Source of the DNA: Streptomyces griseus subsp. griseus
Lineage (GTDB): Bacteria; Actinomycetota; Actinomycetes; Streptomycetales; Streptomycetaceae
Assembly (NCBI RefSeq): GCF_000720255.1
Contig: NZ_JOJE01000023.1
Span: 53,162 to 117,161 of the forward strand
Direction of reading: 5' to 3'
DNA: 64,000 bases
The translations under genes and the position numbers were made by a program. The first letter of the stretch is position 1. The number at the start of each line of letters is the position of its first letter. The notes under the pieces were generated by a model, which had not been told where the DNA came from, did not search any database, and was given only the letters and a program-made list of their open reading frames with translations. Shown here one piece after another: positions 1 to 64,000 of the stretch.

Positions 1-1
1 C

Positions 2-70
2 GACGGCCTTTTCGCCGCGACCCTGCCGCCCGTCTCCTGGAACGTCATCCGGCTGCGCCGCGCCGGCTGA
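2..70 (+). CDS. C-terminal end of a probable alpha-L-arabinofuranosidase (truncated by window edge)
   Basis: Only the last 22 codons are visible; they read DGLFAATLPPVSWNVIRLRR and two more residues before TGA. The LPP-x-SWNVIRL ending resembles the last strand of the C-terminal beta-sandwich in GH51 arabinofuranosidases, which remove terminal arabinose from arabinan and arabinoxylan. The next genes are an arabinan-acting hydrolase and araBAD, which fits. With so few residues the family call rests mostly on context. Confidence 0.45.
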   Translation, partial: DGLFAATLPPVSWNVIRLRRAG

Positions 71-161
71 CACCCCCGAAGCCCCGCCGCTCCCACCCCC
101 TCCCCCAGGAGCGGCGGAGCCCGCACCACCCCCTCTTCCGGACATTCGTTGGGAGCCGCCC

Positions 162-2207
162 ATGTCCACCACCAGGGAAGGCGCCATGCACCGCGCCGCC
201 CCCCGCACCCAGGCGATCACCCTGCTGCTGGCCCTGCTCGCAGCCGCCGTCGCCCTCGTCCTGCCCGCCTCCGGCCAGGCGCACGCGATATCGCGCGCGT
301 CCCAGACGATGTACACCTCACCGTCGACCGCCCCGTCGCCCGGCGCGCTCTACCCGCGCGCCGTGCGCCTGCAGTACAGCGGTGCGTCCAACGGCAACCT
401 GCTGGCCACGTTCGAGCAGTACAGCTCGGGCACCCCGGTCTTCCCGATCTATCGCAGCACCGACAACGGCAACAGCTGGACGCAGATCTCCAGCATCACC
501 GACACCCACAACGGCTTCGGCATGCGCTACCAGCCGCAGCTGTACGAACTGCCCACGCAGATCGGCAACTTCCCGGCCGGCACGATCCTCGCCGCGGGCA
601 ACTCCATCCCTAACGACCTGTCCTCGACCGAGCTGGACCTGTACGCCAGCACCGACCACGGCATGACCTGGTCGTTCGTCAGCGCCATCGCCCAGGGCGG
701 CAGGGCCGACGTCACCAACGGCGAGACCCCGGTGTGGGAGCCGTTCCTGATGGTGTCCGGCTCCAAGCTGATCGTGTACTACTCCGACCAGCGTGACCCC
801 AACCACGCCCAGAAGATCGTCCACCAGACCACCACCGACGGCATCACCTGGTCCTCGGTCGTGGACGACGTGGCCATGCCGACCTACACCAACCGCCCCG
901 GCATGCCGGTCGTCGCGCAACTGCCCAACGGCAACTACGTGATGACGTACGAGTACGGGGGCGCGCCCGAAGCCAACTTCGCGGTCTACTACAAGATCTC
1001 CTCCGACCCCGAGGCGTTCGGCTCCGTCACCGGCACCGTCCTGAGGTCCACCGACGGGTACGTGCCCACCAGCGCGCCGTTCATCACCTGGCTTCCCACC
1101 GGCGGTCCCAACGGCACCCTGGCGGTCAGCGGCCAGAGCACCACCGACCTCTTCCTGAACACGCAGAACGGCGCGGCGGGCGCCTGGACGCGCATCGCCT
1201 CCACCGTCCCCCGCGGCTACAGCCGCGGCATGGTACCCCTCGCCGACGGCCACAGCCTGGAAATCTTCAGCGCGGGCGTGGTCAGCAACACCGTCGAGAA
1301 CCCGGTCACCTACGGCACGATCGACCTGGGCGGCGGCATCTCCGACGGTGCCACCTACACCATGTCCAACGCCAACAGCCACCTGATGCTGACCATCGTG
1401 GGCGGCTCCACCACCAACGGCGTCAACGCCACCCAGCAGAACGCCGACAACGCCACCGACCAGAAGTGGAAGTTCGTCCAGCAGCCATCGGGCTACTTCA
1501 AGATCTTCAACGTGGCCAGCGGCAAGCTCCTGGGCGTGCAGAACGCGTCCACCGCCAACGGCGCCAAGGTCCTGCAGTGGGACGACAACGGCACCCTCGA
1601 CCACGAGTGGGCCGTCGCCCCGAACCCGGCGGGCGGCTTCACCGCCACCAACCGGAACAGTGGCAAGTTCCTGGAGATCCCCAGCGCGTCCACGACCGTC
1701 GGCACCGCCGCCGGGCAGTGGTCCGACACCGGCTGCGCCTGCCAGCGCTGGAACCTCACCCAGACCGCTCTGCCGAACCTGGCCACCGGTCAGTACCGCC
1801 TGATCAACAAGAACAGCGGCAAGTTCCTGGAGATCCCCGGCGCATCCACCGCCACGGGCAAGCAGGCCGGCCAGTGGGTGAACACCGCCAACAACTGCCA
1901 GCTGTGGACCTTCACGGCGCAGAGCGGCGGGGCGTGGACCGTGAAGAACGTCAACAGCGGTCTGTTCCTCGACAACAACGGCTCGACCTCGTCCGGTGCG
2001 GCCATCGTGCAGAACTCGTCCTCCGGCGCGAGTTCCCAGAAGTGGACGCTCACGGACGCCGGCAACGGCTACTACAAGCTGGTCGACTCCGGCAGCGGAC
2101 TGGTCGCGGACGTCGCCTCCGCCTCCACCGCCAACGGCGCGCTGATCGTCCAGTCCACGGACACCGGCGCCGATGACGAACTCTGGCAGATCGTCCGGGT
2201 CAACTGA
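162..2207 (+). CDS. Secreted sialidase-fold hydrolase (GH93 exo-arabinanase candidate) with ricin-type lectin domains
   Basis: A 681-aa secreted protein. Residues 18-42 form a signal peptide ending in AHA. Residues 45-395 are a beta-propeller with Asp-box motifs (STDNGNSW, STDHGMTW, TTDGITW), the fold shared by sialidases and GH93 exo-1,5-alpha-L-arabinanases. From about residue 400 to the end are two ricin-type (RICIN_2) beta-trefoil domains with repeats such as NKNSGKFLEIPGAS, which bind polysaccharide. Placement directly upstream of araBAD favours arabinan cleavage over sialidase activity; that is inference from context. A second ATG at 186, behind AGGGAAG, would give a shorter, more typical signal peptide and is equally plausible. 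A strong hairpin follows the stop codon. Confidence 0.8.
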   Translation: MSTTREGAMHRAAPRTQAITLLLALLAAAVALVLPASGQAHAISRASQTMYTSPSTAPSPGALYPRAVRLQYSGASNGNLLATFEQYSSGTPVFPIYRSTDNGNSWTQISSITDTHNGFGMRYQPQLYELPTQIGNFPAGTILAAGNSIPNDLSSTELDLYASTDHGMTWSFVSAIAQGGRADVTNGETPVWEPFLMVSGSKLIVYYSDQRDPNHAQKIVHQTTTDGITWSSVVDDVAMPTYTNRPGMPVVAQLPNGNYVMTYEYGGAPEANFAVYYKISSDPEAFGSVTGTVLRSTDGYVPTSAPFITWLPTGGPNGTLAVSGQSTTDLFLNTQNGAAGAWTRIASTVPRGYSRGMVPLADGHSLEIFSAGVVSNTVENPVTYGTIDLGGGISDGATYTMSNANSHLMLTIVGGSTTNGVNATQQNADNATDQKWKFVQQPSGYFKIFNVASGKLLGVQNASTANGAKVLQWDDNGTLDHEWAVAPNPAGGFTATNRNSGKFLEIPSASTTVGTAAGQWSDTGCACQRWNLTQTALPNLATGQYRLINKNSGKFLEIPGASTATGKQAGQWVNTANNCQLWTFTAQSGGAWTVKNVNSGLFLDNNGSTSSGAAIVQNSSSGASSQKWTLTDAGNGYYKLVDSGSGLVADVASASTANGALIVQSTDTGADDELWQIVRVN

Positions 2208-2216
2208 CCTGTTCCC

Positions 2217-2242
2217 GGGGGCCCGGTTACGGCCGGGCCCCC
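2217..2242 (+). terminator. Rho-independent-type hairpin after the secreted hydrolase
   Basis: A perfect 10-bp stem (GGGGGCCCGG/CCGGGCCCCC) with a 6-nt loop starts 9 nt after the stop codon and is followed by a short AT stretch (ATTCTT). It separates the secreted enzyme from the araBAD operon. Confidence 0.75.
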
Positions 2243-2302
2243 ATTCTTCCGTCCAGTATTTCGAACGATGACTGTCATACCGAACAAGAGAGGTGGGGCG
2301 TC

Positions 2303-3958
2303 GTGCCTGAAGAACCCTGCGTTGTGGGTGTCGACTTCGGAACCCTGTCCGGCCGTGCCGTGGTCGTCCGTGTCCGCGACGGCGCCGAGCTCGCATCGGC
2401 GGAGCATGTCTATCCGCACGCGGTGCTGGACCGTGAACTGCCCGACGGCACCCGGCTGCCTCCCGACTGGGCGCTGCAGGTGCCTTCCGACTACGTCGAC
2501 GTGCTGCGCAACGCCGTACCGGAGGCGCTCGCCCGCGCGGGTGTCCAGAGCGGACAAGTCATCGGCATCGGCACGGACTTCACCGCCTGCACGGTCCTAC
2601 CGACGCTCTCCGACGGCACCCCGCTGTGCGAACTCCCCGAGTACACCGGCCGTCCGCACGCCTACGTCAAGCTGTGGCGCCACCACGCCGCGCAGGGCCA
2701 GGCCGACCGGATCAACGCGCTGGCCGCCGAGCTCGAGGAGCCGTGGCTGGAGCGGTACGGCGGGAAGATCTCCTCGGAGTGGGAGTTCGCCAAGGCGCTG
2801 CAGGTGCTGGAGGAGGACCCGGAGATCTACCGGCGCACCGAGCGGTGGCTGGAGGCGGCCGACTGGATCGTGTGGCAGCTGTGCGGGACGTACGTCCGCA
2901 ACGCCTGCACCGCCGGCTACAAGGGGCAGTACCAGGAGGGCGTCTACCCCTCCCGCGACCACCTCGCCGCTCTGCACCCGGACTTCGCCGACTTCGTCGC
3001 CGACAAGCTGGACCAGCCGATCGGTCAACTCGGGCACGAGGCTGGTCGGTTGACGGCCGAGGCCGCCGACTGGACGGGACTGCCGGAGGGCATCACGGTC
3101 TGTGTCGGCAACGTCGACGCCCATGTGACCGCCCCGGCGGCCTCGGCGGTGGAACCGGGCCGGATGGTCGCCATCATGGGCACGTCCACCTGCCACGTCA
3201 TGAGCTCGGACCAGTACGGCGTCGTGCCCGGCATGTGCGGTGTCGTGGACGGCGGCATCCTGCCCGGGATGTGGGGCTACGAGGCCGGGCAGAGCGGTGT
3301 CGGTGACATCTTCGCCTGGTTCGTACGGACCGGGCTGCCCGCCGAGTACGCCGAGCGGGCCGCCGCCGCGGGCCTGACCCCGCACGAGTACCTGACCGCC
3401 CTCGCGGCCGAGCAGAAGGTCGGCGAACACGGCCTCATCGCCCTGGACTGGCACAGCGGCAACCGGTCCGTCCTGGTCGACCACGACCTCAGCGGCGTGC
3501 TGATCGGCCAGACGCTCTCCACCCGCCCCGAGGACATCTACCGCGCCCTGCTGGAGGCCACCGCCTTCGGCACCCGCACCATCATCGACGCCTTCGAGTC
3601 CGCCGCCGTACCGGTACGGGAGCTGATCATCGCGGGCGGCCTGACCAAGAACGCCCTGCTCATGCAGATCTACGCCGACGTCACCCGCCGCCCGCTGAGC
3701 ATCATCGGCTCCGCCCAGGGCCCGGCCCTCGGCGCCGCGATGCACGCCGCCGTCGCCGCAGGCGCGTACCCCGACATCCGCGCCGCGGCCCACGCCATGG
3801 GCAAGGTCCACCGCCGGGTCTACCTGCCTGACCCCCGGCGAGCGGCCGCCTACGAGCGCCTTTACGCCGAATACCGCGCGCTGCACGACTACTTCGGCCG
3901 CGGCGCCAACGACGTCATGCACCGCCTGCGCCGCATCCGCGCCGAAGCCTCCGCCTGA
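2303..3958 (+). CDS. araB: L-ribulokinase AraB
   Basis: Phosphorylates L-ribulose to L-ribulose 5-phosphate, the second step of arabinose catabolism. The 551-aa protein has the FGGY-kinase fold: an N-terminal phosphate-binding motif [10 protein letters not shown], the ribulokinase segment [21 protein letters not shown] near the middle, and the ATP-binding [19 protein letters not shown] segment towards the C-terminus. The start is GTG at 2303, preceded by GAGAGGTGGGG. It is the first gene of an araB-araA-araD operon, 41 nt before the chosen araA start. No ara regulator is present in the window. Confidence 0.95.
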
Positions 3959-3999
3959 GCCGAACCCCTGTGAACCCCCGTGAAGAAAGGCCCCCTGTC

Positions 4000-5517
4000 A
4001 TGACGACGTCGACACTGCCCCTCACCGGCCAGGAGATCTGGTTCCTCACCGGAAGCCAGGGCCTGTACGGCGAGGACACGCTGCGCCAGGTCGCTTTCCA
4101 GTCCCAGCAGATCGCCGAACGGCTCGACGCCGCCGACAAGATCCCGCTGCGCATCGTCTGGAAGCCGGTCCTCACCGACGCCGAGTCGATCCGCCGCCTG
4201 TGCCTCGAGGCCACCGCCTCCGACACCTGCGTCGGCGTGATCGTATGGATGCACACCTTCTCCCCGGCGAAGATGTGGATCGCCGGACTCAGCGCGCTCG
4301 ACCGGCCGGTCCTGCACCTGCACACCCAGTACAACCTGTCGCTGCCCTGGTCGAGCATCGACATGGACTTCATGAACCTCAACCAGGCCGCCCACGGTGA
4401 CCGCGAGTTCGCGCACATCGAGGCGCGGGTCGGAGTCAACCGCAAGATCGTCGCCGGGCACGCCACCGACCCCCGGGTCGTCCGGCGCGTCGCGGCCTGG
4501 ACCCGGGCCGCCGCCGGCCGCCACGCCGCCCGCACGCTGCGGCTGGCCCGTTTCGGCGACAACATGCGTGACGTCGCCGTCACCGAGGGCGACAAGGTGG
4601 AGGCGCAACTGCGCTTCGGCTTCTCGGTCAACACCTACGGTGTCAACGACCTGGTGGCCGTCGTCGACGAGATCCAGGACAAGGACGCCGCCGAACTCGC
4701 GGCCGAGTACGTCGAGTCGTACGACGTCGTGCCGGCCCTGCGCCCCGGCGGCATCCGCCACGACTCGCTGCTCTACGCGGCCCGCCAGGAACTCGGCCTG
4801 CGCACCTTCCTCTCCGAGGGCGGCTTCACCGCCTTCACCACCAACTTCGAGGACCTGGGAGGACTGCGCCAGCTCCCCGGTCTGGCCGTCCAGCGGCTGA
4901 TGGCCGACGGGTACGGCTTCGGTGGTGAGGGCGACTGGAAGACGTCCGCCCTGCTGCGCACGATGAAGGTCATGGGCGCGGGAGAGCCTGGCGGCACCAC
5001 TTTCATGGAGGACTACACCTACCACCTCGGCCCGGGCACCCCCCGCATCCTCGGCGCGCACATGCTGGAGGTCTGCCCCTCGGTGGCCGCCGCCCGCCCC
5101 CGCTGCGAGATCCACACCCTCGGCATCGGGAACCGCGAGGACCCCGTGCGCCTGGTCTTCGACGCGGCGCCCGGCCCCGCCGTCGTCGTCGGCCTCTCCG
5201 ACCTCGGCGACCGCTTCCGGCTCACCGCGAACGCCGTGGATGTCGTCGCCCCCAGCCAACCACTGCCCCACCTCCCGGTCGCCCGGGCCGTGTGGAAGCC
5301 GCGCCCCTCGCTCGCGGCGTCCGCCGAGAGCTGGCTGCTCGCCGGAGCGCCGCACCACACGGTGCTGAGCTCGGCCGTGGGCACCGAGACGCTGAGCGAC
5401 TTCGCGGCCATGACGGACGTGGAACTGCTGACGATCGACGAGAACACGACCACCGACCGACTGGCCAAGGAGATCCGCTGGAACGCGGCCTACCACCGCC
5501 TGGCCCAGGCACTCTGA
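4000..5517 (+). CDS. araA: L-arabinose isomerase AraA
   Basis: Interconverts L-arabinose and L-ribulose, the entry step of the pathway; a cytoplasmic, metal-dependent enzyme. The protein is about 505 aa from the ATG at 4000, close to the roughly 500 aa usual for AraA. Family hallmarks include [13 protein letters not shown] at the N-terminus, the EGGFTAF stretch, [18 protein letters not shown] and HMLEVCPS, which hold the metal-binding Glu and His residues. The frame stays open to a GTG at 3970, but GAAAGG at 3985-3990 is placed for the ATG at 4000, so I chose that start. araD follows 24 nt downstream. Confidence 0.96.
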
Positions 5518-5541
5518 AGCTCTCCGGAAAAGGAAACGATC

Positions 5542-6270
5542 ATGACAGCAAATGTCCGGGCGGGCCTGCGCCACGAGGTGCTGGAGGCGAACCTCGCCAT
5601 CCCTCAGGTCGGTCTCGCGACCCTGACCTGGGGCAATGTGAGCGGAGTCGACCGCGGGGCGGGGGTCTTCGTCATCAAGCCGTCGGGCGTACCGTACGAG
5701 GACCTCACGGCCGGTGACCTGGTGACGGTACGGCTGTCCGACGGTGCGGTGGTGGACGGTGACCTGCGGCCGTCCACCGACACCGAGACGCATCGCTGCC
5801 TCTACCTGGCGTTTCCGTCGATCGGCGGGGTGACCCACACCCACTCCACGCACGCCGTCGCCTTCGCCCAGGCCCGTCGGGACATCCCCGTCCTCGGCAC
5901 CACGCACGCGGACACCTTCAACGGGCCCATCCCCGTCACCCGCGACCTCACCCCCGAGGAGTGCGCGGCGGACTACGAGTACAACACCGGCCACGTGATC
6001 GTCGACCTGCTCGCGGGCGACGACCAGCGGGCCGTCGAGGTGCCCGCCGCGCTCGTCGCCGGCCACGGCCCCTTCACCTGGGGCGCGTCGGCCCGCAAGT
6101 CCCTGGAGCACGCGATCATCTGCGAGGCCGTCGCCGACATCGCCCTCCACACCCTGTCCCTCTCACCGACCGCCCCACCCCCACCCCACCTCCTGAACCG
6201 CCACTACACGCGCAAGCACGGCCCAGGCGCCTACTACGGCAATCCGGACACCGCCGTCGCCGCCCACTGA
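5542..6270 (+). CDS. araD: L-ribulose-5-phosphate 4-epimerase AraD
   Basis: Converts L-ribulose 5-phosphate to D-xylulose 5-phosphate, passing arabinose carbon to the pentose phosphate pathway. The 242-aa class II aldolase-fold protein shows LTWGNVSG, the sugar-phosphate site segment KPSGVPY, the zinc-ligand cluster THTHSTHA and the later GHGPFTWG His region. The start is ATG 5542 with an AAAAGGA ribosome binding site. It is the last gene of araBAD. The C-terminal sequence NRHYTRKHGPGAYYGN is typical of the family. Confidence 0.95.
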   Translation: MTANVRAGLRHEVLEANLAIPQVGLATLTWGNVSGVDRGAGVFVIKPSGVPYEDLTAGDLVTVRLSDGAVVDGDLRPSTDTETHRCLYLAFPSIGGVTHTHSTHAVAFAQARRDIPVLGTTHADTFNGPIPVTRDLTPEECAADYEYNTGHVIVDLLAGDDQRAVEVPAALVAGHGPFTWGASARKSLEHAIICEAVADIALHTLSLSPTAPPPPHLLNRHYTRKHGPGAYYGNPDTAVAAH

Positions 6271-6271
6271 G

Positions 6272-6613
6272 CAGCTGGAACGCGGACGGCACCCCGGCCG
6301 TCCTCGGTACGTCGCCGGCGGAACCGTCCGGCGAGACCGGGACCCCCCGGCGACGTACGCGCTCGTCAACAAGCACAGCGGCGAGTGCCGGGTGGTCTGC
6401 GGTGTCAGCACCGCCTGCGGCGACGGCCACTTCCTCGCCCAGTCCGTGCTGTCCACGCCCGCCGGGACCGGCACGCAGCAGTCCTGGGTGCCGCTGCTCA
6501 TGTACGTCCTCGGGGCGATCGTGTTCGCCACGGTCTGGTCCCGCTTCTTCCGCCGCGGCCCCCTGGAGCACCTGCTCAACACCGCCACCAAGCCCGCCAA
6601 GTACGTCCGGTGA
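6272..6613 (+). pseudogene. Chimeric remnant: ricin-type lectin repeat joined to a DUF418 C-terminus
   Basis: An open frame directly after araD with no convincing start codon. Its first half resembles one degenerate ricin-type repeat (YALVNKHSGECRVVCGVST ... QQSW), like those of the hydrolase at 162-2207. Its second half (LLMYVLGAIVFATVWSRFF, then RRGPLEHLLNTATKP) matches the last membrane helix and tail of DUF418-family membrane proteins. The two parts are unrelated families, so this looks like two decayed genes joined by a deletion. The GTG at 6392 could start a 73-aa peptide, but translation is doubtful. Confidence 0.45.
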
Positions 6614-6674
6614 GATCCGGCCGGTGTGCCTCGGCTTCCCGCCCCATCCCGGCCTGACCTGGCCGGTCCGCCCA

Positions 6675-6701
6675 GCCCGCAAGAGGATCGCCCTTGCGGG
6701 C
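6675..6701 (+). terminator. Hairpin downstream of araBAD and the remnant
   Basis: A perfect 9-bp inverted repeat GCCCGCAAG/CTTGCGGGC with a 9-nt loop. It lies about 60 nt after the remnant's stop and may end transcripts running through from araBAD. No U-tract follows, as is common in Streptomyces. Confidence 0.5.
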
Positions 6702-7108
6702 TTCGGCCGTGGTCCTTGGCCGACTGATGTCAGCTCCACCCGGCACCGACCGGCCGGGGGCGGTGGCTGTGCGCTCGCGTCGGCCTGGGCCGACTGTCGG
6801 TACGAGGAGGGCGCGCAGGGAGCGTCGTGGTGTGACGGACCCGCAGGCCGAGCTCGGTGAGGATGCGCACGCGACATCAGATCGCCGGGCTGCATCCGGT
6901 CCACCTTCGCCGGCCGCAGCCGCAGCCGCAGCAACCGTCCGATGAGGCTGCGGCGGGCGGCGAGCACCACCGACTCCGCCGGCGGGTGCGGTGTTCACAG
7001 GATTCCTTTCCTACGTGGTCGGCCGCGCACCGCGTCAGCGGCGGCAGCACGGAGAGGGACCGACCGGGCGGGTGAGGCGGGACCGCCGGCGGAGAGATCC
7101 GCGCCGGT
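6702..7108. other. Gene-free stretch
   Basis: I found no convincing gene. Open frames exist on both strands, but all are GC-rich shadow frames dominated by Arg, Pro and Gly, without a plausible ribosome binding site or recognisable domain. No repeat or RNA structure stood out. Confidence 0.4.
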
Positions 7109-7330
7109 TCAGTGGACCAGTGAGGCCGCCCGCGTGGCGACGATGTGCACCCCTGCCTCGTACCACTCGGGACGGACGACGAACAGGACAGCGGCGCCCG
7201 CCACCAGCGTCAGGCCGAGAAGTTCCCGCGGCCCTCCCCTGCCGGGTGTGACGCCGCGGCCCGGCATGCCGGTGTCGGCCGACGCCCCGAGGGTGGTCTC
7301 GGGCTCCTTGTCACGAACGTGCTGTGTCAT
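7109..7330 (-). CDS. Small hypothetical protein with one membrane segment
   Basis: A 73-aa frame starting MTQHVRDKEP. Residues 1-38 are hydrophilic and Gly/Thr-rich; residues 39-54 (LLGLTLVAGAAVLFVV) form one likely membrane helix, followed by a short tail. A GGAGG lies only 1 nt from the ATG, too close to be ideal, and the frame extends upstream to another ATG at 7366. It lies 142 nt downstream of the Na+/H+ antiporter gene on the same strand. I do not recognise the family. Confidence 0.35.
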   Translation of the reverse strand: MTQHVRDKEPETTLGASADTGMPGRGVTPGRGGPRELLGLTLVAGAAVLFVVRPEWYEAGVHIVATRAASLVH

Positions 7331-7472
7331 GCCTCCACCCTGGACGCCGGGCCGCGCTGCGCACATCCGGCGACTGTCGGGTCCGCCCCCGCCGAGTGGC
7401 TGGAGAAGACCGGCCTGGGGTAGGAGCCGTCAGGGCCGCGCCACCGCGAGACACGCGGCACCGCCGGGCACG

Positions 7473-8774
7473 TCAACTCCGCACGGCGACGTCCGGTGAG
7501 TCCGACGCGTCGGTCCCCGGGGAGCCGGGGCCGTCGGCCGCCGACGGGGGCGGGCCGGTCAGGGACCGGGCGATGGCCACCGAACCGGCGCCGTGGAGCA
7601 GAACGCTGCCGAGCACCGCCAGGGTCATGGCGTACAGGGCGGTGTCGGCGTACAGCCCGTCCGGCAGAGCGTTGAACGCGAGCAGGCCGAACACGATGGA
7701 GGTGGTGCCGCGTGGTCCGAGCGCGCCGACCATGAGCCTCTCTCGCCAGGTGAACCTCGACCCGAGGAAGGCGAGCATGATCGGAAGGATGCGTACGACG
7801 GTGAGCGCGGCGACGCAGAGCACGACGGTGGGCCAGTGGACGCCCTCGCCCATGGCGAGCACCACGGCGTTGCCGAAGAAGAACCACATGCACATCGTCG
7901 CCATCGAGTTGGTGTCCTCGATGAGCTGGAAGTCCGAGGCGTGGGGAGCCGAAGCGCCCCGTCGGCGGACCGGCGCCTGCCTGACGTAGCGGAAGGCGAT
8001 CCCGCACACGAACGAGGCCACGAAGCCGTTGCCTTCCATCGCCGTGGTCACGGTGTAGGCAAGCAGCGGTGTGACCAGCACGACGATCCGCCGGGACTGC
8101 TCCGTCATCCACTCCGCGCGGTCGGCCAGATTGATCAGCCACGCCACCAGCGCCCCCACCACGAAGCCGGCCACGAGGGCCTTCAGCGCGAACGGCACGG
8201 CCGTGCCGAGGGCCTCCATGGGCGTTCGGGTGACGGAGTCGGTCCCGACGAGGATCAGGGCGAACAGGAAGAGGGGCGAGACGATGCCGTCGTTGTAGCC
8301 GCTCTCCACGTTGAGCACGCTGCGCACCCTGGCCGGGATGCGCCGGTCACGGACCAGCGTCTCGGCCGGGGCGAAGTCGGTCGGGACGACGATGCACGCG
8401 ATGAGCAGCAGCAGCGCCACCGGCAGCCCGGGCAGCAGCAGCGTACCCAGCAGCACCATCGTGATCAGGCTCAGCGGCAGGGCCACCAGCAGTGCCCGGG
8501 CGGCGGAGCCGGGGTCGTTGCCGAACAGTCGCCCGCCCGGCAACTCGGTGGCGTCGACGAACAGCAGGACGGCCAGGATGACCTCGGCCACGTGCTGAGC
8601 TACTTCGGAGTTCAGGGTGACCGCGATATGGCTGTGGGTGAACACGCCCGTGACCACGCCCGCGAGCACCAGCACCAGAGGAGCCCGCACATGCCGTTGC
8701 TCCAGCCAGCCGGCGACCAGCGACCACCCGGCCACCACCGTGGTGATCACAATCAGGACAGGGATCATGTGCAT
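7473..8774 (-). CDS. CPA1-family Na+(K+)/H+ antiporter
   Basis: Exchanges monovalent cations for protons at the cytoplasmic membrane for pH and salt homeostasis. The 433-aa protein has about 12 hydrophobic segments from the first residues (MHMIPVLIVITTVVAGW). Family signatures are PTDFAPAETLVRD, which carries the Asp of the CPA1 ion-binding region, ESGYNDGIVSPLFLF, and the late GPRGTTSIVFGLLAFN segment. The frame is open 96 codons further upstream, but that part has no antiporter character, so I start at ATG 8774 (MHM). No regulator is adjacent. Confidence 0.85.
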   Translation of the reverse strand: MHMIPVLIVITTVVAGWSLVAGWLEQRHVRAPLVLVLAGVVTGVFTHSHIAVTLNSEVAQHVAEVILAVLLFVDATELPGGRLFGNDPGSAARALLVALPLSLITMVLLGTLLLPGLPVALLLLIACIVVPTDFAPAETLVRDRRIPARVRSVLNVESGYNDGIVSPLFLFALILVGTDSVTRTPMEALGTAVPFALKALVAGFVVGALVAWLINLADRAEWMTEQSRRIVVLVTPLLAYTVTTAMEGNGFVASFVCGIAFRYVRQAPVRRRGASAPHASDFQLIEDTNSMATMCMWFFFGNAVVLAMGEGVHWPTVVLCVAALTVVRILPIMLAFLGSRFTWRERLMVGALGPRGTTSIVFGLLAFNALPDGLYADTALYAMTLAVLGSVLLHGAGSVAIARSLTGPPPSAADGPGSPGTDASDSPDVAVRS

Positions 8775-9098
8775 CCGCTTCAGAACTCGTAACAGGCCGG
8801 CGGCCGCCCCACCGGGGCCATCCGCAAGGGCGTCGACCGGTACGAGCGCAGGCAGACCGTACAACGGACGAGACCCGGCAAACAGCACAGGGCCCTTACC
8901 GCGGTCAGAGGCGGCGGGCCCCGCGCAGCCCTTGGGCGTAGTAGCCGTCACCGTCGAGCCGTGAGGTGCCGCCCTTGTCGCCCATGGTGGGGCCGTCCGC
9001 GTTCTTCCGGCTGGAGATGAAGCGCGGGGGCACGGAGTCTCGGGTGGTGGCCGCAGACCCAACGGCCCCGGCCTTGGAAGCTACCGTTGACCTGCGGC
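8775..9098. other. Intergenic stretch with a possible 42-aa minus-strand ORF
   Basis: No recognised gene. A minus-strand frame at 8905-9033 starts with GTG and ends RGARRL-stop; it is hydrophilic, with a TMGDKGGTSRLDGDGYY segment. Its frame stays open upstream into the end of the next gene, and no good ribosome binding site is visible. It may be a small gene or the tail of a decayed one. Confidence 0.25.
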
Positions 9099-9380
9099 TC
9101 AGCGGTTCACGTTCCGCACGAACCCCTCAGTCCACTCGTCTTCATCAAGTGCGTGCGCGTCTATGACGAAGCAGTCCGGCTCGTCGGAGAAGCCGGGAAG
9201 GAGCCGCGCTCGGCGCATGCGCTCCTCGGCCTTGTCCTGGGTGGAGTAGACGCCGAGCATCTTGACGTCGTCGCCGTCCTGCTCGTCGACGTACACCGTC
9301 TCCCCGTCGACGTGCAGGGTGGCACCCTCGGCACCGGCTTCGTTCTGGTGCCCGATGTGCCACAGCAGATAGACCGTCAT
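9099..9380 (-). CDS. DUF7336-like small protein
   Basis: A 93-aa acidic protein. It opens with VYLLWHIGHQ, has a MLGVYSTQDKAEERM segment and ends with a DEDEWTEGFV motif. This arrangement (VYLLWH..., GVYS...A, LPGF.D.P..F.ID, WTEGF) is typical of a widespread family of small cytoplasmic proteins of unknown function that I know as DUF7336. I chose ATG 9380 rather than the frame start at 9425 because the conserved region begins right there. No clear ribosome binding site is seen, so coupling to the ORF ending at 9391 is possible. Confidence 0.65.
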   Translation of the reverse strand: MTVYLLWHIGHQNEAGAEGATLHVDGETVYVDEQDGDDVKMLGVYSTQDKAEERMRRARLLPGFSDEPDCFVIDAHALDEDEWTEGFVRNVNR

Positions 9381-9390
9381 GCGCTGGAGG

Positions 9391-9630
9391 CTACGGCAGA
9401 ACCCAGTGCGGGGCGGTGGCATCATCGTGGGCCTTGCCCCGCGGCCGGCGCCGACCGTCGAGGTCGCCGGTGAGACGCTTCAGCTCTTTGCAGGAAGACG
9501 GGAGTACGACGACACGGGCGCCCGCGTCGGACGTGGTCGGTCCGGGAGCGTGCTTGCCGTAGGTCCGCTCGGGCTCGGCGAGGCGAACGCGGATGTCCGC
9601 AACGCTGTTGTCGTGACCGCTGCCGTCCAC
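9391..9630 (-). CDS. Hypothetical protein upstream of the DUF7336 gene
   Basis: A 79-aa frame starting at GTG 9630 behind GGTGGGA and ending 10 nt before the DUF7336 start on the same strand. Third codon positions are strongly G/C, more so than in the opposing plus-strand frame (9379-9633), so I prefer this strand. The product is basic and contains the segments ADIRVRLAEPERTYGKH and ARVVVLPSSCKELKRL. I recognise no domain. It could be the tail of a larger decayed gene. Confidence 0.35.
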   Translation of the reverse strand: MDGSGHDNSVADIRVRLAEPERTYGKHAPGPTTSDAGARVVVLPSSCKELKRLTGDLDGRRRPRGKAHDDATAPHWVLP

Positions 9631-9678
9631 TGAGAGTCCCACCGCGCCCGTGGCGCCACCGAGTTCGGAGTTCCGGCA

Positions 9679-10302
9679 GTGTTTTTCGACGTCACCCGCA
9701 GCGAACTCGTCGACATCTTCGGCGAGGACCGGCTCGCGACCCTGCCCGCCACCGCCTTCCCGACTTCCCTCGCGGACACCGAGGGCGCCCGCCTCCTGCA
9801 GACCGTCGGCGTCCCCGCCGGGACGCTCCGGTTGCGTGAGCCCGACGAGGGCTCCGGCCGGCTTCCCCTCGTCGAGGACATCGTCGACGCGGAGGACTTC
9901 GAGGGCGCCTCGGAAAGCGCGGGCGAATGGCCCGTCATCGGGTGGCTGCTCAACGCCCACCTCGCCCTCGACGCCGGTTCCGGCAAGGTGCACGCCTTCG
10001 ACCCCGACGAGGAGACCGTGGTCGAACTCCACGCGGACGTCTCCTCCCTCGTCCAGGTCGCCCTCCGGCTCCAGCGCCTGCTCGAGGAGTTCACCTTCAG
10101 CGGCGACGAGGGCGAGGAGGAAGCCGACTTCGAGCGCCTGGAGCGCGAGGTCGAGCGCATCCGTGAGGAGACGAGCGGCATTGACCCGCTCCCCTTCCAG
10201 GACGACGAGACCGTCTGGTCGGTGGTCGGCGAGGAGATTGCCGCGGGCCGGCGCTTCAGGGGCAACAGCCCGGGAGCCCGCTCGCTCTACGGTGATCGCT
10301 GA
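9679..10302 (+). CDS. SUKH-4 family immunity protein
   Basis: A 207-aa acidic protein. Key segments are TAFPTSLADTEGARLLQTVG, VPAGTLRLREPDE and WPVIGWLLNAHLALDAGSGK, then VHAFDPDEETVVELHADVSS, which follow the SUKH-4 pattern of Streptomyces. SUKH proteins neutralise toxins of polymorphic and contact-dependent systems. The start is GTG 9679, with GGAG 8 nt upstream. No toxin gene is adjacent, so it is an orphan here; the only polymorphic-toxin-like gene in the window is the RHS gene 5 kb away, which has its own candidate partner. The specific toxin cannot be named. Confidence 0.7.
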   Translation: MFFDVTRSELVDIFGEDRLATLPATAFPTSLADTEGARLLQTVGVPAGTLRLREPDEGSGRLPLVEDIVDAEDFEGASESAGEWPVIGWLLNAHLALDAGSGKVHAFDPDEETVVELHADVSSLVQVALRLQRLLEEFTFSGDEGEEEADFERLEREVERIREETSGIDPLPFQDDETVWSVVGEEIAAGRRFRGNSPGARSLYGDR

Positions 10303-10917
10303 CTGATGTCGCCCACGCAGCACGCGGTCTGCACGGTGCGCAGACCGCCTGTCCCGCCGGCTGGTGCCGCCGCCTGGTGGACGGCGACGGCACCGCCCAC
10401 CAGATCGCGTCCGAAGCGTTCTCGGTCAGCCTGTCCATGGCTGTTTGCCAGAGGACCGCGAGGTGAACAAGCTGTGCCGGGCTGCCGTGGCGACGGTGTA
10501 GGTGGCTACGGCCGTCGGCGTCGTGCGCCCTTCCGGGCCGATGTGATCTTCCTCGCGGTAGAGGGGTCTCGGCGGGGTGCCCGTTGCCCCGTCCGTCAAC
10601 GCCGATGGCAGCGGCACACGGCGCATCGACCGAGGTCGTAGCGCTGTGGACGGAAGCGTTCGACAGGAACGCTTCATCCGCGCGGATCAATATCTGCATC
10701 CGCGAAGTGAGAAATAGGCACGGTACACGGAGAGTATTCCTCGATCGCCGACCCGAGCAGAATCACTGACCGAACAGGGTCGCTCGCACCGTGCTAACGT
10801 CGTTCCCAGTTGCAGGTGTGGTTGCCAGAAGGTTCATTTCCCGACGGTCCAATCAGCACGGCGACGCAGAATCCGCACAGGGCGGATTCCGAGCATCGTC
10901 TCCGAAGGAGAAATGAC
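10303..10917. other. Gene-free stretch ending in the cspA leader
   Basis: No convincing gene. A plus-strand segment around 10335-10460 reads as a plausible peptide (GWCRRLVDGDGTAHQIASEA) before a stop, but has no start and may be a remnant. From about 10650 base composition becomes more AT-rich. A TAACGT hexamer near 10794-10801 is a candidate -10 element, which would give cspA a 5' leader of roughly 110 nt. Long leaders are usual for cold-shock mRNAs. Confidence 0.4.
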
Positions 10918-11121
10918 ATGGCTACTGGCACCGTGAAGTGGTTCAACGCGGAAAAGGGCTTCGGCTTCATCGAGCAGGACGGCGGCGGCCCCGACGTCTT
11001 CGCCCACTACTCGAACATCGCCGCCCAGGGCTTCCGTGAGCTGCAGGAAGGCCAGAAGGTGTCGTTCGACATCGCGCAGGGCCAGAAGGGCCCGACGGCC
11101 GAGAACATCGTTTCCGTCTGA
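10918..11121 (+). CDS. cspA: Cold-shock protein, CspA family
   Basis: A 67-aa single cold-shock domain that binds single-stranded RNA and DNA and melts mRNA structure in the cold. RNP1 (KGFGFIEQ) and RNP2 (DVFAHYS) are intact, and the protein begins with the canonical [15 protein letters not shown]. The start is ATG 10918 behind GAAGGAG with 7-nt spacing. It is followed by a very strong terminator and then the DEAD-box helicase, CBS and SCO5918-family genes, the arrangement of the S. coelicolor SCO5921-SCO5918 region as I recall it. The gene symbol reflects the family only. Confidence 0.95.
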
Positions 11122-11142
11122 CACCGGCAACGCATACTTCGC

Positions 11143-11178
11143 AGCTGGGGCCCGCACCTTGGGGTGCGGGCCCCAGCT
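11143..11178 (+). terminator. Strong terminator after cspA
   Basis: A perfect 16-bp stem (AGCTGGGGCCCGCACC with its complement) and a TTGG tetraloop, starting 21 nt after the cspA stop. It should keep the very abundant cspA mRNA separate from the helicase mRNA, or act as a partial read-through point. Confidence 0.9.
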
Positions 11179-11360
11179 CGCTGCATTTCAGGGCGCGTGA
11201 CGGGAAGGCCCCACCCACATCACCGAACGGGGACGAACTCCCCGTCGACCGACTCGACGCCCATCGTCTCCGGCTCGTTCTCGCGATTCTCTGCGCCTTT
11301 CATTTCGCTGCGGAAATTCCTTGCTACGTGCCTACGTGCCCACATCGAGGAAGGTTCCGC

Positions 11361-12854
11361 TTGAACCGCGCACGCACCGCACGCACGACCCGTACCTACG
11401 ACCGCTCCCCGGGTTCTGCCGCCGAGCGCTCGAGGCCTCCGCGGCGTACCAGGGACTACGGACGTCGCCCGGCCGCACCCCAGGGCGAGTTCGCGCTGCC
11501 GGTGACGATCACGCCCGCGCTGTCCGCCGTCGAGTCGTTCGCCGACCTCGCCCTGCCGGCACCGTTGTTGGCCGCGCTCGGCCACGAGGGCGTGACCGTC
11601 CCGTTTCCCATCCAGGGGGCGACCCTGCCCAACTCCCTCGCCGGACGTGACGTGCTCGGCCGCGGCCGTACCGGGTCGGGCAAGACCCTCGCCTTCGGCC
11701 TCGCGGTGCTGGCCCGTACGACGGGTCGGCGTGCGGAGCCACGACGGCCGCTCGCCCTGGTCCTGGTCCCCACCCGCGAGCTCGCCCAGCAGGTGACCGA
11801 CGCACTGACCCCATACGCCCGTTCCGTGAGGCTGCGACTGGCGACCGTGGTCGGCGGGATGTCCATCGGCAGGCAGGCCGGTGCGCTGCGGGCCGGCGCG
11901 GAGGTCGTCGTCGCGACGCCGGGGCGGCTCAAGGACCTCATCGGCCGTGGCGACTGCCGGTTGGACGACGTCGCCATCACCGTCCTCGACGAGGCCGACC
12001 AGATGGCCGACATGGGCTTCATGCCGCAGGTCACGGCCCTGCTCGACCAGGTGCGCCCCGAAGGGCAGCGGATGCTCTTCTCCGCCACCCTGGACCGCAA
12101 CGTCGACCTGCTCGTCCGCCGCTACCTGACCGACCCGGTGGTGCACTCCGTCGATCCCTCCGCGGGAGCGGTCACCACGATGGAGCACCACGTGTTCCAT
12201 GTGCACGAGGCGGACAAGTACCGGACGACCACGGAGATCGCGGCACGAGACGGCCGGGTGATCATGTTCCTGGACACCAAGCACGCCGTGGACCGGCTCA
12301 CCGAGCACCTGCTGAACAGCGGCGTCCGCGCGGCGTCCCTGCACGGCGGCAAGTCCCAGCCGCAGCGCACGCGGACCCTCGCCCAGTTCAAGACCGGACA
12401 TGTGACGGTACTGGTGGCGACCAACGTCGCGGCGCGCGGGATCCACGTCGACAACCTCGACCTGGTCGTCAACGTCGATCCGCCCACCGACCACAAGGAC
12501 TACCTGCACCGCGGCGGCCGAACCGCCCGCGCCGGAGAGTCCGGCAGCGTCGTCACCCTGGTGACTCCCGGCCAGCGCCGCAGCATGAACCGACTGATGG
12601 CCGCGGCCGGGATCACCCCCCGGATCACCCCGGTACGTTCGGGTGAGGCGGAACTGAGCCGCATCACCGGCGCCCAGGCCCCTTCCGGTGTTCCCGTCGT
12701 CATCACCGCGCCCGTCGTGGAACGCCCCCGCCGCGCCGTGACGTCCGCGGCTTCCTCGTCCCGGAGCCGCCGCGACCGCCCCGCCCAGGGGCGTGCCACC
12801 GGACGAGCCGGGCGGCGCAGGGCGCAGCGGCCCGCTTTCGACTCGGCTGCCTAG
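11361..12854 (+). CDS. DEAD-box ATP-dependent RNA helicase
   Basis: Unwinds structured RNA, probably during cold adaptation. It is 497 aa from a TTG start (MNRARTART...) preceded by GAGGAAGG; the frame is open further upstream but that part lacks a good site. Motifs run in order: I GRTGSGKT, Ia PTRELAQQ, Ib TPGR, II DEAD, III SAT, V ARGIH and VI HRGGRTARAG. Motif I has GRTGSGKT where many DEAD proteins have AxTGxGKT. The N-terminal 40 and C-terminal 60 residues are Arg-rich and likely RNA-binding tails. It lies between cspA and two small genes of the same locus. Confidence 0.93.
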   Translation: MNRARTARTTRTYDRSPGSAAERSRPPRRTRDYGRRPAAPQGEFALPVTITPALSAVESFADLALPAPLLAALGHEGVTVPFPIQGATLPNSLAGRDVLGRGRTGSGKTLAFGLAVLARTTGRRAEPRRPLALVLVPTRELAQQVTDALTPYARSVRLRLATVVGGMSIGRQAGALRAGAEVVVATPGRLKDLIGRGDCRLDDVAITVLDEADQMADMGFMPQVTALLDQVRPEGQRMLFSATLDRNVDLLVRRYLTDPVVHSVDPSAGAVTTMEHHVFHVHEADKYRTTTEIAARDGRVIMFLDTKHAVDRLTEHLLNSGVRAASLHGGKSQPQRTRTLAQFKTGHVTVLVATNVAARGIHVDNLDLVVNVDPPTDHKDYLHRGGRTARAGESGSVVTLVTPGQRRSMNRLMAAAGITPRITPVRSGEAELSRITGAQAPSGVPVVITAPVVERPRRAVTSAASSSRSRRDRPAQGRATGRAGRRRAQRPAFDSAA

Positions 12855-12906
12855 AGGCATCGACCCGAAGCTCACCCATCGCTCATCCGTCTCACTGGAG
12901 GCAGCT

Positions 12907-13254
12907 TTGACACCGGTTCAGACGCAGCCACAACCGGCGGTTCGCTCCACCATGAGCGCAGTCGACGACATGGACGCGGCCGGGCCCCGGGTTCGGGACG
13001 ACATGACCGTCGAGGTCGCCCTGTCCCTCATGGCCGGTGCCCGTGTCGAGTTCCTGCTGCTGTGCGACGGGGACGATCAGTGCACGGGCTCGGTCACCCG
13101 GGCCGAGCTCGCCGTTCACCGCAGCGGTTCCACGTACACGGACCGGCTCCGCCTACGGGACGTCGTCGACGAACCGTTCGCCTCGCCCGTCCCTCGGCCC
13201 GTCGCCGGCGGGGCACACGGCCGGGCCCCGGGCGTCCTCGCCCTCTCCCGCTGA
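12907..13254 (+). CDS. Small CBS-domain protein of the cold-shock locus
   Basis: 115 aa from a TTG start at 12907, with GGAGG 5 nt upstream. Residues 28-62 (VRDDMTVEVALSLMAG, then EFLLLCDGDDQCTGSVTRAE) form one CBS motif, a fold that usually binds adenosine nucleotides as a pair. A second CBS half appears truncated (YTDRLRLRDVV). It starts 52 nt after the DEAD-box helicase stop and is probably co-transcribed. A regulatory, nucleotide-sensing role is likely from the family, but no ligand can be inferred. Confidence 0.75.
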   Translation: MTPVQTQPQPAVRSTMSAVDDMDAAGPRVRDDMTVEVALSLMAGARVEFLLLCDGDDQCTGSVTRAELAVHRSGSTYTDRLRLRDVVDEPFASPVPRPVAGGAHGRAPGVLALSR

Positions 13255-13302
13255 TCCGCCTCACCCCGATCAGCCCGTTCTTCTTCTCTCTGTGAGGGCA
13301 AC

Positions 13303-13617
13303 ATGCGCTGTGTCATCGCCCGGTACCCGTTCGACCTGAGCAAGAGCGGAGTGCTGGCCTCCATGAAGGGCGTCACGCCCGAGATCGTCACGGGTGAGTC
13401 CGTGACCATCGGCCGCCGCCGCTACCCCGTCAAGCAGGTGGGCGAGGTCGTCACCCGACAAGACCGCCGCGACTTCACCGGCGGCGAAGTCGTCCGAGCC
13501 ATGACCCGCCTCGGCTTCACCTGCCATGCCCGCCCCGACGCCGCGCCCGAGCGGGTCTCCGCTCCGCTCCAGGCCTCGTCGGCGCTGCTCGGCGCCGCCG
13601 CCTGCCTGGACGGATGA
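13303..13617 (+). CDS. SCO5918-family protein
   Basis: A 104-aa protein starting MRCVIARYPFDLSKSGVLAS at ATG 13303, behind GAGGGC. It contains the conserved IGRRRYPVKQVGEVVTRQDR stretch and DFTGGEVVRAMTRLGFTC. The family is known from the Streptomyces cold-shock locus next to the DEAD-box helicase; its function is unknown. The locus ends here in a very strong terminator, so cspA-helicase-CBS-SCO5918 behaves as one regulatory unit with internal stop points. Confidence 0.8.
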   Translation: MRCVIARYPFDLSKSGVLASMKGVTPEIVTGESVTIGRRRYPVKQVGEVVTRQDRRDFTGGEVVRAMTRLGFTCHARPDAAPERVSAPLQASSALLGAAACLDG

Positions 13618-13650
13618 GGACGGGCGGCAAACCCGCCATAAAGGATCCCG

Positions 13651-13688
13651 GTGAGGGCCCTGCCGACACGCGTCGGCAGGGCCCTCAC
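13651..13688 (+). terminator. Very strong terminator ending the cold-shock locus
   Basis: A perfect 17-bp stem (GTGAGGGCCCTGCCGAC and its complement) with an ACGC tetraloop, starting 33 nt after the SCO5918-family stop. Confidence 0.9.
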
Positions 13689-13790
13689 GGCTGTCCCGCC
13701 GTCCGTTGTCCGCGACTGGACCGCCGACCAGGACGGCTGCGGCACCCGTTGTTGCAGGTCACAGGCTATCTGTTCCTCCTGGTAGGCGAA

Positions 13791-13835
13791 ATCTACTCTT
13801 GCCAGAGTAGACATTGGGCTCTGACACAGTTAAGC
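13791..13835 (+). promoter_or_regulatory. Candidate promoter with overlapping inverted repeat
   Basis: TCTACTCT (13791-13798) and AGAGTAGA (13803-13810) form a perfect 8-bp inverted repeat with a 4-nt gap. Its right arm overlaps a -35-like TAGACA (13807-13812), followed after exactly 17 nt by a -10-like TAAGCT (13830-13835). This looks like a regulated sigma-70-type promoter reading towards the MerR gene. Confidence 0.5.
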
Positions 13836-14128
13836 TTTTCTTCGTCGACAGAGGTCAAGCGAAACCCGGCAGACACGAACTGGCGGGTTGCAGTACACGA
13901 AGTTCGCAGAGCAGTGCAGTTCTGGTTCAAAGGAAGGACGGAGGACACAGACGCCATCAGGATCGCCCGGCCCGAGAGGCGCTCGGCCGGGTACCGCAAG
14001 ACCCCGGATTGGAAGGTGGTCCCCGGTCACGCAGCCGCGATCCCCGCACCCCCCTTCTGCAGGGCTGGTAGCGGAAAACAGAAGGTCGGCAGAGCATTAG
14101 GGCCGACAGATGGTGTTGAATTTCCTTC
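13836..14128 (+). ncRNA. Unexplained leader or small RNA upstream of merR-type gene
   Basis: About 290 nt between the candidate promoter and a palindromic hairpin. It is less GC-rich than its surroundings and contains short open frames, none with a domain or good start. The layout (promoter, transcribed leader, terminator-like hairpin, then a ribosome binding site and gene) would suit a small RNA or an attenuated leader. No known riboswitch class is recognised. Confidence 0.3.
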
Positions 14129-14160
14129 GGGGCCCTGGTGCCGTACGGCACCAGGGCCCC
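14129..14160 (+). terminator. Palindromic hairpin 25 nt before the MerR-type gene
   Basis: A fully palindromic 32-nt sequence, arms GGGGCCCTGGTGCC and GGCACCAGGGCCCC around GTAC. It lies between the leader and the ribosome binding site of the downstream regulator, so it could end a small RNA or attenuate the regulator. Confidence 0.6.
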
Positions 14161-14185
14161 TCGACGCGTTGCACAACGAGGTGAC

Positions 14186-14539
14186 ATGACAGCAGACAAC
14201 CCCCTCAGTGATCGTCTGGACGACGATGACTACCCCGCGTACACCATGGGGCGGGCCGCCGAGATGCTCGGCGCCACCCCGGCTTTCCTCCGAGCCATCG
14301 GTGAGGCTCGTCTGATCACTCCGCTTCGCTCGGAGGGCGGACACCGCCGGTACTCCCGCTACCAACTGCGGATCGCCGCGCGCGCCCGCGAACTCGTCGA
14401 CAGGGGCACCCCGATCGATGCCGCTTGCCGCATCGTCATCCTTGAAGACCAGCTCGAGGAAGCTCAGCGCATCAACGCCGAGTACCGCCGGCGTGCCGAG
14501 CAGGAAGCGCCCGACGCTCCCCTTCGCTCTTCCGGGTGA
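14186..14539 (+). CDS. MerR-family helix-turn-helix regulator
   Basis: A 117-aa cytoplasmic DNA-binding protein. Residues 14-80 are a MerR winged helix: [20 protein letters not shown], then [18 protein letters not shown], where [11 protein letters not shown] is the wing. A short helical tail ([18 protein letters not shown]) could dimerise. It lacks a C-terminal effector or metal-binding domain, so it is a minimal MerR of the kind common in Streptomyces. The start is ATG 14186, with GAGGTG just upstream. It is preceded by an unusual leader and a palindromic hairpin and may regulate its own promoter through the inverted repeat at 13791-13810. Confidence 0.85.
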
Positions 14540-14542
14540 TCA

Positions 14543-14980
14543 CGCGGGCGCGCGCCGGTCGGCTCGCACATGCGCGACGCCCGACCGCTCATGAGCGCCC
14601 GCCTGGGGCAGCAGGCCGTGCCGCGGTCAGCCTCCCGGGTGCGGGCGGCGGCGCCTGCGCGGTCCACGGCCTTGACGCAGACGAAGATCATCAGTCGACC
14701 CGGGCGTCGACGTCCACCACGGTTCCATGGCGCGAAGACCGTTTCGTCGCCGACCGGCCGGACCACGGCATGCGCGAGGGCACCGGCGAGCCGACGTCAC
14801 CTTCCGGGGGCCCTTCACCATGACCTCGCCCGGGTGGAAGGTTGCTGACGGCCGAGCTGCTCGATCGGCTGTCGGTGGAGCACGACCGCCTTGCCGCGCA
14901 AGCGGCCTGTGCCCGGAGAGCTTGGTCAGGCCAAGGAGAGGTGGGAACGCCTCTGCCTCCTTCGGCGCACTTGAATTGCG
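14543..14980. other. Gene-free stretch
   Basis: No frame on either strand has both a plausible start and a recognisable sequence. Short helical-looking pieces (LTAELLDRLSVEHDRLAAQA around 14850) may be remnants. No repeat or strong hairpin was found. Confidence 0.35.
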
Positions 14981-15241
14981 CTAGGAAGTCAGGCCCTGCA
15001 CGAACGACCACGTCGAAACGGCGCCTATGAGGACTCCGACGATCCTGATGACGAGCGGACTGAAGCCGGGGCCAGGAGCGAATGGGCCGCGGTTCGTGGC
15101 GAACTCGTAGATCCGGTAGGCGGAGTCGCCGACATTGAGGGCGAGCAGGAATCCGAGGATGCCGAAAATTCCCTTCCATGCCAGGTAGAGGAAGCCGGCA
15201 GCTCCCTCAGGGGCGGCTGTCATTATCGCGCTTCCCGGCAT
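14981..15241 (-). CDS. Small membrane protein, candidate immunity protein for the RHS protein
   Basis: 86 aa from ATG 15241 behind GGAG. Two membrane segments are visible: about residues 18-35 (AWKGIFGILGFLLALNV) and 65-82 (VIRIVGVLIGAVSTW). A loop with a DSAYRIYEFATNRG segment joins them. It begins 82 nt downstream of the RHS gene's stop on the same strand, exactly where polymorphic toxin systems place the gene that protects the producer. I recognise no named immunity family. A membrane location would suit a toxin tip that acts on membranes; this is inference from position only. Confidence 0.6.
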   Translation of the reverse strand: MPGSAIMTAAPEGAAGFLYLAWKGIFGILGFLLALNVGDSAYRIYEFATNRGPFAPGPGFSPLVIRIVGVLIGAVSTWSFVQGLTS

Positions 15242-15323
15242 TTCTTCTCCAGCTGTGCGAAGTGAACAAAGGGCACGGACACTGCCGCGCCGCATTCTAC
15301 ATCAGCGGCGCGGCAGCGATTTC

Positions 15324-18300
15324 TCACCAGAACTTCAGGAAATCCCCGACTTCCCCGAACACGGTACTCGCGCTGGCTATCTTGGTGTTTCCGGCGCCGA
15401 AATTGCCGCCGAGTCCGCCGTAGGCTCCGAAAGACGTCGTGACACTGTGGACGATATCGCCCCGGCTGTTTCTGGTTCCGAAGGTTCCGCGGTGGCTCAG
15501 GCTGAACGGTCCGGCGCTTCCGCCGATGCCCGCCGACTCACCCCGGACCTGGTCGATCGAGTCCGCGTTGCTCCAGACAAGGCCGGCGGTGACACCGATG
15601 GACGCCTCGCCGCCGGATTGCTCCTCCTCGACCCAGGCGAACGCGTATTCGTCGCCGACCCGCATGAAGCATCCCGAGTACTCGGCTCCGGCGCCGAACA
15701 TCGCGCTGCCACTCACGCACACGCCGGATGTCTTGCTGTACGACATGACGTAGTCGAAGCCGTCTTTGACGTCCCCCCATGAGGGCACCCAGTCCGTCGC
15801 TTTCTCGAACCAGTTCTTGTTGGCTTCGGCCTTCGGCTTGGGACCGGGGTTGGGCGGGGGCACAGTCCTCAGCCATCCCGTGGGAGGCGGCGTCGAGGGC
15901 AGCGTGATGTTGCGTCGGCCCGGGGTGCCTCCGAGGCCGGTGGGCTTCATTCCCTTGACCAGCGGGGGACGCTTTCCGCAGCGGCAGGCTCGGACAGGGC
16001 CCTCACCGCTGCTGCTGGTCTTCTTGCTGGTGCTGACCGGAATGCCGCCCCGGCACGTGATGCCATACTTCTGCGGCTCGTTGCACTCGGGGACGCCGAG
16101 GCCGGAGGGGTCGGCGATGGTTGCCGGGTTCTGGACGGCGTAGCTGTAGCCGTTGAGGGTCTGGCCGACGTTCGTCTGCAGGAGCGGGTCGACGCTGATG
16201 AACTGGCCGATCTCCGGGTCGTACTGGCGTGCGTCGACGTGGGTGAGACCGGTGCCGGTGTCGGTGGTCTTGCCGAGAAACCCCTTGTCGTCGGGCCAGG
16301 CCGCTCCGGTGGTGGTGCCCCTCGGCGCGCCGAACGGGGTCGAGTAGCGCCGGGAGTACTCCTGGTTCGTGGCGTCGATGGCGAGGCTCGCGGTGCCGTG
16401 CTGGTCGGTGACGAGGTAGCTCAGCTCGTTGCTGCCGCTCTCGTTGGAGCGCACGGCGACGGTCAGACTGCCCGATCCGTAGTGGCGCTGGGCCCAGGTG
16501 CTCCCGTTCGCCCGCAGGTGCAGCTCGGTGGACCCGAGGTACAGGACGCGCTCTCCGCCCTCGGTGGCGCGGACCAGGAGGGTGCCGTCGGCACCGTAGA
16601 GGTAGCTGGTCGTCTTTCCTCCCTCGGTGAGGGTGGCGAGCCTGCCCTCGTCGGACCAGTCGAGGTCCTGGGTGGCCGCACCGTCGGGCCGGCTGGTGGT
16701 GTTGCCGGTGCTGTCGAGCTCGTAGGAGCGGTCGGGGGCAGCGCAGTCGGCCTTGGTGCTGGTTCCGGTCAGGGCGTGGGGCTGGTCCGTCTTCTCGTAG
16801 CAGTACGTCGTGGTGGTGTCGCCGGTGCCGGTGTGTCCGGTCTCGGTGACGCGCTGGCCGGCGTCGTTGTAGGTGTAGCCGGTCCAGTACGGGACACGGC
16901 CGCCCAGGCTGTTCGTGCTGCGGGGGTCGGAGCACTTCTGCGAGGCGGGTGTCCATGCCTCGGTCAGGCGCCGGTGTCCGTCGTAGGCGAAGCACTGGGT
17001 CTCGGCCGACGCGGTGCCGCCCAGGGTGCTGGTGTCGGCGATGGAGGTGATGTTGCCGGCGTGGTCGTAGGTGTAGCCGAGTGCCTGGAGCTTGTAGGGG
17101 TGGGTCTGGTCCGTGACGTGGCTGCCGAGGAGGCGCCCGGTGCCTTCCTCCCAGGTGTTGGTGACGTACGCCTTCTTGTGTTCCTCGGTGTTCGCGGTGC
17201 CGAGGACGAGCTGCTGGGCCTGGCCGAGGGCGGAGTAGTCGACGTCGAGGAGGTAGCCGGTGCTGCCGGCGATGGACGTGACCTGCCCGAGGCCGGTGTA
17301 GCCGTAGTCGACGATCTCCGAGGGCAGGCCGCCGACGGCCGGCTCCTTGGAGCTCTGCAGCGTGCCGTCGAGGTTGTAGCGGTTCTCGAACGCGAGGGTG
17401 GCCGGTGCGCCCGCCTCGACGAGCGGGTCGGAGGCCGGCAGGGTCAGCTCGGTGATCGTGGGCCGGGACAGGCTGTCGTACTCGGTGACAGTCCTGGTGT
17501 ACGCCTTGCCGGACTTGCCACCGACGTAACGGGTGCTCGCGTCCGGCAGGCCCTTGAGCAGGGAGTCGTAGGTCAGGGCGGTCAGTTGGTTGGCGTCGGT
17601 CTTCGAGCCGGTCCAGGTGCCGGTGATGCGGCCGATCGTGTCGTAGCCCGAGAGAACGGTACGGCCGAAGGAGTCGGTGGTCCTGGTGAGCCGGTCGAGG
17701 CTGTCGTACCCCAGCTCGGTCAGGCCCTTGTCCGGGTCGTCGGCGCTGGTTCTGCGCCCGAACAGGTCGTAGCCGTACGTCCACGCGGCGCCGTCGGGGC
17801 CGGTGACCTTGGACTGTTTGTCGTCCAGTGTGAGCTGGAACCTGGTGGAGGCGTACGAGGCGGTTCCCGAGCCGCCGCCGAACTCCGGGTCGGCCGGGCT
17901 GGTGCCCGCGTACTGCCGGGTCTCGACGGTCCGGCCCCGTGCGTCGGTGATGGTACGGGTTGCCGAACCGCCCTGGAGGGCGGTGGTGGCGGTGGAGTCA
18001 CCGGTGTGGGTCGTGGTGGTCGACCACTTCTTCACACCGTACGAGTAGAGGGTGCTGACCGTGGCCCGCTCCGCGCCGTCGTACACCGTCTCGGCCTGTG
18101 CGGGCGCCTCGCCGTACTCCCCTCGCGTGTAGGTACCGTTCGGGGTGGCGGTGCTGTCGAAGATGTCCTCGTACTTCTCGTAGGCCAGGCCCCGGGTGTC
18201 GTAGCGGGTGTCGGTGAGCACGCGGCCGCCGAGCGGAGTGGGGGTCTGCGTCTGCAGCGGGCGCATCATCGAGTCGTACAGCTCATAGCTGGTGTTGTAC

Positions 18301-21300
18301 GTCTCGCCGTCCTTCTTCAGGGTCGAGGTGGACACCCAGGACGGTTCGGTGCTGCTGATCCGGTAGGCGAAGGTGGTGCCGGCGCTGTATCCGGCCGCTT
18401 TGTTGCGGTTGGGCTGCCAGACCGCGGTCAGCCGGCCGAGGGCGTCGTAGGTGGACTCGGTCTTCTTCAGGTTGGCGTCGTACATGCGCAAGGCCTGGCC
18501 GTGTCTGGGGTCCAGGAAGCTGGTCACCTTGTGCCCCATGGGGTTGGTGACGATCGTCTTGGTGAGCGGACCCGCGGCGACGGGGGTGTAGGCGGTGTTG
18601 GTGGTCCGGCCGTCGGCGTCGGTGACGTCGACGGGGCGGCCGAGCGTGTCGTAGGTGGTGGCGGTGACCCGCTGCCAGCCCGATGCCGCGCGCAGTCCGT
18701 CCGCACCTGCCGTGGCGTTGTAGCCGGTGGCGCGTCCGGCCCAGGTGGCGGCTCCCTTGGTCGGGGTCTGGGTCGCCGACCATGTGGTGGCGGTGGGGCT
18801 GTCGTAGACGGTGGCGGTGTCGGAGAGGACGTCGCCGCGAGTCTTCGGGTCCGTCGGCAGGCTCAGGCTCGCGTCGGTGACCGAGCACGACCGGCCGACT
18901 GTGCGCTTGCGCGAGACGAGGTCGTTGATGCCCACGTCGGCGTTGCGCGCGTACCAGGTGCGGGTGCAGGTCTGGTCGCCGTCCTTGCCGACCTCACCGG
19001 AGTCGTCGACGGCCACCGGCATGCCGTGGTCGTCGTAGGTGGTGGCGATCGCGCGGGCCCGCCAGGTCTTCGCGGCGGTCAGGTACGCATAGGTGGTGGT
19101 CTTGTCCGTACGGACATAGCGGGCGACGTGGTCGGGGGCGCCGGGCGCGCTCTGGCGCGCGGTCTCCTTCGACCAGGGGTCGTTGACCTCGACGGTGATC
19201 GGTGTGGCGCCGTCGTAGGTGACGTGCTGGCGGCGGATGCCCGCGTACTGGTCGCTGTCGGTGATGCCCGCGACCCCGATGGCCGGTGAGGACAGCGGCG
19301 TGAGCGTGACCGATCGGGTGGTGCCGTCCTTCTTCTTGTCGCCGTGCATGCCCTGCAGGTACAGCGAGACGGTCTTGGAGCGTGTGGTGCTCGTGGCGCC
19401 CGTGTGGACGATGACCTGGCGGTAACCGCGCCACTCGGACCAGGTGCGCTCGGCCTGCGGGACGAAGGGGCTGTCGCTGTGGTGCCAGGCGGCGCCGCTG
19501 TAGTCGTAGGCGTACTCGACGGCGTCGTTGTGGCCCGCCGGGTCGGTCACGACGACGGCCTCGACCCGGTACTTGTGGAACCAGTCGACCGACGCCTCGG
19601 CGGCGCCGTTGATATTCCAGTAGACCGGGTAGCAGGAACGGGTGTTGGTGTCCTCGGCCGCGCCCAGCACCTCGCTTCGCACGCACTCGGGTGCGGACAG
19701 GGTGACGGTGGTGATCGCCCCGGTTTCCGAGGTGACCGTGGAGACGCGGGGGCGGGTCAGGGGCAGGATGTCGTCGGTGCCGTCGACCCGGTTCTCCCGC
19801 CACTGGTACGTGAACGAGACCGGGTTGAGGGCGATGCTCGTGCCGCCGGCCTTGCCGGTCCGCTTGATGGACTTCAGGGTCAGGACGTGGTCGGAGGTGT
19901 CACCGATGTCCCCGCCGTCCAGGTACTCCTGGGTGAAGTCGTAGGAGTCCACCGGGTCGTGGGCGCTGCTGGTGGCGTTCCACGAGAAGGTGTCGATGCC
20001 GGTCAGTCGCTTGCGGGAGAAGAACGACGGGCCGGTGCCCAGACAATCGTCGTCGCCGTCGGTGCAGATCGCGTCGAAGGGGACGTCGGGCCAGTTCTTG
20101 GCGGTGTCCTTGGTCAGCTGCGAGCAGTCGGAGACGGTGCACCGCTCGGCGTGGGTGAAGGTGACCTTGGCGTCGGCGTCGTCGGTGAACAGTGCCCCCT
20201 TGCGCAGGCCGTACTTGATCTCCTTGAGGTAGCCGCCGCGTGTGTAGGAGGCGTTGGCCGTGGTGGCCTTGTTCTTCTTGTAGTGGTTGGTCTCCTTGGC
20301 GTACCAGTACGTCGAGGCGTTGCCGTGGGTGTCCTCGACGTAGTCCAGGTTCCACCGCCATGCCTGGGTGACGGCGCGGCCACCGAAGGAGGTGCCGTCG
20401 GAGTAACCGGGTTCGCCGGAGTCGTCGCCGAAGACGGGCACGGTCCAGGTGGAGTCGGTGCGCTGCTCGCCCGCGCCGGCGAGCTTGTTCAGTCCGAAGA
20501 CGTACTTGGTGCCGTCTCCGGTGATGACCGTCCAGTACTCGCCGTTGTTGTCGCCGTTGTCGGCGTCCGTGGAGCGGGTCACGGTCGAGGCGTCGTCGTT
20601 CGCCAGCCGCCAGGTGCTGTCCCAGGTGCCGGAGACCTTCACCAGGCGGGTCGCCTTGCCGTTCAGGACCAGTTGGGCGTTGTCGTACTTCCAGCAGCTG
20701 TCGAAGACGTCCTCGTGGCCGTCGTCGTCGCACGAGCCGTAGGCACGCTCGATGTGGGACTCGGTCAGGCTGAAGCCCTCACCGACCGCGCTGCCCTGGT
20801 TGTTGGTGGTGGCGGTACGGCCGTCGACACTGGCCGAGTCGTACGACAGGGACAGCTCCGGCGTCGGGCCGGCGGCCGGGGACGGCACGTTGACGTCGTA
20901 GTTCCAGTGGAACGAGCCGGAGTTGTCGCCCGCCTCCCAGGAGGACGACTCCGACAGTTCCGTGGCCGAGTAGTCACCGGTGCCCGAGGGGGACTCGCCC
21001 GAGCCGGGGCCCGTCGCGGTCACCGCGAGGACGGTCGTCCGCGCGGACGCCGCCTTGGCCGACTGGGCCGACTGGGCCGACAGGCCCTCGCCCGACGTGT
21101 CCAGCGCGACGGTCGCGGTGACGGTCCGGCCGGCGGGGTCGTTGCGGGACTCCACCGGGGTGATGGTGCGGCACTCGGCCTTCTCGGGCGTCGTCAGCGC
21201 ACAGGCGGGCAGGCGCACCAGGCGCAGCCGGGAGGACCAGTCACCGCCGACCGCCGAGGCGAAACCGCTGTAGTCGACAGCGATGTCGGCCCGGCCCGCA

Positions 21301-21794
21301 CGGTCCGCCCCGGCGGTGAGCAGGACACCGGTGATCCCGGCACGCCGCGCCGCCTTCTGGCCGAGCACCGTGATGCCGGCCGTGGTGCCGTCCTCGGCAG
21401 CGCCCTTGCCGGCGGCCGGGGCGATGGTGACGGGGAGCCCGCCCGGCTTCGCCGTGGCACGCTTGTTCACGTCCAGTTCGACGACCGCGTCGCCCTGCGT
21501 GGGCCAGGCCGCCTGCTGCTCGGCACGCGCCTTCCGTGCCCGTTTCGCGTCGGCCCTCTTCTCCTTGGCGACCTTCGCACGGGCTTCCTCGGCGCCGGGC
21601 CCGTCGACCGCTTTGACCTTGCTCACGCGTTGTTCGGGGACGTCCGGCCGGCCGAGTCCCTGGTCGGCTGCCTGCGCGACCGGGGTCAGTCCGGTCGGGA
21701 CGACGAGCGAGAGGGCCAGCGTCGCGACGACCGCGCCGACGCGCCGTCCGCCCCCACTTCGCATCCTTTTTGGTGTGTATCTGCCAGAAATCAT
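15324..21794 (-). CDS. Secreted RHS-repeat protein with a variable C-terminal tip
   Basis: A 2156-aa protein from ATG 21794, preceded by GGGGTGATC. Residues 11-42 are a signal peptide ending AQA, followed by an Ala/Lys/Arg-rich segment. About residues 270-700 form an SpvB/Rhs-like N-terminal part. About 900-1890 are RHS/YD repeats (for example YDSLDRLTRTTDSFGRTVL). The RHS core ends with the standard YDPEIGQFISVDPLLQTN, then NGYSYAVQNP and DPSGLG at residue 1895. The last 262 residues are the variable tip: a Cys/Pro-rich linker, a NWFEKATDWVPSWGDVKDGF helix and a Gly/Ala-rich C-terminus. RHS shells enclose toxins in polymorphic and contact-dependent systems; this tip matches no toxin I know. 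Confidence 0.85.
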   Translation of the reverse strand: MISGRYTPKRMRSGGGRRVGAVVATLALSLVVPTGLTPVAQAADQGLGRPDVPEQRVSKVKAVDGPGAEEARAKVAKEKRADAKRARKARAEQQAAWPTQGDAVVELDVNKRATAKPGGLPVTIAPAAGKGAAEDGTTAGITVLGQKAARRAGITGVLLTAGADRAGRADIAVDYSGFASAVGGDWSSRLRLVRLPACALTTPEKAECRTITPVESRNDPAGRTVTATVALDTSGEGLSAQSAQSAKAASARTTVLAVTATGPGSGESPSGTGDYSATELSESSSWEAGDNSGSFHWNYDVNVPSPAAGPTPELSLSYDSASVDGRTATTNNQGSAVGEGFSLTESHIERAYGSCDDDGHEDVFDSCWKYDNAQLVLNGKATRLVKVSGTWDSTWRLANDDASTVTRSTDADNGDNNGEYWTVITGDGTKYVFGLNKLAGAGEQRTDSTWTVPVFGDDSGEPGYSDGTSFGGRAVTQAWRWNLDYVEDTHGNASTYWYAKETNHYKKNKATTANASYTRGGYLKEIKYGLRKGALFTDDADAKVTFTHAERCTVSDCSQLTKDTAKNWPDVPFDAICTDGDDDCLGTGPSFFSRKRLTGIDTFSWNATSSAHDPVDSYDFTQEYLDGGDIGDTSDHVLTLKSIKRTGKAGGTSIALNPVSFTYQWRENRVDGTDDILPLTRPRVSTVTSETGAITTVTLSAPECVRSEVLGAAEDTNTRSCYPVYWNINGAAEASVDWFHKYRVEAVVVTDPAGHNDAVEYAYDYSGAAWHHSDSPFVPQAERTWSEWRGYRQVIVHTGATSTTRSKTVSLYLQGMHGDKKKDGTTRSVTLTPLSSPAIGVAGITDSDQYAGIRRQHVTYDGATPITVEVNDPWSKETARQSAPGAPDHVARYVRTDKTTTYAYLTAAKTWRARAIATTYDDHGMPVAVDDSGEVGKDGDQTCTRTWYARNADVGINDLVSRKRTVGRSCSVTDASLSLPTDPKTRGDVLSDTATVYDSPTATTWSATQTPTKGAATWAGRATGYNATAGADGLRAASGWQRVTATTYDTLGRPVDVTDADGRTTNTAYTPVAAGPLTKTIVTNPMGHKVTSFLDPRHGQALRMYDANLKKTESTYDALGRLTAVWQPNRNKAAGYSAGTTFAYRISSTEPSWVSTSTLKKDGETYNTSYELYDSMMRPLQTQTPTPLGGRVLTDTRYDTRGLAYEKYEDIFDSTATPNGTYTRGEYGEAPAQAETVYDGAERATVSTLYSYGVKKWSTTTTHTGDSTATTALQGGSATRTITDARGRTVETRQYAGTSPADPEFGGGSGTASYASTRFQLTLDDKQSKVTGPDGAAWTYGYDLFGRRTSADDPDKGLTELGYDSLDRLTRTTDSFGRTVLSGYDTIGRITGTWTGSKTDANQLTALTYDSLLKGLPDASTRYVGGKSGKAYTRTVTEYDSLSRPTITELTLPASDPLVEAGAPATLAFENRYNLDGTLQSSKEPAVGGLPSEIVDYGYTGLGQVTSIAGSTGYLLDVDYSALGQAQQLVLGTANTEEHKKAYVTNTWEEGTGRLLGSHVTDQTHPYKLQALGYTYDHAGNITSIADTSTLGGTASAETQCFAYDGHRRLTEAWTPASQKCSDPRSTNSLGGRVPYWTGYTYNDAGQRVTETGHTGTGDTTTTYCYEKTDQPHALTGTSTKADCAAPDRSYELDSTGNTTSRPDGAATQDLDWSDEGRLATLTEGGKTTSYLYGADGTLLVRATEGGERVLYLGSTELHLRANGSTWAQRHYGSGSLTVAVRSNESGSNELSYLVTDQHGTASLAIDATNQEYSRRYSTPFGAPRGTTTGAAWPDDKGFLGKTTDTGTGLTHVDARQYDPEIGQFISVDPLLQTNVGQTLNGYSYAVQNPATIADPSGLGVPECNEPQKYGITCRGGIPVSTSKKTSSSGEGPVRACRCGKRPPLVKGMKPTGLGGTPGRRNITLPSTPPPTGWLRTVPPPNPGPKPKAEANKNWFEKATDWVPSWGDVKDGFDYVMSYSKTSGVCVSGSAMFGAGAEYSGCFMRVGDEYAFAWVEEEQSGGEASIGVTAGLVWSNADSIDQVRGESAGIGGSAGPFSLSHRGTFGTRNSRGDIVHSVTTSFGAYGGLGGNFGAGNTKIASASTVFGEVGDFLKFW

Positions 21795-21959
21795 GGTTGT
21801 TGGATCACCCCGTTGTTCTGAGCCGTGAAAGCCGGCAAGTGACGTGCCGGTGACCGGTGATGTGCTGAGTGACAGGCAATGTGCGGGGCAGGTGGTGCGG
21901 CGCCGCCGTCGCGGCACCGCACCGTTCCTCCCGCGCGGATCGGTTCGCGGGGGACCGGA

Positions 21960-24900
21960 TCAGTCGCCCACGCGGACCTCGACCTGCTCCGGGCTCGCCA
22001 TCGCCCCTGCCCACAGGCGGACTTCGGAGACGCGGGCGGGCAGGTAGTGCTTCCACGCGCCGTTGGTGAAGCCCTTGCCGATGGCGAAGTCGCCGGTGCC
22101 CATCTGGACGGTGAACGCCTTCGCGTCGCCGTTCTGCCCGTAGCCCAGGTAGAGGCTGATCGTGCCGTAGAGCGAGTCGTAGATACCGGTCAGCCGCACC
22201 GGGCTGTCCAGAGCCGCCACTTCGTCGGAGACCACGGAGGAGAAGGTGCCGTCGGCGTTCAGGCGGCCGAAGTGCCAGACGCCGACCGGCTTCGTGATCT
22301 CCTCCAGTGTCTCCTCGTCGAGGACGGTGTCCTTGCCGGTGAGCTCGTACCAGAAGCCCCAGGCGGATCCGTCTGCCGTCCGCTGACCCAGGACCTGCCC
22401 GGTGTATCCGATGTCCTTGCTCACCAGTTTCGCGGAGTCCAGCTCGACGAGCGTGGACACGGTGAAGGGTGCGTGGTCGTAGACCAGCGGGCCCGGGGCT
22501 GTGGCCGCGTCGTCCACTCCGTCCAGGACGATGGCCTCCTCGCTGATGGAGGCGCCGCCGGACAGGGTCAGGCTCCTGCCGTAGCCGGACGTGGTGTCCG
22601 CGATCGTGGTGCCGCTTCCCCGAGCGGCGTTCCAGTCGGCCACCATCTCGACTCCGGCGAAGTTCTCCGAGAGCAGCAGCCGGGTCTCGTCGGCGACCTC
22701 TTCATGGGTCAGGACCCGTTGCCAGACGGCGACTTCGTCGATCGAGCCGGGGAAGTGGTACGTGGAAGCACCGCTCGGGAACTTGTAGCGGCCGAACTGC
22801 AGCCCTCCGGTGGACTCCCAGGAGCCCGCACCGGTCGCCAGGGGCTGGCTCTGCCGACGGCCGTCCACATAGAAGATCAGCTCCTCCGTGGCCGGGTCGT
22901 AGCTGCCCGCCAGGTGGGTCCACACCCCCGTCTGGGCGGCGTAGACGGAGTACTTCCCCCGGAGGGTGGAGCCGTCCTGGTCGAGCACGCCGAAGAACCA
23001 CTGCTTCACATCGGCGAGGTACCACAGGACGAACGTGTTTCCCTGCCCCCCGGGCTGTGCGAGCACGGAGGCGTTCTTGCCGCCCTCGTCCAGCCGCGCC
23101 CAGGCGGAGACCGTGTAGGCGGAGCGGGTCTCCAGCACCGGCGCGCCGGTCTCCGCGTAGGCGGTGGTCCCGTTCAGCGACAGCCCCTTGTCCGTGACCG
23201 CCTCCGCCAGGGGCAGGCCCTCGGCGTCGTGCGTGACCAGCCCGCGCCGGCCGCGGTCGTCCCGGGCCGCGCCCCCGGCCAGTGTCGCGTTGTCCGCCCC
23301 GTCGGCGGTGGCGGAGTCCACTGCGATGCCGTCCGGCTCGTCGAAGTGCCAGCGGCCGACCGGCCCTTCGCCGGCGGCGACGAGGAAGTCCACCACGTTC
23401 TGCGCGCCCCAGCGGCCCACCGAGTCCTTCGCCCGCACGTACACGCTGTACGTGCCGGAGCTGTTGGGCGTGATGTCCTTCGACACGGTCGATCCGTTGA
23501 CGGGCGTCGACCAGGCGTCCGCGGAGGACAACTTGTACTGGTAGGCGACGTTCGAGTCGCCCGTGGCGGGGCCGAAGGTGAAGGTGGCCTTCTGGCCGGG
23601 GCCGCCTCCCGCCGGGCAGGCCGTGTCGGTGCAGGCGGAGTAGGGACTGCCGACGGTGATCTTCGGGGCCTTGGGAGCGGTCGGGTCGACCTTGAAGTAG
23701 CACCAGCCGGTCGTCGAGGCGTTGGAGGGCCCTGAGAGGTAGCTGCCGCCGCTGTTGTAGTACGAGCGCACCCACGCCCGGTACCGGTAGAGCTTCCCCT
23801 CGGTCAGCGTCGACCAGGACTTGGTCAGCTTCACACCGTCACCGACGTACCCGCTGGACGGGCTGAGATCACCGTTGCCTGCCGTGGTGTCCGACCAGGT
23901 GTTGTCGCTGTTCTTGTGGTCGAGGTCGAAGTAGACGCGCAGCTGTGCGTCCTTCTCCCCGCCGGCGGCGGTCTGCGCCGTCGCGGTCAGGGCCGGGGTG
24001 GGATCGGAGACGATCGCCGGGTCCGACTCGGTCTTCTCGCACACGGTGCCGGACCCGGTCACCAGGCCGATGCCGGTGGGCTTGGCGGGCAGGCCCACGA
24101 AGTCGACCGCCAGCACGGCGTCGTTCTTGAACCGCTTCCAGGCACTGGTGTCACTCTCGTCGTGCGCCCGGATCTCCAGCGTGAGCCGGGAGAAGCCGCC
24201 CGCCGCGAAGCTCCGCACCGTCGGCGTCAGGTTCTCGTTCGTCTCCTCGGGGTTGTCGTTGAACTCGATCGGCGCGTCCGGGGAGTTCGGATCGCACAGC
24301 GAGCCCCGTCCCGCCGAGACATGCCGGTCACCCATCAGATCCAGCGCCTTGGGCCGCGAGGACCAGGTGGTGGAGGAGGAGATGTTGTTCGTGCGCACCA
24401 GGTCCACCCAGCGCGGATCGCACTGGAACGCCCACGGCTCGGTCACCCGGAACGTGGCGTCCAGGACCTGCTTGCCCTTCAGGCTCGCCGGCGAGAACTC
24501 GAAGTACAACCGCTGCACATAGCCCGGCCCGCAGTAGTAGTTGTTCCAGGTGCCGCACTTGCCCGCGCCCTTGCCCAGGCCGTCGTCGCCGTTGCCCCAG
24601 CCGTACGACTCGTAGCCGTCACTGCGCAACAGGGTCCGCTCGGACTCATCCCAGGTCACCGTCGGGTCGATGTACAGCGGAAACGCCGACGCCTCCGTCT
24701 TGGACAGCATCTCCGCGTCCGGGATCACCGTCAGCGCGTCGTCGGAGACCTTCACGTCCATGGTGGTGACGGTGTCCCCCGCGCCGGGCTCCGCACCCTG
24801 CGCGGGGGCCGCGCCCGTCTCGGCCGGATCCGAGCCCTCGTCCTCCGCGGCATCCGCCGGGGCCGCCGCCAGGGACATGGTCCGAGCTCCGGACGCCGTG

Positions 24901-25655
24901 CCGGCGGAGTCCCACATCTGCGCGGGCGGGGCCCGGAAGACCCGGTTGCCGTCGTCGTCGATCGCGGTGAGGTTGCCCGCCTTGCCCTTGAGCAGGCTCA
25001 GGCCGGTCGCCTTCAGCGCGTAGTCGATCTCCTTCAGTTCCTCCTGGGCCGCGGCCTCGGGAGACTTGACCACCAGCACATGGCGGAACCCCTCCACGGA
25101 GGCCGTGATCACGAGGTCGACCCCCGGAAGCACTTCCGGGTACACCGCGTCGGCCCCGTCCAGCTCCGGCTCGGGAAGCTTGCCCGGCCAGCCGATCCGA
25201 AGCGAGCGCCCCGCGTCGGAGATCTCCACCAGCGGATCCTTCGCCCCGCCGCCCGAGAACTCCATCTCCACCGCCGCGGCCTTCGGCACCACCGTTCCGT
25301 CCGCGCGGACCTCCAAGGTGGCGTCCGGCGCCTGCCAGCCCCCGTCGGCCGTGGGCACCCGCACCGGAACTGCGGATTCCTCCAACGTGAAGGTGTAACC
25401 GTCCGGGTTGGCGAAAACCGTCGTACGCTCCGAACGCTCCCCTACGACCTCGACCCGCTTCCCGGACTCCTGGGCCTCGGCGAGCGCCTTCTGCCCCTCC
25501 GCCGGCGGGCGCTCCGCTTCGTCCGCCACCGCTCGAGAGACCGGCACCCCGGCGCACAGTGCTGCCAGAACCGCCACAGCAGTCACAGCGGACCCCAGGG
25601 GCCGCGTCCGTCTTACCTGCACGCCGACGGCGCGGCGCCCCGGTCTCCAACTCAC
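21960..25655 (-). CDS. Secreted LamG and DNRLRE-domain protein, partner of the RHS protein
   Basis: A 1231-aa secreted protein from GTG 25655 behind GGGGGG. A signal peptide covers residues 1-44 (cleavage near SRAVA-DEA). About residues 330-520 resemble the DNRLRE beta-sandwich (LYFEFSPASLKGKQVLDATF, repeated TTWSSRP-type turns). Fibronectin-like segments follow, then two LamG/concanavalin-type lectin domains (about 790-970 and 1000-1230), with VGRWHFDEPDG at the first and VWHFGRLNADG in the second. Such proteins often precede RHS genes in Streptomyces and probably act as cell-surface or adhesin modules. The RHS start lies 165 nt downstream of its stop on the same strand, so the two are probably co-transcribed. 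Confidence 0.85.
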   Translation of the reverse strand: MSWRPGRRAVGVQVRRTRPLGSAVTAVAVLAALCAGVPVSRAVADEAERPPAEGQKALAEAQESGKRVEVVGERSERTTVFANPDGYTFTLEESAVPVRVPTADGGWQAPDATLEVRADGTVVPKAAAVEMEFSGGGAKDPLVEISDAGRSLRIGWPGKLPEPELDGADAVYPEVLPGVDLVITASVEGFRHVLVVKSPEAAAQEELKEIDYALKATGLSLLKGKAGNLTAIDDDGNRVFRAPPAQMWDSAGTASGARTMSLAAAPADAAEDEGSDPAETGAAPAQGAEPGAGDTVTTMDVKVSDDALTVIPDAEMLSKTEASAFPLYIDPTVTWDESERTLLRSDGYESYGWGNGDDGLGKGAGKCGTWNNYYCGPGYVQRLYFEFSPASLKGKQVLDATFRVTEPWAFQCDPRWVDLVRTNNISSSTTWSSRPKALDLMGDRHVSAGRGSLCDPNSPDAPIEFNDNPEETNENLTPTVRSFAAGGFSRLTLEIRAHDESDTSAWKRFKNDAVLAVDFVGLPAKPTGIGLVTGSGTVCEKTESDPAIVSDPTPALTATAQTAAGGEKDAQLRVYFDLDHKNSDNTWSDTTAGNGDLSPSSGYVGDGVKLTKSWSTLTEGKLYRYRAWVRSYYNSGGSYLSGPSNASTTGWCYFKVDPTAPKAPKITVGSPYSACTDTACPAGGGPGQKATFTFGPATGDSNVAYQYKLSSADAWSTPVNGSTVSKDITPNSSGTYSVYVRAKDSVGRWGAQNVVDFLVAAGEGPVGRWHFDEPDGIAVDSATADGADNATLAGGAARDDRGRRGLVTHDAEGLPLAEAVTDKGLSLNGTTAYAETGAPVLETRSAYTVSAWARLDEGGKNASVLAQPGGQGNTFVLWYLADVKQWFFGVLDQDGSTLRGKYSVYAAQTGVWTHLAGSYDPATEELIFYVDGRRQSQPLATGAGSWESTGGLQFGRYKFPSGASTYHFPGSIDEVAVWQRVLTHEEVADETRLLLSENFAGVEMVADWNAARGSGTTIADTTSGYGRSLTLSGGASISEEAIVLDGVDDAATAPGPLVYDHAPFTVSTLVELDSAKLVSKDIGYTGQVLGQRTADGSAWGFWYELTGKDTVLDEETLEEITKPVGVWHFGRLNADGTFSSVVSDEVAALDSPVRLTGIYDSLYGTISLYLGYGQNGDAKAFTVQMGTGDFAIGKGFTNGAWKHYLPARVSEVRLWAGAMASPEQVEVRVGD

Positions 25656-25856
25656 TCCGACCCCCCGTGTTCACGACCGAATCATGGCGATTACTTGGCG
25701 CAATCTTTGCCATGGGCGTGAAACGAAAACGTCCCGTGATGAAAATGTGACTCATGAGGTCGCGGGAGTGTCTCCCGGGTGGCGTGGCTGTCTTGCCGTT
25801 CGGCGTCGGAGCCCCGTGCCGTTCGGCGTCGGAACCCCGTGTCGTTGTGCGCCTGA

Positions 25857-26297
25857 TCAGCGACCGCTGACTTCAGGGTCCTGTTCCGTTGAGGCGGCGA
25901 CGTGCACGGTGACGCGGCGGTAGGCGGCCCGGGCGTGGTGGATGCGGGCCATTGCCGTGCCCAAGAGGGCGGCGGTGACCAGGCAGGTGAGCCAGAAGGT
26001 GTCGCGGTGCGCGGCCCAGGTGAGGGTGCCCGCGGGTGGGATCGCAAAGCCGTTGAGGAACAGCCAGCACAGAACGGCCGTGCCCGGTGCGGCGGTGAAG
26101 CGGGCGCACAGTCCGAGCAGGGCGGCCAGCAGCGACAGCGCGGCCAGCGCGGGCCCGGGGCGGTCCGATCCTATGAGGGTGTTGTGCAGCGCTACCAGGG
26201 TCAGGGCGCCGCCGGCGGCGGTAGCCCATACCCACAAAGTGGCGACGGGGCGGGGAACGGGCCTAGCCTCGGCGCTGAGGGACACCCACTCGATCAT
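25857..26297 (-). CDS. Hypothetical four-helix membrane protein
   Basis: 146 aa from ATG 26297 behind AAGGA. Hydrophobic segments at about residues 18-40, 50-65, 72-90 and 100-118 suggest four membrane helices. The C-terminal tail is hydrophilic (HHARAAYRRVTVHVAAS). No domain is recognised. It lies just downstream of the PucR-type gene on the same strand, with 141 nt between them, and could be under that regulator. Confidence 0.6.
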   Translation of the reverse strand: MIEWVSLSAEARPVPRPVATLWVWATAAGGALTLVALHNTLIGSDRPGPALAALSLLAALLGLCARFTAAPGTAVLCWLFLNGFAIPPAGTLTWAAHRDTFWLTCLVTAALLGTAMARIHHARAAYRRVTVHVAASTEQDPEVSGR

Positions 26298-26438
26298 GCT
26301 GACGGTTCCTTCCGCTCCTCCCCGGTATTTTGCGGGACGCCGACCGCTTCGTCAGCGCGGACCCCGGACGTGGATTGTCCCACTCGGTCCCCGACCGCAC
26401 TTCCGTTTGGGCAGGTTGGCCTGGACGGGCCGTCGGAC

Positions 26439-27494
26439 TCACAGGGGTCTGGTCGGCCAGTTGAGCAGGCGGGCGCCGATGACCGCGGTCTGCAGGGTGT
26501 AACGGTGCGCGGGGTCGGTGGGGTCCGTGCCGGTCAGGTGGTGGATGCGGTCCAGGCGGTAGGTGAGTGCCCTCACGCTCAGTACCAGTCGGCGGGCGGT
26601 TTCGGCGGCCACGCAGCCGGTGTCGAAGTAGGCGGTCAGGGTGTCGAGGAGCGGCTGGGCTCCGCCGCGGGCCTGTTCCAAAGGGCTGAGGGTGCTGCGT
26701 ACCAGGTCCAGAAGCGCCTGCCGGTCGCGTGCCAGGACAGGGAAGACCAGCAAGTCGGCGGCGTGCAGCACGGGGTCGCCGAAGCCCATGCGTTGGGCGA
26801 CGTCGAGGGCGTTGAGGGCCTCTTCGTAGCTGTGCCCGATCCCCACGGCGCCATCCCGGGGGCGGCCGATCGCGACCTGGCCGCCGTCGGTCGCGGCGTG
26901 GGCCTGCTTGGCGAAGTGCATGAGGACGTCGTCCTCGTCACCGGGGGCGACGCAGACCATCCGGCCGTCCTTGGTGGTGAACAGTATCCGGCGGTTCTCG
27001 AAGCGGCCGAACAGGGCGTCCTCCACCCTGCGGGGGACGGGGTCGGTCTCGTCGTAGCCGGCCGGGCCCTCGGCGACGGCCACGGCGTGGACGCGCGACA
27101 GGCGCAGCCCGAACCGTTCGGCACGAGCGGCGAGATGACCGGGGTCGCCGCGTCCGTGGAGCAGGTCGTCGATGAACTCGCGTCTGGCCGCTTCCTCTTG
27201 CCGAATGACGAGACGCTGGGCGCGCTCGTACCCATCGGCGAAGGCGTCCATGGCCTGTTCGATGACGGTGAGGACGTTGTCGGGGCTCGCTGTGCGTGGC
27301 CAGGCGGCGCGGGCGGTCGCGAGGTGTTCGCGCACCAGCACGCGCCAGCCGTGGCCCGATGCCGCCGCTCGGGCGCCCAGTTCGCGGCGGGAGTCGAGTT
27401 CGTGGCGAGTGAGGTGGCGGCCGGTGGAGGCGGCATCCGCCACGATCTCGGCATACCCGTCGACGAATCGGCCGGGTGTGTCGTGTGCGGTCAC
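26439..27494 (-). CDS. PucR-family transcriptional regulator
   Basis: A 351-aa cytoplasmic regulator. The N-terminal 150 residues resemble the RsbT-co-antagonist-like region of actinobacterial PucR proteins. The middle is GGDEF-like (VAIGRPRDGAVGIGHSYEEA). The C-terminus has the diagnostic PucR helix-turn-helix: LLDTLTAYFDTGCVAAETAR, then RLVLSVRALTYRLDRIHHLT. PucR proteins usually activate neighbouring catabolic or transport genes in response to small metabolites. The start is GTG 27494 with GGGGGAGG immediately upstream. Its target here is not obvious: upstream is a broken antiporter, downstream a membrane protein. Confidence 0.85.
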   Translation of the reverse strand: MTAHDTPGRFVDGYAEIVADAASTGRHLTRHELDSRRELGARAAASGHGWRVLVREHLATARAAWPRTASPDNVLTVIEQAMDAFADGYERAQRLVIRQEEAARREFIDDLLHGRGDPGHLAARAERFGLRLSRVHAVAVAEGPAGYDETDPVPRRVEDALFGRFENRRILFTTKDGRMVCVAPGDEDDVLMHFAKQAHAATDGGQVAIGRPRDGAVGIGHSYEEALNALDVAQRMGFGDPVLHAADLLVFPVLARDRQALLDLVRSTLSPLEQARGGAQPLLDTLTAYFDTGCVAAETARRLVLSVRALTYRLDRIHHLTGTDPTDPAHRYTLQTAVIGARLLNWPTRPL

Positions 27495-27555
27495 TGTGCC
27501 TCCCCCTCTGTCCGGTGCGCCTGGGCCTCGGCTCCTCGGACCGGCTGGTCCCGGG

Positions 27556-27951
27556 TCAGATGTTCACATGTACGGGTTCCACTCGCTCCGCGTCCACCCG
27601 GACGAGCTGTGCTGAGGCAGTGGACAGGCGACTTGGTCGGCGGGCCAACGGCTCGGTACGGCGCGCGGTGAGCGGGCCGACGACGACAAGGATCAGGACG
27701 TACGCGGCGGCCAGGGTTCCGATGCGCGGCTCGACGCCGACGGCGAGTCCCGCGATGACGGCGGAGAACTGCCGCGGGCGACAGGGTGCTCCCGGCCCGC
27801 CGACGGACCGCCCCCGGATTCCGGCGCGGCGTGCCGCGCGACAACCGGTGGCGATCCTCGTGAGCGCGGTGCCGATGGCCATGACGACGGCGGGGACAAG
27901 GACGACCGCACAGGTCGACCTGCCCGTTCTGTCCGGCGTCCGAGATGCCAC
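27556..27951 (-). pseudogene. C-terminal remnant of a CPA2 cation/proton antiporter
   Basis: The 131-aa frame reads like only the end of a CPA2/KefB-type antiporter. It has AIGTALTRIATGCRAARRAG, where family members have a KxxTGxxAARRAG pattern, then QFSAVIAGLAVGVEPRIGTL and AAAYVLILVVVGPLTAR, which match the last two helices. The expected RGEFS has become PRQFS behind a degraded stretch (RSVGGPGAPC). The roughly 300 residues of the transporter that should precede it are missing. It lies directly upstream of the PucR gene. Confidence 0.55.
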
Positions 27952-28071
27952 GGATACGGCATCGAAGACGCGTGAAGATTGCCGGAACGCGGCAATGAAC
28001 CCCTTCGCCGCTCCGTGTGAGGATCCCGTCGAGCCGGAGACCGGCGACGGGGCGAGAGGGGGACGGTACGC

Positions 28072-28581
28072 ATGGCCTTGTACCTCGGACTCGGCATCAC
28101 GGGGGTCGTACTGCTCGCCTTGTCGCTGGTCTTCGACGGAGTCCTGGGGGGAGCACTGGACGGGGTCCTCGACGGTGCCCTCGACGGACTGCTGTCGCTG
28201 CCGGTGGTCGCGGGCTTCGTCGCGATGACGGGCTTCGGCGGGGCCATCGCCCTGGGCACCACAGGCTCGGGTCCCGCGGCGGCCACCGGTGCCGGCGTGC
28301 TTGCCGGACTGGGGACGGCATGGCTGACGTACCGCTTCGGTCGTGTCCTCATGCGCGACCAGACGGCCATCACGCCCAACGGCGACGACCTCGTCGGCAC
28401 CGCGGGGAACGTGGTGACGGCCATCCCCGCCGACGGTTTCGGTGAGGTGCTGCTCCGACTCGCCGGTCAGCCCGTGAAGTTCGCGGCCCGCTGCGCCGAG
28501 CCGGTGGCGCGGGGCGCCGAGGTGTGGGTGGAGTCGGCGCCGACCGCCACATCGGTCGTGGTCCGTCCGGTGGAGCGCTGA
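28072..28581 (+). CDS. NfeD-like membrane protein, partner of the flotillin
   Basis: 169 aa from ATG 28072, behind a purine-rich GAGAGGGGGAC. The N-terminal half holds two to three membrane segments (residues 3-20, 40-60, 64-84) separated by an unusual Gly/Leu-rich repeat (GVLGGALDGVLDGALDGLL). Residues 100-169 (DDLVGTAGNVVTAIPADGFG to the C-terminus) form the small OB-like beta domain of NfeD proteins. NfeD-like proteins are normally encoded next to flotillins and help form membrane microdomains. The flotillin gene starts 64 nt downstream on the same strand. Confidence 0.8.
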   Translation: MALYLGLGITGVVLLALSLVFDGVLGGALDGVLDGALDGLLSLPVVAGFVAMTGFGGAIALGTTGSGPAAATGAGVLAGLGTAWLTYRFGRVLMRDQTAITPNGDDLVGTAGNVVTAIPADGFGEVLLRLAGQPVKFAARCAEPVARGAEVWVESAPTATSVVVRPVER

Positions 28582-28645
28582 GCCACCCGCCTCACCTGTC
28601 TTTTCCTTTCCTTCTATTCCTCACGTTTGATTCGGGGGCATTGCC

Positions 28646-30169
28646 ATGAGTCCTGTCGTCGTCGCAGTGGTGGGAGTCGTCGTACTCGTCGTGCTGCTGG
28701 CACTCGTCGTGATCACTCGCTACAAGGTGGCCGGACCGAGCGAGGCGTTCATCGTCACCGGCCGGCGCGGCAAGAAGGCCACCGATCCGGAGACCGGCCG
28801 GGTCTTCACCGACAACAGCGGCCAGAAGGTCGTGGTCGGTGGCGGTGTCTTCGTCGTGCCCTTCGTGCAGCAGAAGTTCACCCTCGACCTGTCCTCCCGC
28901 CACATCCCGGTGGCGGTGCGCGGCGCGGTCACCCTGCGCGGGGTGAAGGCGAACCTGGACGGCGTCGCGATCGTCAAGGTGGGCGGCACGGAGGACTCGA
29001 TACGCGCGGCGGCGCAGCGGTTCCTGATGCAGCAGGACGGCATCGTGGGTTTCACCCAGGAGGTGCTGTCGGGCGCCCTGCGGGCGATCGTCGGCCGGAT
29101 GTCCGTGGAGGACGTCATCCGCGACCGGGCCGCGTTCGCCGGGCAGGTCGCCGAGGAGGCGGAGGCGAGCCTGTCCGGGCAGGGGCTGGTGCTGGACGCC
29201 TTCCAGATCCAGGACATCACCACCGAGGGCTCGTACCTGGAGGACCTCGGCCGCCCGGAGGCCGCGCGTGCCAGACAGGAGGCCGACATCGCCGAGGCCG
29301 TGGCCCGGCGGGCCGCCGAGCAGGCCCGGCTCAAGGCGGAGGAGGAGATCGCTGTCGCCCAGCGGACCTTCTGCCTCAAGCAGGCCGAGATCAAGGCCGA
29401 GACCGACGAGGCCGCTGCTCGTGCCGCCGCCGCGGGCCCGCTCGCCGAGGCGGCCCGGCAGCAGGACATCCTCGCCGAGCAGGAAAAGGTCGCCGAGCGG
29501 CAGGCCGCCCTGACCGACCGGCAGCTGGACACCAAGGTCCGCAAGCCCGCCGACGCCCAGCGCTACGCCGCCGAGCAGGAAGCCGAGGCCAAGCGGGTCG
29601 CCCGCGTCAAGCAGGCAGAGGCCGAGCGGCTGGCCGGTATCGCCGCGGCCCAGGCCGAGGCGGAGCGGGCCCGGCTCACGGGTGAGGGTGAGAAGCAGCG
29701 CCGCAGCGCGCTGGCCGAGGCCGGCGCCATCGAGGGGCTCAAGCAGGGCGAGGCCGAGCGGTCCCGGCGTGCGGCGATCGCGGAGGCCGTACGGCTGGAG
29801 GGCGAGGCCGAGGCGGCGTCGATCGGCGCCACGGGCGCGGCCGAGGCCGAGGCGATGCGCAAGAAGGCCGACGCGTTCGCGCAGTACGGCGACGCGGCCA
29901 TCCTGCAGATGCTCGTCGAGGTGCTGCCGCAGGTCGTCGCCAAGGCGTCCGAACCGCTCAGCGCCGTGGACAAGATGACCGTGATCTCCACCGACGGCGC
30001 GGGCCGGATCCCGCGTGCCGTGGCCGACAACGTGGCCCAGGGCCTCGAACTCCTCAGCTCCACCACCGGAGTCGACCTCGCCGAGTTGCTGAAAGGCGTC
30101 ACCCGCGGGGCAAAAGACCCACGCCCCGAATCCACCACCGCGAACGGGAAGGTCGAGATCACCGGTTGA
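28646..30169 (+). CDS. Flotillin-family (SPFH/band 7) membrane protein
   Basis: 507 aa. A single N-terminal membrane segment (residues 3-22, VVVAVVGVVVLVVLLALVVI) is followed by the SPFH domain at about 28-190, with ITTEGSYLEDLGRPEAARAR at its end. Residues 195-400 form a long Glu/Ala/Arg-rich coiled coil. The C-terminus has the flotillin oligomerisation region (QMLVEVLPQVVAKASEPLSA then VDKMTVISTDGAG). Flotillins organise membrane microdomains and act with NfeD proteins, here the preceding gene. It ends within 15 nt of a minus-strand nitroreductase remnant. Confidence 0.9.
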   Translation: MSPVVVAVVGVVVLVVLLALVVITRYKVAGPSEAFIVTGRRGKKATDPETGRVFTDNSGQKVVVGGGVFVVPFVQQKFTLDLSSRHIPVAVRGAVTLRGVKANLDGVAIVKVGGTEDSIRAAAQRFLMQQDGIVGFTQEVLSGALRAIVGRMSVEDVIRDRAAFAGQVAEEAEASLSGQGLVLDAFQIQDITTEGSYLEDLGRPEAARARQEADIAEAVARRAAEQARLKAEEEIAVAQRTFCLKQAEIKAETDEAAARAAAAGPLAEAARQQDILAEQEKVAERQAALTDRQLDTKVRKPADAQRYAAEQEAEAKRVARVKQAEAERLAGIAAAQAEAERARLTGEGEKQRRSALAEAGAIEGLKQGEAERSRRAAIAEAVRLEGEAEAASIGATGAAEAEAMRKKADAFAQYGDAAILQMLVEVLPQVVAKASEPLSAVDKMTVISTDGAGRIPRAVADNVAQGLELLSSTTGVDLAELLKGVTRGAKDPRPESTTANGKVEITG

Positions 30170-30314
30170 GCCGACGGCGAGGCGGCGAGGGGGCTGTCTG
30201 CGCGTCTTCCAGAACGCCGCGGATGTCCGTGGCGGGCAGTGGAGCGGACAGGAGCTGCCGGGGGGAGTGCCGGGTCCGCGCGAGATCGGTGAAGAACGAG
30301 GTGACGCTCGGCAA
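30159..30314 (-). pseudogene. N-terminal stub of a nitroreductase
   Basis: 51 codons from a TTG at 30314, with an AAGGGA site at the right distance. Residues 5-40 (TSFFTDLARTRHSPRQLL, then PLPATDIRGVLEDAQTAPS) match the start of nitroreductase-family flavoproteins, in which the conserved continuation is the FMN-binding N-x-Q-PW region. Here the frame breaks off after APS into PPRRRLNR and a stop, overlapping the end of the flotillin gene by 11 nt. The remaining 150 or so residues are gone. Confidence 0.6.
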
Positions 30315-30394
30315 AGCGGGTCCCTTCGAGAGTGTTCGGTCCGGTGCCGCCGCATCGCCGGTCGGCGCGTAACGGCGGTCCACGGCAGGCGTCT

Positions 30395-31129
30395 TCACCG
30401 GTGGGCGGCGCGGTTCATCTCGACGGCGTCCTCCAGAGTGGGATCGGCGCCGAGGGCGGCGAAGCGCTCTGCCATGCTGTCCCGGACGGCCGCGTCCTTG
30501 ACGCGATCGGCCGCGGCCAGGGCCGCCGGCAGCTCCTCCAGGGTCAGCTCGGTGCAGTAGGCGGGGCCCATCGGCTGCCAACGCCAGGAGTCGGCCAGTG
30601 CTCCTGCGTCGTAGGGGTCGAACCCGGTGTCGTCCACCAGGCGCATGGCCACACGCTTCGCTTCCCCGGAATCGCCGGCGACCGGGATGGCGATGCGGCC
30701 CGGAGGGCCCGCAGGGACACCCTTCGTTCGCTGGGTCTCGGCCAGGGCGGCGTTCCACGCCTTGACCACGGGGCGTCCGAGGAGCTCGGGGGTGTATACG
30801 CTCTCCACCACCCCGTCCTCCACTGCCTCGATCCGTCCGCTGAGGTGCGGGTAGCAGTTGGAGGTGTCGATGACCACCGTCTCGGCGGGGACGTAGGCGA
30901 ACAGTCCGGCCAGCTGTCCCGCCCCCCGAAGGGGATGGCCAGGATGACGGCGTCCCTGTCCTTGACGGCGTCCTCAAGGGCCACGGCACGGGCGCCGGTC
31001 CCCAGCACGTCGGGCGCGACGGCCTCGGGCCCGCGGGCGCCGGCCACCTGGACGTCGTGACCGGCCTTCGCCGAGCTTGCGCGCGAGGTTGCCGCCGATC
31101 GCTCCGGCGCCGATAACGGAGATTTTCAT
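30395..31129 (-). pseudogene. NADPH-F420-type oxidoreductase gene with two frameshifts
   Basis: Three frames together rebuild one protein of about 240 aa. The first starts at ATG 31129 with the Rossmann motif MKISVIGAGAIGGNLARKLG. The second continues with GARAVALEDAVKDRDAVILA and IPFG. The third, from about 30925, has TVVIDTSNCYPHLSGRIEAV and runs to the stop. This is the F420/NADP oxidoreductase family, which moves hydride between NADP(H) and F420 or related substrates. The shifts lie at about 31064-31068 and in a run of six C at 30922-30927; each looks like one extra base. They could be real inactivating mutations or assembly errors. Confidence 0.7.
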
Positions 31130-31289
31130 GATGTCCTTTCGAAGCCCCGATCCGGGACGGCCGGACGGGGTCGGGGAAGACCTGCTGTCGGGCGGAAGAC
31201 GATGCTGGTCGACCACAGGTCCACGACGTGCTCGGCGACGGTGTCGTAGCCGTCGCTCTCCTCGCACGTGAACGGCTCCCACCCTGGGG

Positions 31290-32168
31290 TCACGCCACCG
31301 CGGTCAGCAACTCGGCCAGCACGTCGGGGCGTTCCAGGGCGATGAAGTGGCCGCTCTTCGGAACCTGGGTGAACTCGGCGGCCGGAATCAGCCGCTTGTT
31401 GGCCTCCCGGTCCGAGGGGCGGGACCAGTCCTTCTCGCCGTAGACGAGGTGGACGGGGGCCTTGACCTCGGGGTAGCGCGAGCGGGCCGCGATGAGGCTG
31501 GGCAGGGCCTGGTACACGGCCCGGGCGACGGTCGGGTAGCCGGGACGGGCGCCCACCTGAAGGAGCTCGGCCACGTAGTCCTCCCGCAGCGCGCCCTTGT
31601 CGCCGAGGCCGCCCTGAAGGATCTTGCGGAGGGCGGGCCTGGGCTCCACCCCGGCGATCACCGGGCCCACTCCCGGGGCGAGGACACCGCTGACCACCAG
31701 GCGGGCGAGGAGGCTCGACCGGGCGATTCCGCCGCGGAAGTCGTAGGTGTTCACCGCGACGACGCGTCGTACCCGCTCCGGGAGATCGGCCGCGGTGGTC
31801 AGGGCGAGCACCGCCCCCATGGACTCTCCGACCAGTGTCACGTCGTGGAGGTCGAGTTCGGTGAGGAGCCGCTTGACGCCCGCGCGCATGGCCGGCTCGT
31901 CGTACGACGCCCCCGGCACGATCTCGGAGTACCCCATCCCCGGCAGGTCGAGGGCGTACACGGTGTAGTGCTCCGCGATCAGCGGGATGAGGAGGCGGAA
32001 GTGCTCGGCCTGGGTGCGCACGGTGTGCAGCAGGACCAGGGGAGCGCCGGTGCCCGCCTTCAGGTAGCGCAGGGTCCCCTCGCGGCCGTCGGATCCGGCG
32101 TGCGGGGCGATGGTGTGGCTGGTGGTCCCCGGAATGTGGATCGTGGGACGCGACTCGTGGACAGGCAT
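31290..32168 (-). CDS. Alpha/beta-hydrolase
   Basis: A 292-aa cytoplasmic hydrolase of the epoxide hydrolase/haloalkane dehalogenase-like type. The oxyanion region is VLLHTVRTQAEHF; the usual HG is replaced by HT. The nucleophile elbow is GESMG (Ser), the acid lies near LVYGEKDWSRP and the catalytic His is in KSGHFIALERP. The start is ATG 32168 with AAGGAG upstream; the longer open frame lacks similarity. It follows the SDR gene by 28 nt and is very probably co-transcribed from the operator-bearing promoter at 32918-32956. The substrate is unknown. Confidence 0.85.
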   Translation of the reverse strand: MPVHESRPTIHIPGTTSHTIAPHAGSDGREGTLRYLKAGTGAPLVLLHTVRTQAEHFRLLIPLIAEHYTVYALDLPGMGYSEIVPGASYDEPAMRAGVKRLLTELDLHDVTLVGESMGAVLALTTAADLPERVRRVVAVNTYDFRGGIARSSLLARLVVSGVLAPGVGPVIAGVEPRPALRKILQGGLGDKGALREDYVAELLQVGARPGYPTVARAVYQALPSLIAARSRYPEVKAPVHLVYGEKDWSRPSDREANKRLIPAAEFTQVPKSGHFIALERPDVLAELLTAVA

Positions 32169-32196
32169 CTCGCCGACTCCTTTGGATGTGAAGGGG

Positions 32197-32898
32197 TTAC
32201 TTCGCCAACTGGGCGTACAGTCCTGCCAGATCGCCGGCCAGGCCCGCCTTGACCTGCCGCGAGATGTCGTCGGCGAGCACTTCGTACGCGCCCGTCTCGA
32301 CGCCGTCGAGGGCGAGTGCGGCGACGTCACGCGGGTCGGACTTGGGCGCGTCGACGCCCGCCGTCAGGTCCGTGTCTACGTAGCCGACGTGCAGTCCGGT
32401 GACGGCGATGCCGCGGGGCTGGAGCTCCAGGCGCAGGGAGTTGGTCTGCGACCACAGGGCGGCCTTGGAGGCGCTGTAGGAGCCACCGAGGGCCAGCCAG
32501 GAGAGGACGGAGTGCACATTGAGAAGGTGGCCGCCGCCGTTGCGCTCGATGACCGGCACGAAGGCCCGGGTGACCAGGAGGGGGCCGTAGAAGTTGGTCT
32601 CGAACTCCCGGCGTACGTCGTCGACCGGGGAGTCGAGGAAGGACGCGCCGACCGAGGCACCGGCGTTGTTGATCAGCACGGTGACGTCCCCCGCCTCCGT
32701 GGCGGCCGCCGCCACGGAGGCCGGGTCGGTGACCTCCAGCGCCACCGGGACGGCGTCCGGGTGGGTCACGCCGCGCGGGTCTCGGGCCGTCGCGTAGACC
32801 TTGCCGGCACCGCGCGCGTACAGCTCCTCCACCAGCGCCTTGCCTATGCCGCGGCTGCCGCCGGTGACGAAGACGTTGGCGCCCTTCAAAGCGGTCAT
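32197..32898 (-). CDS. Short-chain dehydrogenase/reductase
   Basis: A 233-aa classical SDR that oxidises or reduces hydroxyl and carbonyl groups using NAD(P)(H). The cofactor motif is TGGSRGIG (residues 12-19), followed by NNAG (about 78), the catalytic Ser region LNVHSVLSW and YSASK with the Tyr and Lys. An Arg after the first Gly-rich strand (ATARDP) suggests NADP(H). The start is ATG 32898 with GGAG upstream. Two copies of the local TetR operator lie 20-58 nt upstream, so this gene and the hydrolase probably belong to that regulon. Confidence 0.9.
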   Translation of the reverse strand: MTALKGANVFVTGGSRGIGKALVEELYARGAGKVYATARDPRGVTHPDAVPVALEVTDPASVAAAATEAGDVTVLINNAGASVGASFLDSPVDDVRREFETNFYGPLLVTRAFVPVIERNGGGHLLNVHSVLSWLALGGSYSASKAALWSQTNSLRLELQPRGIAVTGLHVGYVDTDLTAGVDAPKSDPRDVAALALDGVETGAYEVLADDISRQVKAGLAGDLAGLYAQLAK

Positions 32899-32917
32899 GA
32901 CTGTCTCCAGAGAATGA

Positions 32918-32956
32918 GAAAACGATCGGTTTCCACTAAGGTAAACCGATCGGTTT
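32918..32956 (-). promoter_or_regulatory. Paired TetR-type operator upstream of the SDR-hydrolase operon
   Basis: Two copies of the local palindrome: GAAAACGATCGGTTTCC at 32918-32934 (one imperfect arm) and AAACCGATCGGTTT at 32943-32956 (perfect). The centres are 24 bp apart, just over two helical turns. The same element occurs at five other places in this region. Confidence 0.75.
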
Positions 32957-32985
32957 CCAAGCGCAAGCCCGACAGGGCCCCCGCT

Positions 32986-33428
32986 TCAGCGGGGCGTCCC
33001 GTACCCGTGGATCCCTGGGATGACGAGCTCTCCACCTGCCTGTCCGGCCTGGTCGATGTCGGCGTCGTTCAGGCCTGGCTGGAGCTTGAGGTCAAGTTTC
33101 CCGACCGTGCCATAGAGCCACTCCGGGACGGTGCCGGGCGTGAGGTGGAGGCGGAGGACCGGGGGCAGAGGGATGCCTTCGACGCCGGAGAGGGTGCCCG
33201 TCAGACTCTCGACGTACATGGTGACGCGGTCGCCTCGCAGCGCGGATGTCGAGCCGGGCGCTCCTCGATGTGCTGGATCTGCGGGCCGACGGGTACGGCC
33301 ATCTTCAGGTCGCGGATCGTGACGGCCGCCGCGGTGAACTTGAGCACCCGCTTGGACCCGGCGACCGTGTCCACGGTCACGACGCCACCGAAGACGAGGT
33401 CGCGCAGTTCGAGGCGGCTTCCCTTCAT
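32986..33428 (-). pseudogene. Frameshifted hypothetical gene
   Basis: Two overlapping frames join into one beta-rich protein. The upstream frame starts MKGSRLELRDLVFGGVVTVD and runs to QHIEERP. The other continues GSTSALRGDRVTMYVESL and ends at GELVIPGIHGYG. One G missing from a CCCGGG-like run near 33255 puts them out of frame. The coding sense also continues upstream of the ATG at 33428 (DRLSVLKAPEDTSAGRF) without a start codon, so the 5' end seems lost as well. It is similar to Streptomyces hypothetical proteins of unknown role. Confidence 0.55.
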
Positions 33429-33800
33429 GTTCCAGGACTCGGCGGCGAATCGACCGGCGCTCGTGTCCTCGGGAGCCTTGAGAACGCTGAGCCGGTCGTC
33501 AGGCTGCTACGGCGGCTGACCCAGGAGGACGCGAACCATCGGCGCCACGACCGCCGTACGTGCGGGCGGGGGGAGCCGCCGACGGAGTGAGTCCCCCGGC
33601 GGGGTGCCGACGGGGCACCGGCATCCCGCTCGCAGGATTGCGCCCAGCGGCGCCGCGCTCACGACCAGGCGACCGATGGACCGCGGCCCGGTCGCCACGG
33701 CTTCCGCGCTGTCGCCCCACTCCCACATCCGGGAGGCCGGCAACGCCCCACAGTCCGGGCGACCCTCCCGGGCCGGGGGCGACCCGCTCACTTGCACCGA
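33429..33800. other. Stretch without a supported gene
   Basis: It holds the 5' extension of the broken minus-strand gene (to about 33495). The remainder is GC-rich sequence with no frame showing a start, ribosome binding site or domain. It separates the broken gene from the operators of the MFS gene. Confidence 0.35.
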
Positions 33801-33842
33801 GGAAACCGATCTGTTTTTCTTGCTGGAAACAGATCGGTTTCC
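33801..33842 (+). promoter_or_regulatory. Paired TetR-type operator upstream of the MFS gene
   Basis: GGAAACCGATCTGTTTTTC (33801-33819) and GGAAACAGATCGGTTTCC (33825-33842). Each has one mismatch to the perfect palindrome. The GATC centres are 24 bp apart. The MFS start codon is 41 nt downstream, so the site overlaps the likely promoter. Confidence 0.75.
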
Positions 33843-33882
33843 CAACCGATGGCCAGCCCATGACCAGCGACCAAGGGGAAAA

Positions 33883-35382
33883 GTGAGTACCACCTTCGAC
33901 CGCGGGGCGCCCGCCTCCGGGAAAACAGACTCGGGCCGCCGCGGCTCACACGCCGTGCGCTGGTGGGTGCTTGTCGTGCTGGGCACGGCGCAGCTGATGG
34001 TCACGCTCGATGCGACCGTCGTGAACATCGCGCTGCCCGCGGCACAACATGACCTCGGTTTCAGTGACGGCAGCCGGCAGTGGGTCATCACCGGTTACGC
34101 CCTGGCGTTCGGCAGCCTGCTGCTGCTCGGCGGCCGGCTCGGTGACCTGTTCGGCCGACGCACCACGTTCCTGACCGGCTTGGTCGGTTTCGCGGGCGCG
34201 TCCGTCCTCGGCGGCGCGGCCACCAGCTTCGAGATCCTCGTCACGGCACGTGTGACCCAAGGGCTCTTCGCCGCGTTGCTCGCGCCTGCGGCTCTCTCGC
34301 TGCTCAGCGTGACCTTCACCGACCCGACCGAGAGGCCGAAGGCGTTCGGCATCTTCAGCGCGCTGGCCGGTGCGGGCGGCGCGGTCGGGCTGCTGCTCGG
34401 GGGCATGCTCACCGAATGGGCGTCGTGGCGCTGGGTGATGTACGTGAACGTCGTGTTCGCGGCCGTAGCGTTGGCCGGTGGGGTGCTGCTGCTGGCCAGG
34501 CCTGCGGTCACCGAGCGACCCGAACTCGACATTCCCGGCACCGCCGTGGTGAGCGCGGCGCTGTTCGCCATCGTCTACGGGTTCGCACACGTCGAGTCCA
34601 CCAGTTGGACCGACCCGGTCGCCCTCGGCTCCATGATCGTCGGCGTGGTGCTGATCGCGGTGTTCGTATGGGTGGAGTCCAGGGTCGCCCATCCGCTGCT
34701 GCCGCTGCGACTCGTGCTGGACCGGACCCGCGGTGGTTCGTTCCTGGCGGTGTTCGTCATAGGCATGGGGATGTTCTCGATCTTCCTGTTCCTCACCTAC
34801 TACCTGGAGGCCAGCATCGGCTACTCGCCGATCAAGACCGGTCTGGCGTTCCTGCCGATGGTCGCGGGCATCGTCGCCGCGTCGACCACGGCGCCCTCGC
34901 TGCTGCTGCCCAAGGTCGGCCCGAAGATCGTGATCAGCGCCGGCTTCCTGGTCGCCGCATCCGGTATGGCCCTGCTGACCCAGCTCAAGCTGGACAGCAC
35001 CTACGCCGCCCACATCATGCCGGGTCTGATCCTGCTGGGGCTCGGCCTCGGCGGAGTGATGACCACGGCGTTCCAGGGCGCGACCGCGGGCATCCATCAC
35101 GAGGATTCGGGCGTCGCCTCGGCGCTGATCAACACCGGCCAGCAGGTGGGTGGCTCGATCAGCACGGCGCTACTGACCACCGTTGCCTCCTCGGCCGCGA
35201 CCGACTACCTCTCCTCGCACAAGCCGGGCGCACTGACCATGGCCCAGGCCGGGGTCGAGAGCTATACGGCCACCCTGGCGTGGGGCGCCGGGTTCTTCGT
35301 GGTCGGCGCCGTCCTTTCAGCGCTCCTGATACCGAGTGCGCCTCTGGCGCCGTCGGAGGGCGAGCCCGTGATCGCCCACTGA
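33883..35382 (+). CDS. MFS drug-efflux transporter, DHA2 (14-helix) type
   Basis: 499 aa from GTG 33883, behind AAGGGGA. It has about 14 hydrophobic segments. Signatures are motif C-like TLDATVVNIALPAAQ in helix 1 and WVITGYALAFGSLLLLGGRL, then GDLFGRR (motif A) between helices 2 and 3, as in the EmrB/QacA family, which exports drugs and other hydrophobic compounds using the proton gradient. A paired TetR operator sits directly upstream, and a TetR gene of the matching kind follows 191 nt downstream. This is the classic efflux-pump/repressor arrangement. Confidence 0.9.
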   Translation: MSTTFDRGAPASGKTDSGRRGSHAVRWWVLVVLGTAQLMVTLDATVVNIALPAAQHDLGFSDGSRQWVITGYALAFGSLLLLGGRLGDLFGRRTTFLTGLVGFAGASVLGGAATSFEILVTARVTQGLFAALLAPAALSLLSVTFTDPTERPKAFGIFSALAGAGGAVGLLLGGMLTEWASWRWVMYVNVVFAAVALAGGVLLLARPAVTERPELDIPGTAVVSAALFAIVYGFAHVESTSWTDPVALGSMIVGVVLIAVFVWVESRVAHPLLPLRLVLDRTRGGSFLAVFVIGMGMFSIFLFLTYYLEASIGYSPIKTGLAFLPMVAGIVAASTTAPSLLLPKVGPKIVISAGFLVAASGMALLTQLKLDSTYAAHIMPGLILLGLGLGGVMTTAFQGATAGIHHEDSGVASALINTGQQVGGSISTALLTTVASSAATDYLSSHKPGALTMAQAGVESYTATLAWGAGFFVVGAVLSALLIPSAPLAPSEGEPVIAH

Positions 35383-35528
35383 GCCCGAATCCACCGAGCG
35401 ATGCCGGGCGCGCCAGACGCGGCAAGGAGGGTGAGCGCACCGATCGTGGAGAACGCGATGCGCCGCCCACGTCCGGTCGCCACCCCCACCACGGCGTCGC
35501 CCGGCGAGATCACCTGGACAGGCATCAT

Positions 35529-35542
35529 AAACCGATCGGTTT
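35529..35542 (+). promoter_or_regulatory. Single TetR-type operator upstream of the first TetR paralogue
   Basis: A perfect 14-bp AAACCGATCGGTTT palindrome 31 nt before the TetR start. No clear second copy lies at the 23-24 bp spacing seen elsewhere. Probable autoregulation site. Confidence 0.7.
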
Positions 35543-35573
35543 CAACGGGCCGGAATCGAGTTACCCTCGCAAT

Positions 35574-36143
35574 ATGACCACCGAAGCAAAGCCAAGTTCC
35601 CGAGAGCGACTGCTGGAGGCAGCGGCCACACTCACCTACCGAGACGGCGTCAGCATCGGCGTCGACGCGCTGTGCAAGGCGGCGGGAGTGTCGAAGCGCT
35701 CCATGTACCAGCTGTTCGAGAGCAAAGGCGAACTGCTGGCCGCGAGCCTGGAGGAGCGCGCCTCGGCCTATGTGACGACGCTGCTTCCCGCGGCGGACGA
35801 CAACCGTCCACCCCGCGAGCGGATCCTGCACGTCTTCGAACAGGCGGAATCACAGGCGGGCACGCCCGACTTCCACGGCTGCCGGTACCTCGTCGTGCAG
35901 ATCGAGCTCAAAGACCAGAGCCACCCCGCGAGCCGGGTGGCCCACCGGGTCAAGGAGAACCTGACAGCCTTCTTCCGCGCCGAGGCCGAACAGGGCGGGG
36001 CGAGCGACCCGGACCTGCTGGCCCGGCAGCTGATCCTGGTCTTCGACGGCGCCAGCGCCCGCGCGGGAATCAAAGCCGACACGCCGACCGGGCTCATCGC
36101 TCCCACCGTGACCGTCCTGCTCGATGCGGCGGGCATGCGCTGA
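35574..36143 (+). CDS. TetR-family repressor, paralogue 1
   Basis: 189 aa from ATG 35574. The N-terminal helix-turn-helix spans residues 8-55, with the recognition helix in ALCKAAGVSKRSMYQLFESK. The C-terminal part (HVFEQAESQAGTPDFHGCRY, later LVVQIELKDQ) is the ligand-binding and dimerisation domain of a known actinobacterial TetR subgroup. It is nearly identical to the TetR at 37650: same length, no gaps, about 27 differences in 189 positions. The perfect operator 31 nt upstream suggests autorepression, and the MFS gene just before is the likely main target. The promoter puts a TTACCCT -10-like element 8-14 nt from the ATG, so the mRNA may have almost no leader. Confidence 0.9.
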   Translation: MTTEAKPSSRERLLEAAATLTYRDGVSIGVDALCKAAGVSKRSMYQLFESKGELLAASLEERASAYVTTLLPAADDNRPPRERILHVFEQAESQAGTPDFHGCRYLVVQIELKDQSHPASRVAHRVKENLTAFFRAEAEQGGASDPDLLARQLILVFDGASARAGIKADTPTGLIAPTVTVLLDAAGMR

Positions 36144-36230
36144 CGCATCGCGTCACGAGCAGTCGCGGCGACCGACTGCTCGGCGAGTCGCAACCGAGCT
36201 CCGGCGACTCGTCTCTTGGACTTGCACAAG

Positions 36231-36269
36231 GAAACCGATCGTTTTATGGTGGTGAAACTGATCGGTTTC
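36231..36269 (+). promoter_or_regulatory. Paired TetR-type operator upstream of the 4Fe-4S protein gene
   Basis: GAAACCGATCGTTTT (from 36231, one imperfect arm) and GAAACTGATCGGTTTC (36254-36269). The GATC centres are 23 bp apart. The start codon of the iron-sulfur gene is 45 nt downstream. Confidence 0.7.
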
Positions 36270-36313
36270 TCGCTGTGGTGGCGAGCCTCGAACCCGCATC
36301 CCCAGGAGCACGG

Positions 36314-37450
36314 ATGACTGCCGCGCGCGACGCCGAGGGGCAACCAGCAGCCCCGGCCCCGGCCCCCAGGCTTCCGACGAAGCTGGCCACCCACCCGTCG
36401 GTGCAGGCCGTCCTCGCCCGGCGCAGAGCCGGCGACGCGGTGAGCCCGCCGAAGGTGATCGACGCGGCATGGCTGCGCGAACTCTGCCTCGCGGCCGGTG
36501 CGGACGACGCGGCCGCGGTCAGCCTGGACCACCCCGACCTGGCCGGTGAGCGCGAGCACGCGCGGTCCGCGCTGCCCGGCACCCGCACCCTGATCGCCAT
36601 GGCGGTCCGGATGAACCGCGACAACTGCCGCTCCCCGGCCCGCAGCGTGGCCAACCAGGAGTTCCACCAGACCGACGAACAGGCCAACCACGCCGCCCGC
36701 GGCGTCACCCAGGCCCTCCAGGACGCCGGCTACCGCGCGCTCAATCCCTCCGTCGGCTTCCCCCAGGAGATGGACCGCTTCCCCAGGGAGCGGATCTGGG
36801 TGGTGGCGCACAAGACGGTCGCGGTGGCCGCCGGGCTCGGCGTGATGGGCCTGCACCGCAACGTCATCCACCCGAAGTTCGGCAGCTTCGTCCTGCTGGT
36901 CACCGTCCTGGTGGACGCGGAGGTCAGCGCGTACGGGCAGGCGCTGGACTACAACCCGTGCATCGACTGCAAGTTGTGCGTCGCCGCCTGCCCGGTCGGC
37001 GCCATCGCCAAGGACGGCTCCTTCGACGCGCTGGCCTGCACCACGCACAACTACCGCGAGTTCATGAGCGGGTTCACCGACTGGGCACAGACCCTGGCCG
37101 ACAGCGAGGACGCCGCCGACTACCGCTCCCGGGTCACCGACTCCGAGAGCGCCTCCATGTGGCAGAGCCTGAGCTCACCCCCCGGCTACAAGTCCGGCTA
37201 CTGTCTCGCCGTCTGCCCCGCCGGCGAGGACGTCCTGGGCCCCTACCTGGACGACCGCAAGACGTTCATGGACACCGTGCTGCGCCCGCTCCAGGACAAG
37301 AAGGAAACCCTCTACGTCCTGCCGGGCTCGCACGCGCAGGAGTACGCCCGGCGCCGCTTCCCCCACAAGCCCGTCAAGGAAGTCACCGGCGGCTGGCAGC
37401 CCCCGGCACCACGTTCCGCGTCCACCGGCCGAGAGACGGGCACGTCATGA
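36314..37450 (+). CDS. 4Fe-4S protein of the epoxyqueuosine reductase (QueG)-like family
   Basis: 378 aa from ATG 36314 with AGGAG 5 nt upstream. The C-terminal half has a ferredoxin motif CIDCKLCVAACPVGAI, and a second partial Cys set (GYCLAVCPAGEDVLG) that could complete a second cluster. The preceding part (HKTVAVAAGLGVMGLHRN) matches the region shared by QueG and reductive-dehalogenase-like corrinoid proteins. It is unlikely to be the housekeeping QueG, because it is controlled by the local TetR operator pair and sits between two TetR genes. A redox role in detoxification is a guess. Confidence 0.7.
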   Translation: MTAARDAEGQPAAPAPAPRLPTKLATHPSVQAVLARRRAGDAVSPPKVIDAAWLRELCLAAGADDAAAVSLDHPDLAGEREHARSALPGTRTLIAMAVRMNRDNCRSPARSVANQEFHQTDEQANHAARGVTQALQDAGYRALNPSVGFPQEMDRFPRERIWVVAHKTVAVAAGLGVMGLHRNVIHPKFGSFVLLVTVLVDAEVSAYGQALDYNPCIDCKLCVAACPVGAIAKDGSFDALACTTHNYREFMSGFTDWAQTLADSEDAADYRSRVTDSESASMWQSLSSPPGYKSGYCLAVCPAGEDVLGPYLDDRKTFMDTVLRPLQDKKETLYVLPGSHAQEYARRRFPHKPVKEVTGGWQPPAPRSASTGRETGTS

Positions 37451-37465
37451 GCGGCGGGCTGGGTG

Positions 37466-37549
37466 ATGACGGCCGCCGGCCTCGTGACGGCAGCGCTGTT
37501 CGGCTTCGGCGTGCTGGGGTGGTACGACCGCACCGCCGTCCCGGCGTAG
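37466..37549 (+). CDS. Possible 27-aa membrane peptide
   Basis: ATG 37466 to TAG encodes a 27-residue peptide that begins MTAAGLVTAALFGFGVLGWY, essentially one membrane helix with a short polar tail. It starts 15 nt after the iron-sulfur gene and could be its partner, or be the tail of a lost membrane protein gene. A competing ATGA-coupled frame from 37447 has no features. No homologue is known to me. Confidence 0.3.
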   Translation: MTAAGLVTAALFGFGVLGWYDRTAVPA

Positions 37550-37600
37550 CGGCAGGTCACCCATGACGGGCCATTACTCGGCGCCTCCGCCCGGAGCCCC

Positions 37601-37620
37601 TAGAAACCGATCGGTTTCTA
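37601..37620 (+). promoter_or_regulatory. Perfect 20-bp TetR operator upstream of the second TetR paralogue
   Basis: TAGAAACCGATCGGTTTCTA is a perfect palindrome 29 nt before the ATG. This is the longest and most symmetric copy in the region and the best guess at the true binding site. Confidence 0.8.
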
Positions 37621-37649
37621 TTTAGTCCGCTTCGGGTTAACCTCGCGGT

Positions 37650-38219
37650 ATGACCACCGAAGTGAAACCGAGCCCCAGGGAGCGACTGCTGGAGGCGGCG
37701 GCCACCCTCACCTACCGAGACGGCGTCAACATCGGCGTCGAGGCCTTGTGCAAGGCGGCGGGGGTGTCGAAGCGCTCCATGTACCAGCTGTTCGAGAGCA
37801 AGGACGAACTCCTGGCAGCAAGCCTGAAGGAGCGCGCCTCCGCCTACGTGGCGACCCTCCTGCCCGCGGCGGACGACGGCCGCTCGCCCCGCGAGCGGAT
37901 CCAGCACGTCTTCGCGCAGGTGGAATCCCAGGCAGGGGCGCCCGAGTTCCGAGGCTGCCGGTACCTGGCCGTGCAGATCGAACTCAAGGACCAGAGCCAC
38001 CCCGCGAGCCGGGTCGCCCATCAGATCAAGGCGAACCTGACGGCCTTCTTCCGCGCCGAGGCCGAACAGGGCGGGGCGAGCGATCCCGATCTGCTGGCCC
38101 GGCAGCTCAGCCTGGTCTTCGACGGCGCCAGCGCCCGCGCGGGAATCCAGGCCGACAACCTGACCGGGCTCGTCGCACCCACCGTGACCGCCCTGCTCGA
38201 CGCGGCAGAGGTGCGCTGA
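37650..38219 (+). CDS. TetR-family repressor, paralogue 2
   Basis: 189 aa, about 86% identical to the TetR at 35574 by my count, and identical in most of the helix-turn-helix (KAAGVSKRSMYQLFESK). The two repressors should therefore recognise the same palindrome, which occurs upstream of both. The -10-like TTAACCT lies 8-14 nt before the ATG, as in paralogue 1. Differences cluster in the ligand-binding half, so the two may answer to different inducers at shared operators. It converges with the TetR at 38246, with only 26 nt between the stops. Confidence 0.9.
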   Translation: MTTEVKPSPRERLLEAAATLTYRDGVNIGVEALCKAAGVSKRSMYQLFESKDELLAASLKERASAYVATLLPAADDGRSPRERIQHVFAQVESQAGAPEFRGCRYLAVQIELKDQSHPASRVAHQIKANLTAFFRAEAEQGGASDPDLLARQLSLVFDGASARAGIQADNLTGLVAPTVTALLDAAEVR

Positions 38220-38245
38220 CGCACCAAGTTCCAGGACCCTCCCCC

Positions 38246-38770
38246 TCACCGCCCAGCAGCCGCGGGAAGCCCGCTGGCCGCAAGCGTGTTGCCCAGCATG
38301 CCGCGGGCGAAGAAGCTTGCGGTCCTGTCGGCATCAGCACCCAGCGACAGGTGCACGGTTTCCCAGATCCTCACCCAGCCGACCCGGACGACCTCACCGA
38401 TCAGGTCATCACCCTGCGCCTCGGCGGCCGCCACAGTGACGTATCCCTGCATCCGCATCAGGAGCGTTTCGGGGCGCGTCGAGATCAGCCGCGCGTAGGC
38501 GTCCGCCATCACCTGCCGGGCCCGCTCGCCGCCCTCCACCCCGTCCACCGCCCTCTCGAAAGCCGGGCGGGTGTCTTCCATACTCCGCGCCAGAGCGGCG
38601 ACGAAGATCGCCTCCTTGTCCGGGAAGAGCGGGAAGAGATACGGCCGCGTGACGCCGACCCGCTCCGCGATCGCCGCGGTGGTGGTGCCGCGGTAGCCGG
38701 TGATCGCGAACTCGGCGATCGCCGCGCGAATGACGCTCTCCCGCCTCTCCTGCGCACTGATCGCGCCCAT
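38246..38770 (-). CDS. TetR-family repressor, unrelated to the paralogue pair
   Basis: 174 aa from ATG 38770. A TetR helix-turn-helix covers residues 10-55 (IAEFAITGYRGTTTAAIAER, then VGVTRPYLFPLFPDKEAIF). The C-terminal region (DDLIGEVVRVGWVRIWETVH) is of the common TetR_C type. The recognition helix differs from that of the two paralogues, yet its promoter carries the same paired operator, so it may be a member of their regulon or a second regulator of it. Confidence 0.88.
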   Translation of the reverse strand: MGAISAQERRESVIRAAIAEFAITGYRGTTTAAIAERVGVTRPYLFPLFPDKEAIFVAALARSMEDTRPAFERAVDGVEGGERARQVMADAYARLISTRPETLLMRMQGYVTVAAAEAQGDDLIGEVVRVGWVRIWETVHLSLGADADRTASFFARGMLGNTLAASGLPAAAGR

Positions 38771-38800
38771 GTCCTCATCTCCTGCTTGAACTTGCACATG

Positions 38801-38840
38801 GAGACCGATCGGTTTACCGGAGCGGAAACTGATCGGTTTC
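38801..38840 (-). promoter_or_regulatory. Paired TetR-type operator upstream of the third TetR gene
   Basis: GAGACCGATCGGTTTACC (38801-38818) and GGAAACTGATCGGTTTC (38824-38840). The GATC centres are 24 bp apart. The gene start is 30 nt downstream on the minus strand. Confidence 0.72.
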
Positions 38841-38905
38841 GATCCACGCATCCGGAAGCCGGCGGCTGCCTGAGCCACGGTCCGGACGGGCGGCATGTAC
38901 CGCCG

Positions 38906-39370
38906 TCAGGAGCCGGCGGCGGACACGTGGCGAGCCAACTCGGTGGCCAGGCGCCGCATGACCGTGCGGTTGGCGTGCCGCATCGTGGCCCGCACGACAG
39001 GGGCCAGCAGCCGGTCGGCGAGAGGGGCCCGTACCCACGTGTAGGTGAACGAGATGCGGGTCCCACCGGTGGGCAGCGGTTCGAGGGCGTAGGTGCCGTG
39101 GGCCAGTCGCCGCCCGGCCGCGCTGACGTTGTGTTCCACGATGCGCCGCGGCGCCTCGGCCTCGATGACCTCGATGGTGACATCGGTCTTCGTGCCGCCC
39201 AGCGCGGCGGTGACCGTGGCGCACGACCCGATGCCCCGGGCGGGGCCGCTGTAGCGCCAGTTGGTCAGGTAGTGGTCGGTGAACCGCTCGTGATGAGCCA
39301 TGACATCGAGGAAGCCGTAGACCTGTTCGGGCGTCTGAGGTACATCGGTCGACACGGTGACAGACTTCAT
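38906..39370 (-). CDS. SRPBCC-family (polyketide cyclase/START-like) protein
   Basis: 154 aa from ATG 39370. The sequence follows the SRPBCC lipid/ligand-binding fold: an N-terminal VTVSTDVPQTPEQVYGFLDV, a helix, then strands such as THIEVIEAEAP-type and TRISFTYTWV, and a long C-terminal helix (RHANRTVMRRLATELARHV). Such proteins bind or transform hydrophobic ligands; no catalytic residues can be assigned. It is divergent from a TetR gene, and its start codon abuts one operator of a perfect pair, so the transcript is probably leaderless and repressed by that TetR. Confidence 0.75.
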   Translation of the reverse strand: MKSVTVSTDVPQTPEQVYGFLDVMAHHERFTDHYLTNWRYSGPARGIGSCATVTAALGGTKTDVTIEVIEAEAPRRIVEHNVSAAGRRLAHGTYALEPLPTGGTRISFTYTWVRAPLADRLLAPVVRATMRHANRTVMRRLATELARHVSAAGS

Positions 39371-39408
39371 GTACCACACGGTACATGCAGCATGTACCAA
39401 TTGGTACA
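39370..39408. promoter_or_regulatory. Paired TGTACC-type operator in a divergent promoter
   Basis: TGTACCACACGGTACA (39370-39385) and TGTACCAATTGGTACA (39393-39408, perfect palindrome), with centres 23 bp apart. It fills the whole gap between the SRPBCC gene and the TetR gene, so it should control both. Confidence 0.8.
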
Positions 39409-39425
39409 GTCATGACGTGGTGACC

Positions 39426-40025
39426 ATGGATGACTCCCGTCCCGAGGGCGAGGCCGAGCAAGGTGCGCACGGGGACCGGCGCGCCCAACTGGTGGACGCG
39501 GCTGTCGACCACGTCGCGGCACACGGCATCGCGGACCTGAGCCTGCGCGGCCTGGGCGCCGCGATCGGCGTCAGTCACCGCATGCTGATCCACTACTTCG
39601 GCTCCAAGGAACAGTTGCTCGTCGAGATCGTCCGGACGTCGGAGCGGCGTCAGCGCGATGTGCTGTCCCGGATCCGCCTGGAGCCCGGTCTCTCGCCCGC
39701 CGATGTCGCGCGGCTGCTGTGGCACCAGCTGACGGACCCTCGGCTGGCCGGTCAGGAGCGGCTCTTCTTCGAGATCTGCGGGCACGCACTGCGCGGCCGC
39801 CCGGAGGCCGTCCCGGTCCTCGAAGGGCTGGTGACGGACTGGCTTGAGCCGCTCGTGGCCGCTGAGGTCGCCGCCGGGGCGGAGCCTGCCGCGGCCCGGA
39901 ACCGGGCCAGGCTGGGACTCGCCACCGTCCGCGGCCTGCTGCTCGACCTGCTCGCCACCGGTGACCGCGCCGGCGTCGACTCGGCGATGGAGGAGTTCCT
40001 CCGGCTGTACTACGGCTCGCAGTGA
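39426..40025 (+). CDS. TetR-family repressor of the SRPBCC divergon
   Basis: 199 aa from ATG 39426 (MDDSRPEGE). In-frame GTG codons at 39417 and 39420 are alternatives, and none has a ribosome binding site, so the mRNA may be leaderless. The helix-turn-helix is at residues 20-65 (VAAHGIADLSLRGLGAAIGV, then SHRMLIHYFGSKEQLLVEIV). The C-terminal ligand domain ends EEFLRLYYGS. The paired TGTACC operator directly upstream is the likely binding site for repression of itself and the SRPBCC gene. Confidence 0.88.
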   Translation: MDDSRPEGEAEQGAHGDRRAQLVDAAVDHVAAHGIADLSLRGLGAAIGVSHRMLIHYFGSKEQLLVEIVRTSERRQRDVLSRIRLEPGLSPADVARLLWHQLTDPRLAGQERLFFEICGHALRGRPEAVPVLEGLVTDWLEPLVAAEVAAGAEPAAARNRARLGLATVRGLLLDLLATGDRAGVDSAMEEFLRLYYGSQ

Positions 40026-40140
40026 CGAGTCACCGATCAGGCAAAGCGGCTGCGCCGGGCACCCAAGGCCACTGCGGCGGCGTCACCCGGTGGAAGCCGC
40101 CACCAGCGTCCGCACCGTCACGGGCTCGGCCAGGACGAGG

Positions 40141-40227
40141 TCGACCGGGCTCGTCGCGCCCACCGTGACCCCGCTGGTCGACACGGCGGGCGTGCGGCAT
40201 CACCTCGTTCCCGCTCAGGGCGCGTAG
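40141..40227 (+). pseudogene. C-terminal scrap of a third copy of the TetR paralogue
   Basis: The frame reads STGLVAPTVTPLVDTAGVR, followed by 11 more codons. The tails of the two paralogues read TGLIAPTVTVLLDAAGMR and TGLVAPTVTALLDAAEVR. Only this scrap of about 20 residues is left, behind TetR number four and before rmlB, marking an old duplication or recombination end point. Confidence 0.6.
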
Positions 40228-41168
40228 CGCTCGCGGTACCAGGCGACGGTCTCGGCGAGCCCGGACAGGAAGTCGCGCTGCGGTTCGTAGCCGAGTTCCC
40301 GGCGGATCTTCGACCAGTCCACGGAGTAGCGGAGGTCGTGGCCTTTACGGTCGGCGACCCAGTCCACCCGGTCCCATCCGGCGCCGCAGGCCTCGAGCAG
40401 GGCGCCGGTCAGTTCCTTGTTGGTCAGTTCCGTACCGCCCCCGATGTTGTACGTCTCGCCCGGCCGGCCCCGGGTGAGGACCGCGATGAGACCGCGGCAG
40501 TGATCGTCGACATGGAGCCAGTCCCGGACGTTCTCACCGTCGCCGTACAGCGGCACGTTCTCGCCGCGCAGCAGTCGAGTGACGAAGCGCGGGATCAGCT
40601 TCTCCGGGAACTGGTAGGGGCCGTAGTTGTTGGAGCAGCGGGTGACGCGCACGTCGAGGCCGTGGGTGCGGTGGCAGGCGAGAGCCAGCAGGTCACTGGA
40701 TGCCTTGGACGCGGAGTAGGCCGAACTGGGCAGCAGGGGGTCCCGCTCGGTCGCGCTGCCGAACGGCACGGAACCGTACACCTCGTCCGTCGAAACGTGT
40801 ACGAAGGGCTGCGTGCCGTGCCGCAGCGCGGCGTCCAGCAGGGTCTGTGTGCCCAGCACATTGGTGTGGACGAAAGGGGCGGCGGCGGTGATGGAGCGGT
40901 CCACGTGGGACTCGGCCGCCAAGTGGACCACGGCGTCGTGCTCGGCCATCAGCCGGTCGACCACCACCGCGTCGGTGATGTCTCCGTGCACGAAACGGAA
41001 TCCCGGATGATGCCGCACGGTGTCCAGATTGTCCAGGTTTCCGGCGTAGGTCAGGCTGTCCAGTACGGTCACGTGCACGGCACCGAGCGGCCGGTCCGGT
41101 GCGAGCACCGTGCGGACCAAGTGCGAACCGATGAAACCGGCACCGCCGGTGACCAGGATTCTCCTCAT
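40215..41168 (-). CDS. rmlB: dTDP-glucose 4,6-dehydratase RmlB
   Basis: Converts dTDP-glucose to dTDP-4-keto-6-deoxyglucose, the branch point of deoxysugar synthesis. A 317-aa extended SDR: NAD motif TGGAGFIGSHLVR at the N-terminus, HLAAESHVDRSI, STDEVYGSV with the active-site Asp/Glu pair and YSASKASSDLL with Tyr-x3-Lys, then NNYGPYQFPEKLIP. ATG 41168 overlaps the rmlA stop by four bases (ATGA). It is the last gene of the rmlD-rmlC-rmlA-rmlB operon. Confidence 0.95.
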   Translation of the reverse strand: MRRILVTGGAGFIGSHLVRTVLAPDRPLGAVHVTVLDSLTYAGNLDNLDTVRHHPGFRFVHGDITDAVVVDRLMAEHDAVVHLAAESHVDRSITAAAPFVHTNVLGTQTLLDAALRHGTQPFVHVSTDEVYGSVPFGSATERDPLLPSSAYSASKASSDLLALACHRTHGLDVRVTRCSNNYGPYQFPEKLIPRFVTRLLRGENVPLYGDGENVRDWLHVDDHCRGLIAVLTRGRPGETYNIGGGTELTNKELTGALLEACGAGWDRVDWVADRKGHDLRYSVDWSKIRRELGYEPQRDFLSGLAETVAWYRERYAP

Positions 41169-42232
41169 GACGGGATCTGCACCTTGCTGTGGTCACCGAG
41201 CAGCAGCCGGTGGGCGTGCGGGGCGCGGGTGGTGGGCACGATCTCCACGTTGCGGCCGATCACCGACGCCTCGATGCGGCGTACTCCATCGATGATCGCA
41301 CCGGGCAGCACAATGGAGTACTCGATCTCACTGCCGGAGATCGAGCAGTTCTCCGCGATGGAGGTGAAGGGCCCGACGTACGAACCGGTGACAGTGGTCC
41401 CGGGTCCGATCACTGCCGGTCCCACCACGCGCGAGCCGCGGACCGTGGCGCCCTCGGCGATGACGACCCGGCCGACGATCTCGCTGTGCGCGTCGACCGC
41501 ACCGTCGCAGCGGGACGCGATCCGGTCCAGTACCAACCGGTTCACCTCCAGCATGTCCATGGCGTTCCCGGTGTCCTTCCAGTAGCCGGACACGATGGAG
41601 GACCGGACATCGGCGCCGTCCTCGATGAGCCGTTGGAGGGCGTCGGTGATCTCCAGCTCGCCTCGCGCGGACGGCCGGATGGCGGCCACCGCCTCGTGTA
41701 TCGCCGGGGAGAAGAAGTACACGCCGACCAGAGCGAGATCGCTCTTGGGAGAGTCGGGCTTCTCCTCAAGCGCGGTCACCCGGCCGGCCTCGTCCAGGGT
41801 CGCCACCCCGAACGCGCGAGGATCGGCCACCTGGGCGAGCATGATCTGCGCATCCGGCCGGGAGGCCCGGAACTGCCGTGCCTGCTCCGCGATCCCGCCG
41901 AGCAGGAAGTTGTCACCGAGGTACATGACGAAGTCGTCGGAGCCGAGCCAGGGACGGGCTGTGGCCACGGCGTGCGCCAGGCCCAGGGGCCGGTCCTGAC
42001 GGATGTAGGTGACGTCCAGGCCCCATCGCGATCCGTCCCCGACCGCGGCGCGTATCTCCTGCTCGGTGTCCCCGACGATGACGCACACCTCGGTCACCTC
42101 TGCCTCGGCGATCCCTTCCAAGGCGTAGAACAGGACAGGTTGGTTGGCCACGGGCACCAGCTGTTTGGCTGACGTGTGGGTCAGGGGACGCATCCTGGTT
42201 CCGGAGCCTCCGGAGAGGACGAGCGCCTTCAC
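41165..42232 (-). CDS. rmlA: Glucose-1-phosphate thymidylyltransferase RmlA
   Basis: Makes dTDP-glucose from dTTP and glucose 1-phosphate. 355 aa, the long actinobacterial form: an N-terminal nucleotidyltransferase with LSGGSGTRMRPLTHTSAKQL and YLGDNFLLGG, and a C-terminal left-handed beta-helix of hexapeptide repeats from about residue 250 (VVIAEGATVRGSRVVGPAVI). The GTG start at 42232 overlaps the rmlC stop (GTGA), so I prefer it to the longer frame. Both flanking junctions are four-base overlaps. Confidence 0.94.
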   Translation of the reverse strand: MKALVLSGGSGTRMRPLTHTSAKQLVPVANQPVLFYALEGIAEAEVTEVCVIVGDTEQEIRAAVGDGSRWGLDVTYIRQDRPLGLAHAVATARPWLGSDDFVMYLGDNFLLGGIAEQARQFRASRPDAQIMLAQVADPRAFGVATLDEAGRVTALEEKPDSPKSDLALVGVYFFSPAIHEAVAAIRPSARGELEITDALQRLIEDGADVRSSIVSGYWKDTGNAMDMLEVNRLVLDRIASRCDGAVDAHSEIVGRVVIAEGATVRGSRVVGPAVIGPGTTVTGSYVGPFTSIAENCSISGSEIEYSIVLPGAIIDGVRRIEASVIGRNVEIVPTTRAPHAHRLLLGDHSKVQIPS

Positions 42233-42852
42233 GAGGACTCCTCGGGGTCGGTCTGGAGAGGGCGCACCGTGCCGGTCCGGACGGTGACGCACGTGTCGTA
42301 GGCGGGCAGCAGCCCGGCCGCCTCGGCGGCGGCGAGGCCGGGGGCCGCGGCGTCCTTCGCGGACAGTACCGGCGGGATGTCACTGTCCCAGGCGATGCCC
42401 AGACGCGGGTCGAAGGGATCCACGGCGTGTTCGCGGGAGGCGTCGTAGCCGGACGTGGTGAGGTAAACCAGCGTCGCGTCGTCCGTCAGCGCCTGGAAGC
42501 CGTGCCCCAGTCCTTCGGAGAGGAAGACCGCGCGCCGGTTGTCCGCGTCCAGCTGGACCGCGTCCCACACGCCGAAGCTCGGCGATCCGGTGCGCAGGTC
42601 CACCACGACGTCACGCACCGCACCGCGCACACACGTCACGTACTTGGCCTGCCCGGGTGGCACGTCGGCGAAGTGGATGCCCCGCACCACACCACGCCGC
42701 GACACCGAGCAGTTGGCCTGGGCCAGGTGGAAGGGGCGTCCTACGGCGGTGCGCACCTCCTCGCCCCGGAACCATTCGTGGAAGGAACCCCGGTGGTCGG
42801 TGAACGACGGGGGATCGGTCACCCAGGCGCCGGGCACCTTCAGCGGCCTCAT
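42229..42852 (-). CDS. rmlC: dTDP-4-dehydrorhamnose 3,5-epimerase family protein RmlC
   Basis: Epimerises dTDP-4-keto-6-deoxyglucose on the way to dTDP-4-keto-L-rhamnose. 207 aa, slightly longer than the usual 180-200. The cupin fold shows FTDHRGSFHEWF, QANCSVSRRGVVRGIHF with the catalytic His, and LSEGLGHGFQAL. ATG 42852 overlaps the rmlD stop (ATGA). Some family members are 5- or 3-epimerases only; with RmlA, B and D adjacent, rhamnose is the simplest reading. Confidence 0.92.
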   Translation of the reverse strand: MRPLKVPGAWVTDPPSFTDHRGSFHEWFRGEEVRTAVGRPFHLAQANCSVSRRGVVRGIHFADVPPGQAKYVTCVRGAVRDVVVDLRTGSPSFGVWDAVQLDADNRRAVFLSEGLGHGFQALTDDATLVYLTTSGYDASREHAVDPFDPRLGIAWDSDIPPVLSAKDAAAPGLAAAEAAGLLPAYDTCVTVRTGTVRPLQTDPEESS

Positions 42853-43751
42853 GCGGCTTCCTCCTGCCGCCCCGGCCCGCACGCTTCGGCCAGCGCGGTG
42901 CGCCAATCCCGCGGAGCGGACAGCCCGGCCTCGGTCCAGCGGCGGTGACCCAGGACGCTCCAGTACGGTCGCCGAGCGGGACGCTGCATCCGAGAACCGT
43001 CGGTCGGCCGGACCCGGTCCGGGTCGGCGCCCCGCAGCCGGAACACCTCCCGAGCCAGTTCGTACCGGCTGGCGCTGCCTGCGTTCGTGGCGTGGAAGAC
43101 GCCGCTTACCGCGCGGGCGGGCAGGTCGGCCAGAGCGATCAGCCGCGCAGCCACGTCCACGGCGTTCGACGGCTGGCCGTACTGGTCGCGCACCACGTCC
43201 ACGGTGCCGTCGCACCGGGCCGCGCGGGCCATGGCCCCGACGAATCCGTCCAGGTCCCGGCCGTACAGCCAGGCGGTTCGCACCACGGTGGCGGCATCCG
43301 GCAGTTCCCGGAGCACCGCGCGCTCGCCGGCGCGCTTCGTGCGGCCGTAGGCCGTGCCCGGCGCGGTGGGCGTGTCCTCGGAGTACGGGGTCCCGAAGTC
43401 CGCCAGGGCGCCGGGGAAGACGTAGTCGGTGGACACGTGCAGCAGCCGGGCACCCTGGGCGGCGCAGCTCCGAGCGAGATGACGCGCACCGTCGGCGTTG
43501 ACTCGCCGCGCCTCCTCCTCGTGGGACTCCGCCGCGTCCACGTCCGTCCACGCGGCGCAGTTGACCACGATGTCAGGGCGCCAGTGCCGCAGGGTCTCGT
43601 CGACGGCCCGGGCGTCGGTGACGTCCAGGCGGTCCCGGCCGAGTGGCACGCACTCCGTGCCCTGAGCGGTCAACTGGGTGTGCACTTCGCGTCCGAGCCG
43701 CCCACCGGCGCCGGCGATGAGCCATCGGCCTTCCGGTACCGGGGAATTCAT
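42849..43751 (-). CDS. rmlD: dTDP-4-dehydrorhamnose reductase RmlD
   Basis: Reduces dTDP-4-keto-L-rhamnose to dTDP-L-rhamnose. A 300-aa SDR-type enzyme: GAGGRLGREVHTQL near the N-terminus, VVNCAAWTDVDAAE, HVSTDYVFPG, YGRTKRAGE with the Tyr and Lys, and RTAWLYG. The start is probably ATG 43751; a GTG at 43772 adds seven residues. It is the first gene of the four-gene operon. The C-terminus matches the family (RPYWSVLGHRRW). Confidence 0.93.
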   Translation of the reverse strand: MNSPVPEGRWLIAGAGGRLGREVHTQLTAQGTECVPLGRDRLDVTDARAVDETLRHWRPDIVVNCAAWTDVDAAESHEEEARRVNADGARHLARSCAAQGARLLHVSTDYVFPGALADFGTPYSEDTPTAPGTAYGRTKRAGERAVLRELPDAATVVRTAWLYGRDLDGFVGAMARAARCDGTVDVVRDQYGQPSNAVDVAARLIALADLPARAVSGVFHATNAGSASRYELAREVFRLRGADPDRVRPTDGSRMQRPARRPYWSVLGHRRWTEAGLSAPRDWRTALAEACGPGRQEEAA

Positions 43752-44054
43752 GAGGCCGTCTTTACTCAACACGCGGTGATGTTAGCCCGGAGTGCGACTG
43801 CTCCGTGCACCAGTTCGGGGCGTACTCCGTCCGAGCCCGGCATTTAAGCCCCAGGCTCACCCGGAAAGGGACATCAGCTCACGAACCACCCTCCGACCGG
43901 AAGGCGAATTACAAATACGGCTTATCGGTGGATCGGGCGGGAAGCAGAATTGCCGCACAATTGGCCACCGGCCCGGCCCGATCACCGACTTCGCCGACGC
44001 GTGTATGGAACCCCAGCTTCCTGTTGCCCGTCTCTCTCTCGAGAGGGGGATCCC
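43752..44054. other. Divergent promoter region between rmlD and the GPP34 gene
   Basis: About 300 nt with locally raised AT content around 43905-43960 (ACAAATACGGCTTATCGG, AATTGCCGCACAATTGGCC). No gene is supported. It should hold the promoters of the rml operon (minus) and the GPP34 gene (plus), but I could not assign clear -35/-10 pairs. Confidence 0.4.
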
Positions 44055-44699
44055 ATGACTGAGGATCTGACGATCGGCGAGCGGATTGTGCTGCTCGCAC
44101 TGGACGAAGAGACCGGCACCCTGCGCGAAGCGCCGCTGCGGGTGTCTCTGGCGGTTTCGGCGGCCGCCTTACTGGAGCTGGGCACGGCCGGGTACCTGAC
44201 CGAGCGTGACGGCGCACTGGTCGTCGCCGGCGCGTCGACGCCGGCGGATCCGGCGGCCGCGGCCATGGCGGCGCACCTGCGCAGCCATCCCGAGGAGACG
44301 CCCAGGGAGTGGCTGCTGGCCGTGCGCGAGCAGGCACTTGACACGGCGTACAAGGGGCTGTCGGAGAAGGGACTGGTGCGGGAGCAGGGACGACGGGTCC
44401 TGGGCGCCTTCGGATCGGTGAAGTACCCGGTCACGGGCCTGTCGGAGCTCGAGGCGCTGCGAGGCCGGCTGACAGCCGTCCTGGAGGGCCAGGAACCCGA
44501 TGAGCGCACGGCGGCGCTGATCACCGTGCTGCACCACGCGGGCCTCCAGGCCGTCATGCTGCGGGACTCCGGGGCGGAGGCACCCGAGTACCGTCTGAGC
44601 GCGATCGCCGAGGGGCAAGGCACGGCCGCGGCACTCGGAGACGCGATCCGCACCACGGTCGCCGCTCTCACCGCGGTCATCGCCTCGTCCGCTCTGTAG
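44055..44699 (+). CDS. GPP34-family protein with a TTA codon
   Basis: 214 aa from ATG 44055 behind AGGGGGA. The sequence follows the GPP34/Golgi phosphoprotein 3 family: LTIGERIVLLALDEETG at the N-terminus, LLELGTAGYLTERDGALVV, then helical bundle segments. Eukaryotic members bind phosphoinositides at Golgi membranes and control glycosyltransferases; the bacterial role is unknown. Residue 39 is encoded by TTA (44169-44171), the rare codon read by the bldA tRNA in Streptomyces. It lies between the rml operon and the cluster regulator and is followed by a double hairpin. A link to glycosylation is tempting but unproven. Confidence 0.8.
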   Translation: MTEDLTIGERIVLLALDEETGTLREAPLRVSLAVSAAALLELGTAGYLTERDGALVVAGASTPADPAAAAMAAHLRSHPEETPREWLLAVREQALDTAYKGLSEKGLVREQGRRVLGAFGSVKYPVTGLSELEALRGRLTAVLEGQEPDERTAALITVLHHAGLQAVMLRDSGAEAPEYRLSAIAEGQGTAAALGDAIRTTVAALTAVIASSAL

Positions 44700-44702
44700 G
44701 AA

Positions 44703-44745
44703 GGCGCCTCCCGAGGCGCCGGCGGACCCGCCGGCCGGGTCCGCC
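44703..44745 (+). terminator. Tandem hairpins after the GPP34 gene
   Basis: Two adjacent stems: GGCGCCTC/GAGGCGCC (8 bp, 44703-44720) and GGCGGACCCG/CGGGTCCGCC (10 bp, 44721-44745). Together they separate the GPP34 gene from the regulator's promoter. Confidence 0.75.
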
Positions 44746-44779
44746 CGCCGGGCGACTATTCGCTCATTCGCTTGAATAT

Positions 44780-44815
44780 TTGACAGTTCTACGAACTGAT
44801 GTTCGAATAAGGGCC
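44780..44815 (+). promoter_or_regulatory. Promoter of the cluster regulator, leaderless, with inverted repeats
   Basis: TTGACA (44780-44785), a 17-nt spacer, then TCGAAT (44803-44808). The ATG at 44816 starts 8 nt after the -10, so the transcript probably begins at or near the start codon. The spacer contains AGTTC-TAC-GAACT (44785-44797), an operator-like dyad, and TTCGAA overlaps the -10. Confidence 0.65.
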
Positions 44816-45784
44816 ATGGGGGAAATGACCTTGACCGCTTTGGGCATGCTGAGTTTCGACGAATTGGTGTACAAGGCCCTTTTACAAGGAACAGAGTCGG
44901 ACGTATCCGGCCTGTGTGTGGCCCTCGACCGTAACGACGAGGACATCCGCGCCTCTCTGCGAAGACTCGCCAAGCAGGGCATGATCCGCTTGGATAAACA
45001 CGGCGAGCCGACCGCCCTCGACCCCGACGAGAGTGTCGGACGACTTCTGGAACAGCGACTCAAAAGGCTGCACGCGGAGCAGCAGGAAGTACTGTCGTTC
45101 GGTTACTCACTGATCAGCCGGCCTCTTGCCTGGCGTTCTCCCGGAGCGCTTCAGGGGAACGACAAGGGCGTGTGCGACCGGGCCGAGGAGTTCACCGCCC
45201 AGGCCCGGCGTGAAGTGCTGACGATGCAGCCGAACTGGACCCTGACACCACAGACGATCCTGGCCACGCGTCGGGCCGGGGTGGCCTGCCTGCGACGTGG
45301 AGTGACCGTCAAGGCCCTGATCCACAAACGGGCCCTGGAGGACGAGGCCACCTCCACACTCCTCACGGAGATGATCCGGCACGGCGCGCAGGTACGCCTC
45401 CTGGACGGAGGGTTCGAGCGGGTACTGATCGTCGACCGGGAGACCGCCCTCGTGCAGGCCGAGCGGGGCAGCTCACCGAGCACGACGCTGGTGGAGCAGG
45501 GAGCGCTGGTCGACACCCTCCTGTCGTTCTTCGACCGGTGCTGGTCCCAGGCGCTCGACGCCGCGGCCCTGCTGTCGCCGGGGAATGGCCCCGCCCCACT
45601 GAACGAGATGCAGCTGAAGGTGCTCCAAGCCATGGCGCGCGCCGACAAGGACGAGGTCGCAGCACGTGAACTGGGCATATCCGTACGCACCTACCGGGGG
45701 CGGGTCGCGGAGCTGCTGAAGCACCTCCACGCCGCCACCCGCTTCCAGGCGGCGCTACGGGCCAAGGAGAAGGGCCTCATCTGA
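44816..45784 (+). CDS. LuxR-type regulator with TrmB-like N-terminus and a TTA codon (likely cluster regulator)
   Basis: 322 aa from ATG 44816. The N-terminal 75 residues resemble a TrmB-type winged helix (ALDRNDEDIRASLRRLAKQG). The middle is a sugar-kinase/PLD-like sensing region (LTPQTILATRRAGVACLRRG then VTVKALIHKR), and the C-terminus is a LuxR-type helix-turn-helix (VAARELGISVRTYRGRVAEL). Regulators of this layout are common next to lanthipeptide and other RiPP clusters. Residue 23 is a TTA codon (44882-44884), so translation may need the bldA tRNA. The gene converges with the biosynthetic operon; its 3' end overlaps that of the glycosyltransferase by 30 nt. Confidence 0.85.
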   Translation: MGEMTLTALGMLSFDELVYKALLQGTESDVSGLCVALDRNDEDIRASLRRLAKQGMIRLDKHGEPTALDPDESVGRLLEQRLKRLHAEQQEVLSFGYSLISRPLAWRSPGALQGNDKGVCDRAEEFTAQARREVLTMQPNWTLTPQTILATRRAGVACLRRGVTVKALIHKRALEDEATSTLLTEMIRHGAQVRLLDGGFERVLIVDRETALVQAERGSSPSTTLVEQGALVDTLLSFFDRCWSQALDAAALLSPGNGPAPLNEMQLKVLQAMARADKDEVAARELGISVRTYRGRVAELLKHLHAATRFQAALRAKEKGLI

Positions 45785-46837
45785 CCGGTGCGGCCGCCCG
45801 GGCCCGCCCTCGGCCAGGCTCCTGACGAGCCGGAGCACACGCGGCTGGACGGAGGGCACCAGCCGGGCGGCGCGGCGGGCGTGCTCGATGCGGGAACAGA
45901 GCAGGTTCCGCGCGATGGCGTACCGCCCCTGCTCGGGCACCAACACGAGCTCCTCGAAGAGCTTCACCTCTCCCGAGACCACGCGTTCGATCTCCTCGTC
46001 AAGGTCCCCGCTCCAGTCGAGGGGCCGTACCAGCGCGCCGGAGTCGTCCATCTGCCGGTACCAGTCCCTCATGTCCGCCAGGACGGCGGCGCGGAACAAC
46101 TCGTCGTGCCGGCCGGCCTGGAGTTCGCACAGCAGCGCGTGGGCGGTTCTCGCGTCATCGAGGACGACCAGGGGCAGCCGGTGGGGGCGCGGCATCCGGT
46201 TCCTCCGGGTGCCGCTGTCCATCAGCAGGGCCGCGGTCGGTTCCACGACGGTGCGAAACGTATGGCCCGCGTCGGCGACCCGCAGCCACAGATCCCAGTC
46301 CTCCAGGCCCGCACCACCGCGCCAGCCGCCGACCCGCTCCACGACACCGCGACGATGGCCCACCCTCGACGGCTCGAACATCGGTCCGAGCAATTGAAGT
46401 TGGGGGTGCCAGAAGGCCGACAGCGGCGAGAACTCGGCGGCCTCCTCGCCGTCGGCGTCGTGGTACGTGCAGCCCGTCACCGCGAGGTCCGCGTCCGCCC
46501 GCAGCATGCCGAGCAGGACACGAAGGTGATCGGGCCGCCAGACGTCGTCATGGTCCAGATAGGCGATGAACTCGCCCCGGGCAAGGGCCAGTCCCTCGTT
46601 GCGCGGCCCGCTGGGGTGGCCGCTCCGCTCGATGCGGTGGAGCCGGACGCGAGGATCCTGCCGCGCGGAGCGGCGCACCCAGTCCTCGGTGTCGTCGTCG
46701 CACCCGTCCGAGACCACGAGCAGTTCCCACTCCTGGAGGGTCTGCGCGCGGACGGAGTCGATGGTCTCCGTGATCTTCCGTGACCTGTTGTAGGTCGGAC
46801 AGATCACGGACACCGCCACTGTGTCGTCGCCGTTCAT
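45755..46837 (-). CDS. Family 2 glycosyltransferase
   Basis: 360 aa from ATG 46837. The GT-A domain is clear: VSVICPTYNRSRKITETIDS at the N-terminus, a conserved VVSDGCDDDTEDWV acid region, LARGEFIAYLDHDDVWRPDH with the metal-binding DHD in place of DxD, and LEDWDLWLRVADAGH with the ED catalytic motif. It is the last gene of the RiPP operon, 31 nt after the LanKC stop. No membrane segment is obvious, so it is probably cytoplasmic and modifies a soluble acceptor. With dTDP-rhamnose genes next to the operon, the peptide is a reasonable acceptor; this is inference. Confidence 0.85.
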   Translation of the reverse strand: MNGDDTVAVSVICPTYNRSRKITETIDSVRAQTLQEWELLVVSDGCDDDTEDWVRRSARQDPRVRLHRIERSGHPSGPRNEGLALARGEFIAYLDHDDVWRPDHLRVLLGMLRADADLAVTGCTYHDADGEEAAEFSPLSAFWHPQLQLLGPMFEPSRVGHRRGVVERVGGWRGGAGLEDWDLWLRVADAGHTFRTVVEPTAALLMDSGTRRNRMPRPHRLPLVVLDDARTAHALLCELQAGRHDELFRAAVLADMRDWYRQMDDSGALVRPLDWSGDLDEEIERVVSGEVKLFEELVLVPEQGRYAIARNLLCSRIEHARRAARLVPSVQPRVLRLVRSLAEGGPGRPHRSDEALLLGP

Positions 46838-46868
46838 GGCCCTTCATCGCCTCCGTCGTCTAACCGGT

Positions 46869-49424
46869 TCACAAGAACGCCAGAGCCCCCGGAGCGGCGT
46901 TCGCGGCGCTCAGGGCGAGCAGCATGCCTGCGGCTCCGGTCGCCAGGTCCGTCGTGAGGCGCACGTTCTCCAGGCCCAGGAACGCCGGCCTGCCCTCGTG
47001 GGCGACCTGGTACAGGCCGACCGTGGCGGCGAAGCGCTCGACCGCGGCGGCTTCCGCCGGGCCGGCCAGCCGGGTGGCCGCCAGCATCACGCCGGCGAAG
47101 CCGTGGAAGAGCCCCGAGGTGTGGGGAACGCAGTCCAGGGCCGCCCGCAGGACGGTTTCGCAGGCCAGGGCGAAGCGCGGCTCGTGGCGCTGGGCGAGGT
47201 ACTCCCTCAGAACCATGGCGGTGCCGCCACTGCCGGCGGCGAACGTGGGACGTGCGCCGACGGCACCTTCCGCCCAGCCTTCCTCCGCACCCGGCTCCAC
47301 CGTCCACCCGAGGGCGCGCAGATCGCTGTCGAGCAGCTCACGGGCCCCGTCGAGCAGGCCGGTGTCGGGCGTGTGGGCGTACAGACGCAGCAGGAGCAGC
47401 GCGCCACCGGACCTGCCGCGCAGCAGACCGGCCTCGCCGCGGCGGGGAGATCGGGTCGCCGCGCTCTCGGCCACCTGCTCCGCCAGGAGCGTGGCGTGCT
47501 TCAGGGCGGCGTCGTCCCCCGTGGCTCGTGCCCGGTACAGATGGGCGAGCCCCAGCCCGGCCCGGCCGTCCAGGAGGCTGTCGTTCGCGGGTTCCACCCC
47601 GGACGCCTCCTTCAGCAGAGCCTCGGCGGCATCGGTCCGGCCGAGGCGCTGCAGCGCGCATGCGACACCGGACGTGCCGGTGTAGAGCCCCGGGGACGGG
47701 TCGGTGGACCGGCGCGCGGACTCCTCGAGCCAGTCGACGTGGGCAGCGGGTATCTCCGTCCCCGCATCGCTGAGGGCCCACAGCACCCCTGCGGCTCCGT
47801 AGGCGAGGCAGGTTCCGCCCTCCGGCAGGATGAACTGGGCCGTGTCACCGGGAAACAGGCGGTCCTCGCGTCCGGGCGTGGCCGTCGCGAGAATGCCTTG
47901 CCCCACGGCGGCCGGGTCCCGTCGGCCCGTGGTGAGCTGCTCGGCCGCGGCGCTGGGCAGATCGCCGGACACCGTGTCCGCGTGGCCGTCCCGCGCGCCC
48001 GCACCGTCACCGGTCGTGAGGGGCGCGAGGTCGGCGCGGACCTTGGCCCCGTAGTCCTCCGGGACCGGGTAGCGGGCCTCCACGAGCTCGATCAGTTGGT
48101 CCAGCTTGTCCGCGTCCCACGACAGGAGATTGGTGAGCGGGGCGAACAGGGCGATGCGCAGGCAGCCCAAGGCGTACCTGTCGATGTCCTTGCCCCGGTA
48201 GGTGGGGGGCGCGGCGAAGCCCGGCGCCGCGTGGATCTGGCGCGCGGTGAGGTCGGTCGACGCAGTCTCCAGGTCGATGAACGCGACGGAGCCGTCCGGG
48301 CGGACCATGACGTTGCCGGGGTGCAGGTCGCCGAAGACGACACCCCGCTCGTGCATGGCCCGCACGCCCTGCTCGATCTGGTCGAGCACCTCGAGCGCCC
48401 ATCGGGTGTACGTGGCGGTCCGGTCCGGATCAGCGTCCGGAGACGACGGGTTGTCCCTGGTGGTCCGGATCGCGAGCGTCTCGCCCTCCACGAACTCCCG
48501 CACGAGGAAGTGGTGTTCGTGCCCCACACGGGCTTCGATGAGTTCCGGCACCCACTGGAGGCCGGCGAGCTTGCGCAGGCAGTCGCGCTCGCGGACGAGT
48601 CGGGCGACCGCGTCCTCACCGTTGGTGTCGATCCCGGCGAGCGGTCTCGCCTCCCGGAGCAGGACGGGCGCGCCCGTGCGCACGTCGGTTCCGCGGTAGA
48701 CGCCCCCGCCGTTGGAGAAGTGCAGGGCCTGTTCGGCGCGGTAGGGGAAGTCGCGCAGGGTGCCCGCGTTGCGCGCCTCCACCGCTTCCGTCAGACAGTC
48801 GGGAATGGTCACCCACTCCGGGGGCCGGAACGATGGACCGCGCCGGTCCGGTACCAGCCTGCCCTCGGGATCCTCGATGCAGGGGACCGTCTCCCCCCTC
48901 TCCGACTTCATCGTGCGCGCGACGAACCCGCCGTAGCGCACGTAGAGGGGACCGGAACGCCATCTGAGGTCACTGAGGATGTAGGGACCCCGCTCCCCGT
49001 CGAGGACGGCTCCCAGCTCGTGCAGCACGGAGGCCAGGCGGGTCTCGTCCTCGGGATAGATGGTGATGAACTTGCCGCTGGCTCCGCGGTCGCCGTACTT
49101 GCCGTTGCGTCGCAGCAGCACCTGCCTGCTGCGGATGAACTTGAACGCCATGCGGCGGGCGACCAGCCACTCCCAGGACCGGGCGAGGATGCTCTGCGCG
49201 TTCTCGGAGGTGGCCGACACATGGATCTTCCAGCCCTGAAGCGGCATCCGGAACCCGTGCGGGGTCAGCATGGTCCAGTCGGGCCCCGTATGGCACGACC
49301 AATCGTCAGGCGTCTCGGACGTCAGGGCACGGAAATCGTCGTCCGCGTCGCCGGTTTCGGGCTCGACCCGGTCGAAGAAGGGCGTGCCTGGCGCCAGGAA
49401 CATCACACGCCTATGAGCATCCAT
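46869..49424 (-). CDS. Class III lanthipeptide synthetase (LanKC)
   Basis: An 851-aa three-part enzyme: phosphoSer/Thr lyase (1-215), Ser/Thr kinase (about 240-470) and LanC-like cyclase (about 530-851). It phosphorylates Ser/Thr in a precursor and eliminates phosphate to give dehydroamino acids. Kinase residues include D366 and N371 (GDLHPGN) and D384 (FIDLE). The position expected to hold the ATP-binding Lys in this family is Arg257 (VLLREARP). The cyclase shows GLYTGTSGV, GRAGLGLAHL, GRSGGALLLL and GLFHGFAGV, but the zinc Cys/Cys/His ligands of class I, II and IV are missing, which makes it class III. The precursors have no Cys, so Dha/Dhb formation without rings is the expected outcome. 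Confidence 0.9.
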   Translation of the reverse strand: MDAHRRVMFLAPGTPFFDRVEPETGDADDDFRALTSETPDDWSCHTGPDWTMLTPHGFRMPLQGWKIHVSATSENAQSILARSWEWLVARRMAFKFIRSRQVLLRRNGKYGDRGASGKFITIYPEDETRLASVLHELGAVLDGERGPYILSDLRWRSGPLYVRYGGFVARTMKSERGETVPCIEDPEGRLVPDRRGPSFRPPEWVTIPDCLTEAVEARNAGTLRDFPYRAEQALHFSNGGGVYRGTDVRTGAPVLLREARPLAGIDTNGEDAVARLVRERDCLRKLAGLQWVPELIEARVGHEHHFLVREFVEGETLAIRTTRDNPSSPDADPDRTATYTRWALEVLDQIEQGVRAMHERGVVFGDLHPGNVMVRPDGSVAFIDLETASTDLTARQIHAAPGFAAPPTYRGKDIDRYALGCLRIALFAPLTNLLSWDADKLDQLIELVEARYPVPEDYGAKVRADLAPLTTGDGAGARDGHADTVSGDLPSAAAEQLTTGRRDPAAVGQGILATATPGREDRLFPGDTAQFILPEGGTCLAYGAAGVLWALSDAGTEIPAAHVDWLEESARRSTDPSPGLYTGTSGVACALQRLGRTDAAEALLKEASGVEPANDSLLDGRAGLGLAHLYRARATGDDAALKHATLLAEQVAESAATRSPRRGEAGLLRGRSGGALLLLRLYAHTPDTGLLDGARELLDSDLRALGWTVEPGAEEGWAEGAVGARPTFAAGSGGTAMVLREYLAQRHEPRFALACETVLRAALDCVPHTSGLFHGFAGVMLAATRLAGPAEAAAVERFAATVGLYQVAHEGRPAFLGLENVRLTTDLATGAAGMLLALSAANAAPGALAFL

Positions 49425-49477
49425 GACAGATTCAACCGCCTTCAGGAGTACGAGAGATCAGAAGTGGCGGGTGGGAA

Positions 49478-51139
49478 TCAGCGCCAGAAGGGCGCCAGGT
49501 ACTTGAGGTAGAGCCAGTCGCCCAAGCGCCGCTCGCCCGCGCTCACCACGGCTTGGCCCGTGGTGCCCGGGGCCGCCCGTCCGCCGTCGAGGACGATCCC
49601 GGAGGCCGGCACCCGTACCGAATCGAGGCCCTTCACGGGGACGAAGGCGGAGATCGGCACCGACAGGTCCGTGAAATCGGTGGACGCCACCGTAGCCGTG
49701 CCCAACTGCTTCTGGAGCACGACACCGCCGCTCAGCAGACGCACCTCGGCGCCGGGCTCGATGGCGCTCCGGTCGGTCGTCCCGGTCGACACGAGCACCG
49801 TCCGGCCCTGCTCCTCGACGAAGCCGCCGGTGACGGTGTACGGCACGGAGACCCCCAGCATGACCGCCGCGACAGCCGCGATCCCCACCACGGAGACAGT
49901 GACGCGCCGCCACAGGGGCGCTCCGGCGGTCCGGGCCTCCGAATGCAGCTTGAGGGCGGCGGCGTAGACGCGCAGCATCAGGTACCCGAGAGCGACGGAG
50001 ACGATGACAGCGCCCACCAGGCCGGCGCTCTCGAGGACCGAGCCCCACAGTGTGAAGGCCATGCTCAGGACGTACAGCGGAAACAGCATGCACGCCAGAC
50101 CGAACAGGGGCGCCCAGTCGACCCCGGGCAGCGCACGCTCATGGCGTCCGCCGAACAGCAGCCTGGCGACGAGCCGACGCGCGTCCGTCATGGACCGGTC
50201 CCGCAGGTGGGAGACGTCCAGATGGCTCATGAGCGCCAGGTAGCCGTCCAGCTTGACGAACGGGATGGCGTTGAAGAACCCGGAGACGTAGTTGGTCACC
50301 GTCAGGAGCAGCAGGAAATCACGCAGCGCGGGGCTGCCGCCCGCCGCCGCCACGACGACGGAGCCGACGCCGGCGAGACCGGCGATGACCGCCTGGGTGG
50401 CGATACCGGCCAGTGCGACCCGTACGCGCTGACGGTTCTTCGGCAGCCGCCACCCGTCGGTCACGTCACAGAAGAACGCGGGCGTCAGGTAGAAGAACAT
50501 GAAGCCCATGCGGCTGGGCCGGCCACCGTAGTGGCTGAGCACCAGACCGTGCGAAAGCTCGTGCAGCATGGTGCCGCAGTACGTGACGACCATCAGCGCG
50601 ATCAGCGCCGGCATGGAGATCGGCTCGGCCAGGGCGTCCAAGGTCGCCGGGGCCTGGGCGACGAGACACAGCAGTCCTGCCGCGGCGAGGACCGCGGCTA
50701 CGACCGCCCAGCCACGGTGCGCGAGACGGGCGGTGAGCGGACGGAACCTGCTCAGCATGCGTTCCGGACGCACCAGGGTGAACTGGACGGTGAGCGGCGG
50801 GACGAAGGTGATCCTCCGGTCCCCGCGCGGTTTACGGTCCGCGTCCTCGAGGAGCTGGGTGCGCTGAGCACGCAGCAGGCCCTCGGCCACCAGCTCGACG
50901 TTCCAGGGATCGCCGAGCTCCCTCGCCATGTCCTCGGCGTCGCGGGTGCCGTCGGCGAGGCTCAGGAGCCTCGCCATGCCGGCGGCCACCCGCAGGTAGC
51001 GCTGCGCGCCGGACTGGACGAGCCAGGGGGCGCCGTCCTCGATCGGCTCGTGAACCCGAACGTCCGGCGCCAGGCGCGGAAACTCGGGCAGGGGTGCCGG
51101 AGTCGGGTCCGCCTGTGGCCGGTTCAGGGTCAGTTTCAC
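49478..51139 (-). CDS. M50-type intramembrane metalloprotease of the daptide cluster
   Basis: 553 aa from GTG 51139, whose GTGA overlaps the ABC permease stop. The N-terminal 100 residues are PqqD-like (YLRVAAGMARLLSLADGT), a fold used for leader recognition. From residue 140 there are many membrane helices. The zinc motif is HELSH (193-197), with the second metal site at KLDG (about 296-299), as in site-2 proteases. Daptide clusters encode a membrane metalloprotease of this type, thought to remove the leader. Its place in the transporter operon fits cleavage coupled to export. Confidence 0.8.
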   Translation of the reverse strand: MKLTLNRPQADPTPAPLPEFPRLAPDVRVHEPIEDGAPWLVQSGAQRYLRVAAGMARLLSLADGTRDAEDMARELGDPWNVELVAEGLLRAQRTQLLEDADRKPRGDRRITFVPPLTVQFTLVRPERMLSRFRPLTARLAHRGWAVVAAVLAAAGLLCLVAQAPATLDALAEPISMPALIALMVVTYCGTMLHELSHGLVLSHYGGRPSRMGFMFFYLTPAFFCDVTDGWRLPKNRQRVRVALAGIATQAVIAGLAGVGSVVVAAAGGSPALRDFLLLLTVTNYVSGFFNAIPFVKLDGYLALMSHLDVSHLRDRSMTDARRLVARLLFGGRHERALPGVDWAPLFGLACMLFPLYVLSMAFTLWGSVLESAGLVGAVIVSVALGYLMLRVYAAALKLHSEARTAGAPLWRRVTVSVVGIAAVAAVMLGVSVPYTVTGGFVEEQGRTVLVSTGTTDRSAIEPGAEVRLLSGGVVLQKQLGTATVASTDFTDLSVPISAFVPVKGLDSVRVPASGIVLDGGRAAPGTTGQAVVSAGERRLGDWLYLKYLAPFWR

Positions 51140-51876
51140 GGCAGGTCCCTGCGGAGGAACAGGGTCCGGGTGGCGATCGTGCCCGCGCCGATCCACACCG
51201 CGAGGACCACCAGGGCCCACGGGATCGACAGCAGATGGTCATTGCCGCCCCGGTACACGGACGCCATGGCCTCGTCGATGGTGAACCTGCCGATCTCCGG
51301 GATCAGCCGCAGCAGCCCCTCCCCGACCAGCCAGGTGCTGATCAGCAGGACGAGAATGGCGGCGACCTGCTGCCGGATCAGCAGCCCGAGCAGGGCACCC
51401 CACACGGCGCCCACCACGATGACCAGCATCACCCCGAGCAGCGTCCAGGTGGTGGTAGCCGTCCACTCGGGCTCCTGCGCGCGCCCGGCCAGGAACACCC
51501 ACGGGCTGGCGGCGGCCAGCACACCGGCCCCCAGCGCGAACACCGAGCCGCAGCCGGCGACGGCGATCAGCTTGGCCGCGAACAGCCGTCCTCTGCCACC
51601 GCTCAGCAGAACCGACCGGCTGATGGCGCCGTTTCCGAACTCCCTGGTCACCGCGAGCATGGCGACCACCGCGGCGGCGAGTTCGACCATGAACCAGCCC
51701 TGCACCAGGGTGGATGTGATCTCGCGGGTGCTGCCGAGCTCCGGAGTCCTGGCGAGCTCCTGCTGCAGGAAGCCGGCGTCGGCCATCACACACATCAGCA
51801 CCGCGGCGGCGGCCACGCCCCACCAGGCACGCCCGGTCCAGATCTTGCGCCACTCGGCTCCGATCAGGTCACGCAT
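51136..51876 (-). CDS. ABC-2-type transporter permease
   Basis: 246 aa from ATG 51876, with an 8-nt overlap with the ATPase gene. About six membrane segments (residues 20-40, 60-80, 105-130, 145-170, 175-195, 220-240). The N-terminal RDLIGAEWRKIWTGRAWW is typical of ABC-2 permeases. With the ATPase it should form an exporter for the mature peptide or an immunity pump. Confidence 0.82.
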   Translation of the reverse strand: MRDLIGAEWRKIWTGRAWWGVAAAAVLMCVMADAGFLQQELARTPELGSTREITSTLVQGWFMVELAAAVVAMLAVTREFGNGAISRSVLLSGGRGRLFAAKLIAVAGCGSVFALGAGVLAAASPWVFLAGRAQEPEWTATTTWTLLGVMLVIVVGAVWGALLGLLIRQQVAAILVLLISTWLVGEGLLRLIPEIGRFTIDEAMASVYRGGNDHLLSIPWALVVLAVWIGAGTIATRTLFLRRDLP

Positions 51877-52597
51877 GAGCGTTCTCCTTCGCCGCGGGCC
51901 CCACCAGGTCGAAGAAGCGGCTCTCCAGGCTGACGTCGCCGTTCTGCGTGAGGTCGGCGGCCGTGCCGCTGTAGCGCAGCGTCTTCTGCAGGATGACGAT
52001 GTCGTCGGCCATCTGCTCGACCTCCGCCAGGATGTGGCTGGAGACCAGCACGGTGCGCCCTTCATCCGCGAGGGACCGCAGGAGCTCCCGGAGCCAGCGG
52101 ATGCCGTCGGGGTCGAGTCCATTGGCGGGTTCGTCCAGGATGAGCAGTTCGGGGTCGGCGAGCAACGCGGTCGCCAGGGCGTGCCGCTGCCGCATGCCCT
52201 GCGAGTAGTCGCGGAGCCTGCGGTGGGCGTCCTCGGCGAGCCCCACCTGTTCGAGGACGTCGTCCACCCTCGTACGAGGCAGACCGATGGTCTTCGCCCA
52301 GATCCCCAGGTCGGCTCGTCCGGAGGCCGCGCCGGACGGACCGATTCCGTCGATGCTGACTCCCACCCGGTGCGCCGCGCGGGGCAGTTGTGCGTACGGA
52401 TGACCGAAGATCGTGGCGCGGCCCGAGGTCGGACGCGCGAGACCCAGCAGCATCCGCAAGGTCGTCGTCTTTCCGGCCCCGTTGCGTCCGAGGAGTCCCA
52501 CGACCCGACCCGACCGGACGGTGAAGGACACGTCCTCGACCGCGGTCAGTTCGCCGTAGCGCTTCGTGAGTCCCGTGATGTCGACGATGTCGGTCAC
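51869..52597 (-). CDS. ABC transporter ATP-binding protein
   Basis: 242 aa from GTG 52597, overlapping the upstream stop (GTGA). Walker A is GRNGAGKTT (residues 37-45), the signature is YSQGMRQRH, Walker B is LLILDEPANGLDP and the switch His is in VLVSSHIL. This is the antibiotic-export/immunity type (DRA/CcmA-like) common in RiPP clusters. It pairs with the ABC-2 permease downstream. Confidence 0.93.
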   Translation of the reverse strand: MTDIVDITGLTKRYGELTAVEDVSFTVRSGRVVGLLGRNGAGKTTTLRMLLGLARPTSGRATIFGHPYAQLPRAAHRVGVSIDGIGPSGAASGRADLGIWAKTIGLPRTRVDDVLEQVGLAEDAHRRLRDYSQGMRQRHALATALLADPELLILDEPANGLDPDGIRWLRELLRSLADEGRTVLVSSHILAEVEQMADDIVILQKTLRYSGTAADLTQNGDVSLESRFFDLVGPAAKENAHA

Positions 52598-52797
52598 GCT
52601 CCGCCCCTCCCCCTCGCACGGAGGTACAGGCCGACACAGACGATGAGCGCCAACTCCACCCCGATGCAGATAAGCAGCCCTCTGGTGCGGGCCGGGCCCT
52701 GAGTGATGGCGTACACCACGCCTGGGGCGGCCACGGCAGCGACGAGCCCGAAGGTCATGAGGGACCAGACCAGGCCGCGAGAAGATGCTTGAGGCAT
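52594..52797 (-). CDS. Small two-helix membrane protein of the cluster
   Basis: 67 aa from ATG 52797. Two membrane segments: residues 10-30 (WSLMTFGLVAAVAAPGVVYA) and 42-58 (LLICIGVELALIVCVGLYL). A GGGGAG lies 11 nt upstream. The stop overlaps the ATPase start. Its place as the first gene after the precursor hairpin, joined to the transporter genes, suggests an accessory transport or immunity role. No family is recognised. Confidence 0.7.
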   Translation of the reverse strand: MPQASSRGLVWSLMTFGLVAAVAAPGVVYAITQGPARTRGLLICIGVELALIVCVGLYLRARGRGGA

Positions 52798-52847
52798 CAG
52801 GTATCTCTCCCCTGCGGCTCGGGGCCGCACGTATATTCATCGGTGCG

Positions 52848-52888
52848 GCCCTGTTCCGGATGCTAATGGCCAGCATCCGGAACAGGGC
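52848..52888 (-). terminator. Intra-operon hairpin after the precursor genes
   Basis: A perfect 17-bp stem (GCCCTGTTCCGGATGCT with its complement) and a 7-nt loop, starting 24 nt after the last precursor stop on the minus strand. No U-tract follows. Such partial terminators let precursor mRNA exceed that of the transport and enzyme genes downstream. Confidence 0.8.
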
Positions 52889-52911
52889 ACTGTCCGTCAG
52901 GCGGCGACCGG

Positions 52912-53088
52912 TCAGGTCGCGATGACAGAGGTGACGGCGACAGTGCTGTAGGCAGCGCTGACGCCGGCCGAGATGGCGGCGCTTGCGAGGAAGCTGTCCC
53001 ACCAGTCAGGGGCCTCCATGCCCTCCAGCTCCTCCATGGCCAGCTCCTGCATGGCCAGCTCGAGAGCGGGGTTGGTGTTCTCGTTCAT
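52912..53088 (-). CDS. Daptide-type RiPP precursor peptide 1
   Basis: 58 aa from ATG 53088, with a near-perfect AAGGAGGTGA site. The leader is acidic and helical (LELAMQELAMEELEGMEAPD). The predicted core (about residues 27-58) starts APDWWDSF, is rich in Ala, Ser and Val, has no Cys, and ends TSVIAT. A C-terminal Thr is the hallmark residue of daptides, where it becomes a dimethylated diamine. Six Ser and four Thr lie in the core. The longer frame starting at TTG 53106 would swallow the ribosome binding site, so I rejected it. Confidence 0.85.
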   Translation of the reverse strand: MNENTNPALELAMQELAMEELEGMEAPDWWDSFLASAAISAGVSAAYSTVAVTSVIAT

Positions 53089-53165
53089 TTCTTTCACCTC
53101 CTTCAAGGGGTCTTCGACATCTGCTTCCGGAGGTCGCCCCCGCTCAGCGGCGGCGGCCCTCCAGG

Positions 53166-53369
53166 TCAGGTAGCCAGCGTGACGATCGAGACGTAGGAGA
53201 TGACGCCTCCTGCGCTCAGGCCACCGACGGCGCTCAGCGCCGCACTCCAGCTGAAGTCCGGAGCGTCGAGCGCCTCCAGCTCCTGCATGTCCAGCTGCTG
53301 GGCCTCCAGCTCCTGGAGAGCCAGCTCCAGAGGTGCGGACACGGCGCTGTTCTTGTTCGCGGTCTGCAT
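53166..53369 (-). CDS. Daptide-type RiPP precursor peptide 2
   Basis: 67 aa from ATG 53369, behind GGGAGGGGGGAAA. The leader (LELALQELEAQQLDMQELEA, then LDAPD) resembles that of peptide 1 but is longer by one helical repeat. The core runs from about APDFSWSA to IVTLAT at the C-terminus; it has no Cys, six Ser and two Thr, and ends in Ala-Thr like peptide 1. The conserved leader and end with a divergent middle are typical of paired RiPP precursors. It lies 92 nt after the dehydrogenase stop, with a small hairpin between. Confidence 0.85.
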   Translation of the reverse strand: MQTANKNSAVSAPLELALQELEAQQLDMQELEALDAPDFSWSAALSAVGGLSAGGVISYVSIVTLAT

Positions 53370-53403
53370 TGTGTTTCCCCCCTCCCGTGGTGTTGCGGGC
53401 CGT

Positions 53404-53423
53404 CCGTCGGCGGACGCCGACGG
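53404..53423 (-). terminator. Small hairpin before the precursor genes
   Basis: An 8-bp perfect stem CCGTCGGC/GCCGACGG with a GGAC loop, 38 nt after the dehydrogenase stop. It may reduce read-through or stabilise the 5' end of a precursor transcript. Confidence 0.4.
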
Positions 53424-53461
53424 AAGTCTGTGGTGTGTGATGGCGCCCTCTCGGTACGCCG

Positions 53462-54673
53462 TCACCGTGCCGCGGGCTCCGGCTGCCGGACAGCCTCGGC
53501 CATCACCCGCCGGACGTCGGCGAGAGCGAGGGCACCCAAGGTGGGCAGGCCGTCACCCCACGCCCGCATCGTGGACCGGGCGATCCGGTCCGTCCGCTCC
53601 GTGGTCGCGTCGATGTCGCGCTCGATCCCCCAGGCGTCCAGCAGGCCCACGACACCCTCGACCGGGTCCGTGGGCAGCGCCGGCCGGTGGACCTGGGCGA
53701 CGGCCTCCCAGAGCCGCCGTAGCCGAGGGGCGGAACCCCACCGGACGTCGCCTTCCACGACCCGCTGCCACAGGGGTGGCAGCACCGCGGCCGCAGCCGT
53801 CATCTTGCGCAGGCCCAGACCGGTGGAGAGCTCGTTGGCCAGGTACCAGCCCTTGCAGGCACACGGGTCGCGGCCCAGATTGAACCACTGGCTGTGGCTC
53901 ACACCGCTGAGCTTGGCGATCTCCAGGCGCAGCCGGTCGCCAGGGGCTTCGCCTGCCCGCCGGACGGACGCCAGCTCGGCGCCCAGAACGACCAGTCGCT
54001 CGACGAGCGTCAAGGCGAAGGCGTCCTCCGAGGGGAGGTCCTGCGGATCCCCCACGTACATACCGGCCACCCGGAAGAACACCTCGAGGACGCCTTCCGC
54101 GAGGAGTTCCACGGGCAAGGTCCGGGTGGCGACAGGGTCGAGCACCGCCACATCCGGCTGCAGCCCGTTACCGAGCACCAGGCGTTTGCCCTGCGGGCCG
54201 GCGAGGCAGGCGCCGCCGCTCAGCTCACTGCCGGTGCCCACCGTGGTCGGCACGGTGATCAAGGGGATCCTGGGTTCCGCCTCGGCCGGGAGCAGCACCA
54301 GACCGCTGCGCTGCCGCACCGCCAGCCTGTCCCGCACCACGGGGGCCGCGCTCATCAGCACGGCCAACTTGGCCTGGTCGAGCAGTGTTCCCCCGCCGAC
54401 CGCCAGGACGAGTTCGCTGTCGCGGAGCCGCTCGGCCAGTGCCGTCACGCTCTCCAGCGTGCCGGAGCCGTTCAGTACCAGCGGCTCCACCGACCGTCCC
54501 GCCCACGCCGCGCACGCGGACACCTGGTCCACGGCCTCCGAGTCGGCGACAGCCGGGTCCGCGAGCAGGGTCATGGTCCGTCCCCCGTGGAGGGGCAGCC
54601 ACTTGGCCAGTCCACTGATCCCGTAGGACACCTGGGTGAGGCGTCGACCGCTCAGGTTCCACACCGTGTCCAC
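53462..54673 (-). CDS. Daptide-type dehydrogenase (iron-containing alcohol dehydrogenase fold)
   Basis: 403 aa from GTG 54673, directly abutting the aminotransferase stop. The N-terminal NAD(P) domain has LVLAVGGGTLLDQAK and PTTVGTGSELSG, the Fe-ADH signature. In the C-terminal domain the usual HG of the metal site is replaced (GLGLRKMTAAAAVLPPL) and only one early His is kept (GVSHSQW), so the metal site looks degenerate. In daptide synthesis a dehydrogenase of this family oxidises the C-terminal Thr, leading to loss of CO2 and an aminoketone-type intermediate. It sits between the aminotransferase and the precursors. Confidence 0.85.
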   Translation of the reverse strand: MDTVWNLSGRRLTQVSYGISGLAKWLPLHGGRTMTLLADPAVADSEAVDQVSACAAWAGRSVEPLVLNGSGTLESVTALAERLRDSELVLAVGGGTLLDQAKLAVLMSAAPVVRDRLAVRQRSGLVLLPAEAEPRIPLITVPTTVGTGSELSGGACLAGPQGKRLVLGNGLQPDVAVLDPVATRTLPVELLAEGVLEVFFRVAGMYVGDPQDLPSEDAFALTLVERLVVLGAELASVRRAGEAPGDRLRLEIAKLSGVSHSQWFNLGRDPCACKGWYLANELSTGLGLRKMTAAAAVLPPLWQRVVEGDVRWGSAPRLRRLWEAVAQVHRPALPTDPVEGVVGLLDAWGIERDIDATTERTDRIARSTMRAWGDGLPTLGALALADVRRVMAEAVRQPEPAAR

Positions 54674-55954
54674 TCAGACCGCCCCGGCCGCACTGCCGAG
54701 CCCGGCCCGGTCCCGGGCGTGTGTCCTCACCCCGAGGCGCACGCAGTCCAGGAGTTCGGTGAGTTCGTCGTCGGTGTAGATCAGCGCCGGGAGGATCTGC
54801 ACCCCGTTGACGCTGGGGTGGACCACCGCTCCGGCCTTGCGAATCGCGGCGACGACCTCCGGGACCTCCCGCTGCGGCAGGGGGTCTCCCTCGGGCGTGC
54901 GCAGCCGGATGGACCGGAAGCAGCCGACGCCGGTGGTGGTCGAGACCAGCGATTCGGTGGCGACCAGGTCCTCCAGCGCCTTGTCCAGAAGGGCTGACAG
55001 GCGTCGCGCCGAGGCGACCGCGTCCAGCCGTCGCATCTCCTCCACCGTGGCGAGGATCGCCGCGCAGGTGACGGGCGTCCCGGCCTGGGTCTCCCCGTGG
55101 ACGAACACGTCACCCGCCGCGTCGAAGGGTTCGGCGAGCGCCTGGGGCATCAGCACGGCCGCCGCGGCGTGCGTGCCGTTGGTCAGCCCCTTCGACGTGA
55201 TCAGCAGATCCGGTGGCGCCGGCCACCGCTGTGAGGCGAAGAAGTCACCGGTGCGGCCGAAGCCCGTGGCGACCTCGTCGGCGACGAGGAGGAAGCCGTG
55301 CCGGTCCCGGAGTTCGAGCAGCGTCCGCACGTACTCGGGCGTGAGGGGCACCGCCCCGCTGCCGAGCACGGGTTCCACCACCACCGCCGCGACCCGGCTT
55401 CCCTGCTGGGCCGCCAACTGGGCTATCTCGTCACCGGCGTTGGGGGTCACATGCCTGACGAGCCGCTGGTCGACGCCGTAGACGGACTGGCCGAGGTTCT
55501 CGCCGGTGAGCGCGAACCCGCCGAACGTCAGCCCGTGGTAGCTGTCGCGGAGGCCCACCACGAGCTTGCGCGTACCGTCGCCGCGCAGCGCGTGGTAATG
55601 CCTGGCCAGCTTCATCACCAGGTCGTTGGCGGCACCTCCGGAGGTCGAGAAGACCACCCGGCCGTAGTGATCCGCCCCTGCCGCTTCGACCAGCGCCCGC
55701 GCCGCACGCCTGGCGTAGACGTTCTCGTAGCGGAACACCGACAGATAGGAGGCGTCGCGCAAGGCGTCCGCACAGGCCCGGGCGATCGCCTCGTTGCCGT
55801 AGCCGAGGTTCGCGTTCCACAGGCCGCTGGCGCCGCAGAGCAGTTCGCGGCCGTCCTGGAAGCGGATCCTGACGCCGTCCGCCGACACGGCGCACAGTTC
55901 GTCGGCTCCGTGCAGGCGGGGTTCGAGCAGCGAGGGCCAGAGTTCGGTGGACAT
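54674..55954 (-). CDS. Daptide-type class III aminotransferase
   Basis: 426 aa from ATG 55954, overlapping the methyltransferase stop by one base (TGATG). Class III PLP fold: FSTSGGAANDLVMKLARHYH, RDSYHGLTFGG, VVVEPVLGSGAVPLTPEYV, LVADEVATGFGRTG and LLITSKGLTNG, with the PLP Lys in SKG. In daptides this enzyme puts an amino group on the C-terminal ketone. The next gene on the strand is the dehydrogenase and the preceding one the methyltransferase, the standard daptide set. Confidence 0.9.
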   Translation of the reverse strand: MSTELWPSLLEPRLHGADELCAVSADGVRIRFQDGRELLCGASGLWNANLGYGNEAIARACADALRDASYLSVFRYENVYARRAARALVEAAGADHYGRVVFSTSGGAANDLVMKLARHYHALRGDGTRKLVVGLRDSYHGLTFGGFALTGENLGQSVYGVDQRLVRHVTPNAGDEIAQLAAQQGSRVAAVVVEPVLGSGAVPLTPEYVRTLLELRDRHGFLLVADEVATGFGRTGDFFASQRWPAPPDLLITSKGLTNGTHAAAAVLMPQALAEPFDAAGDVFVHGETQAGTPVTCAAILATVEEMRRLDAVASARRLSALLDKALEDLVATESLVSTTTGVGCFRSIRLRTPEGDPLPQREVPEVVAAIRKAGAVVHPSVNGVQILPALIYTDDELTELLDCVRLGVRTHARDRAGLGSAAGAV

Positions 55955-56763
55955 CAGACGGCCTCCGCCTCGAGCAGCACACCGGTATGGCGGGGGGAGG
56001 CGGCGGGCAGCGGATGACGAGCCACGACGCGCAGTCCCGCGGAAGCCAGTTCCCGCGCGAGGTCGTCGGGGGGCAGGACCCGGATGGACGTGGTGAGCGC
56101 CAGTACCGGTCCGTCCTGCGGCGTTTCCCGCTCGGCCGGCAGGATGGTGACCTTGCGGACCTCTTGGCCGGCCCGCCAGTGTTCGATCATCCGGTAGCGC
56201 CGGCCGCTGGCACCCACGGCCTCGAGGTCCAGGTCGTCCTCGTCGGCGCCGGTCACGTCGACGGTGGAGAACAAGAACCTTCCGCCGGGCCTGAGATGGG
56301 TCCGCACAGCCGCGTAGAGTCCGGCCCTGCCCTCGGCGTCGAGAAGTGAGATGGATGTGGTGCCGAGCACCACGACGGCGAAGGTGCTGCCGAGCTCGAA
56401 CGCGGACATGTCGCCCCGCACCACGGTGCACCGTCCCCCGATGCCCGCCGGGGCCTCGGTGAGCCGCTCCTGGAGCAGCGTCACCATGCTCTCCTTGAGC
56501 TCCAGGGCCGTGACCTCCCGGCCCAGCGCGAGCAGCGGCAGCGTCAGCCGGCCGGATCCGGCGGCGAGTTCCAGCACCGGGCCGGGAACGGCACGGACGG
56601 ACCGCAGCAGTTCCCTGATCTCGGTGGTGTCGATGGCCGCCAGGTCGTGGTAGACCGAAGCACCCGCCTCGTCGTACAGATCGTGCACGCTGACCCGGTC
56701 CCCGTACCCGGCCAGGATCCGCCCGGCCAGCCCCGGGGCCGCCGCGGCTTGCGTCGTCGTCAC
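55954..56763 (-). CDS. Daptide-type SAM-dependent methyltransferase
   Basis: 269 aa from GTG 56763, overlapping the upstream stop (GTGA). Class I Rossmann methyltransferase: ELAAGSGRLTLPLLALG is motif I, VTALELKESMVTLLQERL the acidic second strand and VVVLGTTSISLLDAEGR a later motif. In daptides it adds two methyl groups to the new terminal amine. The C-terminus (PRHTGVLLEAEAV) has no unusual features. Confidence 0.88.
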   Translation of the reverse strand: MTTTQAAAAPGLAGRILAGYGDRVSVHDLYDEAGASVYHDLAAIDTTEIRELLRSVRAVPGPVLELAAGSGRLTLPLLALGREVTALELKESMVTLLQERLTEAPAGIGGRCTVVRGDMSAFELGSTFAVVVLGTTSISLLDAEGRAGLYAAVRTHLRPGGRFLFSTVDVTGADEDDLDLEAVGASGRRYRMIEHWRAGQEVRKVTILPAERETPQDGPVLALTTSIRVLPPDDLARELASAGLRVVARHPLPAASPRHTGVLLEAEAV

Positions 56764-57875
56764 GCGGTCGCCTCCAGCACGGGGGCGCCCGGAAGCAGCG
56801 GGACTCCCTTGTCGGCGAAGAACGCGAGTACCCACTCGACCGCGGCCCGGTCCACCGATCCGCCCTCCGCGTTCACGGCGTTCCGTTCCGCGTGCTCCAG
56901 CACGGCTTCGGCGCTGCCGAGGACCAGCAGCATCTCCGTGATCGCCGCCGCTCGTCGGCCGAGCTGGAAGGTCCGGTCGAGAGCCGGAACCCTGACGTAC
57001 GCCTTCTCCGACGTCCAGCAGAGGAACGGCGCCTGCGGATCATGGGCGTCCAGGGCGCCGTCGACCGCCTCGAGCCCGGGCACGAGCCGGTGGCCGAAGC
57101 CCGAGACCCTGGGCTCCGTGATCCCACGCGTCTGAAGGTCGCGCAGCACGTCCAGCGTGGTCAGATAGCGGGCGAGCCAGGGCCGTCGGCTCAGGGCGGG
57201 GCCGCGCACCTCCTCCGACACCGCCGCTCCGAGCGGCACCGCGCCACCCACGTCGCTTGCCGCGTTCAGGCGCTGCCATTCCGCGTGCAGGGCCGCGGCC
57301 GAATCCCCGGCGGTCCCCAGCCGCAGGCCCTGCGGCGAGACGGAGACACCCCCGTCCCGGTCCACGTAGAGCCTGGTGCCCGGTCCGTCACCCGGAACAT
57401 GACCTCCGAGTGCGGAAAGGTCGGCGATCTGTACGGCCGGGCTGACCGCGAACGGAGCGAACCTGCCCTCTGCCCTGGCGGCGTCGGCGTCCGCGAGGAA
57501 CATCTCGAAGTCCGTGTCGCCGGCCATCCGCACGAGCGTCGTGCCGAGCAGCGACATGTAAGGGCTGACGCCGTAGTCCTGGATCTGGAGGAACAGAGCG
57601 TCATCGACCGACGCGTCGCCCTCCGACCCGCTCAGCGATCCCTCGTACCCCACGACGGTGGCACCGGACCCGCCGTCCTGGCCGTCCCGTGCGCCCGGCA
57701 CGAGGACCAGCGTCCGCGGGCCCACGGCATCGGAGCCGAGCACCGCGTCCAGAAAGGCCGAGTCCTCCAGCACAACGGTGGCGGCCTCCGGCCCCGGCGT
57801 GTCACCGACCGGCGGGCGTCCGGTGACCCAGGAGCGCAGATGGCGCCCCACCCGGGCGATCAGTTCCTCATTCAC
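56760..57875 (-). CDS. Daptide biosynthesis recognition-type protein
   Basis: 371 aa from GTG 57875, with GGAGGGA upstream; it overlaps the reductase gene by 8 nt. No enzyme motif is visible. The middle is beta-rich (ATVVGYEGSLSGSEGD, GTRLYVDRDGGVSVSPQGLR), and the C-terminal 120 residues end in a winged-helix-like stretch (FQLGRRAAAITEMLLVLGSA). Daptide clusters always carry a RiPP recognition protein next to the methyltransferase, and position and size match that role. The assignment rests on context more than on motifs. Confidence 0.65.
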   Translation of the reverse strand: MNEELIARVGRHLRSWVTGRPPVGDTPGPEAATVVLEDSAFLDAVLGSDAVGPRTLVLVPGARDGQDGGSGATVVGYEGSLSGSEGDASVDDALFLQIQDYGVSPYMSLLGTTLVRMAGDTDFEMFLADADAARAEGRFAPFAVSPAVQIADLSALGGHVPGDGPGTRLYVDRDGGVSVSPQGLRLGTAGDSAAALHAEWQRLNAASDVGGAVPLGAAVSEEVRGPALSRRPWLARYLTTLDVLRDLQTRGITEPRVSGFGHRLVPGLEAVDGALDAHDPQAPFLCWTSEKAYVRVPALDRTFQLGRRAAAITEMLLVLGSAEAVLEHAERNAVNAEGGSVDRAAVEWVLAFFADKGVPLLPGAPVLEATA

Positions 57876-58848
57876 CGGAGTCCCTCCGATCCGCGCCGAC
57901 CGCGGCGAGAATCTGCTTCAAGTCGTCCATTGCGGCATTCACGCCGTGGAGTCGGCATACGCCCGTGAGATTCAGCACGATTTCATCGACCCCGGCGTCA
58001 CGATACTCATCGAGACGCTTGACGATCTGATCGATGTTTCCATACAGGAATGCACCGGAATCCGCCATGAGCCGTGCAGCCGCTCGCTGGTCGAGCTCGG
58101 AGAAATCAATTCCTGCCTTTCCGAGCATGTCAAGGTAATGCGGCGCCTGCATATGGGCGGAATTGCTCGCCAGCACGAAATCGGAGACATCCCGATCGGA
58201 GCGCTCCAGGGCCACAGGCACCATCGCGGTGATCCGGGGCACGGGCCGACCCGCGATGTCCGCCCCCTCCCGCATCGCGGGACGGACGACACCGTCGAGG
58301 TAGGCCGCCGGCGTGAGCCAGGTGACCGCCACATCGGCGACCTCGCCCGCGAGACGGGCCATGCCGGGGCGCAGCACTCCGAGTCCGAGGCGCACGGGAG
58401 GCGACATGGCCGGGCCCATCCCCGCGTGGCAGGAGTAGTACTCGCCGTCGAAGTCGACCGGGTCGCCGCTGAGCAGCCCTCGAACCACCGTCATGTATTC
58501 ACGGACCGCCGTGAGCTGGCTGCGGTACGGGGCGCCGAGCAGGCTCTGCTGGAACGTTTTCGCGCCCGGCCCGAAGCCGGCCACCACGTCGTTGCCCGTC
58601 GCCATCGCCAGGGTCTTGACCTTGTGAGCCGCCTCGAACGGATGCCGCAGCGGCATCAGGGTCACCCCGAGCCCGGTCGGCACCCGGAAGCCCGCGCCCG
58701 CCACCGCGGAAAACGTCTGGAAGGGTTCCATCAGCAGGCTTTGTCCCTGCCAGAGCCTGGCCGCCCCCGTCCATTCGACGAGCGCCGCGAACGGAAGAAC
58801 CTGCTCTGGTCGGCGCGGCAGGAATGGCACCAATATCGAGTAGTCCAC
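57868..58848 (-). CDS. LLM-class F420-type oxidoreductase (candidate dehydroalanine reductase)
   Basis: 326 aa from GTG 58848 behind GGGGGGAA. A luciferase-like TIM barrel: DYSILVPFLPRRPEQVLPFA at the N-terminus, VPTGLGVTLMPLRHPFEAA, VVAGFGPGAKTFQQSLLG, then VREYMTVVRGLLSGDPVDFD. F420-dependent members of this class (LanJC type) reduce dehydroalanine in lanthipeptides to D-alanine. It is the first gene of the operon that also encodes LanKC, so that role fits well. Other LLM reactions, such as hydroxylation, cannot be excluded. Confidence 0.78.
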   Translation of the reverse strand: MDYSILVPFLPRRPEQVLPFAALVEWTGAARLWQGQSLLMEPFQTFSAVAGAGFRVPTGLGVTLMPLRHPFEAAHKVKTLAMATGNDVVAGFGPGAKTFQQSLLGAPYRSQLTAVREYMTVVRGLLSGDPVDFDGEYYSCHAGMGPAMSPPVRLGLGVLRPGMARLAGEVADVAVTWLTPAAYLDGVVRPAMREGADIAGRPVPRITAMVPVALERSDRDVSDFVLASNSAHMQAPHYLDMLGKAGIDFSELDQRAAARLMADSGAFLYGNIDQIVKRLDEYRDAGVDEIVLNLTGVCRLHGVNAAMDDLKQILAAVGADRRDSGE

Positions 58849-58922
58849 ATTTCCCCCCGGACCGCGACTTCTGACGTCGTGAATACTTGCAGGGAGATCA
58901 TCGGCAGCGCAAGGACGCTCGC

Positions 58923-58958
58923 TGCAACTTGATGCAGGCACAACTGCAGAAAACTGCA
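58923..58958 (-). promoter_or_regulatory. TGCA repeats upstream of the RiPP operon
   Basis: TGCA occurs at 58923, 58933, 58945 and 58955, within longer CTGCA or ATGCA contexts, with 10, 12 and 10 bp between starts. They lie about 75-110 nt before the first gene of the operon, a likely activator-binding site. No clean -35/-10 pair was identified next to it. Confidence 0.45.
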
Positions 58959-59082
58959 CCCCGGAATTGGCGGACGAGGAAGCGGACACAGGACCACTCG
59001 CTCGCCAGCGGCCCGCGAGGGCCCGGCAGCCACGGGCAAGGTCATCATGGCCGCGGCGACCATCATGATCGTGGTCTGCTGC

Positions 59083-61977
59083 TCATTCGATTCCGTCTGT
59101 GTTCAGGAACATCAGGTCCAGAGCGTCGGACAGCTGATCCTTCCGGCTGTCCGGGCCGATCAGGGCCTGTTCGGTCCAGATGCACTTGCCCTTCTTCGTG
59201 TAACGCGTGCCCCAGCGTTGCGAGAGTGCCGTGATCAGCTGCAGCCCGCGGCCTCCCTCGTCGGTGTCCGTGGCGCGGCGGATGCGGGGCATCGTGAGGC
59301 TGCCGTCGAAGACCTCGCAGATCAGGTTGACGTCCTGGAGGAGGCGCAGCCGGGCCGGTCCCTTGGCGTGGCGTACGACGTTGCCCACCAGTTCGCTGGC
59401 CAGGAGTTCCGTGGTGGGTGTCAGGTCCTCCAGGCCCCAGGCGAAGAGCTGCTCCCGGACGTGGCGGCGGGCCTGGCCGGCGGCCCGGGGGTCGTCGGGC
59501 AGGGACCAGGAGGCGACCTGGTCGCCGGCCAGGGCGTGCAGGCGGGCGACGAGGAACGCGGCGTCGTCGGCGGCCTGCTGCTCGGCGGGCAGCAGGCCGG
59601 CCGTCATCACGTCGCAGAGGCGCTCCAGGTCCCCGCTCGTACCGTCCTGGTGGGCGGTGTGCAGCAGCCGGGCCAGGTCTGTCATGCCCTCATCGATCTC
59701 ACGCTTCGCCGACTCGACCAGACCGTCCGTGTAGAACACGAGCAGGCTGCCCTCGGGGACACGGACCTCGACCGTCTCGAAGGGGGGCTCCGCGGCGCCC
59801 AGCGGCGGGTCCGCGGCCAGGTCCGGGAAGTGCACTGTGCCGTCGGGGCGGAGCAGCGCGGGGGGTGGGTGCCCGGCTCGGGCGATGCTGCAGATCTGGG
59901 TGGTGGAGTCGTAGAGCGCGTACAGACAGGTGACGTACGACTCCTCGCTCATGCCGCTGACGATGTCGTTGAGGTGGGTCATGATCTCGTCGGGAGGCAG
60001 TTCGAGGTCGGCGAGGGTGTGGACGGCGGTGCGCAGGCGGCCCATGGTGGCTGCCTCGGGCAGTCCGTGGCCCATGACGTCACCGACGACCAGGGCGACC
60101 TGGCAGCCGGAGAGCGCGATGACGTCGTACCAGTCGCCGCCGACGTCCATGCCCCGCCCGGCGGGCAGATAGCGGGCGGCGGACTCGCACGCGCGCAGGG
60201 CGGGCAGGTCCCTCGGGAGCAGGCTGCGCTGGAGTTGGCGGGACCGGGTGTGCTCGGCGTCGTAGAGCCGGGCCCGCTCCAGGGCCTGGGCGACGAGGGC
60301 GCTGATCGTGGTCAGCAGGGCGCGTTCCTCGTCGCTGAGGCGGCGCGGGTGGTCGAAGGTGACGGCGCAGATTCCGAACGTGCGGCCGGAAGCGGTGAGA
60401 GGCAGGAACGCCCAGGCCTTCTTGTCGGCGCGAGCGGGTACGTCGGCGAGCTCGGGATAGCGTGCGGTGAACTCCTGCGGAGAGTTGAGGAACAGCGGCG
60501 TGCCGTCACTGATCGCGTCCCAGACCGGGTCGCCGGACGTGCGGGGACGGCCGTCGGCGAGGGCGAGGAAATCGTCCGAGTAGGCGACGGCTCCGACGTT
60601 GTGGAGCCTGTCCTGCTCGATGACCTGCATCAGGAGCCCGGTGGCGGCGAACGGTGGCAGCACCCGGCGGGCGACCGCGTCCACCACGTCCCGCGAGGTC
60701 GTCGCCGTGGCGAGCGCCGTGGTCAGCTCCGCGATACGGGCCGCCCGCTCGGACGCGAAGCGCTCGGCCGCCCGGCTCTCCTCCTCCAGACGCCGTTTCT
60801 CGGTGACGTCGGTGAGGTAGATGGTGTGGCCGCCGGGCCCCGGGACCAGCCGCAGGTGGTAGCGGCGCCCGGTGTCCGGCATGTGGACGTCGAAGCCCGC
60901 GGACCGCTCCTCGGCGGCGGCCCTGCGGCAGCGGCTCTCCAGGCCGGGGACCTGCCGGACAGCGGGGAGCTCCCACAGCAGGCGCCCGAACATCTCCTCC
61001 TCGGAGAAGCCGAGGGTGCGTTCCGTCGCCAGGTTGGCGAAGGTGATCCGCCAGTCGTCGTCCACCGCCAGGAAGCCGTCGCTCATGTGGCGCAGGGCCC
61101 GGCTGAGCGCGTCACGGGCGGAACGGGACTCGTTGCTGTCCCATCCCATACCGATCATCCGGTGCGGTTCACCGTTCTTGTCGTACGTGGCCTTGGCGCG
61201 GGCCTGGGTCCAGCCCCACGTATTGTCCTGTTTGCGCACCCGGTACTCGGCCTCGAACACACCGCGGTCCCGGATCGCCCGCTCCACCAGTGCCAGGGTC
61301 GGCGCGAGGTCGTCGGGGTGGACGCACCGCATCCAGTCCTCGACCCTGCCGGTGAAGTCGGCTGGCCGTGTGCCGTAGAGCTCCAGGGCCGCATCGTCCC
61401 AGATCAGGTCGCCGGTCTGGATGTTCCAGTCCCACGAGCCGACGCTGACCTCCTTCAGGGCCTGCCGCAGGCGCTCACCGCTCGGCTCCGTCTGCGAGGG
61501 CCGGGACGGCGGCGGGGCCTGGACCATACGGTCCTCGATCCAGGCGATCACGGCCCCGAGGAAGTCCCAGTGTTCCGGGGTCGGCTCGCCCCCGTCGCCC
61601 ATCAGGACCGTGAGTGCGCCGATGCTGCGGTCTCCGCTGAACATCGGCAGCGCGGTCAGGCCGGTGCCGGGCCAGGTGGGGGCCGCCGTGTCCGCCCGCT
61701 CCGGCGTGCGGAACGGCACCCATACGCCCCTGCCCTGCTGCAGGGCGCGAGCCGGGGCCAGCGGGCCCTCCTGGTCGACGATCTCCCAGGAGCGGGTGAG
61801 GGCGGGAGGCAGGCCGGTCACGGAGACCAAGCGCAGCGCGGACATGGGACCGCGCAGATGAATCGTTCCCCCCAAGGCTTCCAGTTCGGCCACCGCGTGC
61901 TGCAGTGCCAGCCGGAACACTTCACTTTCCGCGAGGCCTGGATCCGCCCTGTTGAGCAGGGCCAGCCGTGCGCTCAT
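59083..61977 (-). CDS. PAS/GAF sensor phosphatase with SpoIIE and anti-sigma-type ATPase domains
   Basis: 964 aa from ATG 61977. In order: an N-terminal GAF-like region (1-150), a PAS domain (about 170-285, QTGDLIWDDAALELYGTRPA), a second PAS (about 290-400, VDDDWRITFANLATERTLGF), a GAF domain (about 420-590), a SpoIIE PP2C phosphatase (about 600-815, DVGGDWYDVIAL and VVGDVMGHGLPE, with DDAAFLVAR at its end) and a HATPase_c domain (about 830-940, LASELVGNVVRHAKGPARLR, DTDEGGRGLQLI). Such proteins control anti-sigma factors and STAS antagonists. A TAAAAT lies 7 nt before the ATG and suggests a leaderless transcript. No anti-anti-sigma gene is adjacent. Confidence 0.92.
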   Translation of the reverse strand: MSARLALLNRADPGLAESEVFRLALQHAVAELEALGGTIHLRGPMSALRLVSVTGLPPALTRSWEIVDQEGPLAPARALQQGRGVWVPFRTPERADTAAPTWPGTGLTALPMFSGDRSIGALTVLMGDGGEPTPEHWDFLGAVIAWIEDRMVQAPPPSRPSQTEPSGERLRQALKEVSVGSWDWNIQTGDLIWDDAALELYGTRPADFTGRVEDWMRCVHPDDLAPTLALVERAIRDRGVFEAEYRVRKQDNTWGWTQARAKATYDKNGEPHRMIGMGWDSNESRSARDALSRALRHMSDGFLAVDDDWRITFANLATERTLGFSEEEMFGRLLWELPAVRQVPGLESRCRRAAAEERSAGFDVHMPDTGRRYHLRLVPGPGGHTIYLTDVTEKRRLEEESRAAERFASERAARIAELTTALATATTSRDVVDAVARRVLPPFAATGLLMQVIEQDRLHNVGAVAYSDDFLALADGRPRTSGDPVWDAISDGTPLFLNSPQEFTARYPELADVPARADKKAWAFLPLTASGRTFGICAVTFDHPRRLSDEERALLTTISALVAQALERARLYDAEHTRSRQLQRSLLPRDLPALRACESAARYLPAGRGMDVGGDWYDVIALSGCQVALVVGDVMGHGLPEAATMGRLRTAVHTLADLELPPDEIMTHLNDIVSGMSEESYVTCLYALYDSTTQICSIARAGHPPPALLRPDGTVHFPDLAADPPLGAAEPPFETVEVRVPEGSLLVFYTDGLVESAKREIDEGMTDLARLLHTAHQDGTSGDLERLCDVMTAGLLPAEQQAADDAAFLVARLHALAGDQVASWSLPDDPRAAGQARRHVREQLFAWGLEDLTPTTELLASELVGNVVRHAKGPARLRLLQDVNLICEVFDGSLTMPRIRRATDTDEGGRGLQLITALSQRWGTRYTKKGKCIWTEQALIGPDSRKDQLSDALDLMFLNTDGIE

Positions 61978-62259
61978 ACGAGAGATTTTAGGTCGCCGAC
62001 GGACGAGTCGCCCGGGGACCGACGTGGCGTTTTCCCAGGGCGATGAAGTGGCCGGCCTCCCCTCGGGGTGGCGCGAGCGGACCGCCCGGCACGGCGGGTG
62101 CTGCTGGACCCCCGACTGCGTGCTTCGGTGCCCGTGAGGTGTCGCCGCCGCGCTGTGTGCGCGGCGGCGGTCCCACCCGTGGCTGCCGGTTGGGCCGCGC
62201 CCTGTCGACGGCGCGGCGCCTCCACGGCAGGTGCATGACAGTTCGGCTAGTGTGATCAG
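61978..62259. other. Divergent intergenic region with a strong GC hairpin
   Basis: 282 nt between two divergent genes. It contains an 11-bp perfect stem CGCCGCCGCGC/GCGCGGCGGCG with a TGTGT loop (62143-62169). On the plus strand a TAGTGT at 62248-62253 is placed 6 nt before the next start, a leaderless arrangement. No gene is supported. Confidence 0.45.
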
Positions 62260-63180
62260 GTGACAGACATCGGCGTCCTCGGCGACCACGAGGAATGGCA
62301 GAAGGACTTCGAGCGGCGGCTGCGCACTCGTTACGCGGCAGCCGGGCTCAGCACCGTCGCGGTGGAACACAAGCTCGAGACCCTGCGCGCGCAGACCGGT
62401 GGCTGGACCGTCGCCGAGATCGCGGATGCCGGGACCCGGGTGGGATACGTCGCCGTGGTCGTGGCCGAAGAGAACGGCGCCCTCGCGGGCCGTATCGGCG
62501 ACCTCCGGGTGGACGCGCCGCACGCCGGCCGGGGACACGAGCAGGTCGCCCGGGACTGGGCCGAGGGATGGTGCAGGGAGCGCGGCGCGCGGCGGCTGAG
62601 CGTCCTGCTCACCGAGCCCGGCGGTGAGTGGTTCGACGGTTACGGCGTCCGTGGTCAGCTCAGGATGCGGCGCATCGGTTCTCCGCCGGAACCGCTCGAC
62701 GGCGTCACCGCACGACCGATGACGCAGGCTGAATTCACCGAGTGGCTCGCCTCCGAGAAGGCCGCCTACGTCGGCGACATCGTCCGGTCGGGAGCTCTGA
62801 GCCCCGAGGAGGCCGTCCGCAAGTCCGACCGTGACTTCGCGCAGCTGATTCCCGAGGGTCTGGCGACGCCCGACAACACGTTCCTGGTGCTCGAAACGGC
62901 TCGTGAGCGGATCGGCACCGGCTGGCTGAAGCACGGGTACCTCCCCGGGGTCAGCTACGGCTATTCGCTGGCCGTCCACGAGCAGCACCGCGGCAAGGGG
63001 TACGGGCGGGCCGCGATGGCGGTCGGCGAACGGGCGACGCTCGCCGCCGGTGACTCGGCGCTGATGTTCACCGTGTGGGGCGGCAACGAGGTGGCGATGA
63101 ACCTCTACACGAGTGCCGGATACCACGTCCTCGAAGAGGACCGTTCCCTCGACCTCCCCGGCGAGCGCGAGCTTTCCTGA
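62260..63180 (+). CDS. GNAT-family N-acetyltransferase
   Basis: 306 aa from GTG 62260. The C-terminal half is a GNAT domain: LAVHEQHRGKGYGRAAMAVG carries the Q/RxxGxG/A acetyl-CoA motif (HRGKGYG), followed by LYTSAGYHVLEEDRSL with the Tyr. The N-terminal half (VAEIADAGTRVGYVAVVVAE, then GALAGRIGDLRVDAPHAGRG) looks like a second, degenerate GNAT copy. Substrate unknown. It ends 28 nt before the stop of the next, minus-strand gene. Confidence 0.85.
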   Translation: MTDIGVLGDHEEWQKDFERRLRTRYAAAGLSTVAVEHKLETLRAQTGGWTVAEIADAGTRVGYVAVVVAEENGALAGRIGDLRVDAPHAGRGHEQVARDWAEGWCRERGARRLSVLLTEPGGEWFDGYGVRGQLRMRRIGSPPEPLDGVTARPMTQAEFTEWLASEKAAYVGDIVRSGALSPEEAVRKSDRDFAQLIPEGLATPDNTFLVLETARERIGTGWLKHGYLPGVSYGYSLAVHEQHRGKGYGRAAMAVGERATLAAGDSALMFTVWGGNEVAMNLYTSAGYHVLEEDRSLDLPGERELS

Positions 63181-63208
63181 GCCGCGGCCGCCGGGTCACA
63201 GGGCCGGG

Positions 63209-64000
63209 TCAGCTTCGCTGGAAGAACTCCACCTCCGCCAGGGCCAGGTGCCGGCCCTCGGCCAGGCCGGCGGGCGAGCGCAGGACCAGACGCACCGTCT
63301 TCGCGTCGCTGATCCCGGTGGGGAACGTCTGCGGGCCCGGCTTGTCGCTGAGGGTGAGCTCCTTGTGGTGCTGCTTGCCGTCCTGCGTCGTCACCTCCAG
63401 GTCCAGGCGGAGCGCGCGGGCCTGGCGGGCGTAGTCCTCCGGGGACGCGGAGGCGCCGTTGGTGATGATCAGGTCGACCAGCCGGAACGGTTCGCGGAAG
63501 GTGTAGGTGACCGATGCGCCGGGCGCGGGCGCGCCCCAGTAGCGGTTGTTCAGCCCGTCCGTGGTGTTCGTGGCCGGGTGCCGGGCAACCTCGGCACTCG
63601 CCTCGATGGCCACCGGCGTCACGGGTTTCGACTTGCCCAGCTTGTCCCTGGTGTCCTCGATCAGGGCGCGTCCGGCCGGCAGCAGCAGGAAGCCGCCCGC
63701 GCACAGAGCCACCACCACGGCCAGGATCACCAGGAACCGCACCCCCCGGCCCGAGCCCGCCCGCACGCGGCGCCGCAGCGGCCACACGGTCCGCCACCAA
63801 GGCAGCGGGGCGGGTTTCGTGGCAGGGTCCAGCTCGGTCGCGCAGCGCCGGCAGAACCGGCGGCCCGGCGGGTTGGGCGTGCCACAGGCGGGACACGGCG
63901 TCCCCACCGCCTCGTCCGGCACGTCCACGGGCCGTACGACGGGCCGCGGGGCCACCGCCTTCGCCGGGCGTACGGGCTGTATGGGGTCGGGAGCCGGCAC
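63209..64000 (-). CDS. Zinc-ribbon membrane protein with NADase-type glycan-binding domain (truncated by window edge)
   Basis: 263 codons are visible and the frame runs to the window edge, so the 5' end is probably missing. It has a zinc ribbon CPACGTPNPPGRRFCRRC near the start, an Arg-rich stretch, one membrane helix (VRFLVILAVVVALCAGGFLL), and a C-terminal discoidin/NADase-type glycan-binding domain (RYWGAPAPGASVTYTF, FRLVDLIITNGASASP, VRLVLRSP). It is probably anchored with the C-terminal domain outside the cell. Confidence 0.8.
   Translation of the reverse strand: MPAPDPIQPVRPAKAVAPRPVVRPVDVPDEAVGTPCPACGTPNPPGRRFCRRCATELDPATKPAPLPWWRTVWPLRRRVRAGSGRGVRFLVILAVVVALCAGGFLLLPAGRALIEDTRDKLGKSKPVTPVAIEASAEVARHPATNTTDGLNNRYWGAPAPGASVTYTFREPFRLVDLIITNGASASPEDYARQARALRLDLEVTTQDGKQHHKELTLSDKPGPQTFPTGISDAKTVRLVLRSPAGLAEGRHLALAEVEFFQRS

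Follow-up and report, generated by a model that had tools for sequence, protein, structure and literature searches.

A LanKC-type daptide cluster with a family 2 glycosyltransferase and neighboring rml genes in Streptomyces griseus subsp. griseus

The 64,000-nucleotide stretch of Streptomyces griseus subsp. griseus DNA analyzed here (hereafter the window) carries, at positions 45755-58848 of the minus strand, what its sequence identifies as a complete actinobacterial daptide cluster with a LanKC synthetase, an LLM reductase and a family 2 glycosyltransferase (GT2) added. Our modestly favored reading is a LanKC/LanJC-type daptide cluster in which GT2 would place a TDP-deoxyhexose, probably L-rhamnose, on a Tyr in the middle of the core. 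Both the gene content and the association of GT2 with core Tyr and sugar genes were directly observed. Most of the novelty originally claimed for the cluster proved to be published already, and the evidence for a sugar is stronger than at first reading of the sequence.

Gene content and predicted peptide chemistry

The daptide genes run from 58848 to 45755 on the minus strand without large gaps. As originally predicted, the daptide set is full: DapB, DapC, DapD, DapM and DapP all scored over the cut-offs of their daptide NCBIfam equivalogs, and they are accompanied by two Thr-ending precursors and an ABC exporter. The outermost gene (57868..58848) encodes an LLM / F420-type reductase (LanJC-like, DapJ) with predicted conversion of Dha to D-Ala (Bac_luciferase, 3.7e-34). 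Next to it lie DapB, the RRE-containing partner of the oxidative decarboxylase (56760..57875; NF041823 daptide_RRE, 400 bits, cut-off 150), the N,N-dimethyltransferase DapM (55954..56763; NF041820 daptide_MTase, 322 bits, cut-off 175; the start was inferred from the overlap with the DapB stop, the ORF itself extending to 56835), the class III aminotransferase DapD (54674..55954, start inferred; NF041821 daptide_amino, 650 bits, cut-off 450) and the Fe-ADH-like oxidative decarboxylase DapC (53462..54673; NF041822 daptide_DH, 495 bits, cut-off 300). Beyond the precursors, a small membrane-like protein (52594..52797) is kept in near relatives, with homologues in L037, L039, L044, L070 and G645, and matched no family in Pfam and NCBIfam searches. 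The predicted exporter is represented by the ATPase DapT1 (51869..52597; PF00005), whose best NCBIfam match, a lantibiotic protection ABC ATPase, is under cut-off, and by the permease DapT2 (51136..51876; ABC2_membrane_4, 28 bits against 27). The intramembrane leader peptidase DapP (49478..51139, start inferred; NF041824 daptide_HExxH, 495 bits, cut-off 300) is followed by the lyase-kinase-cyclase LanKC (46869..49424; NF038151, 872 bits, cut-off 575) and, 31 bp after it, by GT2 (45755..46837; PF00535), a member of a daptide-associated subfamily and a predicted Tyr O-glycosyltransferase. All of these genes lie on the minus strand, and the last two bear out the synthetase and the family 2 glycosyltransferase named at the outset.

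The prediction of one long operon spanning 40215-58848 had to be abandoned. Two plus strand genes, one encoding an HTH regulator convergent with GT2 (44816-45784; TrmB-like N-terminus, under Pfam cut-off), homologues of which adjoin many daptide clusters, and the other a GPP34-family protein (44055-44699; PF05719, 116 bits), separate the daptide genes from rmlDCAB, which forms a separate minus strand unit (43751-40215) adjoining the cluster. A sigma-70 promoter scan found no promoter; 8 terminator-like matches were left unused.

Both precursors are short, carry an ELExMEAP-like leader motif and end in Thr, in line with the original prediction. Precursor A1 (53166..53369, minus strand; NF041808 daptide_123, 30.8 bits, cut-off 25) has the core DFSWSAALSAVGGLSAGGVISYVSIVTLAT, with Tyr22, entered after ELEALDAP and closed by LAT, and GGGAGG precedes its ATG. 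Precursor A2 (52912..53088, minus strand; 24.2 bits, 0.8 bit under the same cut-off) has the core DWWDSFLASAAISAGVSAAYSTVAVTSVIAT, with Tyr20, entered after ELEGMEAP and closed by IAT, and GAAGGAGGTGA precedes its ATG. Each core contains 6 Ser. Neither contains Cys, so that no lanthionine is possible, and Cys was likewise absent from every core identified in 50 LanKC daptide clusters. Lanthionine or labionin formation was rejected on this ground and, although the synthetase expected of a class III lanthipeptide is present, the label of hybrid lanthipeptide was dropped for the product.

The reductase assignment stands as the best reading: the Bac_luciferase match agrees with an F420-type LLM enzyme, and its closest sequence relatives in the PDB are F420-dependent enzymes. 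The best NCBIfam match (TIGR03564) reaches 131 bits, below the cut-off of 234. Together with LanKC on the same strand and alongside Ser-rich cores, this gene makes up a candidate D-Ala-forming pair. The co-occurrence check proposed originally showed the pair to be common: of the 70 loci in which DapD was matched, a total that includes the window and duplicates, 47 yielded both genes. In the six LanKC loci with no detected LLM gene, the available sequence stops short of its expected place. The source genome carries a second LanKC.

For the non-sugar steps we extrapolate from what has been published on mpa, sca and tfDap: LanKC would phosphorylate and eliminate core Ser (perhaps Thr) and the LLM enzyme would reduce Dha to D-Ala. 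The C-terminal Thr would be oxidatively decarboxylated by DapB/DapC, transaminated by DapD and dimethylated by DapM to give Dmp, after which DapP may cut the leader behind the conserved Pro and DapT1T2 may export the product. The product first predicted, a linear peptide that contains D-amino acids, ends in Dmp and perhaps bears rhamnose, stands as the best reading. Computed neutral monoisotopic masses for such products are 2881.56 for A1 with Dmp, 2785.59 when all six Ser have also become Ala and 2931.65 when a deoxyhexose (+146.06 Da) is added; the corresponding A2 values are 3099.59, 3003.62 and 3149.68.

One feature of LanKC could weaken this scheme. In an alignment of 51 daptide LanKCs, the window protein has Arg257 in place of the expected beta3 Lys of the kinase, as do 10 others, and all 11 belong to GT2-positive clusters and one clade. 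In ThurKC, Lys257 is within hydrogen-bonding distance of Glu279, and Ala mutants at Lys257/Glu279 gave degraded peptide fragments (PMC10604976). If the kinase were inactive or altered, Ser would stay Ser, the LLM enzyme would have no substrate and the product would be a daptide lacking D-Ala, whether plain or glycosylated. We regard this as improbable, since Lys to Arg is a mild change and the remaining catalytic positions checked are invariant in 51/51 (lyase Lys66, Lys95, Lys109 and Lys118; kinase Glu279, Asp366, Asn371, Asp384 and Glu386). Moreover, the Arg257 clade keeps its reading frames open and has the LLM gene wherever the available sequence reaches its place.

GT2 and core tyrosine across daptide clusters

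For comparison, 70 loci with DapD were assembled and nine were left out: two duplicate genomes (MBT53, identical to G183, and Rimosus, identical to G048), G938 (contig ends after LanKC), the fragments G147 and G495, three loci with only a DapD-like gene (G071, G217 and G386) and G452 (no precursor found). The remaining 61 clusters had identified precursors. For one locus set the best 8 of 30 were used (7 daptide loci and L042). Three of seven records annotated mpaD were used, the others being the G083b record, two near copies of a record already used (S. virginiae) and one from Actinomyces oris. Two genomes whose matches all fell below cut-off were left out, and G1021 has a second locus, in which DapB alone was present. 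Five GT2-positive clusters (AcH505, Cryo, MicroACRRU, Misio and Mutabilis) were found via GT2 itself and not via a daptide marker. The cores of G354 and G780 were initially read by hand, and one G183 core was restored.

Among the 50 LanKC daptide clusters, at least one core contained Tyr in 22/22 GT2-positive clusters versus 2/28 GT2-negative ones; counted as distinct cores, Tyr was present in 40/44 and 2/52, respectively. It is the only one of the 20 amino acids found in every GT2-positive cluster and nearly absent from the GT2-negative ones, and 40 of the 50 Tyr residues in GT2-positive cores fall at core positions 20-24. Because hand reading of precursors favored GT2-positive loci, a looser precursor finder was applied uniformly to all 61 clusters; it reproduced the earlier counts, with Tyr in 26/26 GT2-positive versus 5/35 GT2-negative clusters. 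Within these 61, the figures were 17/17 versus 0/12 for clusters collected before the Tyr idea formed and 9/9 versus 5/23 for those collected afterwards. We did not find this association in print.

Two confounders bear on this association, shared ancestry and core length. The LanKC tree shows only 3 changes of GT2 state and gives 1 well-supported independent pair, the DapD tree 8 changes and 4 such pairs; Tyr follows GT2 in 0.8 and 3.1 pairs on average, respectively, and never in the opposite direction, but a sign test over these 1 and 4 pairs is not significant. Median core length is 31 in GT2-positive versus 22 in GT2-negative clusters, and Tyr may thus track length. A strict rule of Tyr if and only if GT2 was rejected, as Tyr occurs without GT2 in G946 (mid-core, with no close full-length GT2 relative in its genome), G839 (core position 1), G1021a, G611 and G751. 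Daptide 1 of M. paraoxydans also contains Tyr (PMC10036551). Mutual exclusion of GT2 and YcaO was rejected as well, YcaO being present in 5/22 GT2-positive and 11/28 GT2-negative clusters.

We infer the Tyr linkage and the identity of the sugar: GT2 would target Tyr22 of A1 and Tyr20 of A2, glycosylating Tyr as in cacaoidin. Decoration elsewhere (on Trp, Asp, Ser/Thr or the amino terminus), or with a 6-deoxyhexose other than L-rhamnose, is rather unlikely in our estimate. There is precedent in NAI-112, a class III lanthipeptide with a 6-deoxyhexose on Trp (PMC8068269), and core Asp is found in 12/22 GT2-positive versus 0/28 GT2-negative clusters. However, Asp is missing from 10/22 GT2-positive clusters, and all 50 clusters, GT2-positive or not, contain Trp, Ser and Thr, so that Tyr alone fits. 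With respect to the sugar, sister clusters carry aminotransferase and C-methyltransferase sugar genes and the window RmlC falls below its equivalog cut-off, against which stand RmlD, RmlB and RmlA, all over theirs.

Sugar genes beside and beyond the cluster

Beside the cluster, on the minus strand, lie genes for RmlD, a dTDP-4-dehydrorhamnose reductase (42849..43751; TIGR01214, 266 bits, cut-off 224), an RmlC-like epimerase (42229..42852; TIGR01221), RmlA of the long type (ORF 41165..42292, the real start nearer 42232; TIGR01208 rmlA_long, 440 bits, cut-off 320) and RmlB, a dTDP-glucose 4,6-dehydratase (40215..41168; TIGR01181, 418 bits, cut-off 365). The complete rmlDCAB first predicted is thus confirmed for three genes, whereas RmlC is 7 bits short (148.6 versus 155.75); the window likely carries the full set, with L-rhamnose not certain because of RmlC. 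The adjacent RmlABCD would make a TDP-6-deoxyhexose, most likely L-rhamnose, and no other RmlA in the genome exceeds the rmlA_long cut-off. A glycosyltransferase and activated-sugar genes are therefore both found with the cluster (GT2 and rmlABCD, RmlC being sub-cut-off).

It is unlikely, in our judgment, that the product is a sca-like D-Ala daptide with no sugar and that GT2 and rml serve an envelope glycan or another metabolite. Consistent with that alternative, rml lies in a separate unit behind the two plus strand genes, near relatives have no rml at the corresponding place, and most of the PDB entries related to GT2 in sequence are enzymes for polysaccharides, lipid-linked sugars or the envelope. 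Also, one member of the GT2 subfamily (L042) sits in a locus without daptide genes. Against it, GT2 directly follows LanKC here and in 18/22 GT2-positive LanKC clusters overall (the exceptions are G152, G646, G1047 and G1049), and no close full-length GT2 relative was found in the 8 GT2-negative genomes searched. In addition, at least two rml genes lie within 30 kb of DapD in 12/22 GT2-positive versus 0/28 GT2-negative clusters; flank lengths differ between loci, and absence of rml means absence within the flank examined. All 17 NCBIfam matches of GT2 are under their own cut-offs, and D95/H96/D97/D98 and E179/D180/W181 are kept in 26/26 aligned members of the subfamily.

The rml genes vary in arrangement, being found beyond GT2, upstream of the LLM gene or split on both sides. 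Ten GT2-positive LanKC clusters had no adjacent rml set in the flanks examined; for five of these the rest of the genome was examined, revealing rmlABCD in four and rmlA plus rmlD in the fifth. In S. mutabilis, the nearest relative examined (GT2 91% identical), about 10 kb on the GT2 side held no rml, nor did a further 20 kb beside the GT2-positive G860 cluster, and GT2-positive Microbacterium and Cryobacterium genomes gave only weaker matches, with no RmlA over the rmlA_long cut-off. This cut-off alone does not discriminate, being exceeded in 25 of 37 genomes searched, among them the GT2-negative G108, G238, G226, G013, G110 and G638. Two sister clusters carry other sugar genes near GT2: a sugar aminotransferase and an epimerase in G152, and a sugar aminotransferase, a C-methyltransferase and an RmlC-like protein in G646. 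A deoxysugar cassette thus goes with GT2 even where the sugar seems changed. The idea of rml as a conserved bystander locus where the daptide cluster had landed was not supported: of the other window genes compared, none recurs at the rml loci that five relatives carry elsewhere, except for SpoIIE-domain matches (35-37% identity) in two of the five.

Relation to known peptides

GT2 traveling with core Tyr, and often with sugar genes, suggests a sugar-decorated daptide of a kind not yet seen; our search of the open-licence literature turned up no description of a glycosylated daptide. More broadly, and as a tentative proposal that we rate just short of even, a glycosylated daptide lineage may extend across Actinomycetes, in which the GT2 subfamily O-glycosylates mid-core Tyr and an exchangeable cassette sets the TDP-deoxyhexose. 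If true, rhamnose would be expected here and amino or C-methyl sugars in sister clusters, on membrane-active peptides that combine D-Ala and a mid-helix sugar with two positively charged ends; cacaoidin bears a decoration of this kind as well. The pairing of GT2, Tyr and rml names a candidate acceptor residue, donor sugar and enzyme and, if right, would provide a family of peptide Tyr-glycosyltransferases rich in natural variants and in naturally occurring exchanges of the donor. Glycosylated bacterial RiPPs are few, the 2021 cacaoidin paper counting glycocins, NAI-112 and cacaoidin (PMC8068269).

The LanKC/reductase pair, originally thought to be without a characterized daptide, is already known. 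The sca cluster of Streptomyces capuensis NRRL B-3501 resembles the window in its primary daptide enzymes and LanKC/LanJC pair, and its analyzed product has five Ser converted to Ala, D-Ala by Marfey assay and an (S)-Dmp terminus; unlike the product proposed here, the sca peptide has no glycosylation described in the passages cited (PMC10036551). The same source had already noted glycosyltransferases and nucleotidyltransferases in daptide clusters. A second published cluster with the pair is that of Thermobifida fusca (PMC12338566). This tfDap system shares DapBCDMPT1T2 and LanKC and LLM homologues with the window but differs in having a YcaO, which redirects the C-terminus toward an imidazoline; the main text of its published version has no word starting with "glyco" (PMC12338566 / PMC12670281). 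The hominicin / Staphylococcus pseudintermedius cluster likewise joins a daptide C-terminus to a lanthipeptide dehydratase, but is of the Bacillota type, keeps dehydrobutyrines and, in the passages cited, has no sugar described (PMC10036551). Finally, cacaoidin, a class V lanthipeptide or lanthidin, contains D-amino acids and a Tyr O-glycoside with alpha-L-rhamnose, and its cluster has rmlA/B/D and two GT2s, Cao8 and Cao16. It is not a daptide, having an AviMeCys C-terminus and class V chemistry, yet it resembles the window in combining rml genes and GT2s within the cluster with an F420-type reductase for D-amino acids (PMC8068269).

Composition of the daptide cluster

The daptide cluster is a compact minus-strand gene set running from 58848 to 45755, in the order LLM (F420-type, LanJC-like) reductase, DapB, DapM, DapD, DapC, two precursors ending in Thr (A1 and A2), a small membrane-like protein, ABC ATPase, permease, DapP, LanKC and a family 2 glycosyltransferase (GT2). 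The five Dap proteins and LanKC were identified by curated models with scores above cut-offs, and the LLM, ABC and GT2 identities come from Pfam. A1 passes the daptide precursor model and A2 lies 0.8 bit below its cut-off; purine-rich, ribosome-binding-like sites are found ahead of both. Past GT2 are plus-strand genes for an HTH regulator (44816-45784) and a GPP34-family protein, and beyond them the dTDP-rhamnose genes rmlDCAB on the minus strand. Since these two plus-strand genes interrupt the span 40215-58848, it is not the single operon of the original prediction. The RmlC match is 7 bits below its equivalog cut-off, and the rmlA is the only one in the genome over the rmlA_long cut-off. The HTH regulator is ~33% identical to one adjoining the LLM gene in many GT2-less daptide clusters, and it adjoins GT2 rather than the LLM gene in the nearest relatives of the window. 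Elsewhere in the window (15324-25655), two long minus-strand open reading frames encode 2197 aa, with no Pfam match at 1e-10, and 1231 aa, with a Laminin_G_3 domain.

Among 51 daptide LanKCs, that of the window (46869-49424) and 10 others carry Arg at the kinase beta3 Lys position 257; every one of these comes from a GT2-positive cluster, and together they fall in a single clade. The putative counterpart in ThurKC is the beta3 Lys257 (PMC10604976), matched through shared motif and numbering rather than alignment with ThurKC. Because the remaining catalytic positions checked are invariant, LanKC with Arg257 would be expected to be active.

Core tyrosine and the glycosyltransferase

Relatives were gathered around DapD or DapB, via GT2 and from plasmid records, and were examined for gene content and precursors. 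After removal of duplicates and fragments, 61 clusters were kept, 50 of them with LanKC. The DapD model scored over its cut-off in 26/392 genomes of the genus and the DapB model in 17/394 of the class and 22/394 of the family, these three draws being overlapping. A circular plasmid of Streptomyces virginiae, 44 kb in size (L195, NZ_CP108150.1), carries a LanKC/YcaO daptide cluster, and related daptide clusters (L193, L194) reside on linear plasmids.

Among the 50 LanKC clusters, Tyr occurs in at least one core (the precursor part after the leader) in 22/22 clusters with GT2 versus 2/28 without, an association confounded by kinship, as clusters share ancestry, and secondly by core length. No other residue separates the two groups this way, the next being Asp (12/22 versus 0/28). 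Counted by distinct cores, Tyr is present in 40/44 from GT2-positive and 2/52 from GT2-negative clusters, and 40 of the 50 Tyr residues of GT2-positive cores fall at positions 20-24. Within the full set of 61, clusters seen before the Tyr idea arose gave 17/17 versus 0/12, and those gathered afterwards, including four GT2-positive clusters without LanKC, gave 9/9 versus 5/23 (Fisher 7.1e-5). A uniform, looser precursor finder applied to all 61 returned the same 26/26 versus 5/35. GT2 changes 3 times on the LanKC tree and 8 times on the DapD tree; in well-supported independent pairs, too few for significance, Tyr follows GT2 or does not differ, never the opposite. G946 has a mid-core Tyr, and no close full-length relative of the window GT2 was found in its genome. 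Two genomes, G083 (C1, C2) and G376 (C510, C37), each hold two daptide clusters, one with GT2 and core Tyr and the other with neither.

Residues D95, H96, D97, D98, E179, D180 and W181 are kept in 26/26 aligned GT2 subfamily members, which include four from LanKC-less daptide clusters and one from a Saccharopolyspora locus (L042, 9989-11035) where daptide core genes were not found. That locus also encodes a gallidermin-like precursor containing Tyr (2972-3205), as well as a MycE_N-domain protein. The slot after LanKC is occupied by GT2, YcaO or neither (L194 22812-24086; L195 21847-23121), some clusters having both, and looks like an exchangeable tailoring position.

Deoxysugar genes near the glycosyltransferase

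At least two rml genes were found within 30 kb of DapD in 12/22 GT2-positive versus 0/28 GT2-negative LanKC clusters, in the flank-limited sequence covered. Their placement differs: after GT2 (G125, G018, G083a, G048, G376b), after two intervening genes (the window), upstream of the LLM gene (G364, G185) or split over both sides (G152, G646, G1047, G1049). Additional sugar genes near GT2 encode a DegT-type aminotransferase and an epimerase-family protein in G152, and a PseC-like aminotransferase, a C-methyltransferase (Pfam) and an RmlC-like protein in G646, all NCBIfam matches among them being below cut-offs. From these varied arrangements, a deoxysugar cassette of varying content often accompanies GT2. 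With a sugar aminotransferase (L067, 1574-2686) or a sugar C-methyltransferase (L157, 11323-12543) near GT2, these sister clusters probably use another deoxysugar.

No such rml set was found in the flanking sequence covered for ten GT2-positive LanKC clusters. Five of these were checked genome-wide: rmlABCD lies elsewhere in four of the genomes, and rmlA plus rmlD in that of G645. The flank that carries the set in G364, a near relative, falls outside the S. misionensis sequence; for S. mutabilis, the roughly 10 kb covered on the GT2 side lacks one; and a further 20 kb beside the G860 cluster contained no rml genes. No RmlA over the rmlA_long cut-off was found in the GT2-positive Microbacterium and Cryobacterium genomes. 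Because long-type RmlA was not found in some GT2-positive genomes, the odds of the sugar reading are slightly lowered; rmlA_long anywhere in a genome does not alone separate GT2-positive from GT2-negative genomes.

The presence of GT2, RmlABCD and a Tyr in the middle of the core suggests Tyr-O-deoxyhexosylation. In the proposed maturation, these components would deoxyhexosylate the Tyr oxygen, and the non-sugar steps would proceed as in published daptide systems.

Comparison with known systems

The window holds a real, complete LanKC/LanJC daptide cluster of an already published kind. The central novelty of the original prediction does not hold, since the pair of LanKC and LLM reductase is in print for daptide clusters (Ren et al. 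2023, PMC10036551; PMC12338566). The Thermobifida fusca cluster has the pair, like the window, and carries YcaO in addition (PMC12338566, PMC12670281). The suggested co-occurrence search found both genes in 47/70 loci with a DapD match, a count including the window and duplicates, making the pair the rule in this sample; in the six LanKC loci where no LLM gene was detected, the available sequence ends before its place. The association of GT2, Tyr and deoxysugar genes is the new part, and it deserves a test. No paper on a glycosylated daptide was found in the open-licence literature. Precedent comes from cacaoidin, described as a Tyr O-glycoside with alpha-L-rhamnose, with a glycosyltransferase assignment that is its authors' own proposal; like the window, its cluster has rml genes and an F420-type reductase, and it has two GT2s (PMC8068269).
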